In this document: piece by piece, positions 1-64,000 of the stretch
How the letters are laid out: each line of letters begins with the position of its first letter
How positions within the stretch are numbered: the stretch's first letter is position 1
Assembly: GCA_006503535.1 (NCBI GenBank)
Contig: QYRS01000016.1
Span: forward strand, 310,001-374,000
Length of the DNA stretch: 64,000 bases
Reading direction: 5' to 3'
DNA from: Arthrinium phaeospermum
Taxonomy: Eukaryota; Ascomycota; Sordariomycetes; Amphisphaeriales; Apiosporaceae
Notes under the pieces: model-generated
Told to the model about the DNA's origin: nothing
Database searches by the model: none
Seen by the model: the letters and a program-made list of their open reading frames with translations, nothing else
Position numbers and translations under genes: made by a program

Positions 1-522
1 CGCGTCTGCTTTCGTCCATGTTGATGGTGAAGCCGTCGGCACCGTAGACGCCGAGGTCTACCACGGTATTCACAGCGAAGGAGGTCTTGTCGCCTGGAGC
101 TCTGGGGCTGAAGAAGTGCTCGATAGTCGAGTTTGATGACACGATCTTGTAGTAGTACGTGGTTGCCGGAGTGAGATCGCTGAGCGTGACCGTGTTCAAG
201 AAGGTTCTCGAGGTGCTGTATGTCTCCGAGTTGGTCGAGCATTGCACCATGTCCAAGGCGGCGGCAGATGTGCCGTATTGTACGCAGACCCGGATTGGCT
301 GCTCATACGTGTTCCAGCCAATGGACATGGCTATTGCCATAAGCTTCATACCTGAGAAGACCCCACCAGTTGAAGACAGAACTTACCATTAGGGCCCTTG
401 ATGGCAATTCGCTGCTGAACAGGCGTTGTCAAGTCAATAGGCTTGGCAGGTAGAGTTGCCAGCCCGAGAACACAGGATGCCAGAAGAGGTAGCCCCTTGG
501 CAAGGGACAGGAGATTGTCCAT
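1..522 (-). CDS. Purple acid phosphatase, secreted (5' part; runs off window)
   Basis: The N-terminal part of a metallophosphoesterase of the purple acid phosphatase type, which hydrolyses phosphate monoesters outside the cell. Exon 1 is 522-387, followed by an intron 386-331 (donor GTAAGT, acceptor AATAG); exon 2 runs from 330 past the window edge. The start at 522 opens a hydrophobic signal peptide (MDNLLSLAKGLPLLASCVLG). Splicing gives GPNAMSIGWNTYEQP, the typical opening of the fibronectin-like N-terminal domain, followed by VQYGTS and LTPATTYYYKI, also diagnostic for that domain. The catalytic metal-binding domain lies outside the window, so activity cannot be judged. The family call rests on this N-terminal domain only. 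Confidence 0.85.
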
Positions 523-2398
523 CGTGGAAGGACGAATCGACTCGAATCAGAATACATAATGTCTGACAAACCGAAAAATTACGTTTCCGTGAATGAATGT
601 ATTGGAAATTCTATGTTTGGACCAAAGTAGACAAGTTGAAGAAGTGGGAAGATGGACTGAAAATGGATTGTCTATCGGGACACGAAACTGTAGATGTCAG
701 TCGATTCTCTTGTGAACCCGCTAGGGCAGTACCTGCAACCGGAAGAATGTGACATTTCAAGCTTTGTAGGTGCACCTGCCATCTCTCTGCATGCGAGCTT
801 CTATGGTATTTCTCGGCCCAGACGAACCTGCCTGCAATAATTGGATGCTGCCATAATGTCATATCCCCAGGCGTAATGCCTATTTGTCCGCTAACAGCGA
901 AGGTGCGACGCTGGTGTCCCCGTGACGTCATGTCTGGCTTGGAACTATCTATCAAAGTAACAACAGAACAAGGAAGAGCAATGAGCTACCCGGACTTCAT
1001 GGATCGCAATTGGGTATTGATGCGCAGCCGAACGAATGAAGTGATCGACTCATTCAGCATCACTACCTAAGGAAGGCACGTGCCATCAGCTGCCATCTGC
1101 CGCCAACATGCAGGTCACGACTCGAAGCCATGACCAGACTGCAGCTCTCGATCAGCTGACAAGTAGGTTTGCACTAGATTCGCACGTGATCCTCCGATAG
1201 AGTTGCGGGATGTTGAGTATGAACGTAGTTATCGCGGCATGTGCCAGGCGCGCAGTGGTTATGTCTCTAATATCGGACACCAGAATACGAAACGGACTAC
1301 CCGCTGGACCGTGGCTTCAGTACAATTCCCGTCCTGCAATTGGCCGCAAATATAGATTATGGGCACCTTGAGCTCACCGGTCGGTCATTACTGTCGTCAA
1401 AATAAAGATTGCGTTACCCGGGAGCTCGAGCGTGTCTCGGGAGGGCCGAGCGTGGGGCACGCTAGGTCGTGCCCGAGCGTAAATAAACACGCTTCACGTG
1501 TCGTCTTGACCAATCGGATGCATTTCCAAACATCATTATTACCAGATACGGCGGTCTGGTTGGGGCCGTCGAGCTATGGCTGTCCAGCAAGCAGTGCATG
1601 TGGCGGATGAGCTCCCGCGAGACCGGTTACGGCCACGCCGAGATCCGTGGCTCAATGATACGATTGGGTTCATATTATACACAAACCCCTTTAATCTCGT
1701 ACCCGGCCTCCATGCCTGCTGCTAACATTATTACGTAAATGCTAGACTAGGGTTGAGTGTGTAAAGTTGGCTCTAATAATCTCATCGATCGATATAACGG
1801 ACACGCCTTAAAACGAGACACGAATAGCACATATGGAAAAGAAACACCCACCCACTCAAGAAGCCCAGCCCTACGAGTCCAGGTGCCCGGAATACATGAT
1901 CCATGGCTCGTACGGTTGTGATGGTGCCACATATGCCGCCACCAGACACAAGGACGTGCATAGAGTACCACACTGTTCGTGTCCTTCTTCGATAAATGGG
2001 CTTCGGTCGACACCGAGACTACGCGTCACTGTCGAATCCAAACAGCGGCCGAAGCAGTTCCAACGGGATACATCTTTTTTTCCTTGAGAATCCTTTGGTA
2101 CTCTGTGACATCACTCGCCGAGCTGGTCAGTATCGACAGGAAGTAACGTTCGATTCCACAATCTAGGGCCCTCAGATGCTGGGGGTGCTTTCGCTGTTGC
2201 CGTGGCCCTAGAACGTATTGCTAGCTTCAAGACTATCACATCATATTCCCGATCATGAAGGGCGGCCGGTTCACAACGGCCAGCGCCAAAGCGAGCCGAA
2301 TGTGGTCCTGGGTCCTGTAATTCAGAAGTTTTGAGGAAGCCTTGGTACGAATCGAAAAAAAGAAGAAAGATGATAATCTCCCCGGTAATTATACCCAT
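523..2398. other. Intergenic region, no gene recognised
   Basis: Contains the phosphatase promoter next to 523. No open frame has recognisable protein similarity or a plausible intron pattern. The only local structure I see is a GC-rich hairpin at 1455-1474 (7-bp arms GGGCACG/CGTGCCC, 6-nt loop). Confidence 0.6.
1455..1474. repeat. Short GC-rich hairpin
   Basis: A perfect inverted repeat: GGGCACG, six-base loop, CGTGCCC. It lies in a gene-free stretch, not next to a gene end, and no U-tract follows, so no function is assigned. Confidence 0.4.
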
Positions 2399-2442
2399 TA
2401 AGATCAACCCCTAGGCTGCTGCCACCCCCCGCACTTACCACC
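2399..2442 (+). repeat. Left terminal inverted repeat
   Basis: Starts TA AGATCAACCCC and continues GC-rich to the edge of the A/T block. Its reverse complement matches 3617-3660 at 39 of 44 positions. Confidence 0.7.
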
Positions 2443-3616
2443 CCATTTTACACCTAAATCGTCGATTTCTCTACCTTTTTATTTTAAAATATAAATTTTA
2501 AATAAAATAATATAAGTTAAATGTAAATTAATTTAAAAAGCGATTTAAATAAGGTTTTAATTAATAATTATTTTAAAAAATAAATTAAATAATTACGGTT
2601 TATATTAAAGTTTAAAAGTATATAAGAAATCTATATTTTTAATAATTAAAATAGTAAATAAATATATTAATAACTTTATTTTTTAATTTTAAAAACGTTA
2701 TTTAATATATTAAATTTAATTATAGAATTAAAAATATATATTTTAACTTATTTAATTAAATATTAAAATTTATATTAAATACGTTTTTTTAATTAATATA
2801 AAATTAAATAAAATACTTTTTATATTTTATAAATAACATTTATTATTATAAATTTATATATTTTTATATAATAAATTTTATTAAATATACTTTATTAAAT
2901 TATTTTTATATTTTAAAAAAGTTCTTTTTTAATAAAAAAAGCTAAGAAAATAATATTTATTTTTTATAAAATAAAAGAAATTACTTTTTATAATATAAAT
3001 CTTAATATAATATAATTATATTATTTATAGGAGTTATATATATATTATTATAAAATATTATAATTTCTTTAATTAATTAAATAAAAAAATCATATATTTT
3101 ATTCCTATATATTATATTTTATATATTAAATTTAAAAAATTATATATTAAATAACTTTATGAAATATCTTAATCCTTTCTTACTAAAACGTATAATATAT
3201 AAAATGGATTTTAAATATATATTTATTTTATTTTTTAAAGAATTTATAATTTAAAAATTATTTTTAATATAATAAATTTTTAAATATTTATTTATTATAA
3301 AATAAATAAATTTCTTTTAATAACGATTAAAATTTTATAAATTAAATAAACTATTTCTAATTAATATTAAAATTTATAAACATTTTAATTATTTTTGATT
3401 TTATTTTAAAAAATATTTATAATAACTAGATTTAAATTCTTTAAAAACAAAATTTAAAATTAAAGTATTAAATTAAATAAAATTATTTAAATATTAAACT
3501 TTAAATTCTTTTATAATAAAAACAAGTATATTATTAATATTTAAATTACTTTAATTTTATTAATTTTATTCGATTTTATATACGCTTTTTTATAAGGAAA
3601 GGTCGTATTTTAAAAA

Positions 3617-3660
3617 GGTGGCAACTGCGGGGTGTGGCAGCAGCCTGGGGGTTAATCTTA
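3617..3660 (-). repeat. Right terminal inverted repeat
   Basis: Ends GGGGGTTAATCT TA; inverted partner of 2399-2442. Three of the five differences are C/T or G/A transitions, consistent with RIP; the other two are transversions. Confidence 0.7.
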
Positions 3661-6600
3661 GTACCCAGACATTCGGAGGTGCCGAACAGCAAGCAGCCTT
3701 CTAGGGACCGACCACAAGGAGTAATTGTCTTGCGAATTTGCAAATGGGAACTCCTGGTTTGAAGGTTGGTAGTTGGTTTCCTTGATTGTCTGTCTGTCTG
3801 TCCAGAGAAACAAGATCGGAGGAGCGGCGCCCATGCGCATGTAGCGCCATCAACTCTGTGCTACGTGTAATCGGACGTGAGTTCGTCTTGTTACATTGTG
3901 AGCAGTTGTCATACGTCGGGTTGAGACGCCCATACGAACAGCACACGTGACAAACATATACCTGGTTTGTAAGCGGAGGACATCTATCTTGGCAATGATC
4001 TGTGCTCATAGATCGTTTATACTTGCCACAATTCGATTGATACTACATCAAGCACGACTGTTGAATATCGTAACTCCAAGACCGCGTCACGTTCGTTTTG
4101 ATCCGCGCTTCTACTGTCGCTCTAGGCGGCAAAATACATTTCTCCGACGGGATAATTACTTACTCAGCGTTCGTCATCGCAAGCGTGCCTTTGAAGGCGG
4201 AGAGCCAATAAATCAAGCAACCTGAGAGATGCCAAACGGCGATGCAACACTGATGGGCGCCGCTAACGAGAGTTACTATGCCGGCGGGTCTGCCGTCTCG
4301 CTTGTTTTTTATCGAGAGTGTCACAGGCCAAGCATGGCACACAGTAATCCCGAGGCGTTCGCCATGAACGAACAATATAACCCCAGATATAGCCCCGTGT
4401 TTCCGTGCTACGTCGCAAGGGCATCTGGACAGTGCATGCAAAGTGACGTGTGTCAGATATTCGCAAAGACCTGGAATTGTTGGTTCCACAGGCAACAGCC
4501 GTACGACGACGATGCAGTCTCGTCTTGTCGCTTGGGGCCTGACTTGCTGGCAGTTTCCTGAAATGCAGCCTAATCGCAGAAACAGGATACTTTGAAGAAG
4601 GGAAAACCGCCACCACCCGCGCAACAGCGGAATGAAAAAGGTTATTTCCTTGATCGTTTCCCTGTCCCAGTACATCGGTCGGCATCCGTCGGGTGCCAGC
4701 TTTCGCCAAGTGCATGTTCAAGGTCCCCTGCCCTGGTACAGTAGACAAACCAGCTAAGACTAGTGGGATATGCCTTCTACTAGTCGCTCGGGAGGCTCAT
4801 GGGGGCCCTGTCGCGGGAATAGCACTGCCGTTGTGCGACGGGGAAAGAATTTGCGGGCGGCAATAGATAAGCTTGGTCGGGTCAATCCCAGTGTGAGCGG
4901 CAGGCCTGGCCAGAGCTAGAACCACAAGTAAAAGCTCGCTAGCCTCAAATTAGGCCCCCTCCCATGAACATGGAGGATCTTTCCGGGCTTTGTCTCGCTC
5001 TCGCTCTATCTCGAATGAGGCCGGATCGGGCGAACGCCGCGATAACCAAACCACCAACGAGAAGTTTTCTCTTTCACACGTGCCCAGGCCAGAAGGCCGG
5101 CGGTATTCCAAACAGCGGTGAAAACTTCTCTCGGGCCGCCCGTGTCGCCGACATTGCCGTGATTTTGTCGGAAATCACCCATCTAGAACGCGGGCAACAG
5201 CTGGCCTGAACGTCTTGTTCTCTTACAGTACAAGAAGCGCTGCCCACCTGGTTTTTGGAGTCCATAGGAGCTAAGGCTACGGCAGCGAAGGGAGGATCGA
5301 AGAGGGGCGGCAAGCGGGGGTCCCGTTTGTTGGTCGGCCGGTTGGCTGCGTAGCAGACTGGGCATCATCAGCCAAGCAGCCGATCAGGATTTTAAACTTC
5401 AGCTGTGCCTGAGCCTAGGCAAGGTTAATACATAACACGTACTGCCCTCGCGTTCAGGTTGCATCCTGCTAGTTTAGCAGTGGCACTCGGCTGCTGGGTT
5501 GAGAATCCGCCCCTAGGCCCCTCGATCTCCTGTTCATCTCAAGGCAGTTCGCAGGCCGGCCGTCGATTTGTATCTCGAGGAATCCACATTCCGTTACTTA
5601 TGGATATGCAATGGATCCAAAGTGGCGCACTTGCTGAAACTGCTGAGATAAGCGTTGAGATGCGAGGGTTTCTTGACATGCCGAAGTCCATTATTGGCGG
5701 TGGTTTGCAGACAGAGAGACAGGTGTTCCTGCACTATCGACTCAGTTCCCATGCCCGCCGTCCATTGCAAGTGGAGTTGGGTTGAAGCACTGGGTAGGGT
5801 ACATTAGTAGTGGTCAATATATTGACGTGGCTCATGCAGCCGCAAGGTGTGACAGCGGCTCGCAGCGTTTTTTTGGTGCCCCATCCGGGTTCACTGGGCT
5901 CCAGGCCTTTCGTTTTCTTTTTTTCCCCTTCCGCCAACCGAACCAATATGCGAATATCAAAGGACGCCGCGATCATCATTCATCGACAATGCAATGCGAT
6001 GCTGCTGGATGCGCGCACACGTGGTTGCGCATGCCGAACCAAATCTCTCTAGCCTAGCGTCGCATCTGGACTGGACTGACTGAAACCCGTTCAACCGTTG
6101 TGCTAAAAACGTTGGACCGTATCAGGGAACATCCCAGCAGGAAGAGAAGGACGATCCCGTTGCCAAAAGAAGAACTGCCGATCACCCGCCGTGTTAGCGA
6201 ACTGCAGTGACTAATCCAATACCCCAGACTTCGGGTTTTTATCGCAGGGCAGTCCCTGCCTGTCATTGTCTTTTTTTGCTTCTTTGGGCATTGCTTGCGA
6301 CCGGCCGACACGGATTGGGCCTGGGTGGAGAGGGCGGCAGGAAAAAAACGCTTTGTCCCCGACCAAGTGGGCGACGAACCATCAAGTGGGAATTGGGCGG
6401 CGGCAGCAAGCAAAAGTGATGTCAACAAGGCGTGATGTCAAAATGGTAATCGTGTCGTGTCATGGCAATTTTACGAGAGGAGAGCAAGGGTCGGGAGGAT
6501 GCTAGGGGCGCATGACTAGCGAATCCCTCAACGTTCAGGGGCGTGCCGGGGCCAAGTCGCGCGCGGTGCACCGAAAGACAGCGGACCTGCAAATTTCGGA

Positions 6601-7756
6601 ATCTCCCTCCCTCCCTGCAACGTACAAGTACAGGCCTGTTGGCAGTGGACAAGAGCGAAGAAACGCATTGAGAAAATGGAAAAACCCGTTGCAGACTGGC
6701 AGAGCACCGGTTGCATCGGCCCACGAACGAAGAAGAAGGACCTTTTGAAGCGGAACACATGTTCTCTATCGCTATCGTTTGTCTCGTCCTATTTCGTTCA
6801 GCCCAAGCAGCCGCAGCGACAAACCCACCTACTAGCCAGCCGCCGAACCACTGGTCTGGACACACATGGCAATGTGCATTGAGGGAGGTAATGCACTCCT
6901 GAAATGCTGATTAAACAACATGCGATGGTATATCGCATCCAACATATAGTTGCTGCCTTAAGATCTTCCAGATATGCACAGATAAGGGGGTTTGCTAAGG
7001 TGGCTGATCTTCAGCTGAAGTCGAAGCTGTGTTGTCTGTCGAGTCTGTCCAAAATCTGCCAATGCCAGATTTGGCCTTGACCCTGGTCGCAACGGCGAGC
7101 TGACTGACAAGCAACGGAACCCACCTTTTGCCACCCCCACGAATCTGCCCCCCTGTAAGTCCGTAAGATAGGCCAAGCCCGCTCCAGGCAGGCATCAAGC
7201 ATGTAGGCAAGATCCTGCAACGACAATTTTGCCGTCGTGTGCTCGGTCGTTGGCCGTGTCATTCATTCACTTGGCCTGGACGGAGTCGCCCACTTTACGT
7301 CCACTGACTTGCACACACACGCGCGCACACGTACGAAAGCAACGGGTTTTCGCTTAAGCCCGCTTCTTCTGCCGTTGTTTCTATCCTTCTAGAAGATCCA
7401 CAAGTCCCCTGCGGGCCCGTTACATTGCGCCTGCAGATGTCCAGTTTCATCTTATTTTCCCAGCAAGCCCGTCAGGTAGAGTTCGACTTCCCGCTTGAGG
7501 CCGCACTACTGCGCAGCAAGTAAAAGGCAGCGTGCTCGCCGCAGGTCACTGACTCGCTCGACTCGGGGTGGAACCAGCCACGTTCTGTCGCACATTTTAT
7601 TTCTCAGACGAAACTTGAGATCCAAAACTCAATCATCAGTCCAGTTGCTGAATCCGACTTCTGCTTACACACAAGTACGACTTACATGCACCATTGACCA
7701 CCTACCTACATACTACGATTCGAGTTGAGGGGAGCCAAAGAAGAAACGGAGCAGAG
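3661..7756. other. 4.1-kb gene-free stretch
   Basis: No open frame here looks like a protein: the longest (minus strand 4160-4675) is rich in unrelated residues, has no motif and no supporting neighbours. Base composition is ordinary, unlike the AT element to the left. It includes a small TGTC tandem repeat and, at its right end, the upstream region of the HET gene. A non-coding RNA or a lineage-specific gene cannot be excluded. Confidence 0.55.
3787..3802. repeat. TGTC tetranucleotide repeat, 4 copies
   Basis: Four perfect tandem TGTC units in non-coding DNA. Confidence 0.8.
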
Positions 7757-8950
7757 ATGGACAACATAACCGCAGTCCAGCAGAAGCTGGACTTGTCGAA
7801 AAACCAAATACGCATGGTCGAGCTGCAGCCGGCGCCCGAGCTGGGAGATCGTGTGGTGTGCCGGCTGGTCAACGTGACGCTGACGGACAAGCTCGAGTTC
7901 GTGGCCCTCTCGTCGCTCCTGGGCGACGCGCCCATCACTACCGAATACGTCACCGTCAACGACCGGGCCATCCGGATACCCACCACCATCGAGCAGGCGC
8001 TGCGCCACGTGCGCGCCGTCTTCCTGCCCGCCATCTCCCTCAACGACCCCTCGCCCTCCTCGCCCACCGACGAAAGCACCACCCACATCAGCATACACAG
8101 CAACGGCAGCGGCGGCAATGCCAACGGCAACGCCAACATCACCAACTACCGGGATGCGTGGGAGAATCTACCGCCGCCGCCAAAGAGGGAAAAGACTCTG
8201 CCACCAGCGCGGAAACCGCCAGGTTGGCTGGTGCAGGTGCTGCGCAACGTGAAGTCGATCCTGCCGGACCCGAGTAAGTCCCGGAGGGACCGGGAAGCCC
8301 TCAAACAGACGCCCAACACGCTGTACGTGTGGATCGACGCCCTGTGCGTGAACCGGAACAGCGCGGCCGAGTCGTCGGGGCTGCTGGGCCACATGGGCGC
8401 CGTCTACCGGCAAGCCAAGATGGTGATCGGCTGGCTCGGCCTGAAGGGCCCGGACACGGACCTGGGCGTCGAGGGCCTGGCCCTGTTCGAGCAAGCCCTG
8501 CCGCCGACGTTCGGCGAGCCCGGGGACGAGGCGCTGCACCCGGAGAACTACGCGCCGCGGCACGAGTGGATGAAGCCGCTCGACGTGGTGTGGGGCGAGT
8601 GCGCCAACTCCCCCTACTACCCGGGCCTGTACGACATGCTGAGCCGGCCCTACTTCAACCGCAACTGGATCCTGGACGAGCTGGCGCTGGCGCGCTACCC
8701 GGCCTTTTTGATCGGCGACCGCATCCTGTCGTGGAACCAGGTCCTGGCCGCCAACCGCATCGCCGAGGAGATCCGCGACCATGACTCCGACGTCTGCCCG
8801 CCCGAGATGAAGCACCTCATGCACGAGTGGCCCCTCGGCACCGTCTACACCCTCCTGCGCGAGCACGAGAAGCGCCAGCGGCTCGAGCGGCAGCAGCCGG
8901 GCTACTCCAAGACCTCTTCGTTATCGACGACCTCCAGCAAGTCTCGGTGA
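7757..8950 (+). CDS. HET-domain protein (heterokaryon-incompatibility type)
   Basis: A 397-residue single-exon protein. The ATG at 7757 is the first true ATG of the open frame. HET motifs appear in the family order: IRMVELQPAPELGDRVVCRL, then FVALSSLLGD, then IPTTIEQALRHVR, LYVWIDALCVNR (the conserved W-I-D-x-x-C-I/V core) and MGAVYRQAKMVIGWLG. A Ser/Asn/Gly-rich insert (THISIHSNGSGGNANGN) separates the first two blocks. HET proteins trigger cell death on non-self fusion in other fungi; whether this short form, which lacks a long C-terminal effector or repeat region, does so is unknown. It lies outside the metabolite cluster on its left side. Confidence 0.9.
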   Translation: MDNITAVQQKLDLSKNQIRMVELQPAPELGDRVVCRLVNVTLTDKLEFVALSSLLGDAPITTEYVTVNDRAIRIPTTIEQALRHVRAVFLPAISLNDPSPSSPTDESTTHISIHSNGSGGNANGNANITNYRDAWENLPPPPKREKTLPPARKPPGWLVQVLRNVKSILPDPSKSRRDREALKQTPNTLYVWIDALCVNRNSAAESSGLLGHMGAVYRQAKMVIGWLGLKGPDTDLGVEGLALFEQALPPTFGEPGDEALHPENYAPRHEWMKPLDVVWGECANSPYYPGLYDMLSRPYFNRNWILDELALARYPAFLIGDRILSWNQVLAANRIAEEIRDHDSDVCPPEMKHLMHEWPLGTVYTLLREHEKRQRLERQQPGYSKTSSLSTTSSKSR

Positions 8951-10199
8951 TGACGACCATCATCATCATCGAATCATGATGTTTACCGACGAGAAAAGAA
9001 ACGAAAAAAAGAAGAGAATATGATTTATCTAGAAAGAAACGAAAAGGTCTTGACGGGTAATGATGGACGAGGGACGGCCATAGACACGGACATGAGAGCG
9101 GTGTCGGCGGTTCTTTCCGGATGAGAGATTTTATATAATGCATCAAGCGGATATGGCATTGGGGGGCGTTTGGAATTTTTCAACACATACCATAGAAAGG
9201 CGTTCGTCTGCCACGGCCTAACAACAATACCCCATTTTCTTTTTTTCCCTATCTTTTGGATTCCCTTTGTTTGCTTTTCTTGGTTGGAGGTGGAGATGGT
9301 TAGACGGGGTTCTCCATGCTGAAGTTCGGCTTCCAAGATGGGAGAGGCATATACACTAGACACACATCCGAATCAAGCGCATCTTAGGAGCTCGTGGGCT
9401 CTTTAAGAGTCTACAGTCAAATACACCGTCTTTTGTTCAAATGCCCAATGCAGAACCAGTGTCCCATGTCTCATGTCTCAAACTTGAACCAGCCTATCGT
9501 GGATCCATTCATTCACTGTCCCTGGTGCTGTCAGCTATGGCTACGATTAGCATTGGCCCAAGATATCCGATGCGAAATAGTATCTCCCCCGAGTTCCTAT
9601 TAATATCCAACGGCGGTGTGTAGAACACATCACCAACCAATCACCGCGGGGGAGACCAATGGGTGCCCCAGAAATGGTGCCGGCAAAGAGTTGCCAGCCA
9701 AGGCGCTAACACTCCGATAAACGCCGATCTGCCGCAATTGCAAATCGACCGGATCAACGATCAACATCAGGTACACACTCCGGCAGCCAACCAAAAAACC
9801 ACCGTTGCGTCCCGAGTCCCATTGGTCATCGGAGGGGTTTGTCCGATGCCCGGATTTCTCAATCAGGAAGTTGGTTATGGATACGAACTGGCTAGTGTTG
9901 TTTTTGCAGCTTTGCCCTGATCCAGGGCGGCAAGCGGTCGACAACAATTGCTTAATACGAGACATTGGTACGCTGCAGTTGCAGCGCATGAGAAACTGGA
10001 TCCCCCGACTGGGTATCTGGGATGCACAATCAGACGATGTCAGGAACCGGCCGGCCTACAGCTCGATAGTCATATCTGCGTGTATATATAGCCCCTCAAC
10101 ATACAGACCACGAGAATCGCATCTGTTATCCACCAGCTGCAACACCACCAATCCTCACCTCGCCGATTCTATTGCAAGAATCAATTGCCAGCCTTCAAG
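8951..10199. other. Intergenic: HET 3' side and AA9 promoter
   Basis: No gene seen. The right end is the promoter of the AA9 gene, with a TATA box at 10083-10090. GC-rich G-runs near 9646 and 9831 resemble carbon-repressor (SYGGRG) sites but are too short to call. Confidence 0.6.
10083..10090 (+). promoter_or_regulatory. TATA box of the AA9 gene
   Basis: TATATATA, 110 nt upstream of the start codon at 10200, followed by a CA-rich leader typical of fungal 5' UTRs. Confidence 0.6.
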
Positions 10200-11201
10200 A
10201 TGAGAGTTTCCGCCGCTGCCAGCCTCGCCGCCTTCACCGGCCACGCGCTCGCCCACGGCGGCGTGCAGGAGTACATCATTGACGATGTGGCCTACAAGGG
10301 GTATGTGCAACCAACCATTGGTTATTCTGATCCCCGACACGAGAGAAACAACTGACGGCAATTTAACTAGCTACGTGTGGCACGAGCCGTTCGAGGGCCA
10401 AACCCACCTGATTCAGCGCTCCTGGCACTCGTACCCCATCACCGATCCCCAGTCGAGCAACATGACGTGCAACTTCCGGGGCGCCGCGGTCCCCGACGCC
10501 TACCACGCCCCCGTCACGGCCGGCAGCAAGATCTCGGCGTCCTGGAACGAGGACGGGTTCGGCTGGGTGCACACCGTCGGCCCGCTAATGGCGTACATGG
10601 CCGCCTGCCCCGAGTCCGCGGAAGACGGCTGCACCAGCCTGAGCACGACGGACATCGCGGACCTGGACTGGTTCAAGATCGCCGAGGAGGGGCTGCGGGA
10701 GGGCAAGGCGGTCGGAGAGAAGGCCGGCTGGTTCCAGTGGGATCTCTGGGAGAACCAGGTCACGGACCGCTGGGACGGGGTCGTGGTGCCCAAGTCGCTG
10801 AGGCCGGGCAAGTACCTGATCCGCCACGAGATCATCAACCTCGAGCTCAGCCCCGTGCAGTTCTACCCGGACTGCGCGCAGCTCGACGTCCGCGGCGAGG
10901 GGGACAGTGTGCCGACTGCGGAGTACTTGGTGAAGTTCCCGGGAGGCTACTCCGTGACCGGTAAGTAAAAGCCATTAATCTCTACCCTTGCGTTATTTCC
11001 ACCCAAGAGGAGTTTGATCTTATCTTGCACATATGGCTAATTTGACGACAGACCCGGGTATTGCGATTGCCGGCCATGTGACTAACGACATGGTTACCAA
11101 GGTGAGTGATTCCTCCCATCATCTGGGACGAATGACCCATCGTATCTAACCATTCATCGCAGAACTACACGGTGCCTGGACCCAAGGTTTGGAGCGGATA
11201 A
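10200..11201 (+). CDS. AA9 lytic polysaccharide monooxygenase (secreted, no CBM)
   Basis: A copper enzyme that oxidatively cuts cellulose or related glycans outside the cell. Exons are 10200-10300, 10371-10960, 11052-11101 and 11163-11201; all junctions are GT-AG and keep frame, giving 259 residues. A signal peptide of 18 residues exposes His19, which becomes the N-terminal copper ligand (HGGVQEY). The second copper ligand is His101 (GWVHTVGP) and the axial Tyr is Tyr199 (QFYPDCAQLDV). The motifs GWFQWDLWENQ and LRPGKYLIRHEI are also AA9-type. There is no C-terminal linker or carbohydrate-binding module. It stands alone with its own TATA box and is not obviously part of the metabolite cluster. 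The last three exons are very small, so the 3' end was set by frame and the AA9 C-terminus. Confidence 0.93.
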
Positions 11202-11443
11202 GATAATGACAGTACTGTTTTGAGGTGTGCTTGGACTGGTGGGCAGAAGACACTTGGTGTTCAGGAAAGCAATAGGCCAACTGTACCGGGATGAACGAAC
11301 ATGTAATGAGGAACGCTGCGTATATTTTCCCGATTGACGATTCACGCTGTTAGATAAATGTTGTTGTTTATTGAGACGATTCAACCACCCACATCTCCGA
11401 TCTGGTGCTGCTGCTGATGTCATTTTCTGTTTGTTTTTTCTAC

Positions 11444-12994
11444 TCAGACCAAAGCTGTCCGGCAAAACCCTGTCATCTGCCCTTGTGTGATATCTGAATC
11501 AATATCGATCAGCAGATACGGCGCCCACTTCCTCTGCATAAACCGCCGACCGTCCGCCTCCGTGCTACTCATTGCCGACCCGAACCGCGCCCACAGACGA
11601 CGCACGCCCGGAATCTGGGCCAGCGCGACGAGCTCGCGCTGGTCCCGCCGAAACTCGGCCAGTCGCCGCCAGTCGTCCTTCCCCAGCACGCTGAGCCAGG
11701 CGTAGACGACGAGGCGCCGCTGGAAGTCGCCGCCATTATCGTCGCCGTCGCCGCCGCCGTCGTCCGACGACGGCGGCGACGGCAGCAGCTGGGCCGCGCG
11801 CATCCGCTCGTCGGACCAGAGGGCGAACCCGAGCGCGTTGTAGGGCGCGAACCGCCCGAGCGAGGTGTAGGACAGGCGCTCGAGGAGGACGCACTTCTTG
11901 GCGGCCTCGGACGGGACGCCCAAGCGCTCGAGGTCGTGCGGGCGGCGGCGCGGCGCGGGACCCTCCCGCCGGACCTCGAGCCGTTTTGGTGGTTGGGGCT
12001 CCGGCTCCGGCCAGCGGTGCTTTTGGACGGCGTCGAGGTACCGCCTGACGGCCATGGTCTCGCGGTACTGGATGCTCGAGGCGAGGGTGTCGCAGATCAT
12101 GTCGCGGGGCATGCGCGGGCCCAGTAGCTTCTCCAGGCTCCAGACGTTGGTGGCGTCCCAGCCCTGCAGATGATACTCGACGTCGTTGGATGGCCAGTCG
12201 CCGAGGCGCGAGGCCGAGGCGGCTTTGCGGAGGTCCACGATGATCTGCAGGCACCAGAAGGCGCGGAGCACGCGCTGTTCCTCCAGCCACGTCGGCGGGC
12301 CCACGTCCTGCACGGGCACTTTGCGGCCCCGGGGCTTGTCTTTCCAGGGCTCCAGGTCCAGGTTCTCCCGGACCTCGGTCGGCATCTTGTCAAAGTTCTT
12401 TACCGACTGTATCGGGTGGGATGGTCGGATGGCCCGGAACCGGCCCAGGTAGAAATTGAGACAGTCGACCGACAGCGCGGTCAGGTGCCGCGACGTGGCC
12501 ACCAGGCCCCGCACCACCGCCGGCGGGATACCTTCCGGCAGGGACCGCGGAGCAAACGGAATCGGCGCTTTCGCCACGGTGGCATGGTCCAGGTGGTAGG
12601 GCATGATGACCTGACCCACAAACTCGGACAAGCTCTGTAGCGGGAGCGTCCCCGTCCGGATCATGGCCGCCATGTACATCTGCACTGGGACGAAGGAGAT
12701 GGCGACGCCTGGTTTATCTGGCTCTTGGGTGTGCAGCCCTTTGCGAATCGGGCCGTACCCATTGTACAGAACGCCCTCGGTCACTTGGACGGCGAACTCG
12801 TCAAAGATGCGGTAGGCGACAGGGGATGCATGGAGCAGACAGTCCAGCGATGCGAGCTCGTCCAATTTTAGGAGAATGTCAACGATGATCTCGGTGGGGA
12901 GTCGCTCGAATAGTCCTCCGCGTCTGCTGTGTAATAATTCTAGGATACCCAATCGGGGGAACTTATAGGGGTGGATGGGGGAAATGGTCGCCAT
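11444..12994 (-). CDS. F-box protein
   Basis: A 516-residue single-exon protein. Residues about 30-70 form an F-box (FERLPTEIIVDILLKLDEL, then SLDCLLHASPVAYRIF), the Skp1-binding module of SCF ubiquitin ligases. The rest has no repeat or known substrate domain that I can recognise; there is an acidic low-complexity patch (SSDDGGGDGDDNGGD) near the C-terminal third. Fungal genomes hold many such F-box proteins of unknown target. It overlaps nothing and ends 242 nt from the AA9 stop in convergent orientation. Confidence 0.8.
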   Translation of the reverse strand: MATISPIHPYKFPRLGILELLHSRRGGLFERLPTEIIVDILLKLDELASLDCLLHASPVAYRIFDEFAVQVTEGVLYNGYGPIRKGLHTQEPDKPGVAISFVPVQMYMAAMIRTGTLPLQSLSEFVGQVIMPYHLDHATVAKAPIPFAPRSLPEGIPPAVVRGLVATSRHLTALSVDCLNFYLGRFRAIRPSHPIQSVKNFDKMPTEVRENLDLEPWKDKPRGRKVPVQDVGPPTWLEEQRVLRAFWCLQIIVDLRKAASASRLGDWPSNDVEYHLQGWDATNVWSLEKLLGPRMPRDMICDTLASSIQYRETMAVRRYLDAVQKHRWPEPEPQPPKRLEVRREGPAPRRRPHDLERLGVPSEAAKKCVLLERLSYTSLGRFAPYNALGFALWSDERMRAAQLLPSPPSSDDGGGDGDDNGGDFQRRLVVYAWLSVLGKDDWRRLAEFRRDQRELVALAQIPGVRRLWARFGSAMSSTEADGRRFMQRKWAPYLLIDIDSDITQGQMTGFCRTALV

Positions 12995-13546
12995 GCCTCT
13001 TCTAGTTGACTAGTCTGTAGCTAGGTGTGTGGAGAGAAAGGTGCGGAAGGGAGATGGTACCTCAGATCGCGTCGCGGGGAATTAACGCGCAAGGTGGCAA
13101 TCATCCCTACCTCTCCCAGCTGTCAGCCACTTGCTGGTGGCGTGTACCTCTGAGGGGCTGCACCGCGCGCCGGTACCAAGCTTGGAGGCGAACCTATCAG
13201 CAATTCGCCCACTGCCAGGACCCGGAGTCTTGGGTGTTTACTTATGCAACCAACTGTGACTGGTGATAACTGTGGACGTTTCGATACGTGCAGTGGAAAC
13301 AGTTTCAGAAGTAAGGATATTGACAATTAATTGAGAAACTAAGACGGACTCCGATTGATCGCCTGTCATGGACGGATATCCTTCAAACCGCGGTCCAATA
13401 CCCATTCCTGCCCTTCTTGAAAAGCTTCTTCCTAGGGATGCCCTAATACAAGCTCTACCCAATGACACGCCAACAGATCCACACCAACGAGAGATGATCT
13501 ACTTGATTTCTCCTTGACCATTCAGATTGACCTCGCCGATCTTCAC
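12995..13546. other. Intergenic: F-box promoter and ADH 3' side
   Basis: No gene, RNA or clear repeat seen. Confidence 0.6.
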
Positions 13547-14870
13547 CTAACGTTGGGGGGCAATAACTCCATTGGTGGTCTCAGATGAAATGTCCTGCTG
13601 CTGCGGCGAGGCCTCGCCAGAGCAGTTATGGCTCTGCCACTCCCAGGGAAACCGGATGACCACTTTGGTCTCGAGTTTCTTGTCAAACCGGCTATACGCC
13701 TCGGGCACGTCCTCGATCCCCACCTCGCTCGAGATGATGAAGTCGGGCCGGGCCCGTCCCGTCTCCACCAGCTGCAGGATCGTCGGGCTCAGCCCGACGA
13801 TATCGGCGGCGCCGCCCTTGTAGGAGAGGCCCTTGAACCAGAAGTCGGCGACGGGGAAGTCGACGGTCGACGGGAGGGAGTCGGCGTTGGGCGCCCCCTT
13901 GGAGGCCGGGATCTTGCCCCAGACGCCGACCACGCCGATGCCGCCGCCGACCGAGGCGACCTTGACCATTTCTTTAGTCACGTAGTCGGGCTGGTGCTCG
14001 AGGTCGGGGTTGAGCGACTCGTACCCGACGCAGTCGCAGCAGCGCATGACGCCTTCGGGGTGCAGGGCCAGGATCTGGTCCGCGGCCCCGAGCTTCTTTC
14101 CCTCGTCCTCCTTGGTGAAGTCGATGGGGATGGCGCCGATGGACCTCGCCTTGGCCAGCCGCGCCGGCACGTGGTCGACGACGAAGACCTTGCTGGCGCC
14201 GCGCAGCATGGCCGAGTGCGCGCAGAGCAGGCCGACGGGCCCGCCGCCGAAGACGGCCACGGCGTCGCCGGCTTGGAATCCGGCAAAGTCTAGGCACTGC
14301 CAGCCCGTCACCAGTATGTCGGAGAGAAACAGGTAGTTGAGGTCGTCGTGGGAGTTTTGGGTCTCGATCTTGATCAGGCTGTCGTCCGCATAGGGCACGC
14401 GGACGTATTCGGCTAGTCACCGTGCCTCAATTTAGTAAAGCCATCTTTCAACATGCGCTTAGAGACTCAGCAGACTTACCTTGCGTTCCATCAACATCGC
14501 CGAAGTCCTTTCCCAGGCCGAGGCAAGTCAAACTCGGAACGACCGTGGGCTGAGATGCCAGGTGACCGTCATCGGGGATACAGGCGATGACGACACGGTC
14601 ACCGACTTGGAAGAACTCGGTGCCGGAGCCCACCTCGACTACGACGCCCACGGCTTCGTGGCCCATGATCCACGGGACCTCGGAGCTCCCGAGTTGGCCG
14701 TGGTACGTGTGGAGGTCGGTGCCGCAGATGGCCGACGCGGTGACGCGGATGATGGCGTCCTCGGGCATCTGGATCTTGGGCTTGGGGACGTCGCGTACGA
14801 CCATCTCGAAGGGCTTGCCTTCGAAGAGGACGGCGCGCATTGTGCCGTGGCTGGTGTATTCAGTGGTCAT
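13547..14870 (-). CDS. Zinc-type alcohol/formaldehyde dehydrogenase-like MDR enzyme
   Basis: Exons 14870-14480 and 14412-13547 give 418 residues. The catalytic zinc motifs are present: CGTDLH (Cys49) and GHE (His71-Glu72). The nucleotide fold shows VAVFGGGPVGLL and the coenzyme-binding end VFVVDH. The later part (MRCCDCVGYES, then GGGIGVVGVWGK) resembles the glutathione-independent formaldehyde dehydrogenase branch. The four-cysteine structural-zinc loop seen in many family members is not evident after GDRVVIACIP. The substrate is unknown. It reads in the same direction as MFS-1 and lies 746 nt from it, at the left edge of the cluster; membership is possible but unproven. Residues 1-10 could be extra, since Met11 also starts a typical family N-terminus. 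Confidence 0.88.
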
Positions 14871-15616
14871 TTTGACAAAGTTGCTTAGTAGCGTGAAATC
14901 GAATCAGTGTGATTAAGAAGATGAATTGGTCTAGTCGTTAAAAGATTGCTGCATTGCAACAAACTGAGAACTCTGGAATCATCGGGAGGAACAGTTACAT
15001 ATATAGTCCAAGTCCCTACGACGGGGCGGTTTTGGACCACGTGGTTGCTGGCCCACGCAAATCACAAACATCAACTAAGATGGCCTCAGCCCTACGAGAT
15101 CATATCATTCCGTTAGTCAATTGCTTGAAGAGTCCCACCAGAGCTCGATCATGGTTGCGTTCTGGATCTCACTCGCAACATCTGATCTACTCACGTCAGC
15201 CTCAGCTCCAGATTCCCTCCGTCAACATGCCAACCAATCACATGCAGTAGAAAGGATCTTGAAGCTTGCCACGAGGCACTGTGGATAAGCTGACGCCACA
15301 GTGACATTCCACTTTTGGTTATTTCATGTAACGGTGACGGTGTCACCCGATGCACTTCAGTCAGATTTCACGCTTCGGGAGAGCAACTAAACTCGCCAAA
15401 TCTAAATGGAGGAACAAGAAAAGAAGGATGACACCGAAACTTGAAATGGACATATATTCAGCTACTGGAGGCCTCCAGCGGTGGCCGAGATCTGGACTAC
15501 GGACGGGGAGGTTTGGCCCCCGCAATGGGCCAGGAGATACATTGCAACGGGAGCGAAGGGCAATTTCTCCAGTAGTTCGATTGACGTCAGATGCCTGGTC
15601 GGCGCTTTTATATGCA
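14871..15616. other. Intergenic: ADH promoter and MFS-1 3' side
   Basis: An A/T-rich TATATA stretch near 14999 lies about 130 nt upstream of the dehydrogenase start and could be its TATA box. Nothing else is recognised. Confidence 0.5.
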
Positions 15617-17633
15617 TTAGGCTCCGCCCGAAACAGCCACCTTCTGTGCGCCGACGGGGAAGAGCCTCTCCTTCTTCATAAGCAGCGCGCAGATGGCCGC
15701 GATGGCTCCAGCGGCCGTGCTGAGGATGTAAACCCGGCTCATGGCTCTCGTAATGGCCGCGACCGCCTCCTGCTGGACGGAGGGGCTCAGGCGCGAGAAG
15801 AGGGCACTGCGAGTGCCGGTGATGGCACTCCGAATCTCCTGGTCGGAGAGCCCCATGCCGCCAAGCACCTCACGAAGATTTCGAAAGGACAAGCTCTGGA
15901 AGATCTGCCCCCCGATCAGCAAGCTCAAGGTCTGGAACCCGAGCTGCGAGAGGTTCTGTATCGAGATGACCCGCTGGAGGTCAAGGCCGTCGCCTGTTTC
16001 GGCCATGATGGTGACGCCCGAGACTGTAAAGCCGAGATTAAACACCAAGCCAGTGCCGGCACCCAAGATGATGCTGTAGCCGTAGACATTTGCGTTGGCG
16101 GTCTCCGGGTTGACAGTGAACATTGCCGCACTGCCAACTGTCATAAGAACCCCGCCGATCAGGTACAGGATCCAGCTGGAACGGTTAGCTCTCTTGTTCA
16201 TGGAGATCAAGACGGGGATGCGCTTACTAGTAGTTGACCCTCGGCAGGAGGGCGCCAGACAGCATATTCAGTGTCGCAAGGAAGCAGATGTAAGGGAGAA
16301 GGCGCACCGCAGCCATGAGCTCCGAGTCGCCGAGGGTGAAGGCGAAGTAGAGAGGGATGTAGTAGACCGGCACGTAGATGTTGGTGGCCGCCATGGCGGT
16401 GACAATGTTGAGCAGAACCTGCGTCTTGTTCAGGAGAATGCGGCCTGGGGGGAACATGCGTGCTTCCGGCGTCGTCAGGAAGGCGAAGTGCTGCTGGGCG
16501 AACACCATGGCGAACAGGGCTCCGGTCACGACGAAGACGGCGATCGTGCGTCCGTCGTTCCAGCCCCAGGTCGAGCCCGCGAAGGTCAGGACCAAGGTGA
16601 GCGACACGGCTGCCCCGGTGCTGCCAACGAAGCCAACCCAGTCCATGGCCTTGAGCTTTTTGGCGACGGGGCTGTCTGCTGCTGCACCATTGGGGGTGAC
16701 GGGTGGAAGGTAAAATAAGTATATCGGGGCACAGATAGCGGCAACTACACTGTCCAGAGGTCTAAGTATACAAGTACTTGCCTGAGATTGCTCCCGAGTA
16801 TTAATGATCCACTTACAGGTTGATGTAGAAGGCCCAACGCCACGTCGCAGAAGACGTGGCGAAAGCACCCCCAACTACAGGGCCCAAGACGGCTCCTGAT
16901 CCCCATACCACCCCAATGCCCGAGATATAGCGGCCTCTTTCTTGCTCAGTGGTGCAGAGGGAAAAGTAATTCAGGATACTGCGCAGATAGATGTGTCAGT
17001 GAACCATCGAACCGGAACCTGATGCAGGGAAGATCAGTCGAGTGTTTACCCGAGAAAGATGCCAGTGCCACCGACGCCGGCAATGGCTCTGCCGATGATC
17101 AAGGCGTTCATGCCGGGCGCCGCGCCACAGAGTGCAGAGGCGCCCTCGAAGAGAACGATGCTGCCGATGAACATGAATTTCAAGTCGAAGACGGAATATA
17201 GGGCGGCACTTCACAGTGTCCAGTTGGTCAGTCTCGCTTTGTTGGTTGATGAACGGGGAGGCAACGTTGGAGAGAAACCAACTTACCCAGGCAAGATGGC
17301 GCATACGGAGCCGAGAGGAAAGGCAGTACCGATCCATGTGAGCTTCTCGACTTGACCAAACTGCTCGATAATGGCGGACTGGACGTCGGCAGCGATGGTA
17401 CCGTCGAGGCCGTAGATGAGGGCGCCCACGTAGAGGGATGCCACGGCAGCAGCCCATTTCCACCCCTGCACCGCTCTTGGGCTTGGCCCGGGGCCATCCT
17501 CGGCTTGCGGGAAAGACTCCATATCAGGCGGCGTCGGCGGATCGGGTCTGTCTGGGGTTTCGTTGGTGCTTCCACGGGAGCGAGGCTCGGGGGTTTTCTC
17601 GAACCCCAGCGCGCTCCCTTCGAAAAACGGCAT
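15617..17633 (-). CDS. MFS transporter, DHA2 (14-TM) type; MFS-1
   Basis: A drug:H+ antiporter-like exporter in the plasma membrane. Five exons keep frame: 17633-17287, 17208-17050, 16978-16817, about 16749-16228 and 16175-15617, giving about 582 residues. The acceptor near 16749 has a close alternative five bases on. Motifs include GALIYGLDGTIAADVQSAI in TM1, the A-type loop LYSVFDLKFMFIGSIVLFE, IIGRAIAGVGGTGIF in TM4, and GPVVGGAFATSSATWRWAFY, which corresponds to motif C and TM5. Length and motif pattern fit the 14-TM group linked to secondary-metabolite export. It shares a 461-nt divergent promoter with the dual zinc-finger regulator, and that promoter carries two matching palindromes. 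Export of the cluster product is an inference. Confidence 0.9.
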
Positions 17634-17853
17634 GACGATCCACGCATAATTGACCCAAATATGAGGGGCAAACGACAGAAGACGAGAGAATGTGAGGAAC
17701 GGTACGAAGGCAATGGATTAGCAACATCGGGTGCAGAACACGAACAGAGCCATCAAGTGTGCCGCGTCTTAATATAAGTGGTGGTCACCGGGATGGCCAT
17801 CAATCGCCGCAGGTGTAAGTGTAAGTGACCCACACTACTAAGTACTTTTGCTT

Positions 17854-17868
17854 CGGCCAGTTTGGCCG
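17854..17868. promoter_or_regulatory. Palindromic CGG-N9-CCG site
   Basis: CGGCCAGTTTGGCCG, one base from perfect symmetry. CGG/CCG triplets at fixed spacing are the classical target of Zn2Cys6 dimers. Confidence 0.5.
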
Positions 17869-17937
17869 TCGACCAACTTGGCCGCTTGTGGAGAGTCCTG
17901 AAAGAATGGGGCCCGGCACGGATACGACGAATTTCGT

Positions 17938-17952
17938 CGGCCAATTTGGCCG
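17938..17952. promoter_or_regulatory. Palindromic CGG-N9-CCG site
   Basis: CGGCCAATTTGGCCG: perfect 7-bp arms around a central T; differs from 17854-17868 at one base. Confidence 0.55.
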
Positions 17953-18094
17953 CGGCTTCAACTCCTCATCATTACCATTCGGGCCTGGATGGCGGTGGTT
18001 TTCATACAGGGTCAACATACGTCTTCATTTCATTGCCATTCTATGCAGTCGCGGGGCGGTCATTCAAGCATAGCCCGACGCGCACCTCGTTGTC

Positions 18095-20069
18095 ATGCAT
18101 GCACTGTCCGAGTCCTCCCCGCAGGCCTCGTCGCCTTTACCACTGCGGTTTTGCGGCACCTGCCACAAGCCATTCTCCAAGGGTTGGTTCACAGTTCTTT
18201 CTTTGACCATGTCTCGTCATTTGCCTCCTTCCGTATCTATGATTTCTTATTGCGGCGACTCGGCAGGGCGGGATTGGTGATTGCCCCTCATGTCGCTTTT
18301 CAAGAAAATCTGGGAGGCTCCCTTGCTGTAGGCTTGGACAACAGTTGACATGTGGCCAATAGAATCGTCGTACCGTCGCCATGTACTCTACTGCCGCCGC
18401 GCCCAAAATCGCCCCAAAACTCGTGTCAGAGCTTGCCGGGCTTGCAACCTGGCCAAGGTGAAATGCACCCTGCAGCCCAAATGCGTGCGATGCAGTAACA
18501 AGGGCCTCGAATGCGTTTACGACACGACTGGTGCACCTGCGGCTCCTGCACAAGACGGACGCGTCGCCAACGAAGGACTGCCACGATATGGCGCCCAGGA
18601 TTGCTCTCCGTCTGACTCGTTCAGTGGCGATGGTATGACCGAGACGCTGGATGGTTGGTCTGAGTTCGACGCGGCACCCGACATTACGGAAGAATCCCCA
18701 AACGCCATGGACTGGGGCGCATTCGAGCTCACGGCGCATCAACCCTTTCCTGAAATAGCCAAAGATTTCCTACCCAAATTGCTCCAACCAGGCACGCAGG
18801 TTGTGTCTCACAATGGGGAATTGGTAGATGATAGTCCTTACGGACTCGTCGCCACTTGCGATCCCCAGCGTCTCTTGGCCGACGGTTCTGCCTCGCCTCC
18901 ACGAGCTGTCGTCCTCCAGGATGAGGAGCCGAGTCCCGCCCTCGTCCGGCCGACCCATCTCCCCGAGCCGCCAAACCCCAGCTTCTTGTCGCAAATCGCC
19001 ATGTCGGACCCCGTCGCGAACTGCACTGCCCACGCCGTCTTGCGGATGCTGCGCGCCCTCCCCCACATGATGCTGCGCCGAGAGACTTTCCCCCCTTTCA
19101 TTCACGCGCACTGGCATCGCGCCGCCCGTCCGAATGCCGCAGAGCCGGCCCTGCCCACGCCGCTGGCGAGCTGCATGGGCATCGCACAGGTCTTTGCGTC
19201 GCCGAATGTCGAGACGAGGCCGTTCCTTTGGCGCTCGATTCAGACGGAGCAGCGATCCGCGGCCGAAAGGGTTGAACCCCCATCTCGTCTCCGCTGCTTT
19301 CTGGTCCCTTCACTAACCTCATGGTGTAATAATAGTCCAAACAACGGCTGCTCTCGAAGGAGGAGCTGCTCGCGACGATACAAGCTCAGCTCGTCTACAT
19401 CATGATGCGGGTAATGGACCAGTCTCCGGCCATACCGGGCATGAGCCATGAGATGCTTGTTGTCTACCAGGTAATTACGGCATCTCATACATATCAGGAA
19501 TTTCTGACTGATTGCTTTCCAGAACCTCTGTGAGAGCTTCAAGGACTTGTGCAACCAGCCGTTCTTCCAGGACGAGAGGCAACATCCAAGCTCCTGCTGG
19601 GAAGACTGGATTTTTTCCGAGTCGAGACGAAGGTAATAACTCCATTGTCTGAGGATCACACACGGCATTTCCCCGTTTCATGTCGGCCCGGCTAATGTTG
19701 CGACCTAGGACTGTGGTCGTCTGGCTTCTCATCGCTCACTTGGTTCAAGTCAAGATTGGCGTGCGATGCGACTCGTTCGATGGGTTTCGGGAGGTTCCCC
19801 TTCCCGCCGGCAGGTCGCTTTGGGAGACGAGGACCAGGCAGGGTTGGCAAGTGGAATACGAGTTGTACATGAGAATGCCGCGTGGAGGGCTCGAGCTATT
19901 CGGTGACCTCATTGACGCCTGCAGGCAGGGCGATGTCGGTTCAAACCAGCTGAAGCTAGACGCTTGGAATGCGACGGTCGATGGTCTCGGGATCTTGCTT
20001 AATCTGGCGGCATCTATTTTCCAGGGAACATGTTCCTTGATGAATGTCTTCCTAACTACTTGTATATGA
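18095..20069 (+). CDS. Dual C2HC / Zn2Cys6 zinc-finger transcription factor
   Basis: Probable nuclear regulator, 533 residues. Exons are 18095-18182, 18363-19270, 19336-19470, 19523-19632 and 19709-20069; all keep frame. Joining exons 1 and 2 rebuilds a finger, Cys20-x2-Cys23-x12-His36-x3-Cys40 (FCGTCHKPFSKE, then SSYRRHVLYC), directly followed by a Zn2Cys6 cluster with Cys54, 57, 64, 70, 73 and 80. Without exon 1 the first finger would lose two ligands, which is why I chose the start at 18095. The C-terminal half has helical motifs of fungal regulators (QRLLSKEELLATIQAQLVYI). The donor of intron 1 (GTTGGT) and of intron 2 (GTTGAA) are weak, so these joins are inferred from the reading frame and family pattern. 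It ends 23 nt from the stop of the convergent citrate synthase. Confidence 0.85.
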
Positions 20070-20092
20070 AGTGCAACCAAGCTATATCACAA

Positions 20093-21585
20093 CTATTCCG
20101 TCCGGTTCAGCTTGCCCGTGTACTTTTGCCCCGGACGCCATATGCTCGGCGGACCCTCCATGGCCTCCTTCCAATGCGCCATGAAGCCCTGGGTCCTCGA
20201 CACGATGGAGATGGGCAGGATGAACTCGGGCGGGAAGCCGAGGGCCTTGTAGGCGAAGGCGGCGAACAGGTCGGCGTTGGGCCGCAGCTTGCGCGAGACG
20301 AAGTACTCGTCCTCGGCGGCGGCGCGGTCGAGGGCGAAGGCCACCTGCAGCAGCGGGTCCCTGGCCACCTCGTCCGAGAGCTCGGCCAGGATGTCGCTGA
20401 TGTAGGTGAAGCGGGGGTCGGTGACGCGGTAGACGCGGTGGCCGTAGCCGTAGAGGCGCTCCTTGCCGGCTTTGACGCGCGCGATCTTGGCCGGCACGTC
20501 GGCGACGGTGCCGACCTCGGCGATGTTCTTGTAGGCGACCTCGATGGCGCCGCCGTGAAGGGGCCCGTAGCCGGCCGAGATGGCCGAGACGAGGCTCGAG
20601 ATGGCGTCGGGCAGGGCCGAGGCCGTCTGCAGCAGCGCCGCCGTCGAGCACGTCATCTCGTGGTCCGCCACCGTCGCCCAGAGCCGCTCGAAGGCGTCGA
20701 CGTAGCGCGGGTTGGGCCGCCCCGTGCCCGCGTCCACCTGGCCCGTCATGAGCAGGAAGTTCTCGACGTACGACAGGTCCCGGCGCGGCGGCGTGAAGGC
20801 ACGGCCGCTGTGGTGGCAGTAGGCGGCGGCCGTGATCATGGACAGGCTGGACATGACCCGGATGACCTGCTCGTCGACGTTGGCGGGCTGGCCCATGTAG
20901 AGGTTCTTGGCCACGTGGGCCGGGACGGCGCCCATGTCGCTGGATTGCAGGGCGCTGAGGCCTGCCACCATCATGCCCAGTATCGAACCATTTTTCCTAC
21001 AACATAACACGATTAGCCCACTCTACGCTGTTTCTGCATGGTTGGTGATGGCCTACGGGAACGACCGGATGACGTTGAACACGCTGTCATCTATCAGCGG
21101 GACGTTGTTGAGACGTTCCTGGTAGATCCGGGCCTCCTCGGTGGACGGCCAATCTCCCCAGATGAGCAGGTGAGAGACGTCGACAAACTTCTTCTTCCCT
21201 ATGATGTCGTGGATGGAGTAACCCCTGTACTGAATCGTACCCTCGAGGCCATCACTGGTTTGTGTCAGCACCGGCCTGTAAGTATACCACCTCGAAGGAC
21301 TTACATGTAAGTGATCTTGCTCTCGCTCACCAAGGTGTTGGAGTAGCCCGGATCGTAGACTCGGAGGCCTTGCTCGTTTTGGAACTCCGGGTTTTCTGCA
21401 TCCTTGGGGGCCTTCAGCGCCTTGAGGTCGCTTGCATTGATGGAGTTCTGGTCGATCCTAATGGCATGGTATTGTCCAGTTCGGCTGTCAATGACATGTA
21501 GAACATCGCCCAGATCAAGACGAGTCTGGCTGTCCTTGCTGGAGCTGATGGTCCCGTTGGACTGAGTCGTCACGGTCGAAGTCAT
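20093..21585 (-). CDS. Citrate synthase homologue, probable alkylcitrate synthase
   Basis: Predicted to condense a FAS-derived acyl-CoA with oxaloacetate to an alkylcitrate. Exons 21585-21305, 21254-21057 and 20996-20093 give 462 residues. Catalytic features of citrate synthases are visible: His274 (DHEMTCST), His309 (GPLHGGA), His348 (YGYGHRVYR) and Asp404 (RPNADLF). The N-terminus is Ser/Thr-rich with few basic residues and does not look like a mitochondrial transit peptide, unlike the primary metabolic enzyme; a cytosolic place beside FAS would fit. It is divergent from FAS alpha across a 631-nt promoter. That context, plus the dehydratase and decarboxylase further on, argues against a simple methylcitrate-cycle role: no methylisocitrate lyase is nearby. 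Acyl chain preference cannot be read from sequence. Confidence 0.92.
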
Positions 21586-22216
21586 CGTGAATCAATCTGG
21601 CTTTAGAAGAAGTATCTTGCGTGCTCTGGTGCCCTCGCCCTAGCCTTCTGCCCTAACCATTCACGGGGCTTATTATATCCGCCCTCCCTTTGTCGCTGAA
21701 TTGGAGGAATGGTTCGGCCAATCCCGCGAGTTCTCATGCCTGACTAGGCTATCAGGCGTTGCGACCTGTGACGTTACGTAAGGTTCGGGGCCGGCCACCG
21801 AGGTCCGATGAGCTGACCTACACATCGCTCCGCAAAATGCCGAGGCTGAGATCCGAGTAAGCCGCACAGATAGCTTGATGCTCTCGGGTTGCTTGGAATC
21901 ATCATGCGGATGCAAAAGAGGAGTCGGCTGCGAGAATCGTGTCTGTACCCACGGAACTTAGGCGATGGCCGGTCCGGCGTCTATTCGCGTGAACTCTGGT
22001 TGAACCCGGGGATTCCTGTGACTATGATGGCCTGTTGGTTGTATATCTCCACCAGCCCCATCCGAGACTCGACAAGCCCTTGTTCTGGGCATTGGTCCTG
22101 GGCATAGATGTAAACGCCCTGATACAGAGAGCATTTTACAGAAAGATAGATCTGCATTCTTCATTGTCTTACAAAAAAGCAATTTGTTGTTGTGTTTTAC
22201 TCCATCATTGCCAGTT
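21586..22216. promoter_or_regulatory. Divergent promoter citrate synthase / FAS alpha
   Basis: A TATAAT-like box reads toward the citrate synthase at 21677-21672, about 90 nt before its start. A CGG-N9-CCG site lies at 21786-21800. Confidence 0.6.
21786..21800. promoter_or_regulatory. CGG-N9-CCG site
   Basis: CGGGGCCGGCCACCG. Same triplet spacing as the sites in the MFS-1/regulator promoter; the spacer differs. Confidence 0.35.
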
Positions 22217-25200
22217 ATGACCCTCATCAAACACGCCGCCGCTCCTGCGGAAGATGGCAGAAAGTCGGAACAACAAATAGCCTATGACCTACTAATAGAG
22301 CTTCTAACGTGAGTCGAAATCATATTTCTCTCTCTACTCATCGAGGCCCGCGTATTGGCTAACAACTTCCACTTGCGCACTTTAGATATCAGTTTAGCTT
22401 TCCGGTACAATGGTACGTACTTATCTTGGAAAGACTCCTCAGCCACTTGATGCACCGTTTTTAACAAGCCTTTGAAGGATCAATACACAGAAGGAACTCT
22501 TGACTTCAGAGCAGAATGTGCGGCGCATAGTGGAGATAGGACCGGCCAATGTCTTGGCGTCCATGGCCAAAAAGTCGGCCAAGGCCCTCGTCATGGAGCA
22601 AGACATCGCGCGGTCTATCACGCGCGAGTTCCTCAACGTCAATAACCCCGACGACATTCGTAAGATATACTACGAGTACGACGAGAGCACGCCAGCGGCA
22701 GACGAAAAGGCAGCCTCGTCTTCGCCGGCAGCGCAAGCACCGGCCCCGGCCGCAGTGGCAGCGCCTGCGCCTGCTGCCGTTGTCCTTGCCGTCACCCCTT
22801 CTGGTGGCACTGCACCAGTGCTGAGCGCCTCAGGGGCCAGTGTTGACAAGGATCTCTCGCCCACTGACATCATTATCACATTAGTGGCCCAGAAACTTCG
22901 GCGCGCGTTTGATGAAGTGCCTGTCAGCGAATCGATCCAGGGCCTGTCTGGCGGTGAGTTTTATCCGACACTTGCAACATTTTGATCCTGCACAGCTGAT
23001 CCCATGAACAAAAACAGGCAAATCCACGCTCCAGAACGAGCTTATTGGAGACCTCGCCGCCGAGTTTGGAGATCTGCCGGACGGCAGTGAGAGCACGGCC
23101 ATAGGAGCCCTCGGCGAGAAGCTCGTTTCCGGCTTCGCCAAGAAGCTGGGTGCGTCGTCCAAGCGTCTGGTCGAGCGATTCATCTCCTCCAAGATGCCCG
23201 CGGGCTTTGGCCAGACCGAGATGATGACGTACCTGGAATCCCGCTGGGGCCTCGGTCCCAGCAGCCGAATCGCCCTTGCATGCTTCTGCGTCACCATAGA
23301 GCCTCCCTCCCGGCTTGCCAGCGTCAGCCAGGCTCACGTCTTTTTGGACTCGGCCGTCCCGCGATACGCCAAGCACGCGGGGATTACCCTGCCCGCAGCG
23401 TCGGCTAGTGGGGTAGGACAAGCAGTACAGAACGCCGTGGTGCAGGTGGACAATGCTAGTCTGGAGACACTTAAGACGGAGCAGAACGCCGTGCTGAAGA
23501 AACAACTCCAAGTTCTGGCAGACCATCTTGGCATTGAACTCAACCCGGATGCAACAGAAGGTGGCAAATCGGCGAGCAGTGACCTTCAGAAGAAGCTGGA
23601 CCGGCTCCACCGAGAACTGGACGAGGAATTCCTCAGCGGGGTGCAGGGTGTCTTCGACGCCCAAAAGGAGCGACGGTACTCGTCATGGTGGAACTGGGTA
23701 CGCGAAGACGCCGCGCGGGTCCTGCTGGAAGCCCAGGAGGGCGGCAGCATCAGACAGTCTCTATCCAAGGAGCGACTACAGGCCTTCGCCAACAGGTGGA
23801 CTGCGGAGCTAGAGCACATGCTTCGCTACTGCGCCGAGTCGGGACAGGCGAACAAGGGCGTGGCCGAGGAGCTCCTCCGGCTCAAGCCCGCAAACAATAC
23901 GGACGCGCAGTCGAAGCAGCAGCAGCCACCTCCCGTGTTCCGCTACTTCGCGCCGGCCATGGCGCCGCACACTGCGGTCGACGAAGCGGGCGCAATCCAA
24001 TACAGCGAGCAGGCGCGTCGGAGCCAGGCGACCTACTTCGACGCCGTCAGCGCCACGCGCCGCGGCGGCGGCTCCTGCAGCAGCTACGTGCACTGCCTCC
24101 GCCGCGGCGGCCAGTCGTCGTCGGCGTGGCAGCACGACGCCGAGCTCACGCGGGTGTACCTCGAGGCGCTCCGGCTCGGCACCACGTCGGGTCTCAGCTA
24201 CGCGGGCAAGACGGCGCTCGTCACGGGCGCCGGTGCGGGCTCCATCGGCCTCGAGGTGGTCCGCGGCCTCCTGGCGGGCGGCGCGCGCGTCATCATGACG
24301 ACGAGTCGGGCACCCGCCGCGGCCGGGCCCGCCATGGCGCGGCTGTACAAGGAGGCCGGCGCGCGAGGCTCCGAGTTAGTGCTGCTGCCCTTCAATGCGG
24401 CGAGCAAGCGGGACGTCGAGGAGCTCGTCGCCCACGTGTACCACGACGGTAAGGGCGGGCTGGGGGCCGACTTGGACTTCGTGATCCCCTTCGCCGCCAT
24501 CCCCGAGCCCGGCCGCGAGGTGGACGGTATCGACGCGCGGTCCGAGGTCGCGCACCGGGCTATGCTGACCAACGTGCTGCGGCTGATGGGCTGCATCAAG
24601 CAGCACAAGGAGAAGCGCGGCTACACCGGCCGGCCGACGACGGTGGTGCTACCTCTCTCGCCCAACCACGGCGACTTCGGCGGCGACGGGCTGTACTCGG
24701 AGTCCAAGGTCGGGCTCGAGACGCTGTTCAACCGCTACCGCTCGGAGCGCTGGTCCGACTACCTGTCCGTCGTCGGGGCCGTCATCGGCTGGACGCGCGG
24801 CACGGGCCTCATGAGCGCCAACAACATCGTCGCCGAGGGCATCGAGAAGCTGGGCGTCATGACCTTCACCGCCGCCGAGATGGCCTTCAACATCCTCGCC
24901 CTCCTCGCGCCGTCGGTCGTGCAGCACGCGGACACGGAGCCCATTTACGCCGACCTGAGCGGGGGGCTGATCGGCTTCCCGAATCTCAAGGAAGAGATCA
25001 CGGCCATCCGACAGGACATTACGGGCAGGAGGCGGGTGCGACAAGCTATTGCCGCCGAGAGGGAGAGACAGGAAGCAGTAGTTCGGGGCCCGAGCCCGGG
25101 AGTGGCTGCTTCTCGGTCATCAACGGCCGAGATCCGGGTCACCACGCAGAAGAAGGAGGCCGCCACGGCTCCGCAGCCGCCAAAGCGCTCCAACATCACC

Positions 25201-27414
25201 CAGGGGTTCCCGAAGCTGTCCTCTCACCAGACCATGACGGCGGGCCTCGCCAACCTGACCGGCATGGTCGACCTGAGTCGTACCGTCGTCATCGTCGGCT
25301 TTTCCGAGTTGGGGCCCTGGGGCTCCTCCCGCACGCGCTGGGAGATGGAGAGCCGTGGGAAGCTGTCACTCGACGGCCTGACGGAGATGGCGTGGATGAT
25401 GGGCCTCATCAATCACCACGATGGCCTCATCGACGGGAAACCCTACGTCGGCTGGCTGGATGTGGAGTCGGGCCAGCCGGTGGAAGAGTGCGACTTGGCC
25501 GCCCGCTACGAGGAGCACATCATGCGCCACTCGGGCGTCCGGACCATCGAGCCCGAGGGTCTCGACGGCTACGACCCGGCCAAGAAAGAGCTTCTGCACG
25601 AGGTGGTTCTCGACCACGACCTGCCGGCCTTTGAGACCTCGGCGACCAGCGCGCAGGCCTTCAAGCTCCGTCACGGCGACAAGGTCAAGACTTTCCCATC
25701 GGGGGGCGACGCCGACGGCAACTGGACCGTCGTGGTGCGGGCGGGCGCGACGTTCCACCTGCCCAAGGCGACGGGCGGGCACAACCCGACGGCGGCGCAG
25801 CTGCCGCGGGGCTGGGACGCGGCGACGTACGGGGTGCCGGCCGACGTGATGGCGCAGGTGGACCCGGTGACGCTGTACGTGCTGTGCTGCGCGAGCGAGG
25901 CGCTGCTGAGCGCGGGGCTGGCGGACCCCCACGAGCTGTACGGCCACGTGCACGCCTCCGAGGTGGCCAACTGCGTCGGCGCGGGCGCGGGCGCGCTCAA
26001 GGCCGCCCGGCAGATGTACCGGGCGCGGCACCGCGACGAGCCCGTCGCCGGCGACGTGCTGCAGGAGACCTTCCTCAACGCCATGGGCGCCTGGGCCAAC
26101 ATGCTGCTGCTCGGCGCCGCGGGCCCGCTGCGCACCCCGACGGGCACCTGCGCCACCGCCGTCGAGTCGCTCGACAGCGCCTGCGACCTGATTCGGGCCC
26201 GCCGCGCCCGCGTCGCCCTCGTCGGCGGCACCGACGACCTGCGCGAGGAGGTCGCCAACGAGTTCACCAGCATGCGCGCCACCGTCGACGGCGCCCGAGA
26301 CGCCGAGGCCCGCGGCCGGCTCCCGTCCGAGGCCTCGCGGCCCACCACCACCTCGCGCGCGGGCTTCGTCGAGAGCGCGGGGTGCGGCGTCCAGCTCGTC
26401 GCGAGCGCGGAGTTGGCCCTCGAGATGGGCTTGCCCATCTACGGCGTCGTCGCCTACACACAGATGGCCGCCGACGGCGTGGGCCGCTCTGTCCCGGCAC
26501 CCGGTAGGGGCATCCTCACGGCGGCGCGCGAGGCCCCCGCCTCCGCCGCGGCTGACCCCCTCGTTAGCACGCGGCCGCTGCTGCTGGACGTGGCGTACCG
26601 CCGGTCGCGCCTGGAGCACGAGGTGGCCACCATCGAGCACTGGCGTCTGTCGCAGCTAGCGGGCGCGTCCCAGACCACGTGTGATGCATCGGCGGCACAC
26701 GGGCAGGTGATCGAGGCGGCCGCGGCCTGCTCCAAGGCGGACGCGCAGTGGATGTGGAACGGCGAGCACCTGCGGCAGCAGCTGGACCCGACCATGGCGC
26801 CCCTCCGGGCGGCGCTGGCCGTCTGGGGTCTCGGCGTCGACGACGTGGGCGTCGCGTCCTTCCACGGCACCTCAACGAAAGCCAACGACCTGAACGAGAG
26901 CGCCGTCGTGCACCGGCAGATGGCGCACCTGGGCCGCTCCGCCGGCAACCCGCTCCTGGTGGTCTGCCAGAAGGCGCTGACGGGCCACCCCAAGGGCGCC
27001 GCGGGGGCCTGGATGCTCAACGGGTGCCTCCAGGTGCTCGAGTCGGGCGTCGTGCCCGGCAACCGCAACGCCGACGACGTCGACGCGGCGCTCCGCGCGT
27101 TCCCGCACCTCCTGTACCCGTCCGAGACGGTCGAGGTTGGTCTCATCAAGGCCTTTATGCTGACGTCGTTCGGGTTCGGGCAGAAGGGGGGCATCGTGAT
27201 CGGGGTCACGCCGCGGGCGCTTTACGGGGCGCTGCCGGCGGCGCAGTACGAAGCGTATCGTGCCAAGGTGGAGAAGCGCCGCCGTCGGGCGGACCGCGCG
27301 TTCCAGTTGGCCATGATGACCAATTCGGTCTTTAAGGCCAAGGATCAATCGGCTTGGACCCAGGCGGGCATACTGGAGGAGGATTTCTTTCTCGACCCTA
27401 CCGCGAGGATATAA
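22217..27414 (+). CDS. Fungal fatty acid synthase alpha subunit, metabolite-type (no PPT domain)
   Basis: Carries ACP, ketoreductase and ketosynthase of a dedicated type I fungal FAS. Exons 22217-22308, 22386-22412, 22478-22953 and 23018-27414 give 1,663 residues. The spliced N-terminus reads ELLTYQFSFPVQWINTQKEL, the conserved alpha-subunit opening, which fixes the small exon 2. An Ala/Pro linker leads to the ACP, whose phosphopantetheine serine is Ser201 (GGKSTLQNE). The ketoreductase has GAGAGSIG near residue 600 and Tyr757/Lys761 (GLYSESKVGLE). The ketosynthase triad is Cys1243 (GTCATAVESLDSA), His1481 (SFHGTSTKAND) and His1522 (LTGHPKGAAGAW). The protein stops soon after the ketosynthase, so the C-terminal phosphopantetheinyl transferase of primary FAS (about 1,850-1,890 residues) is absent, as in the FAS of aflatoxin-type clusters. 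Partner: the beta subunit at 50565-57057. Confidence 0.96.
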
Positions 27415-27849
27415 CTAGATAGACGTACGCCCTTAGGGTGTGGCCCTGGATGGCCAAGGTTTTCATCTGATAATGACATTTCCCTGACATTTAACCTTTG
27501 ACTAGTTGCCCGGCCCGTAGTTAACATTCGACTAATTGCGCCGATCTAACGGCCCGGGCCGATCCTGGTGGAGCTGTTCTCTAGTTCAACGACACTCGTC
27601 TGCTCGTAGATAGATTGGGGCGCGAACCGCACTAAAGTCGAATACCTCTAGCGTACATAGGATACTTGGTGCCACTCATGTCAATGGAAGTTATCCTGCG
27701 CGCTGAAATATGGCTTTGCTGAAGAAGCCCCCCGTGTATTTGAATTAAGTAATGTGCAATTCCAATGCCGCGTGACATGAAGTTCTCGTATATATCGTCT
27801 ATGTAAAGCCCCGAGCTTTGGTATATATACCAGGAGCCATTGAAGGCGC
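27415..27849. other. Intergenic between FAS alpha and Zn2Cys6 regulator
   Basis: Convergent 3' ends; nothing recognised. Confidence 0.6.
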
Positions 27850-30431
27850 CTACGACCATCCCGTCGTCCCCTGCCCGAAGGCGCCTTGGAAGTACTCGCT
27901 GTCGAAGTTTCCCCAATCCGAGCTGCTCGTCATAAAGTCGTCCGAGGCCTGCTGTTGCGACGACGGGGCCATCGTCCCCGACGTCGGCGGCGCGAAGTCC
28001 CGGGCCGACAGCAGTGGCCTCGAGCTTACATCCATCGACTCCGTGCCCATGGGGGTGAAGAAGCCGAAGTCGGTCCGCTTGGCCAGCCCAGCCGTCAGGG
28101 CAAAGTCGATCGTCTCGCCGGGCCGTGATGGTGGGAGACTCGACTGGCCGTGGTCCACCTTGGGCAGGCGGATCGGGCACCCATTGAGCAGCTCCGGTAT
28201 GGTGGGACTCGGGGGGTTCTGGGTGGCGCTGTCGTCCCGGTTGGGTGCCAGGCTCGCGATAGACTCGCCCAGGAACTCGAGGATATCCACAGTCCACCTG
28301 AGGCCCTGCACCAACCGGCTATGGAATATGTGCTTGAGCTTGTCGTGTTCCGGCATCTGCACATGTTCGCACACGGCCCGCAGCAGCGAAATGTCCGCCT
28401 GCACCGCCGCATCGGCTTCTCCTGTTTTAAACAGGCCGGCCAGGCGGTAGGACGCCAGCTCGAAGAATGAGACCATGGGGTAGTTTCCGATGATGCTGGC
28501 GAGCAGGCCCAGCCTTTGCGTCGTCGGGGGAAGATTGCACACGGCGAGCACTAATTTCAGGCTTTTCCGCGCCAGCTCCAGCATGCGTTCTTGGCTCGTT
28601 TCGCTGCGGCGGTCGCACCGCAGCACCAGAACCTGCGATACGTGAAAGCCGTAGACCAGTTCGAGCGTAATGGGGTCCATGTCTTCCATGCCGCCCGGGG
28701 ACGGCGGTACGAATTTGGCGTGCCTCTGAGCAAACCTGGACAAAGAGTTGCCGAGTTGCTGAACCTGTCGGGCCCGCGCATCGGCACCGAGCCCCATGGC
28801 CCGGGAAGTATACAGATTCAGATAGATTTCTTCCCAGATATTGGCCAGCTGGCCCGAGGGATCGCTGAAGGGCCGGTGGTCCGAATCGAACATGTGCAGA
28901 TCGCAGGGAAGGCCGGTCATGAAGACGCGCTGTTTATCCATGGTGTAGAGTACCTGGAAGACCCGCTGTCGAACCGTACCTGCTGCATCCGGCTCGCTGC
29001 TTTCCCCCCATGGCTGAGGTTTGGAGCGGTGGAGGCCCAGAATCTTGCCGGCATTGCAGGCTGCTTGACAGACTCTCTGGGCCACCGTGTGACTGTAGAA
29101 GTCTCGGGCAACGAGCACCTACGGAAGTCAGTGTGAGATGAGATGCGACAAAGAAGCCTGGGCTGGCTGGGAGTTCGCCAGATATACCCAGAGAATGCAT
29201 ACCAGAGTGATAAGAGCTTGCACGTTGACCAGACTGGGTGATGAAAACGCCCCGAGATTGGCAATAGCCCGGTCGCAATTCTTGAGAAACGAAGGCAGGA
29301 TGTCGTCATTCATGCCGCGTGAATTGGACTGAGAAGCCCGGGTGGCCTGTATCTCCAGGCCAAGCTCCAGCAGAACAATATTGTTGATGATGAGAGCCCA
29401 GGCGGTGTTGTCTCTCGGGGAATGCTCCTCGCTGTAGTGTGCCTCTATGGCCGAATTCAGTTCCGCCTCGTCGAAGATGGGCGTTCGCGGGTTGATGTTC
29501 TTCAGGTAGCCTTGGATGAATAAGTTGGCCAGCAACCGGGGCGGGGTGGTGACGGGATTCGCGTCGCCCAGTACGGGAGGCTCTGGCCGTCTGGACTTGA
29601 AAGGGAACTCGTCCAGCTTCTTCTGGAAAGTGACGCGCACATAAGAGTCGTGCAGGGCACGCGTGATATACGCCGTTTCCCCATCCCTGCCCGGATTTTC
29701 CCCGTGCTCATCGGACCCGAGAAGAGGCCCGGACGCCTGGCGCAACAAGGCTTTGACCAAGACCAGAGGCGCTGGGTAGCCATAGACACGATCACCCTCG
29801 TCCGACTCGGCTGTCTCGAATGCGGGGTGTTCCGAGGTCGAGGGCCCGTCGGAGTCTGGGGTATTGGGTTGGTCGAAATCGAGTGGTTCGGAACTCGGAG
29901 GCAGGCCCGGAATCTGGTTGGAAGAAGGCCAAGATGGGACGTTATTGAGAGAGCCACCAGGAGGCTGGGCGGCGACGTGGTGGATGAATTTGGTCAGAGA
30001 CGCCAAGGTTTCGTCAACATGGTCTAATCGCTTCAAGACAACGGTGAAGTCATCGCGTCTGGAGATTCACCGATTGGTCGCGCAACGGTTAGCCAGGGCG
30101 GCGGGGAAACGAGCAACGTTACTTCGTACAGCACCAAGGGGCTTGCTTACAGTTGCTTGGTGTGATTGACACGCTTGAGTGTGGAGGAACTCGAACACTC
30201 GACGCGCGACCTTTTGCAGTTGGAGCATTCGGGCTGCTTCCGATCGCAGCGGACCTTCCGCAGGCGGCATTGATCGCAGGCGGCGACCGAAGGCTCGTCG
30301 TTGTTGCCATTGGAGCGGGCTCGCTTGCGTCGGCCAGCTGTTGGGTGCGTGACCGAGGCCGAGTCGCTATCGGGATCGGGCTGTGGTGGTTGAGAGTGGG
30401 AATCACGTGAAGTAGGCGGAGACGCGACCAT
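27850..30431 (-). CDS. Zn2Cys6 transcription factor with fungal-specific middle homology region
   Basis: Probable pathway regulator, 806 residues. Exons 30431-30151, 30058-29188 and 29118-27850 keep frame (introns of 92 and 69 nt). The binuclear cluster is CDQCRLRKVRC...CSNCKRSRVEC with Cys52, 55, 62, 69, 72 and 79, preceded by a basic stretch (GRRKRARS). After the second splice the middle region reads TLVCILWVLVARDFYSHTVA and then FQVLYTMDKQRVFMTGLPCD, the pattern of the fungal-specific transcription factor domain. The C-terminus is acidic and Ser/Gln-rich (SSQQQASDDFMTSSSDWGNF), a plausible activation segment. It sits directly downstream of FAS alpha in convergent orientation, inside the cluster. 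Confidence 0.92.
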
Positions 30432-31487
30432 GATACCAACTTAACCTACTTACTGGGCCTGGGGTGGGGGGTTAGTGAGGGTTAGTGGACCACAGCGTTG
30501 GTTATGTTGGTTCAGGACCAAGCGTCCAGGACCACTTGGAAGGGACGGGACGGGACCCTGAGAGTTAAATTTACCACTCGGCCAAGCGATCGGCAGTGGG
30601 GCCTACTCCAGGTACGTTGTCTTGGTCTGTATGTGAGGTCCAACTTGCCCCTTTCGGCTTCAAACGGCGGAGTTGGACAATAGGATATCCGGTTCTTCAC
30701 GGTGTTCTAGACGGGTGTGGCCGCCGACTACTTTGTGGTTGTGTAAGGGTCCAAGTTGATCTGAGCCTTAGGTGAGACTGGAATCCATGGTGTGTAGGCA
30801 ATCAACGGCTGACATGTGCGGGGCTGCCTTTTGTACTACCCTGTCTAACGGGAAGTAAGCTCTGCAAGTGGGACCCACTCAGATCCTGCAGTGTTTATCT
30901 TCTTTTGATCCGAGTGGCCAGCATCCGTACGAGTATCGTACAAGTAGAGCTCTTGTAGGATGGCAGGCAGGCAGGCCTAGACCTCAACGCATGCCAGGAT
31001 ACGACTTTGCAGGGATTCCGTCACTGAAAATGTCGGATGTGGCACACCGCCTTAGGCGCCCGGAACAAAACCCGACAGAACATCTGAAACCCCACCTGCC
31101 GCCTTTGCTCTAAGCTCCCTACTCAAGATCCAATCATGCAAACTATCTACATGCCCGCCGTCAGCCCTAGCATCCCACTCGAAGCAGGAAGAGGCAAGAA
31201 GAGCCAGGAAGATGACAGCACGCAATGACGGCAGGACTAGGTCTTATACGATCCTTCTTCACGACAAGAATCCCCACCAATCGGCGGTCCTGGACTTATC
31301 GCGTCATACGGAAATGAGGAGGCAAACTAGGATCTGACGGATCTGGCTATTGGCGACTTTGATCTGGCATCATTCAAAGCTCCACCTAGGTTAAGTCTAT
31401 GGCAACAAAAGCACCCGGTCCGGCCCGCTCACCCCACCCCCCATATCGTATCAGCATCTCACGCGAAAATCAACCTGATTACCTTTC
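30432..31487. other. Intergenic: regulator promoter and MDR 3' side
   Basis: No gene seen. GGCA is repeated three times near 30962-30975. No convincing promoter element is identified. Confidence 0.55.
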
Positions 31488-32519
31488 TCAAAGAGCCACC
31501 CGAATAATCACCTTGCCCTGGACGCGTCCGGTATTCAGTCTCTCGAACGCCTCGCGGACCTGCGTGAAGTCGAAGGTGCTGTCGATGTGGATCTTCTCCT
31601 TGGGCAGCGCCGTCGCCTCCTTCAGCCACGCCTCCTTGTAGATGAGGTTGATGCACGTGTACGAGGGCCCCAGCCCCAGCCTGCCCCGGACGGCACGCCA
31701 GACCATCTGCGGGTTGAACATGTACGTGTAGCTGCCGCCCATGCCCAGCCGGTCCGTCGATGTCTTGTCGCCCACGACGGTCACGTAGCGCGGCGCCAGC
31801 CCCACGCACTCGGGCCCGCCCACGCAGTCGATGATGGCGTCGGGCCCGTACTCGCGCAGCCGCCCCGGCACGCTCGTCGTCGTGTAGTCGACGACCTCGT
31901 CGGCGCCCATGCTGCGCGCGAAGTCGGCTTTGCGGCCCGAGCACGACGCCACGACGTGCCAGCCGCGCTGCTTGGCGATGTAGCTGACGTACATGCCGCA
32001 GCTGGAGCTGCCGCCCAGCACCGCCAGCTTCCCCTTGCCCTTCTCCTTGCCCTTGCCCTGGCCCATGTAGCGCTCGACGGCGGCGACGCAGGTGCTGGCC
32101 GTCAGCCAGACGAGCGGCAGCGCGGCCGCCTCCTCAAAAGTCCAGCCGGCGGGCTTGGGCAGCACGACGGCGCGGCCGGGGCTGCGGGTGTCGACGCGGA
32201 TCGTCTCGCTCAGGCTGCCGGTGGGGAGGAAGTAGACGATGCCGAACACCTCGTCGCCAGCGCGGAAGCCCGACTGCGCGCCCGCCTCCTCGACCACCCC
32301 GGCGAAGTCCTCGCCCACGCCCTTGTGCGCCGGCATCGCCCACCCCGGCAGGGACCCCATCAGCGGGAAGCCCATCAGCTGGCCGTCGATGGGGTTGAGG
32401 GACGCCGCCTTGGTCCGCACCCGCACCTCGGTCGGCTTGAGCGGGGCCTCGTCTGCGGGCAGCTCCGTCTGGTGGAGGGCTTGCGGGTAGCCTCCATGGG
32501 TGAAAGTCCACGCCTTCAT
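31488..32519 (-). CDS. MDR-superfamily oxidoreductase (quinone/enoyl reductase-like)
   Basis: A 343-residue intron-less protein of the medium-chain reductase family without catalytic-zinc motifs. The N-terminal GroES-like part reads RVRTKAASLNPIDGQLMG and GVGEDFAGVVEEAG. The NADPH-binding motif is LAVLGGSSSCGMYVSYIA, followed by VVASCSGRKADFARSMGADEV, which suits NADP(H). A Lys/Gly-rich insert (QGKGKEKGKGK) lies just before the nucleotide fold. Such enzymes reduce quinones or activated C=C bonds. In this cluster it could act on an unsaturated intermediate, but it may also be a bystander: nothing in the sequence ties it to the pathway other than position. Confidence 0.85.
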   Translation of the reverse strand: MKAWTFTHGGYPQALHQTELPADEAPLKPTEVRVRTKAASLNPIDGQLMGFPLMGSLPGWAMPAHKGVGEDFAGVVEEAGAQSGFRAGDEVFGIVYFLPTGSLSETIRVDTRSPGRAVVLPKPAGWTFEEAAALPLVWLTASTCVAAVERYMGQGKGKEKGKGKLAVLGGSSSCGMYVSYIAKQRGWHVVASCSGRKADFARSMGADEVVDYTTTSVPGRLREYGPDAIIDCVGGPECVGLAPRYVTVVGDKTSTDRLGMGGSYTYMFNPQMVWRAVRGRLGLGPSYTCINLIYKEAWLKEATALPKEKIHIDSTFDFTQVREAFERLNTGRVQGKVIIRVAL

Positions 32520-33050
32520 CTTCTCTTCCGATTGGTAGTAGCGCTGTGAGTGGCGGGAAGCTTGGCGGGCTAATGATGGCTAGCGATAGAAGCGTGGTAA
32601 TTCTTTTTGTTTTTTATCTTTTTGTTTTCATCGTTCGGGAGGGAACCGGCTTGACCTGGGCTCTTAATGTAGTTGGTCCGAATTTGCTGTGCTGCCTTAG
32701 TGCCTGTATTCTGCCGTGGGTGACAAAGACGTGCTTGCCTCTGAAATCAGCTGAATAATTCTTGGGGGGCGTGTTGGGCCTAGACCCCCAAAGCTGACTG
32801 GTGGGGTCCAGCAAGGGGGCTTGGATGCAAATGAACTGGAATGAATACTAAGCCGACGGAGGAACTCAATCCCATTCAATCCCAACCAACCCCTGGCCCA
32901 GCTGCTGACTACGCATGAACGTACTGTGTCGGGTGCCGAACCCCGAGGTGATCTACGCAATTATTACCCGGCATAAATCCGGCTAATTGTCACGGAATAT
33001 ATGCAAACGTGTTGAAACGATCCATCCATAACGTGCAAATTTGCTTTTTT

Positions 33051-33301
33051 GACATAGTGGCCAGTCTTACAATCAAGAGTCTCATACGCTCGAACCCTGT
33101 TGGATAGCATCGAGCCAGACTTGGATCGTGAAATGCCAAGAGGTCCTGGGTTCGAAAGGATCATCATGTTTCCAGACTCAGCTATTGCACATTGTCTCAG
33201 ATTGTCGCGATAGCCGAGGGGGCATGTGACAGTATATATAGACATATTGTGCCAATTGATACAGAATGAATGCGCCCGCTATTTGGCATAGTAGCCAGTC
33301 T
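33051..33301. repeat. Dispersed 17-bp direct repeat (two copies)
   Basis: GACATAGTGGCCAGTCT at 33051-33067 and GGCATAGTAGCCAGTCT at 33285-33301. Both differences are transitions. Confidence 0.5.
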
Positions 33302-33809
33302 GACATTTATCCAGAGAATAGCATCATTGAAAAGATGGTGTCGCGTGTACTTAGCATACCAGATCAACCAGCTTAGCCACTGCCGCGAGGAGGAAAAGCA
33401 TCTACCGAACCAGCTTCAAGCCCCATTCTTCAAATGCAACATCTAGAACAATCCCTGGTTCAGGGCATTGATCGAAGGACTCGGCGAAGAGGACGACGAG
33501 TAGATATGAGGACAACCAGGTAGTCTCAAGCTTTGCCGATCGGTAATATATCAATATTGTACACACAAATATAAAATCTCAAACAAGTGCAGTGTAGCCT
33601 CGTGCCTACTTAGGAGGAGCATGGGAGTCACTAGCCTTTTACTGGCATATGCAGAATTGGCACAAGGCGCCAATAGGCGGAGAGATGGATGACAGTGCAC
33701 ATGTGATCTCAGCCATAACTAACCAATCATATGATCGTATAAAGCCATTGCAAAAGTCTGGGTCAATATCTCATGTCGCCATGAGAAATGTATATTGCGA
33801 TACTTCTAG

Positions 33810-33831
33810 TCAAACTCTAATCAAACTCTAA
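33810..33831. repeat. Tandem 11-bp duplication
   Basis: TCAAACTCTAA twice in a row, next to the 3' side of the Dabb gene. Confidence 0.7.
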
Positions 33832-33973
33832 TCTGGTCTATAGACAAACCCCAAGCTGAAGAAAATTACATAAAGCCAACTATCGAGATAGGAAAATGGT
33901 GATGAAACGATTGTGTGCAGAACGCAATGAGTGGCAGTCTGCTGGTTCGCCCCATGACAGGCCTCGGACCTGC

Positions 33974-34605
33974 TTAGTTCACCAGGTTCTCCGCGGCCAG
34001 CTGCTGCAATGTCTGGTACGTGGAAGGGAGGAAGTCGAAAGCGTAGGCGTCCTTGAGATGGTAGACCATGCTCGCTTCGAAGTTGAGATGGTAGGGATCC
34101 TTGAACTGGTAGTAGTCCCGGTCCTCGGCGCTGGCAAAGGTGTTGATCCAAGAGTGGGTGAACCCTTTCTGCAAACGCGAAATGCCAGGTTAGCCTGTTT
34201 GTCTAGTGTTTTGCACATGAATGAGAGAAGACGACATACGTTGCGATGGGTAGGTGAGTTGTTGGTACCACCGGAAACGGACAGGATATAGGGCTTGCCA
34301 TTCTTGAGGCAGTTGTCCTTGAGCAACAGGAAACGCCTGGTGACCTATCTCTTGCGTTAGCACATCTTGTTCAGCAATGTGTTTCTTCTGAGGGGCTCTC
34401 ACATCGTCAACATCAGCCTGGGTCTGATTGGCCAGGAAGCTGAACGAGACAAAATGGGTGATCTGCCCCTTGGACGCAGGAGGACCAGGGGGGCCAGGGG
34501 GACCGGGAGGGCCAGCAGGAGGAGGGGAGGAGGAGGAGGAGCGGCACCGGCGGTCGATGCCATGAGGGCACCGACGGCAGCGAAGAGAAGCTGTTGAATC
34601 TGCAT
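33974..34605 (-). CDS. Secreted stress-responsive A/B-barrel (Dabb) protein with collagen-like segment; frame break
   Basis: Exons 34605-34403, 34344-34240 and 34168-33974. The start at 34605 gives a signal peptide (MQIQQLLFAAVGALMASTAG). The Dabb domain is read from ITHFVSFSFLANQTQADVDD, ILSVSGGTNNSPTHRN and KGFTHSWINTFASAEDRDYY to YHLNFEASMVYHLKD. Before it lies GPPGPPGPPGPPASKG, a collagen-like run. The signal peptide and this run are in different frames: a (CCT)n tract near 34525 appears to miss one T, after which frame and sense return. The GPP codons use different synonymous codons, which argues that they are really translated. So this is either a 1-nt deletion in a simple repeat (error or mutation) or an unusual intron. 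Dabb proteins include dimeric cyclases and enzymes of unknown role; the function here is unknown. Confidence 0.65.
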
Positions 34606-35987
34606 TATGGAAAATGGATGTTGGATATTTAGTTTAGAGAATGTTTGAGAGGATTATGCTTGAGCGGATTGGAAAGACAACTCTATAAGAATTAAACAAG
34701 TCTTGAGCAGTGAGTAGCAGGAAGAGATGAGAAAGAGAAGATCTGAAAGAATGTGATGCGGATGATGAGATAGAAGTCCAACTTGAACGGGATCTAGACA
34801 TAGTTTATATAGCCAACAGACGAGGGGAGACCGTCTAGGCCTTTCCGTATACATTTCACCACCATTAGGAATCACGAGGTATCTACATGGCCTTTCAAGG
34901 CGCTAGGCAGGCTACAAACGAGTCCTCAGTCATGAGTTTCGAGGAGGATTCTGACTATTGACACTCCGCCCCAGCATCTGACTCCTGCTCAGCACGTATT
35001 TGGGTCGGGGGGATCAGATCTGGAAAGCCACAATCATGACGGCGGTTGGAAATATCGAGTCACCCACGTGCAGCAGGGGTCCTGTCGACCACTGCCATGG
35101 TACCGAGTCTGGTTGGTTGCCTGCACGTCCCCTGCATTAGACCGAACGCCCAGGCCGGGATCAGCTGAAGGATGCAGTCACTAGGGTCAGATAAGCCCAC
35201 GAGGCCGTCAGCTGGGAGGCGAGGCGGGTAGTCAGGTCCAGCCTCAATGCAGCCCTATGGAACCTTCATCAAGAGGCTGCAGAAAGATCGACGTCGATGC
35301 GGTTACACTACGTTATCTAAGCATAAACACATTGGGTTGGGCTACGGCGCGGGCGCACAAGGTTTACCCGGAACATTGGTATAGACCATCACAGACAGTT
35401 ACAGACACGAGCATTAGAAGACGGCAAGATAGGAGCAATTTGTCCTGTGGTAATTATGGGCCAGGGTACACGGCACGGCCAGCTGATAACCCAAACCCTG
35501 CCCAGTGGCTTGACTATTGGACTTTTGATCCTTAGGCCGGGGGCTGATGTTGTTTGTGTCAGGAACATTGGCTCCAATACGTACTTAGCTAAGCAAACTA
35601 CCAAGCGGAAAGAGATTGGAAATCCAAATATAGATGCATCAATGATGCCTGGGTTGGGTCTTCGGGGCTCGCGTGCCGAGGCCGATGCTCGTGGGCCCCA
35701 CTTTAGGCACTCGGGACGATTGAAAGAGGCGCCCGGCCGAGAAGCTGAGACTGGTCCATGGCACATGCCCTGAAAAGGGATTCAAAGGGATCCAAAGGAA
35801 CGAGCTATTTGTCCGTGGCCCCAGTTCAGTCCAGCTACGTTCAGCGCATACCTACCTAGCCCAGAGCGTACCTAGACCGCACCACCACCACTAAACCCCT
35901 GCGACGCGACGCGCCACACTGACTGACGACACTCTGGACAGGCTGCACAGCTTGACAGGTCCAGGCAGTAGCCATCACAGGGCAAAC
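34606..35987. other. Intergenic: divergent upstream region Dabb / MFS-2
   Basis: About 1.4 kb without a gene. No clear shared element found. Confidence 0.55.
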
Positions 35988-37898
35988 ATGTCTGCTAAAC
36001 ACGAGCAGCAGCCTGACGAGGTCGGAACTGAAGCCAGCGCCAAGGCCGTTGCTGACAATTACCCTCATGGCATCAAGCTGGCCCTCATCATGGGCTCGTC
36101 GTACCTGAGCATGTTCCTGGTCGCCCTGGTAAGCAATGCAATCCCCTCGGGATCATCGCTTGATTGTCACCAGCTGACACGAGACCCTCGGCGACACCGA
36201 AATGTAGGACCGGCTTATCGTGACCACCGCCATCCCCAAGATCACCGACGACTTCCAGTCGGTGACCAATGTCGGCTGGTATGGCTCCGCCTACCTCCTG
36301 ACCAACTGCGCCTTCCAGCTCTTCTTCGGCAAGCTGTACTCCCTCTACAGCATCAAGGCCGTCTTCCTCGCCAGCATCCTGTTCTTCGAGGTCGGCTCCG
36401 CCGTCTGCGGCGCCGCCCCCAACTCGACCGCCTTCATCGTGGGGCGCGCCATCGCCGGCCTCGGCAGCGCCGGCATCTTCTCGGGCTCCATCTCCATCAT
36501 GGTCTACTCCGTGCCCCTGCACCGCCGCCCCTTTTACCAGGGCCTTTTCGGCGCCATCTTCGGCCTCGCCAATGTCATCTCACCGCTGCTGGGCGGCGCT
36601 TTCACCGACAGTGCCGCCACCTGGCGATGGTGCTGTGCGTCCCGCTTCATCCCCTTGCCTTCTCGTTCCCCATCTGAGACTGTCTTGACGGGTAACTAAC
36701 AAGAAGAACCGGCGGTTCTTTGCAGTTTATATCAACCTACCTTTGGGAGCCTTCTCCATAGTTTGCATCTATTTCCTATTACACATTCGAGACCAGCACA
36801 TCGCCCCCCTGCCTCTGAAGCAAAAGCTCGTTAAACTCGACGGTCCCGGTGTGATAGCCCTACTCGGAGGCGTGGTCAGCTTGCTACTCGCGCTGGAATG
36901 GGGCGGCACGACCTACGCCTGGAGCAACGGCCGCATCATCGCCCTCCTGGTAGTGGCCATCCTCCTCTTCGTCGCCTTCGCCGTCATCCAGGTCCGGTGG
37001 CCCGACACCGCCACCGTCGCGCCCCGCATCTTCTCCCAGCGCAGCATCTTGACGGCCAGCACCTCCATGTTCTTCACCGGCGCCGCCATGATGACGACCT
37101 TCTACTACCTGCCCATCTGGTTCCAGGCCATCCAGGGCGTCAGCGCGGTTCAGTCGGGTATCCGCCTTCTGCCCCTCGTCATCGGCCAGGCGCTGGGGTC
37201 GCTCGCGGGCGGCGTGGCGATCCAGAAGCTTGGATACTACACACCCGTCATGTTGCTAAGCATCGTCTTCATGACGGTGGGATCTGGTCTCCTCACGACC
37301 CTGCAGCCTGATACGGCGGAGGGGAAATGGATCGGGTAAGGAAGGAAGCTGTGGTTGAAATTCCTGAGCGGACAAACACTAGCTAACATGAAAACTCGGT
37401 AGATACCAGATACCGTTCGGCGTGGGGCTGGGAGTCACTATGCAGGCCCCGCTGCTGGCCGCGCAGACGGTGCTGGAGCGCGCCGACGTCCCCATCGGCA
37501 CCTCGCTCATGTTCTTCACCCAGCTCCTGGGCGGGTCCATCTTCGTCAGCATCGGGCAGAACCTGTTCAACAACTACTTCGTCCAGTACCTCCGGGGCAC
37601 CCCCGGCGTCGACATGAGCACCATTCTCGAGCAGGGGGCCACCTCCATCACCAGCATACCCGAGCCCACCAAAGGCGTCGTCGTGTCCGCCTACAATGAG
37701 GCCCTGCGAAAGGTTTTCATCGCCGGCGTCGTGATGGCGGCCTTGACCTTCGTCAGTGCCGCCGGGATGGAGTGGAAGAGTCTCAAGAAGCCGGCTCCCA
37801 AGGGGGATGTCGAGAGCAGAGCCAAGGAGACAGGAGGTGTGACCACGGACGGATCAACAGTCGGTACCTTGTCTGGGAAGAACGAGGAGAAGTTGTAA
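35988..37898 (+). CDS. MFS transporter, DHA2 (14-TM) type; MFS-2
   Basis: Predicted plasma-membrane exporter, 557 residues. Exons 35988-36128, 36208-36634, 36726-37335 and 37403-37898, all GT-AG and in frame. After splicing, TM1 ends [18 protein letters not shown], close to the D-R-x-I-V-x-T-A-I-P signature of the aflatoxin-pump-like group. Other landmarks are [17 protein letters not shown] (TM4), [18 protein letters not shown] (motif C, TM5) and [12 protein letters not shown] (TM6). The C-terminal tail is hydrophilic ([12 protein letters not shown]). MFS-1 and MFS-2 belong to the same group; MFS-3 is of a different, 12-TM type. It is convergent with the lactonase-like gene. Confidence 0.93.
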
Positions 37899-38300
37899 GT
37901 TCCTGCTGGTTGAATGGAGGTAATAGAAGAATGAGCATCCTCGGGATATTGAACCTCAATAAAGAAAAGGCGTACGGTTGTATTGAGCTTTCTCTTTTCA
38001 TTTTATAGATTGTGGCAGTGGGATCCCATGAAATTTGATAGTAATAGACTCAGTATGAAGCTGCCTTGACATGGACTGTTCTATTGTATTCAATGTCTCT
38101 ATCAAAGCTTGATGTGCATGGGCTGATGGGTGTATTGCAAGCCGACCTGGTGGGGCTTTCATTTGTCGTTTGTTCGTTCCTAAACATTGTGGTATCACAG
38201 AGCGAGTATAATCTAAGGGAGTAGACAGATGACCACATTGCGATGATAGATTTGGGTGACCTGTAAGATACTCTACGTGCTCGGTAGGCATCCCCCAACT
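37899..38300. other. Intergenic, convergent 3' ends of MFS-2 and lactonase
   Basis: Nothing recognised beyond an A/T-rich 3' UTR (AATAAAGAAAA near 37957). Confidence 0.6.
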
Positions 38301-39584
38301 CTATCTGACCAACACGTTGCCCTCGAGCGCCCACTTGACCCGGGCGACCCTCTCGTAGCCCACCATCCACAGGTCCGTGTTCTCCTTGCCAGCCCACACC
38401 ATGTTCAGCACGGTGAAGTCGGTCTGGACCCTTAGCACGGGCACGCCCACCGGGTCCAGCACGTCGACGCCCGAGCCCGTGGCCACGACGACGTAGCCGC
38501 TGCGGGCGACCTTGATTCCGTCGGGCACGCGGTCCTGCGCCAGGAAGACGGCGCGGGCATTAACAATACCGCCGCCGTTTGGTAGTACGTCGGCCGCGTA
38601 CACGGTGCGGCGCAGGTGCGACACGTAGCGCAGCCGCCGGTCCGCGTCGCTCACCGTGTCGGCGCCGCTGTCGGTCAGGTAGACGGTGCGGCCGTCCGGG
38701 GCGAACGCGATGCCGTTGGGCTGCGTCAGTAGGGCGTCCGAGACCACCTGCGTCCGCCCCGTCGTCGGGTCGTGCCGGTACACCGCCGGCTCTAGGTGCA
38801 GGGTGTTGTTGCGGTGCAGCTCGGGTAGCGAGTAGCTGTACCCTGTGTGTGTCCGATGTGTCAGCCAGTCTCGGGAAGAGAGAAGGACCGGGATTCTTAC
38901 AGTTGTCCGTGAACCAGATTTCGCCGTTGGGCGCGACGGCCAGGTCGTCGCAGGTGCCGAAATTGTAGCCGAAGTAGTTGTTCACGACGGGCCAGACCTT
39001 GTTGCTCGTCGCGTTCAAGGCATAGAGGCCGGCGACGTAGTCGCCGCTGTGCGTGGCAGATCCGCAGTAGTAGATCAGCCCTTGTGGTAGGCGGCCCCGA
39101 TGCCCAACAAGGGCGGGTCGGTGGTCAGGTTGCTCAGAGTCGGAGGGTCCTGGTTCAGGTCGATCTTGAGCAGGGTAGGCGGCGGGCGCAGGGGCGAGAA
39201 GAGGATGATGTTGAGATCGGGCTCGTAAACGACTCCCTCGTGGGGGATGTTGCCGACCTCGAACATGACCTCGACGCTGGGGCTGGGCCCCAGGATCTCG
39301 GCGGCGCGATCCAGATCCCAAACGAGGAAGTCGGCCGTGGAGATGAGGCCGAACGTCGAGTCGTTGGGAACGCTGGTCGAACCGTACGTGTCTACATGCC
39401 CTGGCGTGGAGGCGATGGTCCTCTCAAACCCTTCCGGAAGGACCGCGCCATAGTTCTGTATGCACAGAACCGAGGGGAATTGAGCCTCGTAGTGACCCGC
39501 GCAGGGTTGTGCGATACCCTGAGCCCCGACGCTTGCTGCAGCGCTTAGATGTGCGAGAACGTGTTGCATGACGGAGCTGTTCAA
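38301..39584 (-). CDS. SMP-30/gluconolactonase-family protein with an apparent 1-nt frameshift
   Basis: A six-bladed propeller lactone hydrolase of the SMP-30/LRE family, likely secreted or vesicular (signal-like MQHVLAHLSAAASVGAQG). Exon 1 runs from 39584 to 38901 and exon 2 from 38842 to 38301. Propeller motifs: VFEVGNIPHEGVVYEPDLN-like first blade (MFEVGNIPHEGVVYEPD), LAVAPNGEIWFTDN, QPNGIAFAPDGRTVYLTDSG and VPDGIKVARSGYVVVATG. At 39076-39081 the frame breaks: ...AAYHKG is followed by a stop, while LIYYCGSATHSGDY continues in another frame with no possible intron between. One extra base after AAGGGC would restore AYHKG-LIYYC, the expected family sequence. Either the assembly lacks a base or the gene is a recent loss. 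Placed head to head with TauD-1, it is the natural candidate for opening or closing a lactone of the product. Confidence 0.82.
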
Positions 39585-40184
39585 CGATATCTTTACTCGT
39601 ATTGATGGACAACGCTTGTGAATGCAGCCAAGAATTACTTATCCGAGATGTGTGCTGGTGAATTACACCAGAGCGTCGCTGTAACTTAGCTTGATATTAG
39701 AGCCAACGACAGCATGGTGCCTCGTCTGCACTGGGAAATGAGAATAACATGTCACGGCCAGCGCTGTTCACTGTCCAAGATTTCCGCTTTCAATGCAATC
39801 GATATCACCGGATGCATCCCCGGTTTATCGGGGCCGCGCAGTCACTAGTCTTCATAGCTCGGGTTTCGGCGTGCGTGGCCGAACCCATAGCATCCACCCC
39901 GGTTTCTTGGAAGTCAGACCCTGTTCCCCGACCGGCCTGCGCCGCTCAAGCATGGCAACTCCGATGAGCATAATCGTTCAACTGCTAAGTAAGCGATCCG
40001 ATCATCCGACGGCGGGCGGAGAGGTGCGAAAGAATCGTACCACAACAACATCAGTGGCTAAGGACTAGGCATAAATATCTATTCCAAGTTACGCCCAGCT
40101 CGCCGACACCCTTGGAGGCAAACGCTGAGCATCTCCGAGTAATTGACCATACCTGGAACATACATCAATAGTACACACGGCACA
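39585..40184. promoter_or_regulatory. Divergent promoter lactonase / TauD-1
   Basis: Contains a CGG-N9-CCG palindrome at 39867-39881 and an everted CCCCG-N6-CGGGG at 39817-39832. A CATAAATATC box about 115 nt upstream of TauD-1 may be its TATA element. Confidence 0.55.
39867..39881. promoter_or_regulatory. Palindromic CGG-N9-CCG site
   Basis: CGGCGTGCGTGGCCG, with flanking GGGTTT and AACCC extending the symmetry. Shares the right half (TGGCCG) with the MFS-1/regulator sites. Confidence 0.45.
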
Positions 40185-41366
40185 ATGGGCTCTCTCGATA
40201 TTCCCAAGACGGCATACCCTCCGTTTCCCGACACCGGTTCGCTGCGATCTTTCAAGTCCGTCCCGGTTACTCCAGTCCTTGGAACCGAGTTCAAGGATGT
40301 TGACATTACTGAATGGCTGCGAGCCCCGAATTCAGACGACATCCTGCGGGATCTAGCCCTACTCCGTACGTCGCTGTTCTCTCGGCATCACACATTGATT
40401 CTGAACTAACTCTGAACTTTCTCCTACTGAAGTCGCGCAGCGTGGCGTGGTCTTCTTCCGCAACCAGCACAATGTTAATGACGAGATCCAGAAGGAATTC
40501 TGCCGGCGGGTCAACGAGCTGTCCGGGGCTCCCAAGGAGAACGGCTTCTACCGTCACTCGCTCTTGGCCATGCACGGGGCCGACCCGGAGATGGGCAAGG
40601 TCGATCCAGACCGCCTGAAGTCGATGCATCTTGCCGACACCAAGGGCATGCCGAGGCAGAACCACATCAAGGAGTGGCACACGGACTCGAGCTTCGAGCC
40701 GAGCCCGCCCACCTTCACCGTGCTGCGCATGGCGGTGCTGCCCGAGACTGGCGGTGGTAAGTACTTAGATCCTGAAGAGAAAGAACAGGGGCGCAGGGCA
40801 CTGACGCACCAGCAGACACCCTGTGGGCCTCGGGCTACGAGATCTACGACCGCCTCACCGAGCCGTACAAGCGCTTCTTCGACTCGCTGACGGCGACGCA
40901 CTACAACGACGGCCTCTACCAGTACGGAAAAGCGAACCCGGACAAGATGTTCGACGGCGCGCGAGGCGCCGCCAACAACGTCGGCCTCGAGTTCCGGAGC
41001 CACCACCCGCTGGTGCGGACGCACCCCCTGACGGGCTGGAAGAGCATCTTCGGCTGGGGCGCCAACTGCCAGGGCATCGACGGCGTCACCGACGACGAGT
41101 CGCGGCAGCTGACCGACAAGATCACGCGCCTCATCCTCGACAACCAGGACGTGCAGCTGCGCTTCCGCTGGGAGAACACGGGCGACCTCGCCATCTGGGA
41201 CAACCGCTGCACCTTCCACTCAGCCACGAGCGACCATTTCGGCGTGGGCCCCCGGCTGGGCTGGCGGTGCATGACCATGGGTGAACGGCCTTTCTTGGAC
41301 CCCAACAGCAAGAGTCGCAAGGAGGCGACAGGGGGCTGGCCTTACGTGTTGGAGAACCCGAAGTGA
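40185..41366 (+). CDS. TauD/TfdA-family Fe(II)/2-oxoglutarate dioxygenase; TauD-1
   Basis: Non-heme iron enzyme expected to hydroxylate or desaturate a pathway intermediate. Exons 40185-40365, 40433-40756 and 40816-41366 give 351 residues. The facial triad is His143 and Asp145 (EWHTDSSFE) with distal His303 (NRCTFHSAT); Arg319 (LGWRCMTMGERP) is placed to bind 2-oxoglutarate. Both introns are phase 1, after DLALL and after ETGG, and they match in position and phase the first two introns of TauD-2, so the two genes are related by duplication. Conserved flanks such as GVVFFRNQHNVNDE and HPLVRTHPLTGWKSIFG are typical of the fungal sulfonate/alkyl dioxygenase group. It is divergent from the lactonase-like gene. 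The substrate is inferred from context only. Confidence 0.93.
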
Positions 41367-42102
41367 TTCCCATTGGCATAAGGGGGCAGCGGGTTTCACA
41401 CACGCTTTACGCCCAAGTCACAGATTGGTGTAGATACTGTTTCCGTTACTAGGTAGTCATTTGGAATTAAAAAGCAACACCGCCAGAAACTTCCGCTGAA
41501 TTCAAGATGTGTGGAATCATGGCCGGCCAAATTCTCATATAGACTTGGGAATCCCATCGACGTTACGACGAAAAACTTCAGTAGACAACTTCTCAAGTAG
41601 CTTGAAATATCTACATGTTGAAACTCAAAAGTGCACTCATGCATTTCGTCTCGGCTGCGTTGGAAAGTTGATACAGACGGTCTCGCGGTTACGAAGGTGC
41701 GGGTGTCGAAAAAGGTCAAAAGTACGGATAGCAAGCCACAACTTTGCTCGTGGAACAGTCTTGGCTATATTGAATATACCCGCTGTTGCCCTGGTCGGTT
41801 TTGGCGTAACTTCGGCGCTCGGCTGCGAACCGCGAGGCAAGATTTAGATCGGGACTATTTTGCCGAGACAGCTGGCCAATCACGGTTCAATACCTCGATG
41901 CCTCTTAGCTGGGCACTTCGTTGTAGTTAACAAGTGAACATTGAGTATAGATATATTTGTCATGTTCGTTCTCAATAGACTCCTGACTATTCAGGCATTT
42001 TTATTTCCAGAAACTGTGGTTATTCGTGCGTTTGTCACTCACATCCGGTCTAGCTGCAGCCTGGCTATTTACTTCTTTGCATAACCCTGGTTTACGTCCA
42101 TA
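41367..42102. other. Intergenic: TauD-1 3' side and MFS-3 promoter
   Basis: No gene or clear element seen. Confidence 0.6.
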
Positions 42103-43945
42103 ATGGCGCGCGGAACTATTTCGACCGAGACAACTAGGCTTTTAGGCCCAGAAGAGACTGCAGATGACGATGGCCCGGCCACCAATATGCCACCGGCTGT
42201 AAGATACATCGCGGAAGCGGAAGCTCGCAATATGACAATCGAATCTAATCTATTTTATCTACCAACAGCTAGAATGGGCGTCTCCGTCCGATCCAGGAAA
42301 CCCCAAGAATTGGAAATCGTCACGAAAATGGACCTGTGCCATGATCGTGTCTTTCTATTGCCTGGTATCACCAACGGCAGCGGCCATGGTGGTTCCCGCC
42401 ATGCCGGCGCTTGCACGCGATTTGCACATCAATTCCGAGGCGATCCTTCAATTGACGATGACCCTCTTTGTCCTTGGATGGTGAGTGCTCCCCCCCTTGT
42501 TGGGAGGAAAGTCTCACCGAAACAGAGTAGTCACTTACACCAAGTGTCTTTGCAGGACTTCAGGACCGTTGATCATGGGACCGGTGCGTTACAGTCTAGT
42601 CGAGGCGCCGCCTGTGACCCAATGCACGCTAACCTACTCTGCATAATACTTAGCTATCCGAGGTATTTGGTCGCGCACCAATCTTGCACCTGGGAAGCCT
42701 GGGTTTCATCACCTTCAACCTGCTTTGTGCCTTCGTTAGGGACGCGCGTGTGTTCTTGTTGCTACGTCTGGCAAGTGGGCTATGTGGAAGTGGCCCGACG
42801 GCGGTTAGTGGCTCTTTTTCGTCCAGGGGATATTCTGCCAAGCTAACACCGATACAACATTAGCTGGGCACCGGGGTCTTGAGCGACCTTTGGGAAAGCG
42901 ACAAACGCGGCTTTGCCCTCGCCATCTACACGATAATGCCGCTGCTGGGGCCGACCGTGGGGCCGTTGCTCGCAGGGTACATCGTACAGCACTATGACTG
43001 GCCCTACATCTTCTGCATGCTCTCTCTCATCTCTGCCGTCCTCCTCGTGCCCGGCGTCATGCTCCTCCCAGAGACCTTTGGCCCGGTGATCTTGCGCCGG
43101 AGACGAGCCGCCAAACTCCAGAATGCGGGCCAAGATTACGCTAACATTAGCAAGACCACCAAGCACCACACCACGAGAGAGCTCCTGAAAAAGGGGCTCG
43201 CGCGTCCTTTCATCCTGCTGGGCACACAGCCCATCGTACAGGTCCTGGCTCTGCAGTTCGGGTTCTACTTTGGACTTTACCAGCTGTCTATCGCCACGTA
43301 TCGTAGGTTGACTCCCATGAACAAGTGACTAACCGTCGAAAAGCTCAGCTGACACAGAAAACAGACTCGCTGTGGAGGGACGTGTACCACATGGACCCCC
43401 TCCGAGCCAGCGCCAACTACCTCTCCATCACGCTGGGCCTCGTGCTCGGCTGCGAGGTGGCCGGGCCGCTCGGCGACGCCATCTACCGGACCCTGAAGCG
43501 GCGCCACGGCGGCGTCGGCCTGCCCGAGTACCGCGTGTGGCTGATGCTGCCGTCGGCGCTGCTGGTCCCCGGAGGGCTTCTCTGGTTCGGGTGGGCGGCG
43601 GCGGCGCGGGCGCACTGGCTCGTGCCCAACGCGGGCATGGCGGCGGCGTCGGCCGGGCTCGTCATGGCCTTCGTCTGCATGCAGGCCTACATGATGGACG
43701 CCTACCCCGTCTACGCCGCCTCGGCCCAGGGCGCCCTCACCGTCGCCCGCGCCCTCGCCGCCTTCGCCATGCCCGTCGCCGCCCCCGCCTTGCTCGGGCG
43801 CTGGGGCTACGGCTGGTCCTGCACCCTGCTCGCCGCCGTCGCCGCCGTGCTGGGTGTCCTGGCCCCCGCCGTCTTGCACTGGAAGGGGGCCGCGCTGCGG
43901 GCCATGAGCCCGTACGCGGCTGGCGACGTTATCTTGGAAGATTAG
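42103..43945 (+). CDS. MFS transporter, DHA1 (12-TM) type; MFS-3
   Basis: Predicted multidrug/polyamine-type proton antiporter, 501 residues. Six exons: 42103-42198, 42269-42480, 42556-42583, 42654-42803, 42864-43302 and 43365-43945; every junction keeps frame, including the 28-nt exon 3. The N-terminal tail ends with WASPSDPGNPKNW, the D-P-x-N-P-x-N-W signature just before TM1. It continues IVSFYCLVSPTAAAMVVPAM, FVLGWTSGPLIMGPLSEVFG (motif A), LLLRLASGLCGSGPTA and MPLLGPTVGPLLAGYIVQ (motif C). The last donor/acceptor pair (43303, 43364) was chosen because it restores ATYHSLWRDVYHMDP. The protein differs in type from the two 14-TM carriers of the cluster, so it may export a different intermediate or be a self-protection pump. 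Confidence 0.9.
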
Positions 43946-44588
43946 AGAGGCATTTTTCTGTCGGCTACTTGGTGGCTGTGATTGCAGTTGGTAAACAGTC
44001 ATGGCTACAGTCCATTGAGGACCTTGTAACTAGTTTGGGTATATGTGATTTGGTTTCGTGGCTTACTACAGCGGAAAACATGGATGAGTTGACGAGTAAT
44101 GAATTATTGGTCTCACGTCTCGTGCATTGTGCCCAAAGAGATGTCCTTGAAGATTTGTTTCTACTTAGTGGCTGACGAGCATCGGACCGAAAGCTGCGGA
44201 AGCATGAAAACTCAAAAGACTATACCGATTGGTACCCTGGTGATGCAATCTAACATACATTTACCCTGAAAGCGTGCCCTTGTGAACGAACATAGGACCA
44301 ATTAAGTAATAGTGAGCGAGGAGTCGATTGAAGGAGGAAGGAAGAGAGTTCCGGACAGAAGTTCTGAGATGTGACTATGTGAATGTACAGGCAAGGCACG
44401 TGACTACCATCTGAGCATCCCTGTAGGTTGTCTTGGGTTCTTGACACGAAGCAGCCAATATCGAGACCAACATTTCTTATTCTTGCATGTTATTGAAAAA
44501 CGCAGAACCCCGTAAAGGAGATACAATTCAGGGGTACACTATCTGGGCTTATTGCATATACTCCAAGTGGTCACTCAGCCCGTTGGCC
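43946..44588. other. Intergenic, convergent 3' ends of MFS-3 and TauD-2
   Basis: Nothing recognised. Confidence 0.6.
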
Positions 44589-45906
44589 CTACGCCTTTTC
44601 CTGCGCTTCCAAAGCCAACCCTTCACGACGCGAGGTGCTGCTAGGGTCGAAATAGGGTCGTTCTCCAATGCTCCGAGCCCCGTACCCGACCCGCTCCCCG
44701 GTGTAGTCAACAGTGGCCGCGTGGAAGACGCTGCGGTTGTCCCAAATGGCTACAGGCCGAGGCCGGTACTGTCAACGATGCCCGTATCACGAGTGAGGGG
44801 GTCAATGAGGAGCGACTTACCAATGTCGTTCGGGTTCTCCCACCGACACCGGAGCTGGAGGTCATGATTCTCGGTGATGAGGTTGTAAAAGACATTCCGC
44901 AGGTTTTCGTTCTCTTCGGGCGACAGCCCGTTGATCTTGTTGATCTGGATGCCGATGCCGAACAGCGACTTCCAGCCCGTGACGGGGTTCGTGCGGACCA
45001 GGGGGTGAACGGCGCGCAGTTCTGAGCCGACGTTGAGGGGAGAGCCGCGGGGGCCTTCGAACATCTTGAACCCCAGCTTCTCGGCCACGAGCTGGTACGA
45101 GGCCTGAGAACAGGTGATGGAAAGCGTCTCGAAGAATTTCTGGTAGGGAGTCGAGATGCGGTCGTAAATCTCGTAGCCCGAACAGAACATGGTATCTGCG
45201 CATTGTGGTCAATCAGATAGGCTCGGCTTTGATTGGAGATGCAGATGCCAGGAATGGACTTACCGCCGCCAGTGGGAGGGCTGACTTCCATGCGAAGGAC
45301 CGAGTAGTCGCAGGGGGCGTGTTCCCACTGGATATCGGTGTGCCACTCCTTGCGCGACGACTGGCGCTTCCCGTTGGCGTTGCTGGTCAATGCGGGCGTG
45401 ATGCCCGCGTAGTTCTTGACCTGCCGGGAGCCGACCATGGAGACGAGGTCATCCACGCCGGGGTTCTGGCTGGAGTTGTTGATGGGATGGTGGTGGAGAT
45501 CGTGGTCCTCAGGCCCGCCGGACAGGCGACCGAGCTTTCGGGCTATGGCCTTCTGATGCTCCGGGGTGATGCCATCTTGAGCACGGAACACCACAATCCC
45601 ACGGCGCGATACTTTTCACAGTGACGATAAGCATGACTAGTGTAAGGGTGAGTCGGGGCGGTACCAACCAGTAATGGCCAACTCTCGAAACAGCTCGTCC
45701 GATTCGGGAGATTCCAGCCAGTCGAGCAGCTTCACAGTCGGGAACTCAGTCCCGAGAACGGGAGTGATGTCAACCGACTTGAATCCGTCCAGCTTGCCGG
45801 TTGGCTTGAGGGGCTCACGGTGGCCAGTCCTCACGGCTTCTTCATCATGCTCTTTCACGGGGCCGTGCCCGTTCGAAAGTCCGTTGGTGGTACCGTTGAC
45901 AGTCAT
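44589..45906 (-). CDS. TauD/TfdA-family Fe(II)/2-oxoglutarate dioxygenase; TauD-2
   Basis: Second non-heme iron oxygenase of the cluster, 373 residues. Exons 45906-45669, 45611-45264, 45195-44821 and 44749-44589. Iron ligands are His170 and Asp172 (KEWHTDIQWEH) and His330 (NRSVFHAATVDY); Arg346 (GYGARSIGERPYF) follows at the same distance as in TauD-1. Without the last small exon the distal histidine would be lost, so the fourth exon is required even though an open frame continues past the donor at 44820. The N-terminus (PVKEHDEEAVRTGHRE) is longer and more charged than in TauD-1. An extra intron, phase 1, splits the C-terminal part between NDI and AIW. It is head to head with the CadA-like decarboxylase. 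Confidence 0.93.
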
Positions 45907-46526
45907 TTTGGGTAAAAAGAGCTAGAATGGCGCGACGATGAAGCAAAGGTTCTGTAGGCTGTTTTGGGCATGTTATGACCAAATCACTGGTAGGTGTGTC
46001 AACTATAAATAAACCGCCATGCTGCTTATTGAACGTCCTACGGGTTGGTGGAACATGCATGCTCGTTAATACTTGGCGCTGGTCTATGGAGAATAGGGAT
46101 TGGGCCGAAATTCGACAACTTGGACGAAATTCCGTCACACCAAGAGAAAGAACAACTCCAATTTCCAGACCTCCGAGACTCTGGCTGTAACTGCTCCAAT
46201 CATTGGCTGTATTACCCCAGCCGACACCGGAAACAGTAAATTCGGGGCTCGGCACCCCGAGCCCGGCCCAGCCGATGAAGCCCGAATGGTAACTTACGAG
46301 GGTAATTGCGGGTGGGGCCAATTTTCGTTTTCCAGACATTCGGCCGGGACGGCGACGAGAAGTTTATGGTTTCTTTGGGTTACACAAGTCTTTCACGGCT
46401 CGAGATGCACTCTCCGTGTTGTTCGAATTGCTTAATAGCAAAGGCGAAGAAGTCGGACACTCGTTTTTCCCAAGTCGGTCCCTTCGTCCACAACAGCATC
46501 CTTCTTCTCTCCAGTCCAACTTCACC
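45907..46526. promoter_or_regulatory. Divergent promoter TauD-2 / CadA-like decarboxylase
   Basis: Carries a perfect palindrome at 46245-46264 and an A/T box (CTATAAATAA, 46003-46012) about 100 nt from the TauD-2 start. Confidence 0.6.
46245..46264. promoter_or_regulatory. Perfect CTCGG-N4-CCGAG palindrome
   Basis: GGGCTCGG-CACC-CCGAGCCC: 8-bp arms with a 4-nt spacer. Its left half, GCTCGGCACCC (46247-46257), recurs exactly in the dehydratase/FAS beta promoter at 50114-50124. Confidence 0.5.
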
Positions 46527-48119
46527 ATGGGGATCGCCAAGTACGCTGATCTGAGTGACATGCACTCCAAGGCGGATGCGGATCCGGCCCTCGACGAGAA
46601 TGCTGGCACTACTAGTGCGCTCTGCGAATGGGCGATGGGATTGAAAGTCTCTGACATCCCCAAACCCATCTTGGAGCGGGTCAAGCATCTTATCCTGGAT
46701 GGCATCGCTTGCGCGCTCGTGGGCGGCCACGTGCCCTGGTCCGAGCAGTGCGCCGATGCCGTCTTGGACTACGAGCCTCCTGGATACTGCACCGTCATCG
46801 GTTACAACGAGGTGAGTTGGATCACCGTCATCATGGAAACATGGAGACACGACTAACGTTGGTCCGCTCTACAGGCTCTCAGCCCTCTCGCGGCAGCCAT
46901 CTTGAACGGCGCCTTCATCCAGGCCGCCGAACTGGACGACTACCACAGCGCCGCCCCGCTGCACTCGGCGGCGGTGGTGGTCCCGGCCCTGCTCGCGGCC
47001 GCACAATTCCTCAGCACCGGCAACGGGCGGCGCCTAGACGAGCGGCGGCCGGTGTCGGGGCTAGACTTCCTGCTGTCGGCCGTGGTCGGGTTCGAGACGG
47101 GCCCGCGGGCGGGCGCGGCGCTCGGCGGCGGCGCGCTGCTGGTGCGCGGGTGGCACTCGGGCGCCATCTTCGGCTGCCCCGCCGCCGCCGTGGCCAGCGC
47201 GCGGCTGCTGGGCCTACCCGCGGACCGGGCCGAGTCGGCCGTGGGCATCGCGTGCACGCAGGCGGGCGGGCTCATGTCGGCGACGTACGAGGGCATGGTG
47301 AAGCGGGTGCAGCACGCCTTCGCGGCGCGCAACGGGCTCTTCGGCGCCCTGCTCGCCCGCAACGGCTACGTCGGCATCCGCAAGGTGCTCGAGCGCCGCT
47401 ACGGCGGCTTCCTCGCCATGTTCAGCCAGGGCAGCAGTAGCGGCGCCGCGCCCCCCTACGACGTCCGCCGCGTCGTCGCCGGGCTCGGAAGCGACTGGGA
47501 GATCTGGAACATCCGCGTCAAGCTGCACGCCTGCGTCGGCGGCTGCCACGGCCAGATCGAGGCCCTCGCCCGGCTGCAGCGCGACCACCCCGACAGGTTC
47601 GAGGTAGACCGACTCAAACATATCGCCAAGATCACGGTGGGCCTGTCCGGCCCCATCTTTGCGCACGACGGCTGGGAGCCCCATGAGCGGCCCTTGGCGA
47701 CGACGGGGGCGCAGATGAACGCGGCTTACATCGGGGCGGTGCAGCTCGTCGACGGCCAGGTGCTGCTGGAGCAGTTTGCCGACAAGAACCTGGACCGGGA
47801 CGAGGTGTGGGATCTGGTCCACAAGACGAGCTGTTACCACGACGCTCATTTCGACCAACCCCATTTCGCCTGCGGTGCACGGATTACTGTCGAGTTTGAC
47901 GATGGAGTCAAGCTGGAGACGGTGCTGGATCAGCCCCGGGGGTATAATCCCCCGATCACGGATGAAGAGATCCAGGCCAAGTATCGAAAGCTGGCCACTT
48001 CTGCCATCGATAGGCAGCGCTTGGAAAGAATTGAGCAGCTGGTTCTCGACTTGGAGAATATCGAGGACATGTCAGAGCTGTTTGAGCTGCTCGCGCCACC
48101 CACTAGAAGAGTGCTTTAG
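46527..48119 (+). CDS. cis-Aconitate decarboxylase (CadA)-like, probable alkylaconitate decarboxylase
   Basis: MmgE/PrpD-fold enzyme, 509 residues, exons 46527-46811 and 46875-48119. It belongs to the aconitate-decarboxylase branch: the opening EICHWA-type motif appears as SALCEWAMGLKVSDIPKPIL, followed by LILDGIACALVGGHVPWSE and the active-site strand ELDDYHSAAPLHSA (residues 114-127). GWHSGAIFG (His189) and MVKRVQHAFAARNG (Lys238, His242) line up with the catalytic His/Lys region of fungal CadA and animal ACOD1. The C-terminal part (DKNLDRDEVWDLV, ARITVEFDDG, EIQAKYRKLA) is also family-like. In itaconate producers this enzyme turns cis-aconitate into itaconate. Here, beside citrate synthase, dehydratase and FAS genes, a longer alkylaconitate giving an alkylitaconate with an exo-methylene is the likely reaction (inference). 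Confidence 0.93.
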
Positions 48120-48346
48120 TATACTATTTCATACAGGCCATAAGACAAATTAGATGATTAGGAGCTCTAGGAACTCTGTATATTTAAATTAATATATAAA
48201 TAGTTTCTATAGTTCTCTCTCTCTTTTGTTTCTCTTCCATGTTAAGCTGAACAAGATGAATTACTTTATTTTTTTTTAAATAAAAGCACTTATATTACTT
48301 GGGTTCTCTATTTCTCCTATCTCTAAATATTCGGCCCGTGTGCTCC
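48120..48346. other. Short AT-rich spacer between convergent genes
   Basis: Runs such as ATTTAAATTAATATATAAATA and a T9 tract make it far more AT-rich than its neighbours. It acts as 3' UTR and terminator region for the decarboxylase and dehydratase. No repeat ends are visible. Confidence 0.5.
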
Positions 48347-49908
48347 TCATTTTCTAAACAAGTCTATGTAATCACTTGCAGGCAACGTATCAAAGTCTGG
48401 CCTGTCCAGAGTCGCCAAGATGTGGGCGACTTTGTCTTCTGAGAAAATCAATCCCAGATTGCGAACAGCCTTCTCGCGCACACGAGAAATGGTCTCCTCA
48501 CCACGCGCAGGGTGGCCGAGGGGAAAGTCCTGCCTCGTGCTAATGACGGTGCCGTCCTTAAGGAAGATCTCCATGGCGCATCCCGCACTGCGAATGTCGG
48601 GATTGTGGTAGTCCTTGGTGAGCTGGACGTCTTCCTCCATGCTGATAAGGGACCGCAGCTGCTCGACCCGGGGGTCGGTCGCCCAGGGGCTGTCGTCCTG
48701 GTAGTCCTCGGTCTCGATGGCGACGCCGTCCTTGAGCAGGACCACGGCGACCATGTACCGCAGGCAGTGGTCCCGGTCGGCCGGGTTGTTGAGCGGGCCC
48801 CGCTTGTTGATGATGATCATGGCCGCCTCCTGGACCCGAACCCGGATGCTCCGGATGTGGCGGACCAGGTCGTCGCCGCCGCCGCCGCCGCCGCCGCCGA
48901 GCCCCCGCGCGCGCAGCTCCCGGCTCGCGGCCATGGCGGCCTCGACGCAGGTGAGCCCGTGGCCCTCGGCCGTCAGCACCTTGAAGATGACGTTCTCGAC
49001 GACCCAGGTCCCAAACGGCCGCGGCAGCGTCAGCGGTCTTCCCCCGTTGAGCACCGGGTAAAAACCCCAGCGCGCGGCCGTCAGCGGCGTGCGCAGGCCC
49101 GGCTGGCCCGCCTGCGCGAGCGCCGCGAGGTGCACGGCGCGCATGCAGGCGTCGCCCGCGGCCCAGCCCTTGCGGGGGCCCGCGTTGGGCGCCTGGCGGA
49201 AGGTGCGGAGCGGGTGGCCGTCGACCCAGGCGTGCGAGACGGCGGCGCGCGCCTGCTCGCGGTCCAGGCCCATCAGCCACGCGACGACGGCGGTGGAGCC
49301 GACCTTGACCAGGATGGTGTGGTCGAGGCCCTGGCGGTTGAAGGCGTTCTCGATCTGGAAGACGCCCTGGATCTCGTAGGCCTTGATGAGGCCGATCAGC
49401 ACCTGCTTCATGGTGATGATGCCATCTTGGTCTCCCCCGGCCAGCGCTTGTCTCGTTAAGACGTCGGCAGTGGCTAGAATGGCTCCGAGATTGTCTGTCG
49501 CGCGCCAATGTTAGCCAGCCTGCTTTGCAACGAGATCATGTCGCGTGACCTACCAGAAGGATGGCCCCATTCTGCGCCGGCAAAGGCATCGTTGTGATCC
49601 AGATAGCGGATCATGGCGCCCATGCTGAAGGCGCCTTGGGCCAGATCCAGCGAATAGCTTGTGCCTGGCAGTCGAAACCCTCCGGATACAGAGGCAGCGC
49701 CTGGCAGAAGTGGCTGGACGAGGGCGGCGCATTCTTTACTCTTGACTAGGCTCTCGATGGCGACGCCAAGAGAGTCTATGAGGGCGATTTTGCTCCGCGC
49801 AAAGGCTGCATCTGATACCACCTCGTAATCGTAGACATAGTCTACAATGACTTGAACGATCTCATCGTACGGCCTCTCGGAGTTATCGTCGGGTTGTGGA
49901 ACTTGCAT
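48347..49908 (-). CDS. 2-Methylcitrate dehydratase (PrpD)-like, probable alkylcitrate dehydratase
   Basis: Second MmgE/PrpD-fold enzyme, 500 residues, exons 49908-49554 and 49494-48347. I start it at the ATG at 49908; the open frame extends a little further up but without an ATG. The motifs are those of PrpD rather than of CadA: VDYVYDYEVVSDAAFARSKI, IALIDSLGVAIE, then IRYLDHNDAFAGAEWGHPSD joined across the intron to NLGAILATADVL. Later come HPLRTFRQAPNAGPRKGWAA and FGTWVVENVIFKV. PrpD dehydrates 2-methylcitrate to methylaconitate; here a longer alkylcitrate is expected. A GC-rich Gly run (GLGGGGGGGGDD) lies near the middle. It shares a promoter with FAS beta and faces the decarboxylase, so the two sequential steps of the proposed route sit side by side. 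Confidence 0.93.
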
Positions 49909-50564
49909 CTTTCCTGTAGTTGGCTCAAGAGTGCTTGATCGCAAATGAATGCTGTCAGGGGAACCTATCTGGCCTCACTAAATCATGATCGTTATTGTCT
50001 AGACCTTCTTGGGGTCATTCGTCCTGTCCCATCGGTTGAGCCGCTAATAGTCGCACAGTTAGACAAGCAACCCGGGTCCGGTCATCGGCACAGTAAGAGC
50101 CGAGCGAGGCGGCGCTCGGCACCCGGCGCCCGGACTGAATCGCTTGCTAAGGCACCAGTACGGCGGCCCTGGACGCGGCCTCGGATCTTCCACAATTTGA
50201 TGCAGAGCTCTCAAAATGAAACGGCTTACTCGCCGGTGCCGTTGAACAGCCCCGGAGACGCATTCACATTGGCGCCTGCCGAGAACGGGATGACCGCGCG
50301 CGGCAGAAGTCCGGTCCTCGACACGCCAAGTCATACATTCATTTCGCCATCGACTAAGTAATTATGTAGTTGTATTGGTGGGGTTAATAGATCAGAGTTG
50401 GCCGTCATATCTCGATAGAAGTCACCGATTAGCCTAGATGGAAACTGCCCCGATCTCAGCTGTAATCAACTTGTACAGCCGTCCGACTCGCCTTGGGAAA
50501 AACTGGTGATGCACTAATTATACGCTTCATCACCAAAATAGTCCCTATATTGTCCTTTATCATT
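49909..50564. promoter_or_regulatory. Divergent promoter dehydratase / FAS beta
   Basis: Contains GCTCGGCACCC at 50114-50124, identical to half of the TauD-2/decarboxylase palindrome. CGG-N5-CCG occurs twice (50033-50043, 50286-50296). No CGG-N9-CCG was found. Confidence 0.5.
50114..50124 (+). promoter_or_regulatory. Shared 11-bp element GCTCGGCACCC
   Basis: Exact copy of 46247-46257. Here it forms CTCGG-CAC-CCG rather than the full palindrome. Confidence 0.35.
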
Positions 50565-53500
50565 ATGGCTTGTTCAGATGAAGCCACTTCATCCTTTGCC
50601 GAAGTGCATCAAGGCCCCAAAATATTCGACACACCCGGCCTATTCACCCCTGTTTTGCAAGGGAACCTGACAGTGTTCCACATCAGCCACCACTCAGTCC
50701 ATGTTGAATTACAGCTGGCCCCTTCAGACGTCTCACAGCTCAGCGGCTATCTAAACACCTTTCTCGCGTCGCTGGAGCAGACGGGAGATGGCAGTGATGG
50801 AAACGCACCTTCATCAGATGTAGGCCTGGCCTTCAGGTTTCTGAACCATCTTCTGGCTAACCGATGCACGCCCGAAACACTTGCACGCCTTTTCTATGCT
50901 GTACGATCGGACCTCATGCAGGACAAGGAGGTGCACTGCGTTTTGCACGAGCTGAATGAGAGCAGTGCAACACGGAGATTGATTATACGCACATATATGC
51001 ACCTCACATCGATGCTGTCCTGTCCCCTGCCACTAGCCCCCAGCGCCCTGCTGACGGGGGCCAAGGACAAGAAGAACCGGATATTGGTAGCCTTTGGAGG
51101 CCAGAGCTCGGCCAACCCCGACTGCGTCGAGGACCTGGCCGCGCTGTACTCGCTCTACCGGCCGTTCCTCGAGCCGCTAGTGACATCGCTCAGCGACGTC
51201 CTCGGCGCGCTCTGCCGCCACCAGGACACGAGGGCCTTGTATCTGGGCCGCGAAATCGACCTGCCGGCCTGGCTGGAGGACCCCGCGAGCCGGCCCAGCC
51301 GCAGCTTCCTCGCCAGCGCGGCCGTCAGCTTCCCCATGATCGGCATCAGCGGGCTGCTCCACTACTGCGTCCTCTGCCAGATGCTGGGCAAGACCCCGGG
51401 GGACCTGGGCCAGAGTCTCGCGGGCGCCACGGGCCATTCCCAGGGCATCGTGCTCGCGGCCGTCGCCGCCAAGGCGCACGACTGGGAGTCCTTCTTCGTC
51501 GAGGCCAAGTGGGCGGTCCAGCTCCTGTTCTGGATCGGGTTCGAGAGCCAGATGGCGGCCCCGCCGTCCCTCGTCACGCCGGCCATCGTCCGGGACAGCG
51601 TGGAGGGCGGAGAGGGCGTGCCTTCGCACATGCTGTTGGTGCGCGGGCTCGGGAAGGAGGCTTTGGAGGCCGCCATCGCGGCTGGGAACCAGCACCTTCC
51701 CGTCGACGAACGCCTCTATCTGTCGCTGATCAACAGCCCGACCGATCATGTGGTTGCTGGGCCACCACGGAGCCTCCGGGGCCTGGTTTTGAGACTGCGC
51801 GAGGTCCGTGCCAGAGACGGGCTGGATCAGAGCCGCATCCCTTATAGCAGCAGGAGGCCCGTCATTGATTTGACCTTCTTGCCTGTCAATGCGCCCTTCC
51901 ACACACCCTACCTCCAGGAGGCAGCGGGTCGCATAGCTGCCAGAATGTCCAGATCCTGGCCCGTGGCGGCCAAGATTAAGAGTCTGCAGATTCCCGTTTT
52001 CGACACTGAGAATGGGCGGGACTGGCGTGCGTCGCACGAGACCGAGGCAGATGTAGTACAGCTGCTGATTGATGCCGTGACGACCAGAGTGGTGGACTGG
52101 CCAAATACACTCCAAGTCCATAGTAGTGGAGGAGTGCCTTTCACGCATGTCATAACTCTGGGGGTCGGGCGATTTGCGGGCATGGTCTACCAGAACGTCG
52201 ATGGCCGGGGAGTACGCGTCATCGACGGGACGAGGCTCGACGCCGCCGACCTCAACACCATAGGAGACAAGGTGGAGATATTTGCGCCGGCTGCTACAGC
52301 CATGAGTATCGATGCGCGATCATGGGAAGAGCAGTATAGGCCCCGTCTCACCCGGTCCGCCGACGGCAGCCGCTATAACGTCACGACTCGGCTGAGCCAG
52401 GTCCTCAAAGCACCTCCCATCATCGTAGCGGGCATGACCCCGACGACGGTGCCGTGGGACTTTGTGGCGTCCGTCACCCAGGCCGGCTACCACATCGAGC
52501 TCGCGGGCGGGGGCTACCACAGCCCGGCGGCCATGACGGCGGCCCTCGAGAAGCTCGCGGACAGCATCCCGGCGGCCCGGAGCATCACGTGCAACCTGAT
52601 CTACGTCGACCCCAAGGCGATCGGGTACCAAATCCCCCTGATCCGCCAGCTCGTCGCCCGCGGCGTCCCCATCCGGGGCCTCACCATCGGGGCGGGCGTC
52701 CCGTCCCCCGAGGTGGCGGCGCAGTACATCGAGACGCTGGGGCTCGAGCACATCGCCTTCAAGCCCGGGTCCGCGCCGGCCATCCGGGACGTGGCCAAGA
52801 TCGCCCGGGCGCGACCCGGGTTCCCCGTCATACTCCAGTGGACGGGCGGCCGCGGCGGCGGCCACCACTCGTGCGAGGACTTCCACCAGCCGCTCCTGGA
52901 GACGTACGGCGAGATACGGCGCTGCCCCAACCTCTATCTCGTCGTGGGCAGTGGCTTTGGCGACGGCGCCGGCATGTTGCCCTATCTGACCGGGGCCTGG
53001 TCGGTGCCGTTTGACCGGCCGGCCATGCCGTGCGACGGCATCCTGCTCGGCAGCCGGATGATGGTGGCCACCGACGCACATACATCGCCCGCGGTCAAGA
53101 AGCTCCTGCTCCGGGCGCCGGGCGTCAACGATGCACAGTGGGAAGAGTCCTACCGGAGCAGCGCCGACGCGGCAGGGGGCGTCTTGACCGTCACCTCGGA
53201 GATGGGACAGCCCATCCACAAGGTCGCCACGCGCGGCGTGCGGCTCTGGAAGGACATGGACGACACCGTCTTCAGCCTCCCCAAGTCGGAGCGCAAGCCG
53301 GCGCTGCTGAAGCGCAAGCAGGAGATCATCCGCCGGCTCAACGCCGACTTCGCCAAGCCTTGGTTTGGAGAGAGCGCCGAGGGCCGGCCCGTCGACCTCG
53401 AGGACATGACCTACGCCGAGGTGCTGTCGCGGCTGGTGAAGCTCATGTACGTGCGCCACCAGAAGCGGTGGATCGACCCGTCGTACCACGACCTCGTGGC

Positions 53501-56500
53501 CGAGTTTGCCACTCGCGCCCTCGAAAGGCTCGGCTGCTCCGACGCTTTGGAGTTGTCCACCTTGTTGGACGAACCGGAGGGGTTGGTCGCCGCCGTGGCC
53601 AGAGTCTGCCCTGGCGTCGCGGAGCAGCTCCTGCATCCCGAGGACATCCGCCTCTTCGTGCAGTCTTGCAAGAAACGGGGTCGGAAGCCCGTCAATTTCG
53701 TCGTGGCCTTCGACGACGACTTCGAGCACTGGTTCAAGAAGGATTCTCTCTGGCAGTCGGAAGACTTGGAGGCCGTCATCGACCAGGACCCGGAGCGGGT
53801 GTGCATCCTGCAGAGCCCGGTGTCGGTGCGCTACTCCACCCGGGATGACCAGTCGTCCAAAGAAATCCTGGATGAGATCCATGGTGATCTTGCCGTTTTG
53901 ATGATGCGCGATTCCGAAATGGCCAGAAGTGCCGCCACACCATCGCCCGAGGAGACCCTGGACCGCCCCGCACATGCCATACCCGAAGGTATAGTTGTGG
54001 ATGATATCGAAGGTTGCACTGCGTTCCGTCCCGTGCCCGGTCAAGACCTCCCCAGTCCGGAGGCGTGGATGGGATGCCTGAAGTACCACACCTGCGCGGC
54101 GATAGTTGCCCTCGCCCAGCAGGAGACCGTGTTCGAGGTCGCCGCGGGGCGCCGCCGAGAGAACCCGTTCCGTCACATATTAGCAGCCCGCCACGGCTAC
54201 ACCCTGGTTCTTGGCCCGGGATCGGAACAGGCCGCCCTCCGGGACAATGCGACAGAGCAGACGGTTCTTCGCGTCCAGGCGGACCAGGAATTGTCATCGT
54301 CATCGGGACGACGGCTGCATGTGACGTTCATGCACAGCGACGCCGTGCCGGCGGGACCGGCTATCCTGGCCCTGGAGTGGGAGTTCGACGAGCACGTTAT
54401 GGAGCTTATCGACGCGACACCTGGTCGGGACAAGCGTGTCCAGGACTTCTATGCGCACATGTGGCTTGACCAGAAGGGCGCAAGGGTCGGCAGAATAACG
54501 GATAGGTTTGTAGCTGCTGATGAGTTCAAGCTTACCCGGGAATTGCAGCGCGTCCTCTGTTCGACCGTTTCCCACGCCCTCTCCGGTAGCCCCGGTACTG
54601 TCCAAGCAGAAGTCCTGCCTCTGGAGGCTGCTGTCATCGCAGCATGGGATGTGTTGATGCGTCCGCTGCTGGTCGGCGAGCTGGGGGGCGACCTGCTGCG
54701 CCTGGTTCATCAGTCCATCAGCATTGAGTACGTCTCGGGCGCCTCGACTCTGCGCGTGGACGAGTCCGTTACCACCGAGTCCTCGGTCCGGGCCATCACC
54801 GTCCAGTCTTCTGGCAAAGCCGTTACCGTTGAGGCCAAATTGCGGCGCCAGGGCCGCCACATCGCCACGGTGACATCCGAGTTCTTCATCAAGGGCAAGT
54901 TCTCCGACGACCGGAATACGTTCCGCCATAGGCAGGAGCCCACAATGGAGCTCGAAGTCGGCTCCAAGATAGACGAGGCCGTCCTGCGCGACTGCCCTTG
55001 GGTCCACCTCGACGACCCTTTGATGCCTCTAGTCGGCGAGACTCTGGTATTTGAGGTGCAAACCCACAGCAAGTGGACCAGCAGCAGTCAGACCAACGCC
55101 GCTCCGAGCCTCGAGGTCCGGGGCACCATCGACCACCTACTCTGGAACGGCAGCCGGCGCACGGTGGGCTCCGTCCGCTTCGACGCGCCCGCCAGCCAGG
55201 GGAACCCGGTCACCGACTTCCTGGAGCGCAAGGGCAAGAGGCGAGGCGGCAAGGTCCTGCTCCCAAGCCCGGGGTGGGCGGCCGAGTCGCAGGTCGCCGT
55301 GGTGGCCCCCGGCAACTCCCAGCTCTACGCCGAGCTGTCGGGCGACTGCAACCCCATCCACCTGTCGCCCGTCTTCGCCCACCTGGCGGGGCTACCGGAG
55401 GGCCCCATCATGCACGGCATGTACACCGCGGCCGTCTGCCGGCAGGTGGTCGAGGACCTGGCGGTCGCGGGGGAGCCGCACCGCCTGCGGCGCTTCGAGG
55501 CCGCCTTTGTCGGCATGGTCCGGGCCGGCGACCGGCTCGTCGTGGGGCTGTCGCACGTGGCCATGCACGGCGGCCGCATGGTGCTCGAGGTCGTCGCCCG
55601 GCTGGAGGGGTCCGGGGAGACGGTGCTGCGCGGCGAGGCTGAGGTCGATCAGCCCGCGACGGCGTACCTGTTCACCGGCCAGGGCAGCCAGTCGCCCGGG
55701 ATGGGCATGGCGCTCTATGAGACGAGTCCGGCGGCCCGGGCCCTTTACGACGAGATGGACAGCTATTTCATCGACACATATGGTAAGTACCCCATGGTCC
55801 TGGTTCTAACCAGACTGGGAGATTAAAAGTACTTGAGATGCTAACGACCCGGTCAAAATCACTCAGGCTGGTCCATCCTCCGGGTCATTCGGGAGAACCC
55901 AAAGGAGCTCACCATCCACTTCCGAGGCCGCCAGGGCCAGCGGATCCTCGGCAACTACCTCGACATGAAGACGGAGGTGCTGGAAAGCAACGGGACGCGC
56001 CACCTGATGCCCATCATCCCCGGGCTCGGCCGCCACTCGACCTCGCACACCTTCGCCGACCCCCGCGGCCTGCTGCAGTCGACGCTCTTTGCGCAGCCGG
56101 CCATCATCCTGGTGGAGCGGGCGACCTTTGCGGACATGCGCGAGCGCGGGCTCGTCCAGGAGGGCGCCGTCTTCGCCGGCCACTCCCTGGGCGAGTACGG
56201 CGCGCTCTCGTCCCTGACCGACTTCGTCAGCCTCCGGGACATGCTCAGCATCGCCATCTACCGCGGGCTGACGATGCAGCTGGCCATCCCGCGCGACCTG
56301 GAGGGCCATACGGGCTACTCCATGGTGGCGGCAAATCCAAGTCGGGTCGGAAAACGTAAGGACGTCGTCACTCTCTTCTATGATCACTGGCTAACTTTGG
56401 ATTATTGGATGCCGGAACAGACTTCGACGACAAGGCACTGAGACACATTGTCCGTCATATCCACCAAGAGAGCGGGGAGCTTCTGGAAATCGTCAACTTC

Positions 56501-57057
56501 AACGTCGAGGGCGATCAATACGTCTGTGCCGGTCACGTAAGTTTTCTGCCACCCCAACCGCCCCGCGATGTATCAGACGGAGCGTAGGAGCTTTTAGTAC
56601 TGACCTCTGACTGACGGGCCACCAGGTGCGGAACCTCCACTGCCTTGGCGAGATCCTGGACGCGGCGGCGGCGCAGCACGTCATGAAGCCCGCTTGGATC
56701 CAGGAGTTTGTCGATGCGGCGCATCCGGGCGACACGGCCCTGGGGCAGGCGCTCGCAGATAACATAAGACGAGCGAGGGGGCTGCCGCTCGGTACAACAC
56801 TACAACGGGGACGGGCCACGATCCCGCTCGCCGGCATCGACGTGCCGTTCCACTCGAGCCGGCTGCAGCCCGGCGTGCCCGCCATGCGCGACTTCCTGCG
56901 CGCCCGCGTCCGGCCCGAGGGCGTGCGCCCCGACCGGCTCGTCGGCCGCTATATACCCAACGTCGTGGGCCGGCCGTTTTCCCTCGGCGGGGCTTTCATT
57001 GAAGAGGCGGCTGAGATTACGCAGAGCCCGGTTTTGAATAGGCTGGTGTGTGGGTGA
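50565..57057 (+). CDS. Fungal fatty acid synthase beta subunit, metabolite-type
   Basis: Supplies acetyl transfer, enoyl reduction, dehydration and malonyl/palmitoyl transfer to the FAS; 2,084 residues. Exons 50565-55782, 55867-56355, 56421-56536 and 56626-57057. I start at the ATG at 50565 (MACSDEATSS), the first ATG of the frame. The acetyltransferase has Ser292 in GATGHSQGIVLAA. The flavin enoyl reductase, about residues 610-845, reads PPIIVAGMTPTTVPWDFVA, TIGAGVPS and QWTGGRGGGHHSCEDFH. The hot-dog dehydratase end has LSGDCNPIHLSP and IMHGMYTA near residues 1590-1625. The transferase domain starts FTGQGSQSPGMGM and holds Ser1846 (FAGHSLGEYGAL); its late part, VRNLHCLGEILD, requires the last exon. 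All domains expected of a beta subunit are present and intact, close to the usual 2,050 residues. It lies 23 kb from FAS alpha, at the right end of the cluster. Confidence 0.96.
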
Positions 57058-57594
57058 TGAGGAGGAGAAACTGCGGCTGGGTAAATATCAAGTAGCTTAC
57101 AATAAACCGAAGACTTAGTTATTTTAATCAAGAAGAAAAGTGTGTAGATTAGTCTTGGACAGGTGAGAGTTTGAAAGAAACTCAATGCGCAACAATTAGT
57201 CGAAACACTTCGCATAGGCCGTGTCAGTTCAGAATCGGGTTCCGAGATGTGCCATTATGGCAGCAGAAATATCATTTCAGCCAATGAGGAGCCGGACAGA
57301 CCACTTTCCTTGAGAGTGACTCCACATAGGTCGGGGCAAACTTGACACCTCGGTTGGCCCCTCAGTGTTCCCAGACACCCTCAACTATTCGCTGAAGCCA
57401 ACCAACTTTTTGACACCCTCTTTCGTTAGCAAGGACATCTTCCTAAGTCATCAAGGCTACTTCTCTATATACGGTCTTCCTTCCTACGCTTCGTATCCTG
57501 CTGTCCCGCATACCCCGCTTTCCCACATCAGCAGTCATACTCACCTGTCGTAGAGGCTACAACCAAACGCTTAGCGGGTGCCTATCATCGCGAC
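57058..57594. other. Intergenic: FAS beta 3' side and HET-E-like promoter
   Basis: Marks the probable right border of the cluster. No gene seen. Confidence 0.6.
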
Positions 57595-59527
57595 ATGCGT
57601 CTTCTTCACACTAGTACCTTGACTCTGAAGTTTTTCCCTGGTGAGAACAAGCCCCAGTATGCCATCTTATCGCATACTTGGGGAGATGAAGAGGTTCTCT
57701 TCCAAGATATCGGTCCTGACGGGTTGGCTTCGCCACACGAAAGATCACCAGAGGCCCAGCCGAAGAAAGGTCTTGCTAAGGTCCTGGGAAGCGCTTGGTT
57801 GGCCAAAAGCAACGGTTACGATTGGATTTGGATCGACACGTGTTGCATTGACAAGTCGAGCAGCGCGGAGCTCTCTGAAGCCATCAACTCCATGTTTAGG
57901 TGGTATGCAGAGTCCGCCGTTTGTTACGCATACCTGAGCGATGTCCATGAATCAGGAACGCACCGACTTGGCTATTCTCGCTGGTTTAGTCGGGGGTGGA
58001 CGCTGCAAGAGTTGATCGCGCCGCCGAACGTGGAGTTCTACAATGCGTCGTGGAGTTTCGTGGGTCATAGAAACTCGCTAGCATTGAAGATCGGGGAGAT
58101 CAGTGGCATTGACCAGTCCATTCTGAGGCATGGCCATCACCGACGTTGTGCCTTTGTTGAGTTCGTGCGAGTTTCGTCACCCGCGAAACCCATTTCAACG
58201 CCTTGCGACTGTGAACACGATCGTTCGCCGAGTGAATACGGATACTATAGCCTTACGGCCCTGTTGTCCAGGTTCAGTGTTGCTACGAGGATGTTCTGGG
58301 CATCCCAGAGGGAGACGACCAGGAAAGAAGATCTGTCGTATTGCCTGCTGGGTTTGTTCAACGTGAACATGCCCCTAATCTACGGCGAAGGGGAAAGGGC
58401 CTTTTCTCGACTTCTGAAGGAAATCGCGCAAACCTCAAACGACCAGTCAATGCTGGCATGGAATGATCCCAGTGATGTTTATGATGGGCGGTTTTCATAC
58501 CCTGCGGGCCCGGAGTTTTATCCCTTTAGCTTCATCCATCACAACGTGAGACCTGGGGCCTCAACAAGCACCCTACTTGTTACACCCCGCGGTTTGGAAG
58601 CAACTCTATTGCTATGCCCATGGAAGGATACTACAACAAACCCTAAAGAAACAGCAGATAAATTGACAAGATACATTGGTATCCTGGATTGTACAATCAA
58701 CGGCGATGTACTAACCCGGCCAGCTCTAATCCTGGACCGGGTAGGGGACGACGAAGATATGGAGTTTCAACGGGCTGAAGGGCGGCCTATCCACGTCGTG
58801 CAGGCTGGGAAAACTGCACATACAAGCAATGACTGGGGGACTGCTGACGGGAAAAGTACTTGACCTTCCCATATGGAAATTGTGTCTGCTGATCTGACAT
58901 TTTATAGTCTCAACCAAAAACGTGTTTGAAGCCGAACTCAACTTCGCGGAGGCCAAGAAGAAAACCATCCTGGTTCATGGCTTCTTTGGCAGTCAGGGGT
59001 GGGCGACAGACCAGCCAGCTCGAGAAGTCCGGATCACATTGGATAGTGACTTGAGCTATCGCGTTACCCACTGTGTACCGGACTTCCGATCTGACCCAGA
59101 GACCGGCAATTCAATAGTCACCTTGATGCCTCTTTCCGGTCATGACAATTTCGTCTTCGTGGAAAGCCCTTTTGCGCCTCCCTTTGTAGTCATGTGGACA
59201 TTGACATGGTGCAAAGTCAACGACATAGATAACGTCAGAGCAGGCGTGCTCTCGCTTGAGATACCAGACAGTGAGCAATGGCCTCCAGAGGAGGTTTGGG
59301 AGAAAGCGAAGTACATAGCTCAGTCAGGGGCGATCGGAAGCCCATTCAGTAACTGTCTATGTTGGGATCGGCTCAGACGTACGAAAGTGTCACAACACAC
59401 GCTGAAGCGAGACGGGTTCGAAATGACAGCGGATCTCGTAGAGAAAAGCTTCTTGTCACAGTCCACGATCGAGCTTCAAATAAGTATCACAAAGCCCGGC
59501 TCCGCTTCTATTGGACCTCAGCAGTAG
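57595..59527 (+). CDS. HET-domain protein, HET-E/HET-D type N-terminus
   Basis: A 626-residue protein of the vegetative-incompatibility group. Exons 57595-58855 and 58908-59527. The N-terminus MRLLHTSTLTLKFF and YAILSHTWGDEEVLFQDI open the HET domain; WIWIDTCCIDKSSSAELSEA is its core, then SRWFSRGWTLQELIAPPNVE. The block RKEDLSYCLLGLFNVNMPLI YGEGERAF follows. Between SILRHGHH and FSVATRMFWASQRETTR lies an extra stretch of about 45 residues (residues about 180-225) rich in Pro, Ser and Cys that the family usually lacks; no in-frame intron with GT-AG ends removes it. No NACHT or WD40 region follows; instead the second exon has no domain I recognise. The gene flanks the cluster on its right, as the first HET gene does at some distance on its left. 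Confidence 0.88.
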
Positions 59528-60637
59528 GGACTTGGCATGATTGAAGAGAGGACCTGGGGTGGGTGAAGCATTGAGCAGTTGCTCAGAGGATTACGTTACT
59601 TGCGGAGTGGTTTCTCTTAAGTGTCGTAAATTTTGGCTCGACACCAGCCAAATCTAGTAGAAATTCCAGACTCAGAGAGCAGGTTACCGTCAAGATTGTG
59701 AACTCAATATATACAATGCCATTATACCCAATGTCTTTTAAATCCTCAGACACGAATCAATGACCCTGATGGATCAAAAAACCTTGTTGGCAGCCTCCGG
59801 AGAATGCGAGAAAGCGCTCTTCGTCACGGTGACTCAAAGGCTCGCAATAAGTCATGCCATAGAACGAAGTGTATACGGCCAGGGGGCCAATCTTTACCTC
59901 GTCACGCGAATGGAAAGATATTAAGCGTGCATTTTATCAGTAAGAGGTATCAATTCAGATATTCAGTTTCCGTCACTTGATTGATGATGATATTTAAAGC
60001 CAAGATGCATTGGTCAAATAGGGGTTGAAAATGTGTGGCTGATGAGCTGAGGCTAAGGCTTGAGCGTGTCAGCCACAGTCGGTGAGGTCATGTTTTTTAG
60101 GGGTCATGGAGTGCTTTGCTGCTGCTGGACCAGCGACCCCGCCAAGCTCGCGACGAGGGATTCGAGCTCGTCGTGGGGTCAAATGGTGCAACTCGATGCG
60201 ACGACTGCAGCTGAGTCACGCTACATCACGGTAGATCAGCATCTCACGACATTCTAGAAGCCCCAAACGAACATTTTATTCTCCGGATCGGGGACTCTCC
60301 GCATGAAAATTGGGTTGGCATTCGCATTGGCTTATGACACAGCAAGCAGGCGGTGCCGGGACCAGCTACGACATTTTCCTCCGGTCGGACTTAACGAACG
60401 CAACGCTCCAGAATATAAAAACCCACGATTTTACGCCAGTCAGCTAGGTTTCAGATGAAGAAGGTGCCGTGCACAGTCACTTCCCCATTCCTCCTGCAAT
60501 CGAAGACTCGATCCTTCTTCGCGCCTTCCAATCAATCGATTACCACGAGACTCGGCATTTCCCGATCGTACCTTCCACTTCAACCTCAACTACAGACCAT
60601 CCGAACCCGAACACAAACCCAACAAAACACCCGCACC
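59528..60637. other. Intergenic: HET 3' side and RpiA promoter/leader
   Basis: Contains the TATA box at 60414-60420 and a CA-rich leader to the start at 60638. Nothing else recognised. Confidence 0.6.
60414..60420 (+). promoter_or_regulatory. TATA box of ribose-5-phosphate isomerase gene
   Basis: TATAAAA, 35-41 nt before an ATG at 60455 and 218-224 nt before 60638. The close distance to 60455 makes that ATG part of, or upstream of, the transcript start, which supports 60638 as the coding start. Confidence 0.55.
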
Positions 60638-61625
60638 ATGTCGACAAAGAACACCGCCATGGAGTCTTATCCCCCACCGCCCGTAAACATGGCAGGCGAT
60701 CTTGTCGAGTCCGCCAAGCGCGCTGCCGCACAGCAGGCGGTGCGCGACCACCTCAAGCCCGACTACACGCACATCGGCATCGGGTCCGGCTCGACCATCA
60801 AGTACGTCGTCGAGACCATTGCGGCCATGCCCAAGGAAATCACCTCCAAGATGCATTTCGTGCCCACCGGTAGCCAGTCGCGCGACCTGATCCTCCACGC
60901 CAAGCTGCCCCTCGTGACGACCGAGACCCTCGTCCTCGAGAAGGGACCCGTCCCCAACCTCCAGTTCATCGACGTCTGCTTCGACGGCGCCGACGAGGTC
61001 GACCCGGAGCTCAACTGCATCAAGGGCGGCGGCGCCTGCCACTACCGGGAGAAGATGGTTGCCGTCATGAGCAAGCGCTTCATCTGCGTCGCTGGTACGT
61101 TTTTCTTACTGTCTCACCTTACTTTCTCGTGCCATGTCCCCGGTGCGGAATAAGAAAACTAATGCACATTTCCCACGACACACAGACTACCGCAAAAAGG
61201 TCCCCAACCTGCTGACAGGCTGGCCCGGCATCCCCGTCGAAGTGTACCCCGAGGATACCGAGTACGTACGCCTGAGCCTGGTCCAAATGGGCTCGCGCAA
61301 CCCGTATGTGCGGTCCGGTCTGCCCGGCAAGGCGGGCCCCGTCGTGACGGACAACGGCAACAACCTCATCGACGCGCCCTTCCCGCCCCTGCTGCTCAAC
61401 AGCGAGCATGAGCGCGAGGACCACGACAACGGCCTGTACACGGTCGAGTCGCTGGGCCGCCACATCAGCGACATTAAGGGAGTGTTCGCGATTGGCCTGT
61501 TCAGCGGTCTCACGGGCCCCGAGGCCAAGGATCAACGAAAGAAGGGTGGCGAGAAGCCTGTCATGGTCTATTTCGGTATGCAGGACGGGTCCGTCCAGAC
61601 AATGGAGTCTAGCAGCCGACACTAG
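60638..61625 (+). CDS. Ribose-5-phosphate isomerase A
   Basis: Interconverts ribose-5-phosphate and ribulose-5-phosphate in the non-oxidative pentose phosphate pathway, in the cytosol. Exons 60638-61094 and 61186-61625 give 298 residues. Family motifs: GIGSGSTIKYVVE (phosphate loop), FVPTGSQSRDLI, FDGADEVDPELN (catalytic Asp region), KGGGACHYREKMVA and, after the intron, DYRKKVPNLL, then VTDNGNNLIDA. The start at 60638 was preferred because the 60 codons between an upstream in-frame ATG (60455) and it read like a CA-rich leader, not a conserved domain. Housekeeping gene outside the cluster. Confidence 0.95.
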
Positions 61626-62290
61626 AGAAGGAGGGGGCTAGAGAGGCTATAGACGGGACAAAGGAAAACAATGGCTAGGGAATCAGAGAAAACTTTGGGA
61701 GTTTTAGTTAGCCGCGGGCAGGTACTGAAGCAGATAGAAAGAAAACCCGTCTGCAATCCCTACCTGATTCAAGCTCCATCGTTGCGGTGTACCTGAGAAG
61801 CATCTACTTGGGCACAGCATGGCAACATCACAAGAGTCTTCGGCAAGGATAATTGAAGAAACATTATTACATATACTAAAAGGTCATATCGGGTAACATT
61901 GCGTGGCTGCCATTGCTTCTCTTGCTCTCTTTCGCTCGTCATGCTGAAATACTACTTTGGCGCGTCTCTGCCTTGATCTCGTGAAAAAACGTTGAACTCT
62001 TCTTGCGCTGCGAAGGGAAGCCAGAGCCAGCCAGTGGGGGGACTGCGGCGGTCTGGCTACCCCTGCCTCATTATACACCATTGGGGTAGGTGGTCTGTAT
62101 TTAGTTGCGGATGATTCCTTCTTGCCTTCAGCAACGCTAGGTAGGGTGACTGGAACTTCCCCCCATGATATCGAGTTCGAAAACAAATAATAGCCCCTAG
62201 GTTGTGCAGTTTGCCCCCGTCCGCCATCGGGAGGTCGGCGAGGCGGCGGCGATGCTTGGTTGTAGCAAGAATGGGGTGTCAAGCCAAGGC
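61626..62290. other. Intergenic, convergent 3' ends of RpiA and Ypt6
   Basis: No gene recognised; open frames here on the minus strand are the 3' UTR and a read-through of the GTPase gene. Confidence 0.6.
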
Positions 62291-63408
<1,118 letters not shown>

Positions 63409-64000
63409 GATGACGGTTGTCGTAGTATGATTTTTGGTTTTCGCGTGGGAGAGCGGTTTGGGGTGTTTGGTTTGGAGGAGGTGGTGGTGGTGGTGAAGAG
63501 AAAATGCAGATATGCCAGAAGCTGCTCGTTCACCGTTGCGTCGGTTTGATGGTGGTGTATATATCGGGCGGTTTGTACGGTGGTCGGCAGACGGGCGCTT
63601 TGAACGAATTATTGAACGGGCCCTCCAATCAGGCTGGATGGAGTGTCGACTAAAACCGAGCGGTGGAAACAATGGAGAATCGTCGGATGCAGGTGGAAAG
63701 GGGTCCCTTTCTTTTCGTCGCTCGGGTCGAGTGGATCTTTTGGCGTGGCAGGAAGAGGAGACCGAAAGAGTGAGTATGTAGTGAGCAAAGTGAGAAACAG
63801 CAACAAACGAGGCCTTTAATTTTTCGCAAAGAAAGGCGGGCGGGATGGATGGATGGATGCGCTACTATTGGCGATTTAAGGGAGCAAGCAGAACAGCAGA
63901 ACAAGGGTATGATCAATTACCGTAGCGAAAAAGCAGAGAGCAGTCCAGTCAAGAGTGTTAGTTGAACAGATACAGTATTGCTACGGATAGCTATTATGTG
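63409..64000. other. Upstream region of the Ypt6 gene
   Basis: 5' UTR and promoter with pyrimidine/purine tracts (GTGGTGGTGGTGG near 63480). No further gene starts within the window. Confidence 0.6.

What the first reader, a model, noticed from the sequence alone, without database searches (positions are those of the whole stretch)
15617..57057. Biosynthetic cluster for an alkylcitrate-derived lactone (sporothriolide-type logic)
Seen: FAS alpha and beta, a citrate synthase, a PrpD-type dehydratase, a CadA-type decarboxylase, two TauD dioxygenases and an SMP-30 lactonase-like protein, with transporters and regulators, in 41 kb. Known: this set of functions makes alkylitaconate-derived gamma-lactones and furofurandiones such as sporothriolide. 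Inferred: acyl-CoA plus oxaloacetate gives an alkylcitrate, then an alkylaconitate, an alkylitaconate, hydroxylation and lactone formation. The gene order, extra transporters, Dabb and MDR genes may mark a variant with a different chain length or oxidation pattern.
Basis: partly seen in the sequence, partly recalled or inferred. Interest (0 to 1): 0.9.

Follow-up and report, generated by a model that had tools for sequence, protein, structure and literature searches.

The report
Fungal alkylitaconate-lactone gene cluster
A 41-kb stretch of an Apiospora-like fungal genome carries a gene set for joining a fatty acid to a citric-acid-cycle acid and probably oxidising it to an antifungal-type lactone, related to the known sporothriolide gene set but apparently with a different pair of oxygen-adding enzymes.

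Summary
Window 15617-57057 encodes FAS alpha and beta, an alkylcitrate-synthase-type citrate synthase (ACS), a PrpD-type dehydratase, a cis-aconitate-decarboxylase-type PrpD protein, two TauD oxygenases, an SMP-30 lactonase-like protein, an MDR reductase, a Dabb protein, three MFS transporters and two Zn2Cys6 regulators. The host is taken as an Apiospora near A. marii (ACS 97%).

Best reading: acyl-CoA plus oxaloacetate gives alkylcitrate, alkylaconitate, alkylitaconate, then an oxidised exo-methylene lactone. The core resembles sporothriolide (spo): ACS 85%, decarboxylase 69% to Hypomontagnella monticulosa. The tailoring seems different: TauD1 and TauD2 form two clades with Pestalotiopsis, Seiridium, Cercophora and some Aspergillus, TauD2 also with A. 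avenaceus, source of avenaciolide; none of the 120 best hits named Hypomontagnella or A. flavus falls in them. An ACS residue beside the active-site His motif is Gly here and in H. monticulosa, but Thr or Leu in rows thought to make C8 products, which hints at a longer chain (inference).

An Apiospora alkylcitrate cluster is already in print for A. arundinis. Verdict: new variant of a known kind; product unproven.

The parts
15617..17522 (-). MFS_A, DHA2/EmrB-like transporter (5-exon model, 519 aa); possible left edge
   Evidence: TIGR00711 2.3e-22, below its cut-off; MFS_1
18332..19636 (+). TF1, Zn2Cys6 regulator (zinc cluster at 18434-18514); ends approximate
   Evidence: Zn_clus 22.0 bits, cut-off 21
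20093..21585 (-). ACS, alkylcitrate-synthase-type citrate synthase, 460 aa, 3 exons; ends -NRTE, no SKL-type peroxisomal signal
22476..27414 (+). dedicated FAS alpha; stops after the KS domain, no ACPS/PPT domain seen; N-terminal exon(s) not fixed
27850..30300 (-). TF2, Zn2Cys6 (30195-30278, pattern match) plus Fungal_trans regulator
31488..32519 (-). MDR reductase, quinone-oxidoreductase/acrylyl-CoA-reductase-like, 343 aa
   Evidence: (below cut-offs)
33974..34413 (-). Dabb (stress-responsive A/B barrel) protein, about 100 aa
35988..38069 (+). MFS_B, TRI12/DHA2-like transporter, 561 aa model
38301..39569 (-). SMP-30/gluconolactonase-like protein; frame changes at about 39,078, or an intron at 39047-39108
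40185..41366 (+). TauD1, Fe(II)/2-oxoglutarate oxygenase, 351 aa, HxD and distal His motifs present
42305..43945 (+). MFS_C, MFS transporter; 5' end approximate
44589..45906 (-). TauD2, Fe(II)/2-oxoglutarate oxygenase, 373 aa hand-joined model, 97.6% to A. marii P0121, HxD and distal His motifs present
46527..48119 (+). PrpD-family alkylaconitate decarboxylase (CadA/HadA/SpoK type), 509 aa
48347..49908 (-). PrpD-type (2-methylcitrate dehydratase-like) alkylcitrate dehydratase, 500 aa hand-joined model
   Evidence: (TIGR02330 483.5 bits, cut-off 458)
50565..57057 (+). dedicated FAS beta
35663..35680 (-). CTCGGCA-N8-CCG site upstream of MFS_B (pattern chosen after the fact)
41850..41867 (-). CTCGGCA-N8-CCG site upstream of MFS_C (pattern chosen after the fact)
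46248..46265 (+). CTCGGCA-N8-CCG site between TauD2 and decarboxylase (pattern chosen after the fact)
50115..50132 (+). CTCGGCA-N8-CCG site between dehydratase and FAS beta (pattern chosen after the fact)

Best explanation
It is a secondary-metabolite cluster of an Apiospora fungus that makes an oxidised alkylitaconate, most likely an exo-methylene gamma-lactone or bis-lactone. A dedicated FAS (no PPT domain of its own seen, so activated in trans) makes a medium-chain acyl-CoA. The ACS joins its alpha carbon to oxaloacetate. The PrpD-type enzyme dehydrates the alkylcitrate and the CadA-type enzyme decarboxylates it to an alkylitaconate. TauD1 and TauD2 each insert one oxygen into the chain carbons next to the head group. 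The SMP-30 protein closes, opens or detoxifies lactones. MFS proteins export; the MDR enzyme may reduce the reactive exo-methylene (self-protection). Shown by sequence: the gene set, the subfamily placement, the metal-binding motifs. Inferred: substrate, order of steps, positions of oxidation, chain length (longer than C8 favoured), product.
For: Gene set. ACS clade and identities. Decarboxylase: 7-row clade (SH-aLRT 100) apart from the spo-type one, 51% to a row named cis-aconitate decarboxylase, PDB cis-aconitate decarboxylase 3e-24 against 1.8e-5 for 2-methylcitrate dehydratase. Pestalotiopsis fici locus tags 09699 (TauD1), 09701 (TauD2), 09702 (decarboxylase), 09705 (ACS): the first three in the window's order. 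TauD1 and TauD2 clades SH-aLRT 100 each, motifs present. FAS alpha lacks the ACPS domain that the genome's primary FAS alpha has. Hexylitaconic acids are reported from A. arundinis with such a cluster (passages) and from A. montagnei and Arthrinium sp. (passages). In H. monticulosa the pathway is decanoyl-CoA, alkylcitrate, dehydration, decarboxylation, hydroxylation, lactonisation (passages).
Against: No chemistry or expression data for this strain. Only one lactonase-like gene was found, where oryzine has two and spo has 'lactonases', and its reading frame is doubtful. The TauD pair is not the spo one as far as tested. The clusters of A. lentulus, A. tanneri and S. cardinale with these TauDs have more distant ACS (62%, 65%, 67%), and the decarboxylases of A. 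arundinis and A. kogelbergensis sit in the window's clade although no TauD1/2 row of theirs was listed, so core and tailoring genes do not share one simple history.
Confidence: 0.75

Rival explanations
1. A plain sporothriolide-type (type A) cluster: the C3 unit stays on the alpha carbon and the chain is oxidised at C3 and C4, giving sporothriolide or a homologue; the TauD pair merely replaces the spo oxygenase.
For: ACS 85% to the H. monticulosa enzyme and the same Gly beside the active-site motif; decarboxylase 69%.
Against: No Hypomontagnella row in the TauD1 or TauD2 clade among the 120 best hits; decarboxylase in a clade separate from the H. monticulosa one, and Seiridium unicorne carries both kinds.
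Confidence: 0.35
2. A type B (avenaciolide/ethisolide-like) cluster: one of the two oxygenases moves the acrylate unit from the alpha to the beta carbon while oxidising, and the second hydroxylates the gamma carbon.
For: TauD2 and decarboxylase relatives of Aspergillus avenaceus share a contig length of 239,788 bases, and that species is a source of avenaciolide; A. lentulus, of a series in which avenaciolides are listed, has TauD1, TauD2 and ACS rows with one longest-contig length.
Against: No ACS and no TauD1 of A. avenaceus was in the lists seen. The passages name A. hiratsukae, A. neoglaber and A. stramenius for avenaciolide, not A. lentulus. The A. lentulus decarboxylase tag (000592) is far from its ACS and TauD2 tags (008616, 008614). 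The link is by species, not by a proven cluster, and I know of no enzyme of this family that does such a shift.
Confidence: 0.2
3. The product stops at an acyclic or singly hydroxylated alkylitaconate (hexylitaconic or piliformic acid type).
For: Hexylitaconic acids are the alkylitaconates reported from the genus in the passages seen.
Against: Piliformic-type clusters lack dioxygenase and lactonase genes while this one has both; other Apiospora ACS rows (A. hydei, rasikravindrae, kogelbergensis) carry Thr where this one has Gly, and no row named for A. arundinis, kogelbergensis or hydei fell in the TauD1/2 clades.
Confidence: 0.2
4. A degraded or silent cluster.
For: Frame change in the SMP-30 gene.
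Against: ACS, TauD1, TauD2, dehydratase, decarboxylase and the long FAS exons are open; the lactonase spot can be an intron or an assembly indel; A. marii orthologues of ACS, TauD2 and decarboxylase are 96-98% identical.
Confidence: 0.1

Closest known systems
Sporothriolide (spo) cluster, Hypomontagnella monticulosa
   Same: FAS pair, ACS (85%), dehydratase, decarboxylase (69%; a Seiridium homologue is named SpoK), dioxygenase and lactonase functions
   Different: oxygenase pair not orthologous as far as the best 120 hits show; one lactonase-like gene seen, not several; MDR and Dabb genes here, not compared with spo because the spo paper was not held
Oryzine (ory) cluster, Aspergillus oryzae
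   Same: FAS pair, citrate synthase, 2-methylcitrate dehydratase, aconitate decarboxylase, TauD, lactonase, transporters
   Different: ory table has one TauD, two lactonases and an acyl-CoA ligase, no MDR or Dabb named; ACS of the A. tamarii row (taken as OryE-like) 72%, with Leu at the variable site
akc/hadA alkylcitric acid genes, Aspergillus niger, and the akc-like cluster of Apiospora arundinis
   Same: FAS, citrate synthase, dehydratase, regulator, decarboxylase; in A. arundinis the decarboxylase is inside the cluster, products hexylitaconic acids (passages)
   Different: no TauD pair in the passages seen; no row named A. arundinis in the TauD1/2 clades
Unnamed cluster of Pestalotiopsis fici (PFICI_09699-09705)
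   Same: TauD1 87%, TauD2 81%, decarboxylase 84%, ACS 82%, three in the same order
   Different: product unknown to me; ACS has Ser, not Gly, at the variable site
ctr (cinatrin) cluster, Hypoxylaceae
   Same: FAS pair plus ACS plus 2OG oxygenase
   Different: ctr lists an FMO and no dehydratase or decarboxylase

Membership tests
FAS-dependent alkylcitrate clusters | dedicated FAS alpha and beta beside an ACS | tested here: met
   one of three FAS alpha loci of the genome, 47% to the primary one over 1,202 residues, next to the ACS
FAS-dependent alkylcitrate clusters | ACS groups with secondary-metabolism ACS, not primary CS | tested here: met
Alkylitaconate branch (spo/ory/hadA) | PrpD-type dehydratase and CadA-type decarboxylase | tested here: met
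Sporothriolide cluster proper | dioxygenase orthologous to that of spo | tested here: inconclusive
   no Hypomontagnella row in the TauD1/2 clades among the 120 best hits; the spo oxygenase sequence itself was not in hand
Sporothriolide cluster proper | more than one lactonase | tested here: inconclusive
   one SMP-30 gene found in the stretch; other lactonase or hydrolase families were not searched for by name
Sporothriolide cluster proper | product sporothriolide (C10 chain, type A) | not testable with these tools
   no chemistry
Piliformic acid type | no dioxygenase and lactonase genes | tested here: not met
   two TauD and one SMP-30 gene present
Maleidride clusters | ketosteroid-isomerase-like dimerising enzyme, PEBP-like protein (recalled), and no aconitate decarboxylase | tested here: not met
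   no such domain in the 57 frames and models scanned with Pfam, not every frame of the window; a decarboxylase is present
ctr (cinatrin) type | FMO present, no dehydratase or decarboxylase listed | tested here: not met
   no FMO domain in the 57 frames and models scanned; dehydratase and decarboxylase present
Avenaciolide (type B) clusters | likeness to a cluster proven for avenaciolide | not testable with these tools
   searches showed none, but three of the six papers of one search were not opened; only species links

The most novel reading that the evidence does not exclude
The TauD1/TauD2 pair marks the type B furofurandione pathway (avenaciolide/ethisolide class), for which I found no gene cluster in the papers seen. 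A 2-oxoglutarate oxygenase would take a hydrogen from the beta carbon of the alkylitaconate; the acrylate group would move from the alpha to the beta carbon through a cyclopropyl radical (as in 2-methyleneglutarate mutase, recalled, which interconverts 3-methylitaconate and 2-methyleneglutarate) and hydroxyl rebound would follow at the alpha carbon. The second oxygenase would hydroxylate the gamma carbon and two lactones would close. By my structure arithmetic that gives the type B skeleton from the ordinary alkylcitrate core.
Probability: 0.2. Interest if true: 0.75.

Novelty: new variant of a known kind. Interest (0 to 1): 0.45.

Why it matters
It separates two modules that can be tested apart: a core that makes alkylitaconates in Xylariales, Aspergillus and other fungi, and exchangeable oxygenase sets that set the lactone. 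It points to gene candidates for the type B furofurandiones, for which no cluster turned up in the papers seen (with three listed papers unopened), and to one ACS position that may set chain length. Within Apiospora, species with and without a TauD1/2 row in the lists offer a direct chemical comparison.

Tried and rejected
Rejected: (1) primary methylcitrate cycle: the genome has its own 2-methylcitrate dehydratase (C4, 42% to the window's) and a methylcitrate-synthase-like gene elsewhere. (2) Maleidride, ctr and piliformic types: see membership test. (3) Chain length from the ACS tree alone: the 21-row subclade that holds the window mixes H. monticulosa with Xylaria longipes, named as having a piliformic-type cluster, so the tree does not decide. 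(4) Chain length from the FAS KS gate: the primary copy reads GSGMGG, the window GAGAGA, the C9 copy GASLGG; the link to yeast G1250/M1251 is recalled and the effect of Ala is unknown, so no claim. (5) Pestalotiopsis 'ficiolides' as the product: macrodiolides by a cited title. (6) Simple avenaciolide membership: a species link is not a cluster.

Weak or against: the promoter patterns were picked after looking at many spacings and k-mers. CGG-N10-CCG has 9 sites in 10,157 intergenic bases of the cluster (mean 2.3 in 300 shuffles, none reached 9; over 16 spacings 2 of 300 shuffles reached 9 somewhere), but N1 also gives 9, and over the whole window there are 37 against 32 expected. The first count (10 of 15 promoters, 1 of 7 controls) double-counts shared promoters. 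CTCGGCA has 7 intergenic sites (mean 1.5), yet among all 7-mers that count is not above the top counts of shuffles (mean 7.7). CTCGGCA-N8-CCG has 4 sites in the window, all intergenic in the cluster, and 160 in the genome against 138 for the reversed pattern; with one mismatch the window is not clearly enriched (12 against 7.8, reached by 10 of 100 shuffles).

Limits: each protein search listed 120 of many hits (6123, 3076, 804), each row is a 90%-identity cluster shown under one name, and many rows have no name, so absence is weak evidence. Locus tags agree with it where I compared them for P. fici, A. kogelbergensis, Parahypoxylon, Chlorociboria and Lecanora (ACS and decarboxylase) and A. 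tanneri (ACS and TauD1), but not for the A. lentulus decarboxylase (tag 000592 against 008616 and 008614). A. marii TauD1 was not in the list, and the A. marii decarboxylase row has another contig length than its ACS row. Rows used in trees: TauD 14 clade rows (two from the window) and 13 of 108 other hits; ACS 62 and 49 rows; decarboxylase 45 rows; fragments and most unnamed rows were dropped before. Trees are 'quick' with SH-aLRT only. Five of the 49 ACS rows did not fit the motif pattern and had no state. That P0026 stands for OryE and P0031 for AkcB is assumed from the species, not tested.

Papers: PMC6162547 (outline and abstract, discussion, tables, first part of results), PMC8403587 (passages and the alkyl citrate section), PMC13178491 (abstract, first part of results); passages only of PMC10565555, PMC7338620, PMC7284703, PMC7070270, PMC4703822, PMC6208954, PMC8998291, PMC4205897, PMC8539907, PMC7426331, PMC10999098, PMC8168325. 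Listing only: PMC7046712, PMC9962652, PMC10512371 (all three hold 'avenaciolide'), PMC8851701. The Tian 2020 spo paper is not held; PMC12369201 could not be read.
Full report
What was checked. The window is G000:C16:310001-374000 of a 48.4-Mb genome in 19 contigs; C16 is 557,374 bases long. ACS, TauD2 and decarboxylase models are 97%, 97.6% and 96% identical to Apiospora marii proteins, so the host is taken as an Apiospora near A. marii. Gene models came from a codon-plus-splice Viterbi script, corrected by hand for TauD2 and the dehydratase. Outside the cluster lie an AA9 oxygenase, an alcohol dehydrogenase and a HET protein on the left, and HET, ribose-5-phosphate isomerase and Ras genes on the right.

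Core enzymes. The ACS is 85% identical to a Hypomontagnella monticulosa citrate synthase (P0003), 72% to the Aspergillus tamarii row (P0026, taken as OryE-like), 68% to the A. luchuensis row (P0031, taken as AkcB-like), and only 36%, 25% and 32% (111 residues) to the genome's peroxisomal, mitochondrial and methylcitrate-synthase-like genes (those names are mine, from sequence features). P0003 and the decarboxylase row P0247 of the same species share a longest-contig length of 1,246,516, and published work places spo only in Hypomontagnella among Hypoxylaceae, so P0003 is read as SpoE. The tree of 62 rows puts the window in a 30-row clade (SH-aLRT 100) with it. The ACS lacks the C-terminal SKL of the peroxisomal copy. 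FAS alpha is one of three in the genome, 47% identical to the primary copy over residues 267-1468 of the 1,468-residue frame, and ends after the KS domain; the primary copy goes on into an ACPS domain (2e-19). No frame between 27,414 and 27,900 shows such a domain by eye.

Two PrpD proteins. The 48347 protein scores 483.5 bits with the 2-methylcitrate dehydratase model TIGR02330 (cut-off 458); the 46527 protein scores 31. The latter's best PDB hits are cis-aconitate decarboxylases (3e-24), with 2-methylcitrate dehydratase at 1.8e-5; a His, a second His and a Lys line up with the PDB enzyme in the printed alignment (that these are catalytic is recalled). It is 51% identical to a row named cis-aconitate decarboxylase and 52% to an A. 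niger row. In a 45-row tree it sits in a 7-row clade (SH-aLRT 100) of Apiospora, Pestalotiopsis, Seiridium and Cercophora, apart from the 11-row clade (94) with H. monticulosa and the Seiridium protein named SpoK; S. unicorne has one of each. The 7-row clade also holds A. arundinis and A. kogelbergensis, of which no TauD1/2 row was seen. Comparing by hand, 22 named ACS rows of 120 share their longest-contig length with a decarboxylase row, one from Lecanora among them.

The oxygenase pair. TauD1 and TauD2 are 44% identical and both keep the HxD and distal His motifs. One search with both and a BLAST of all 120 hits against each leave 12 hits close to one of them: six to TauD1 (69-87%) and six to TauD2 (58-98%). 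The other 108 reach 42-49% to TauD1 and 49-56% to TauD2, so the two A. avenaceus and A. lentulus TauD2 rows (60%, 58%) stand only a little above the general level by identity, but the tree joins them to the TauD2 clade. In that 27-row tree the two sets are clades at SH-aLRT 100. Ten of the 12 share a longest-contig length with an ACS or decarboxylase row. P. fici has all four. A. lentulus has TauD1, TauD2, ACS and decarboxylase rows with one longest-contig length, but its decarboxylase tag does not fit the others. A. tanneri has TauD1, ACS and decarboxylase; A. ellipticus TauD1 and decarboxylase; Cercophora scortea and A. avenaceus TauD2 and decarboxylase; S. cardinale and A. marii TauD2 and ACS (by hand). 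No row named Hypomontagnella, A. oryzae or A. flavus is in either clade; the two Hypomontagnella rows and the A. flavus row put in the tree are of the general kind. P. fici locus tags 09699, 09701, 09702 repeat the window's order TauD1, TauD2, decarboxylase.

Product. Published steps for sporothriolide are decanoyl-CoA, alkylcitrate, dehydration, decarboxylation, hydroxylation, lactonisation (passages). Furofurandiones fall into type A (C3 unit on the alpha carbon: sporothriolide, canadensolide, xylobovide) and type B (on the beta carbon: ethisolide, avenaciolide) (passages). By my own structure arithmetic both need two new carbon-oxygen bonds, which fits two oxygenases. A. avenaceus is a source of avenaciolide and avenaciolides are listed for the series that holds A. 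lentulus, though the species named are others. So the pair may belong to type B. This stays a hypothesis: searches showed no avenaciolide cluster, but three of the six papers of one search were not opened, and no ACS or TauD1 of A. avenaceus was seen.

Chain length. The residue just before Y-G-P-L-H-G-G-A in the ACS is Gly in the window, A. marii, H. monticulosa, S. unicorne, Bombardia and one Nemania copy, Ser in P. fici, Thr in 4 of the 5 Xylaria rows (Val in X. castorea) and in A. hydei, A. rasikravindrae and A. kogelbergensis, and Leu in the A. tamarii, A. luchuensis, Rosellinia and primary peroxisomal enzymes. It changes at least 14 times on the tree of 49 rows, 44 of them scored. Known chain lengths: C10 for sporothriolide; C8 follows by arithmetic for oryzines, hexylaconitic acid and piliformic acid. 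So small residues may go with longer chains; this rests on very few proven points, and A. lentulus, S. cardinale and three more rows differ at the Tyr as well, while A. tanneri of the TauD1 group has Met. The window would then make a C10 or longer chain, unlike the hexylitaconic acids known from the genus.

Regulation. Two Zn2Cys6 regulators lie in the cluster. CGG-N10-CCG and CTCGGCA-N8-CCG sites are more frequent than expected in its intergenic DNA, but the patterns were chosen after the fact and do not stand out over the whole window.

Novelty. The A. arundinis genome paper already reports an akc-like cluster with the decarboxylase inside and hexylitaconic acids C and G as annotated mass-spectrometric features (passages). 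What is added here is the TauD pair and its distribution, the split of decarboxylase lineages, and the ACS site. The SMP-30, MDR and Dabb roles are guesses: the MDR protein resembles quinone and acrylyl-CoA reductases below curated cut-offs, with reticulon-4-interacting protein 1 as best PDB hit.

Noticed in passing
window 39013-39110: In the SMP-30 gene the reading frame of homologous-looking sequence changes by one base at a GGG run; either an intron at 39047-39108, an assembly indel or a broken gene. Described only.
   Followed up: partly
L028 (G000:C9:1114500-1124400): A third FAS alpha whose last frame seen ends after the KS domain, on another contig, with an MFS gene nearby; no citrate-synthase match lies on C9. 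A second FAS-using locus.
   Followed up: partly
L030 (G000:C7:2124500-2128500): A further PrpD-family protein outside the cluster, cis-aconitate-decarboxylase-like by eye.
   Followed up: no
window 2001-4000: A 26% GC stretch in a region otherwise about 50-60% GC, about 12 kb left of the cluster; looks like a mutated-repeat (RIP-like) island.
   Followed up: no
window 7757-8950 and 57430-58863: HET-domain genes lie on either side of the cluster, the right one directly next to FAS beta.
   Followed up: no
window 35663, 41850, 46248, 50115: Four CTCGGCA-N8-CCG sites, all in intergenic DNA of the cluster; candidate binding site of TF1 or TF2, chosen after the fact.
   Followed up: partly
P0347 and P0355 (hits): Aspergillus PrpD-family proteins that also carry a PF01161 (PEBP) domain, a pairing that recalls maleidride enzymes.
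   Followed up: no
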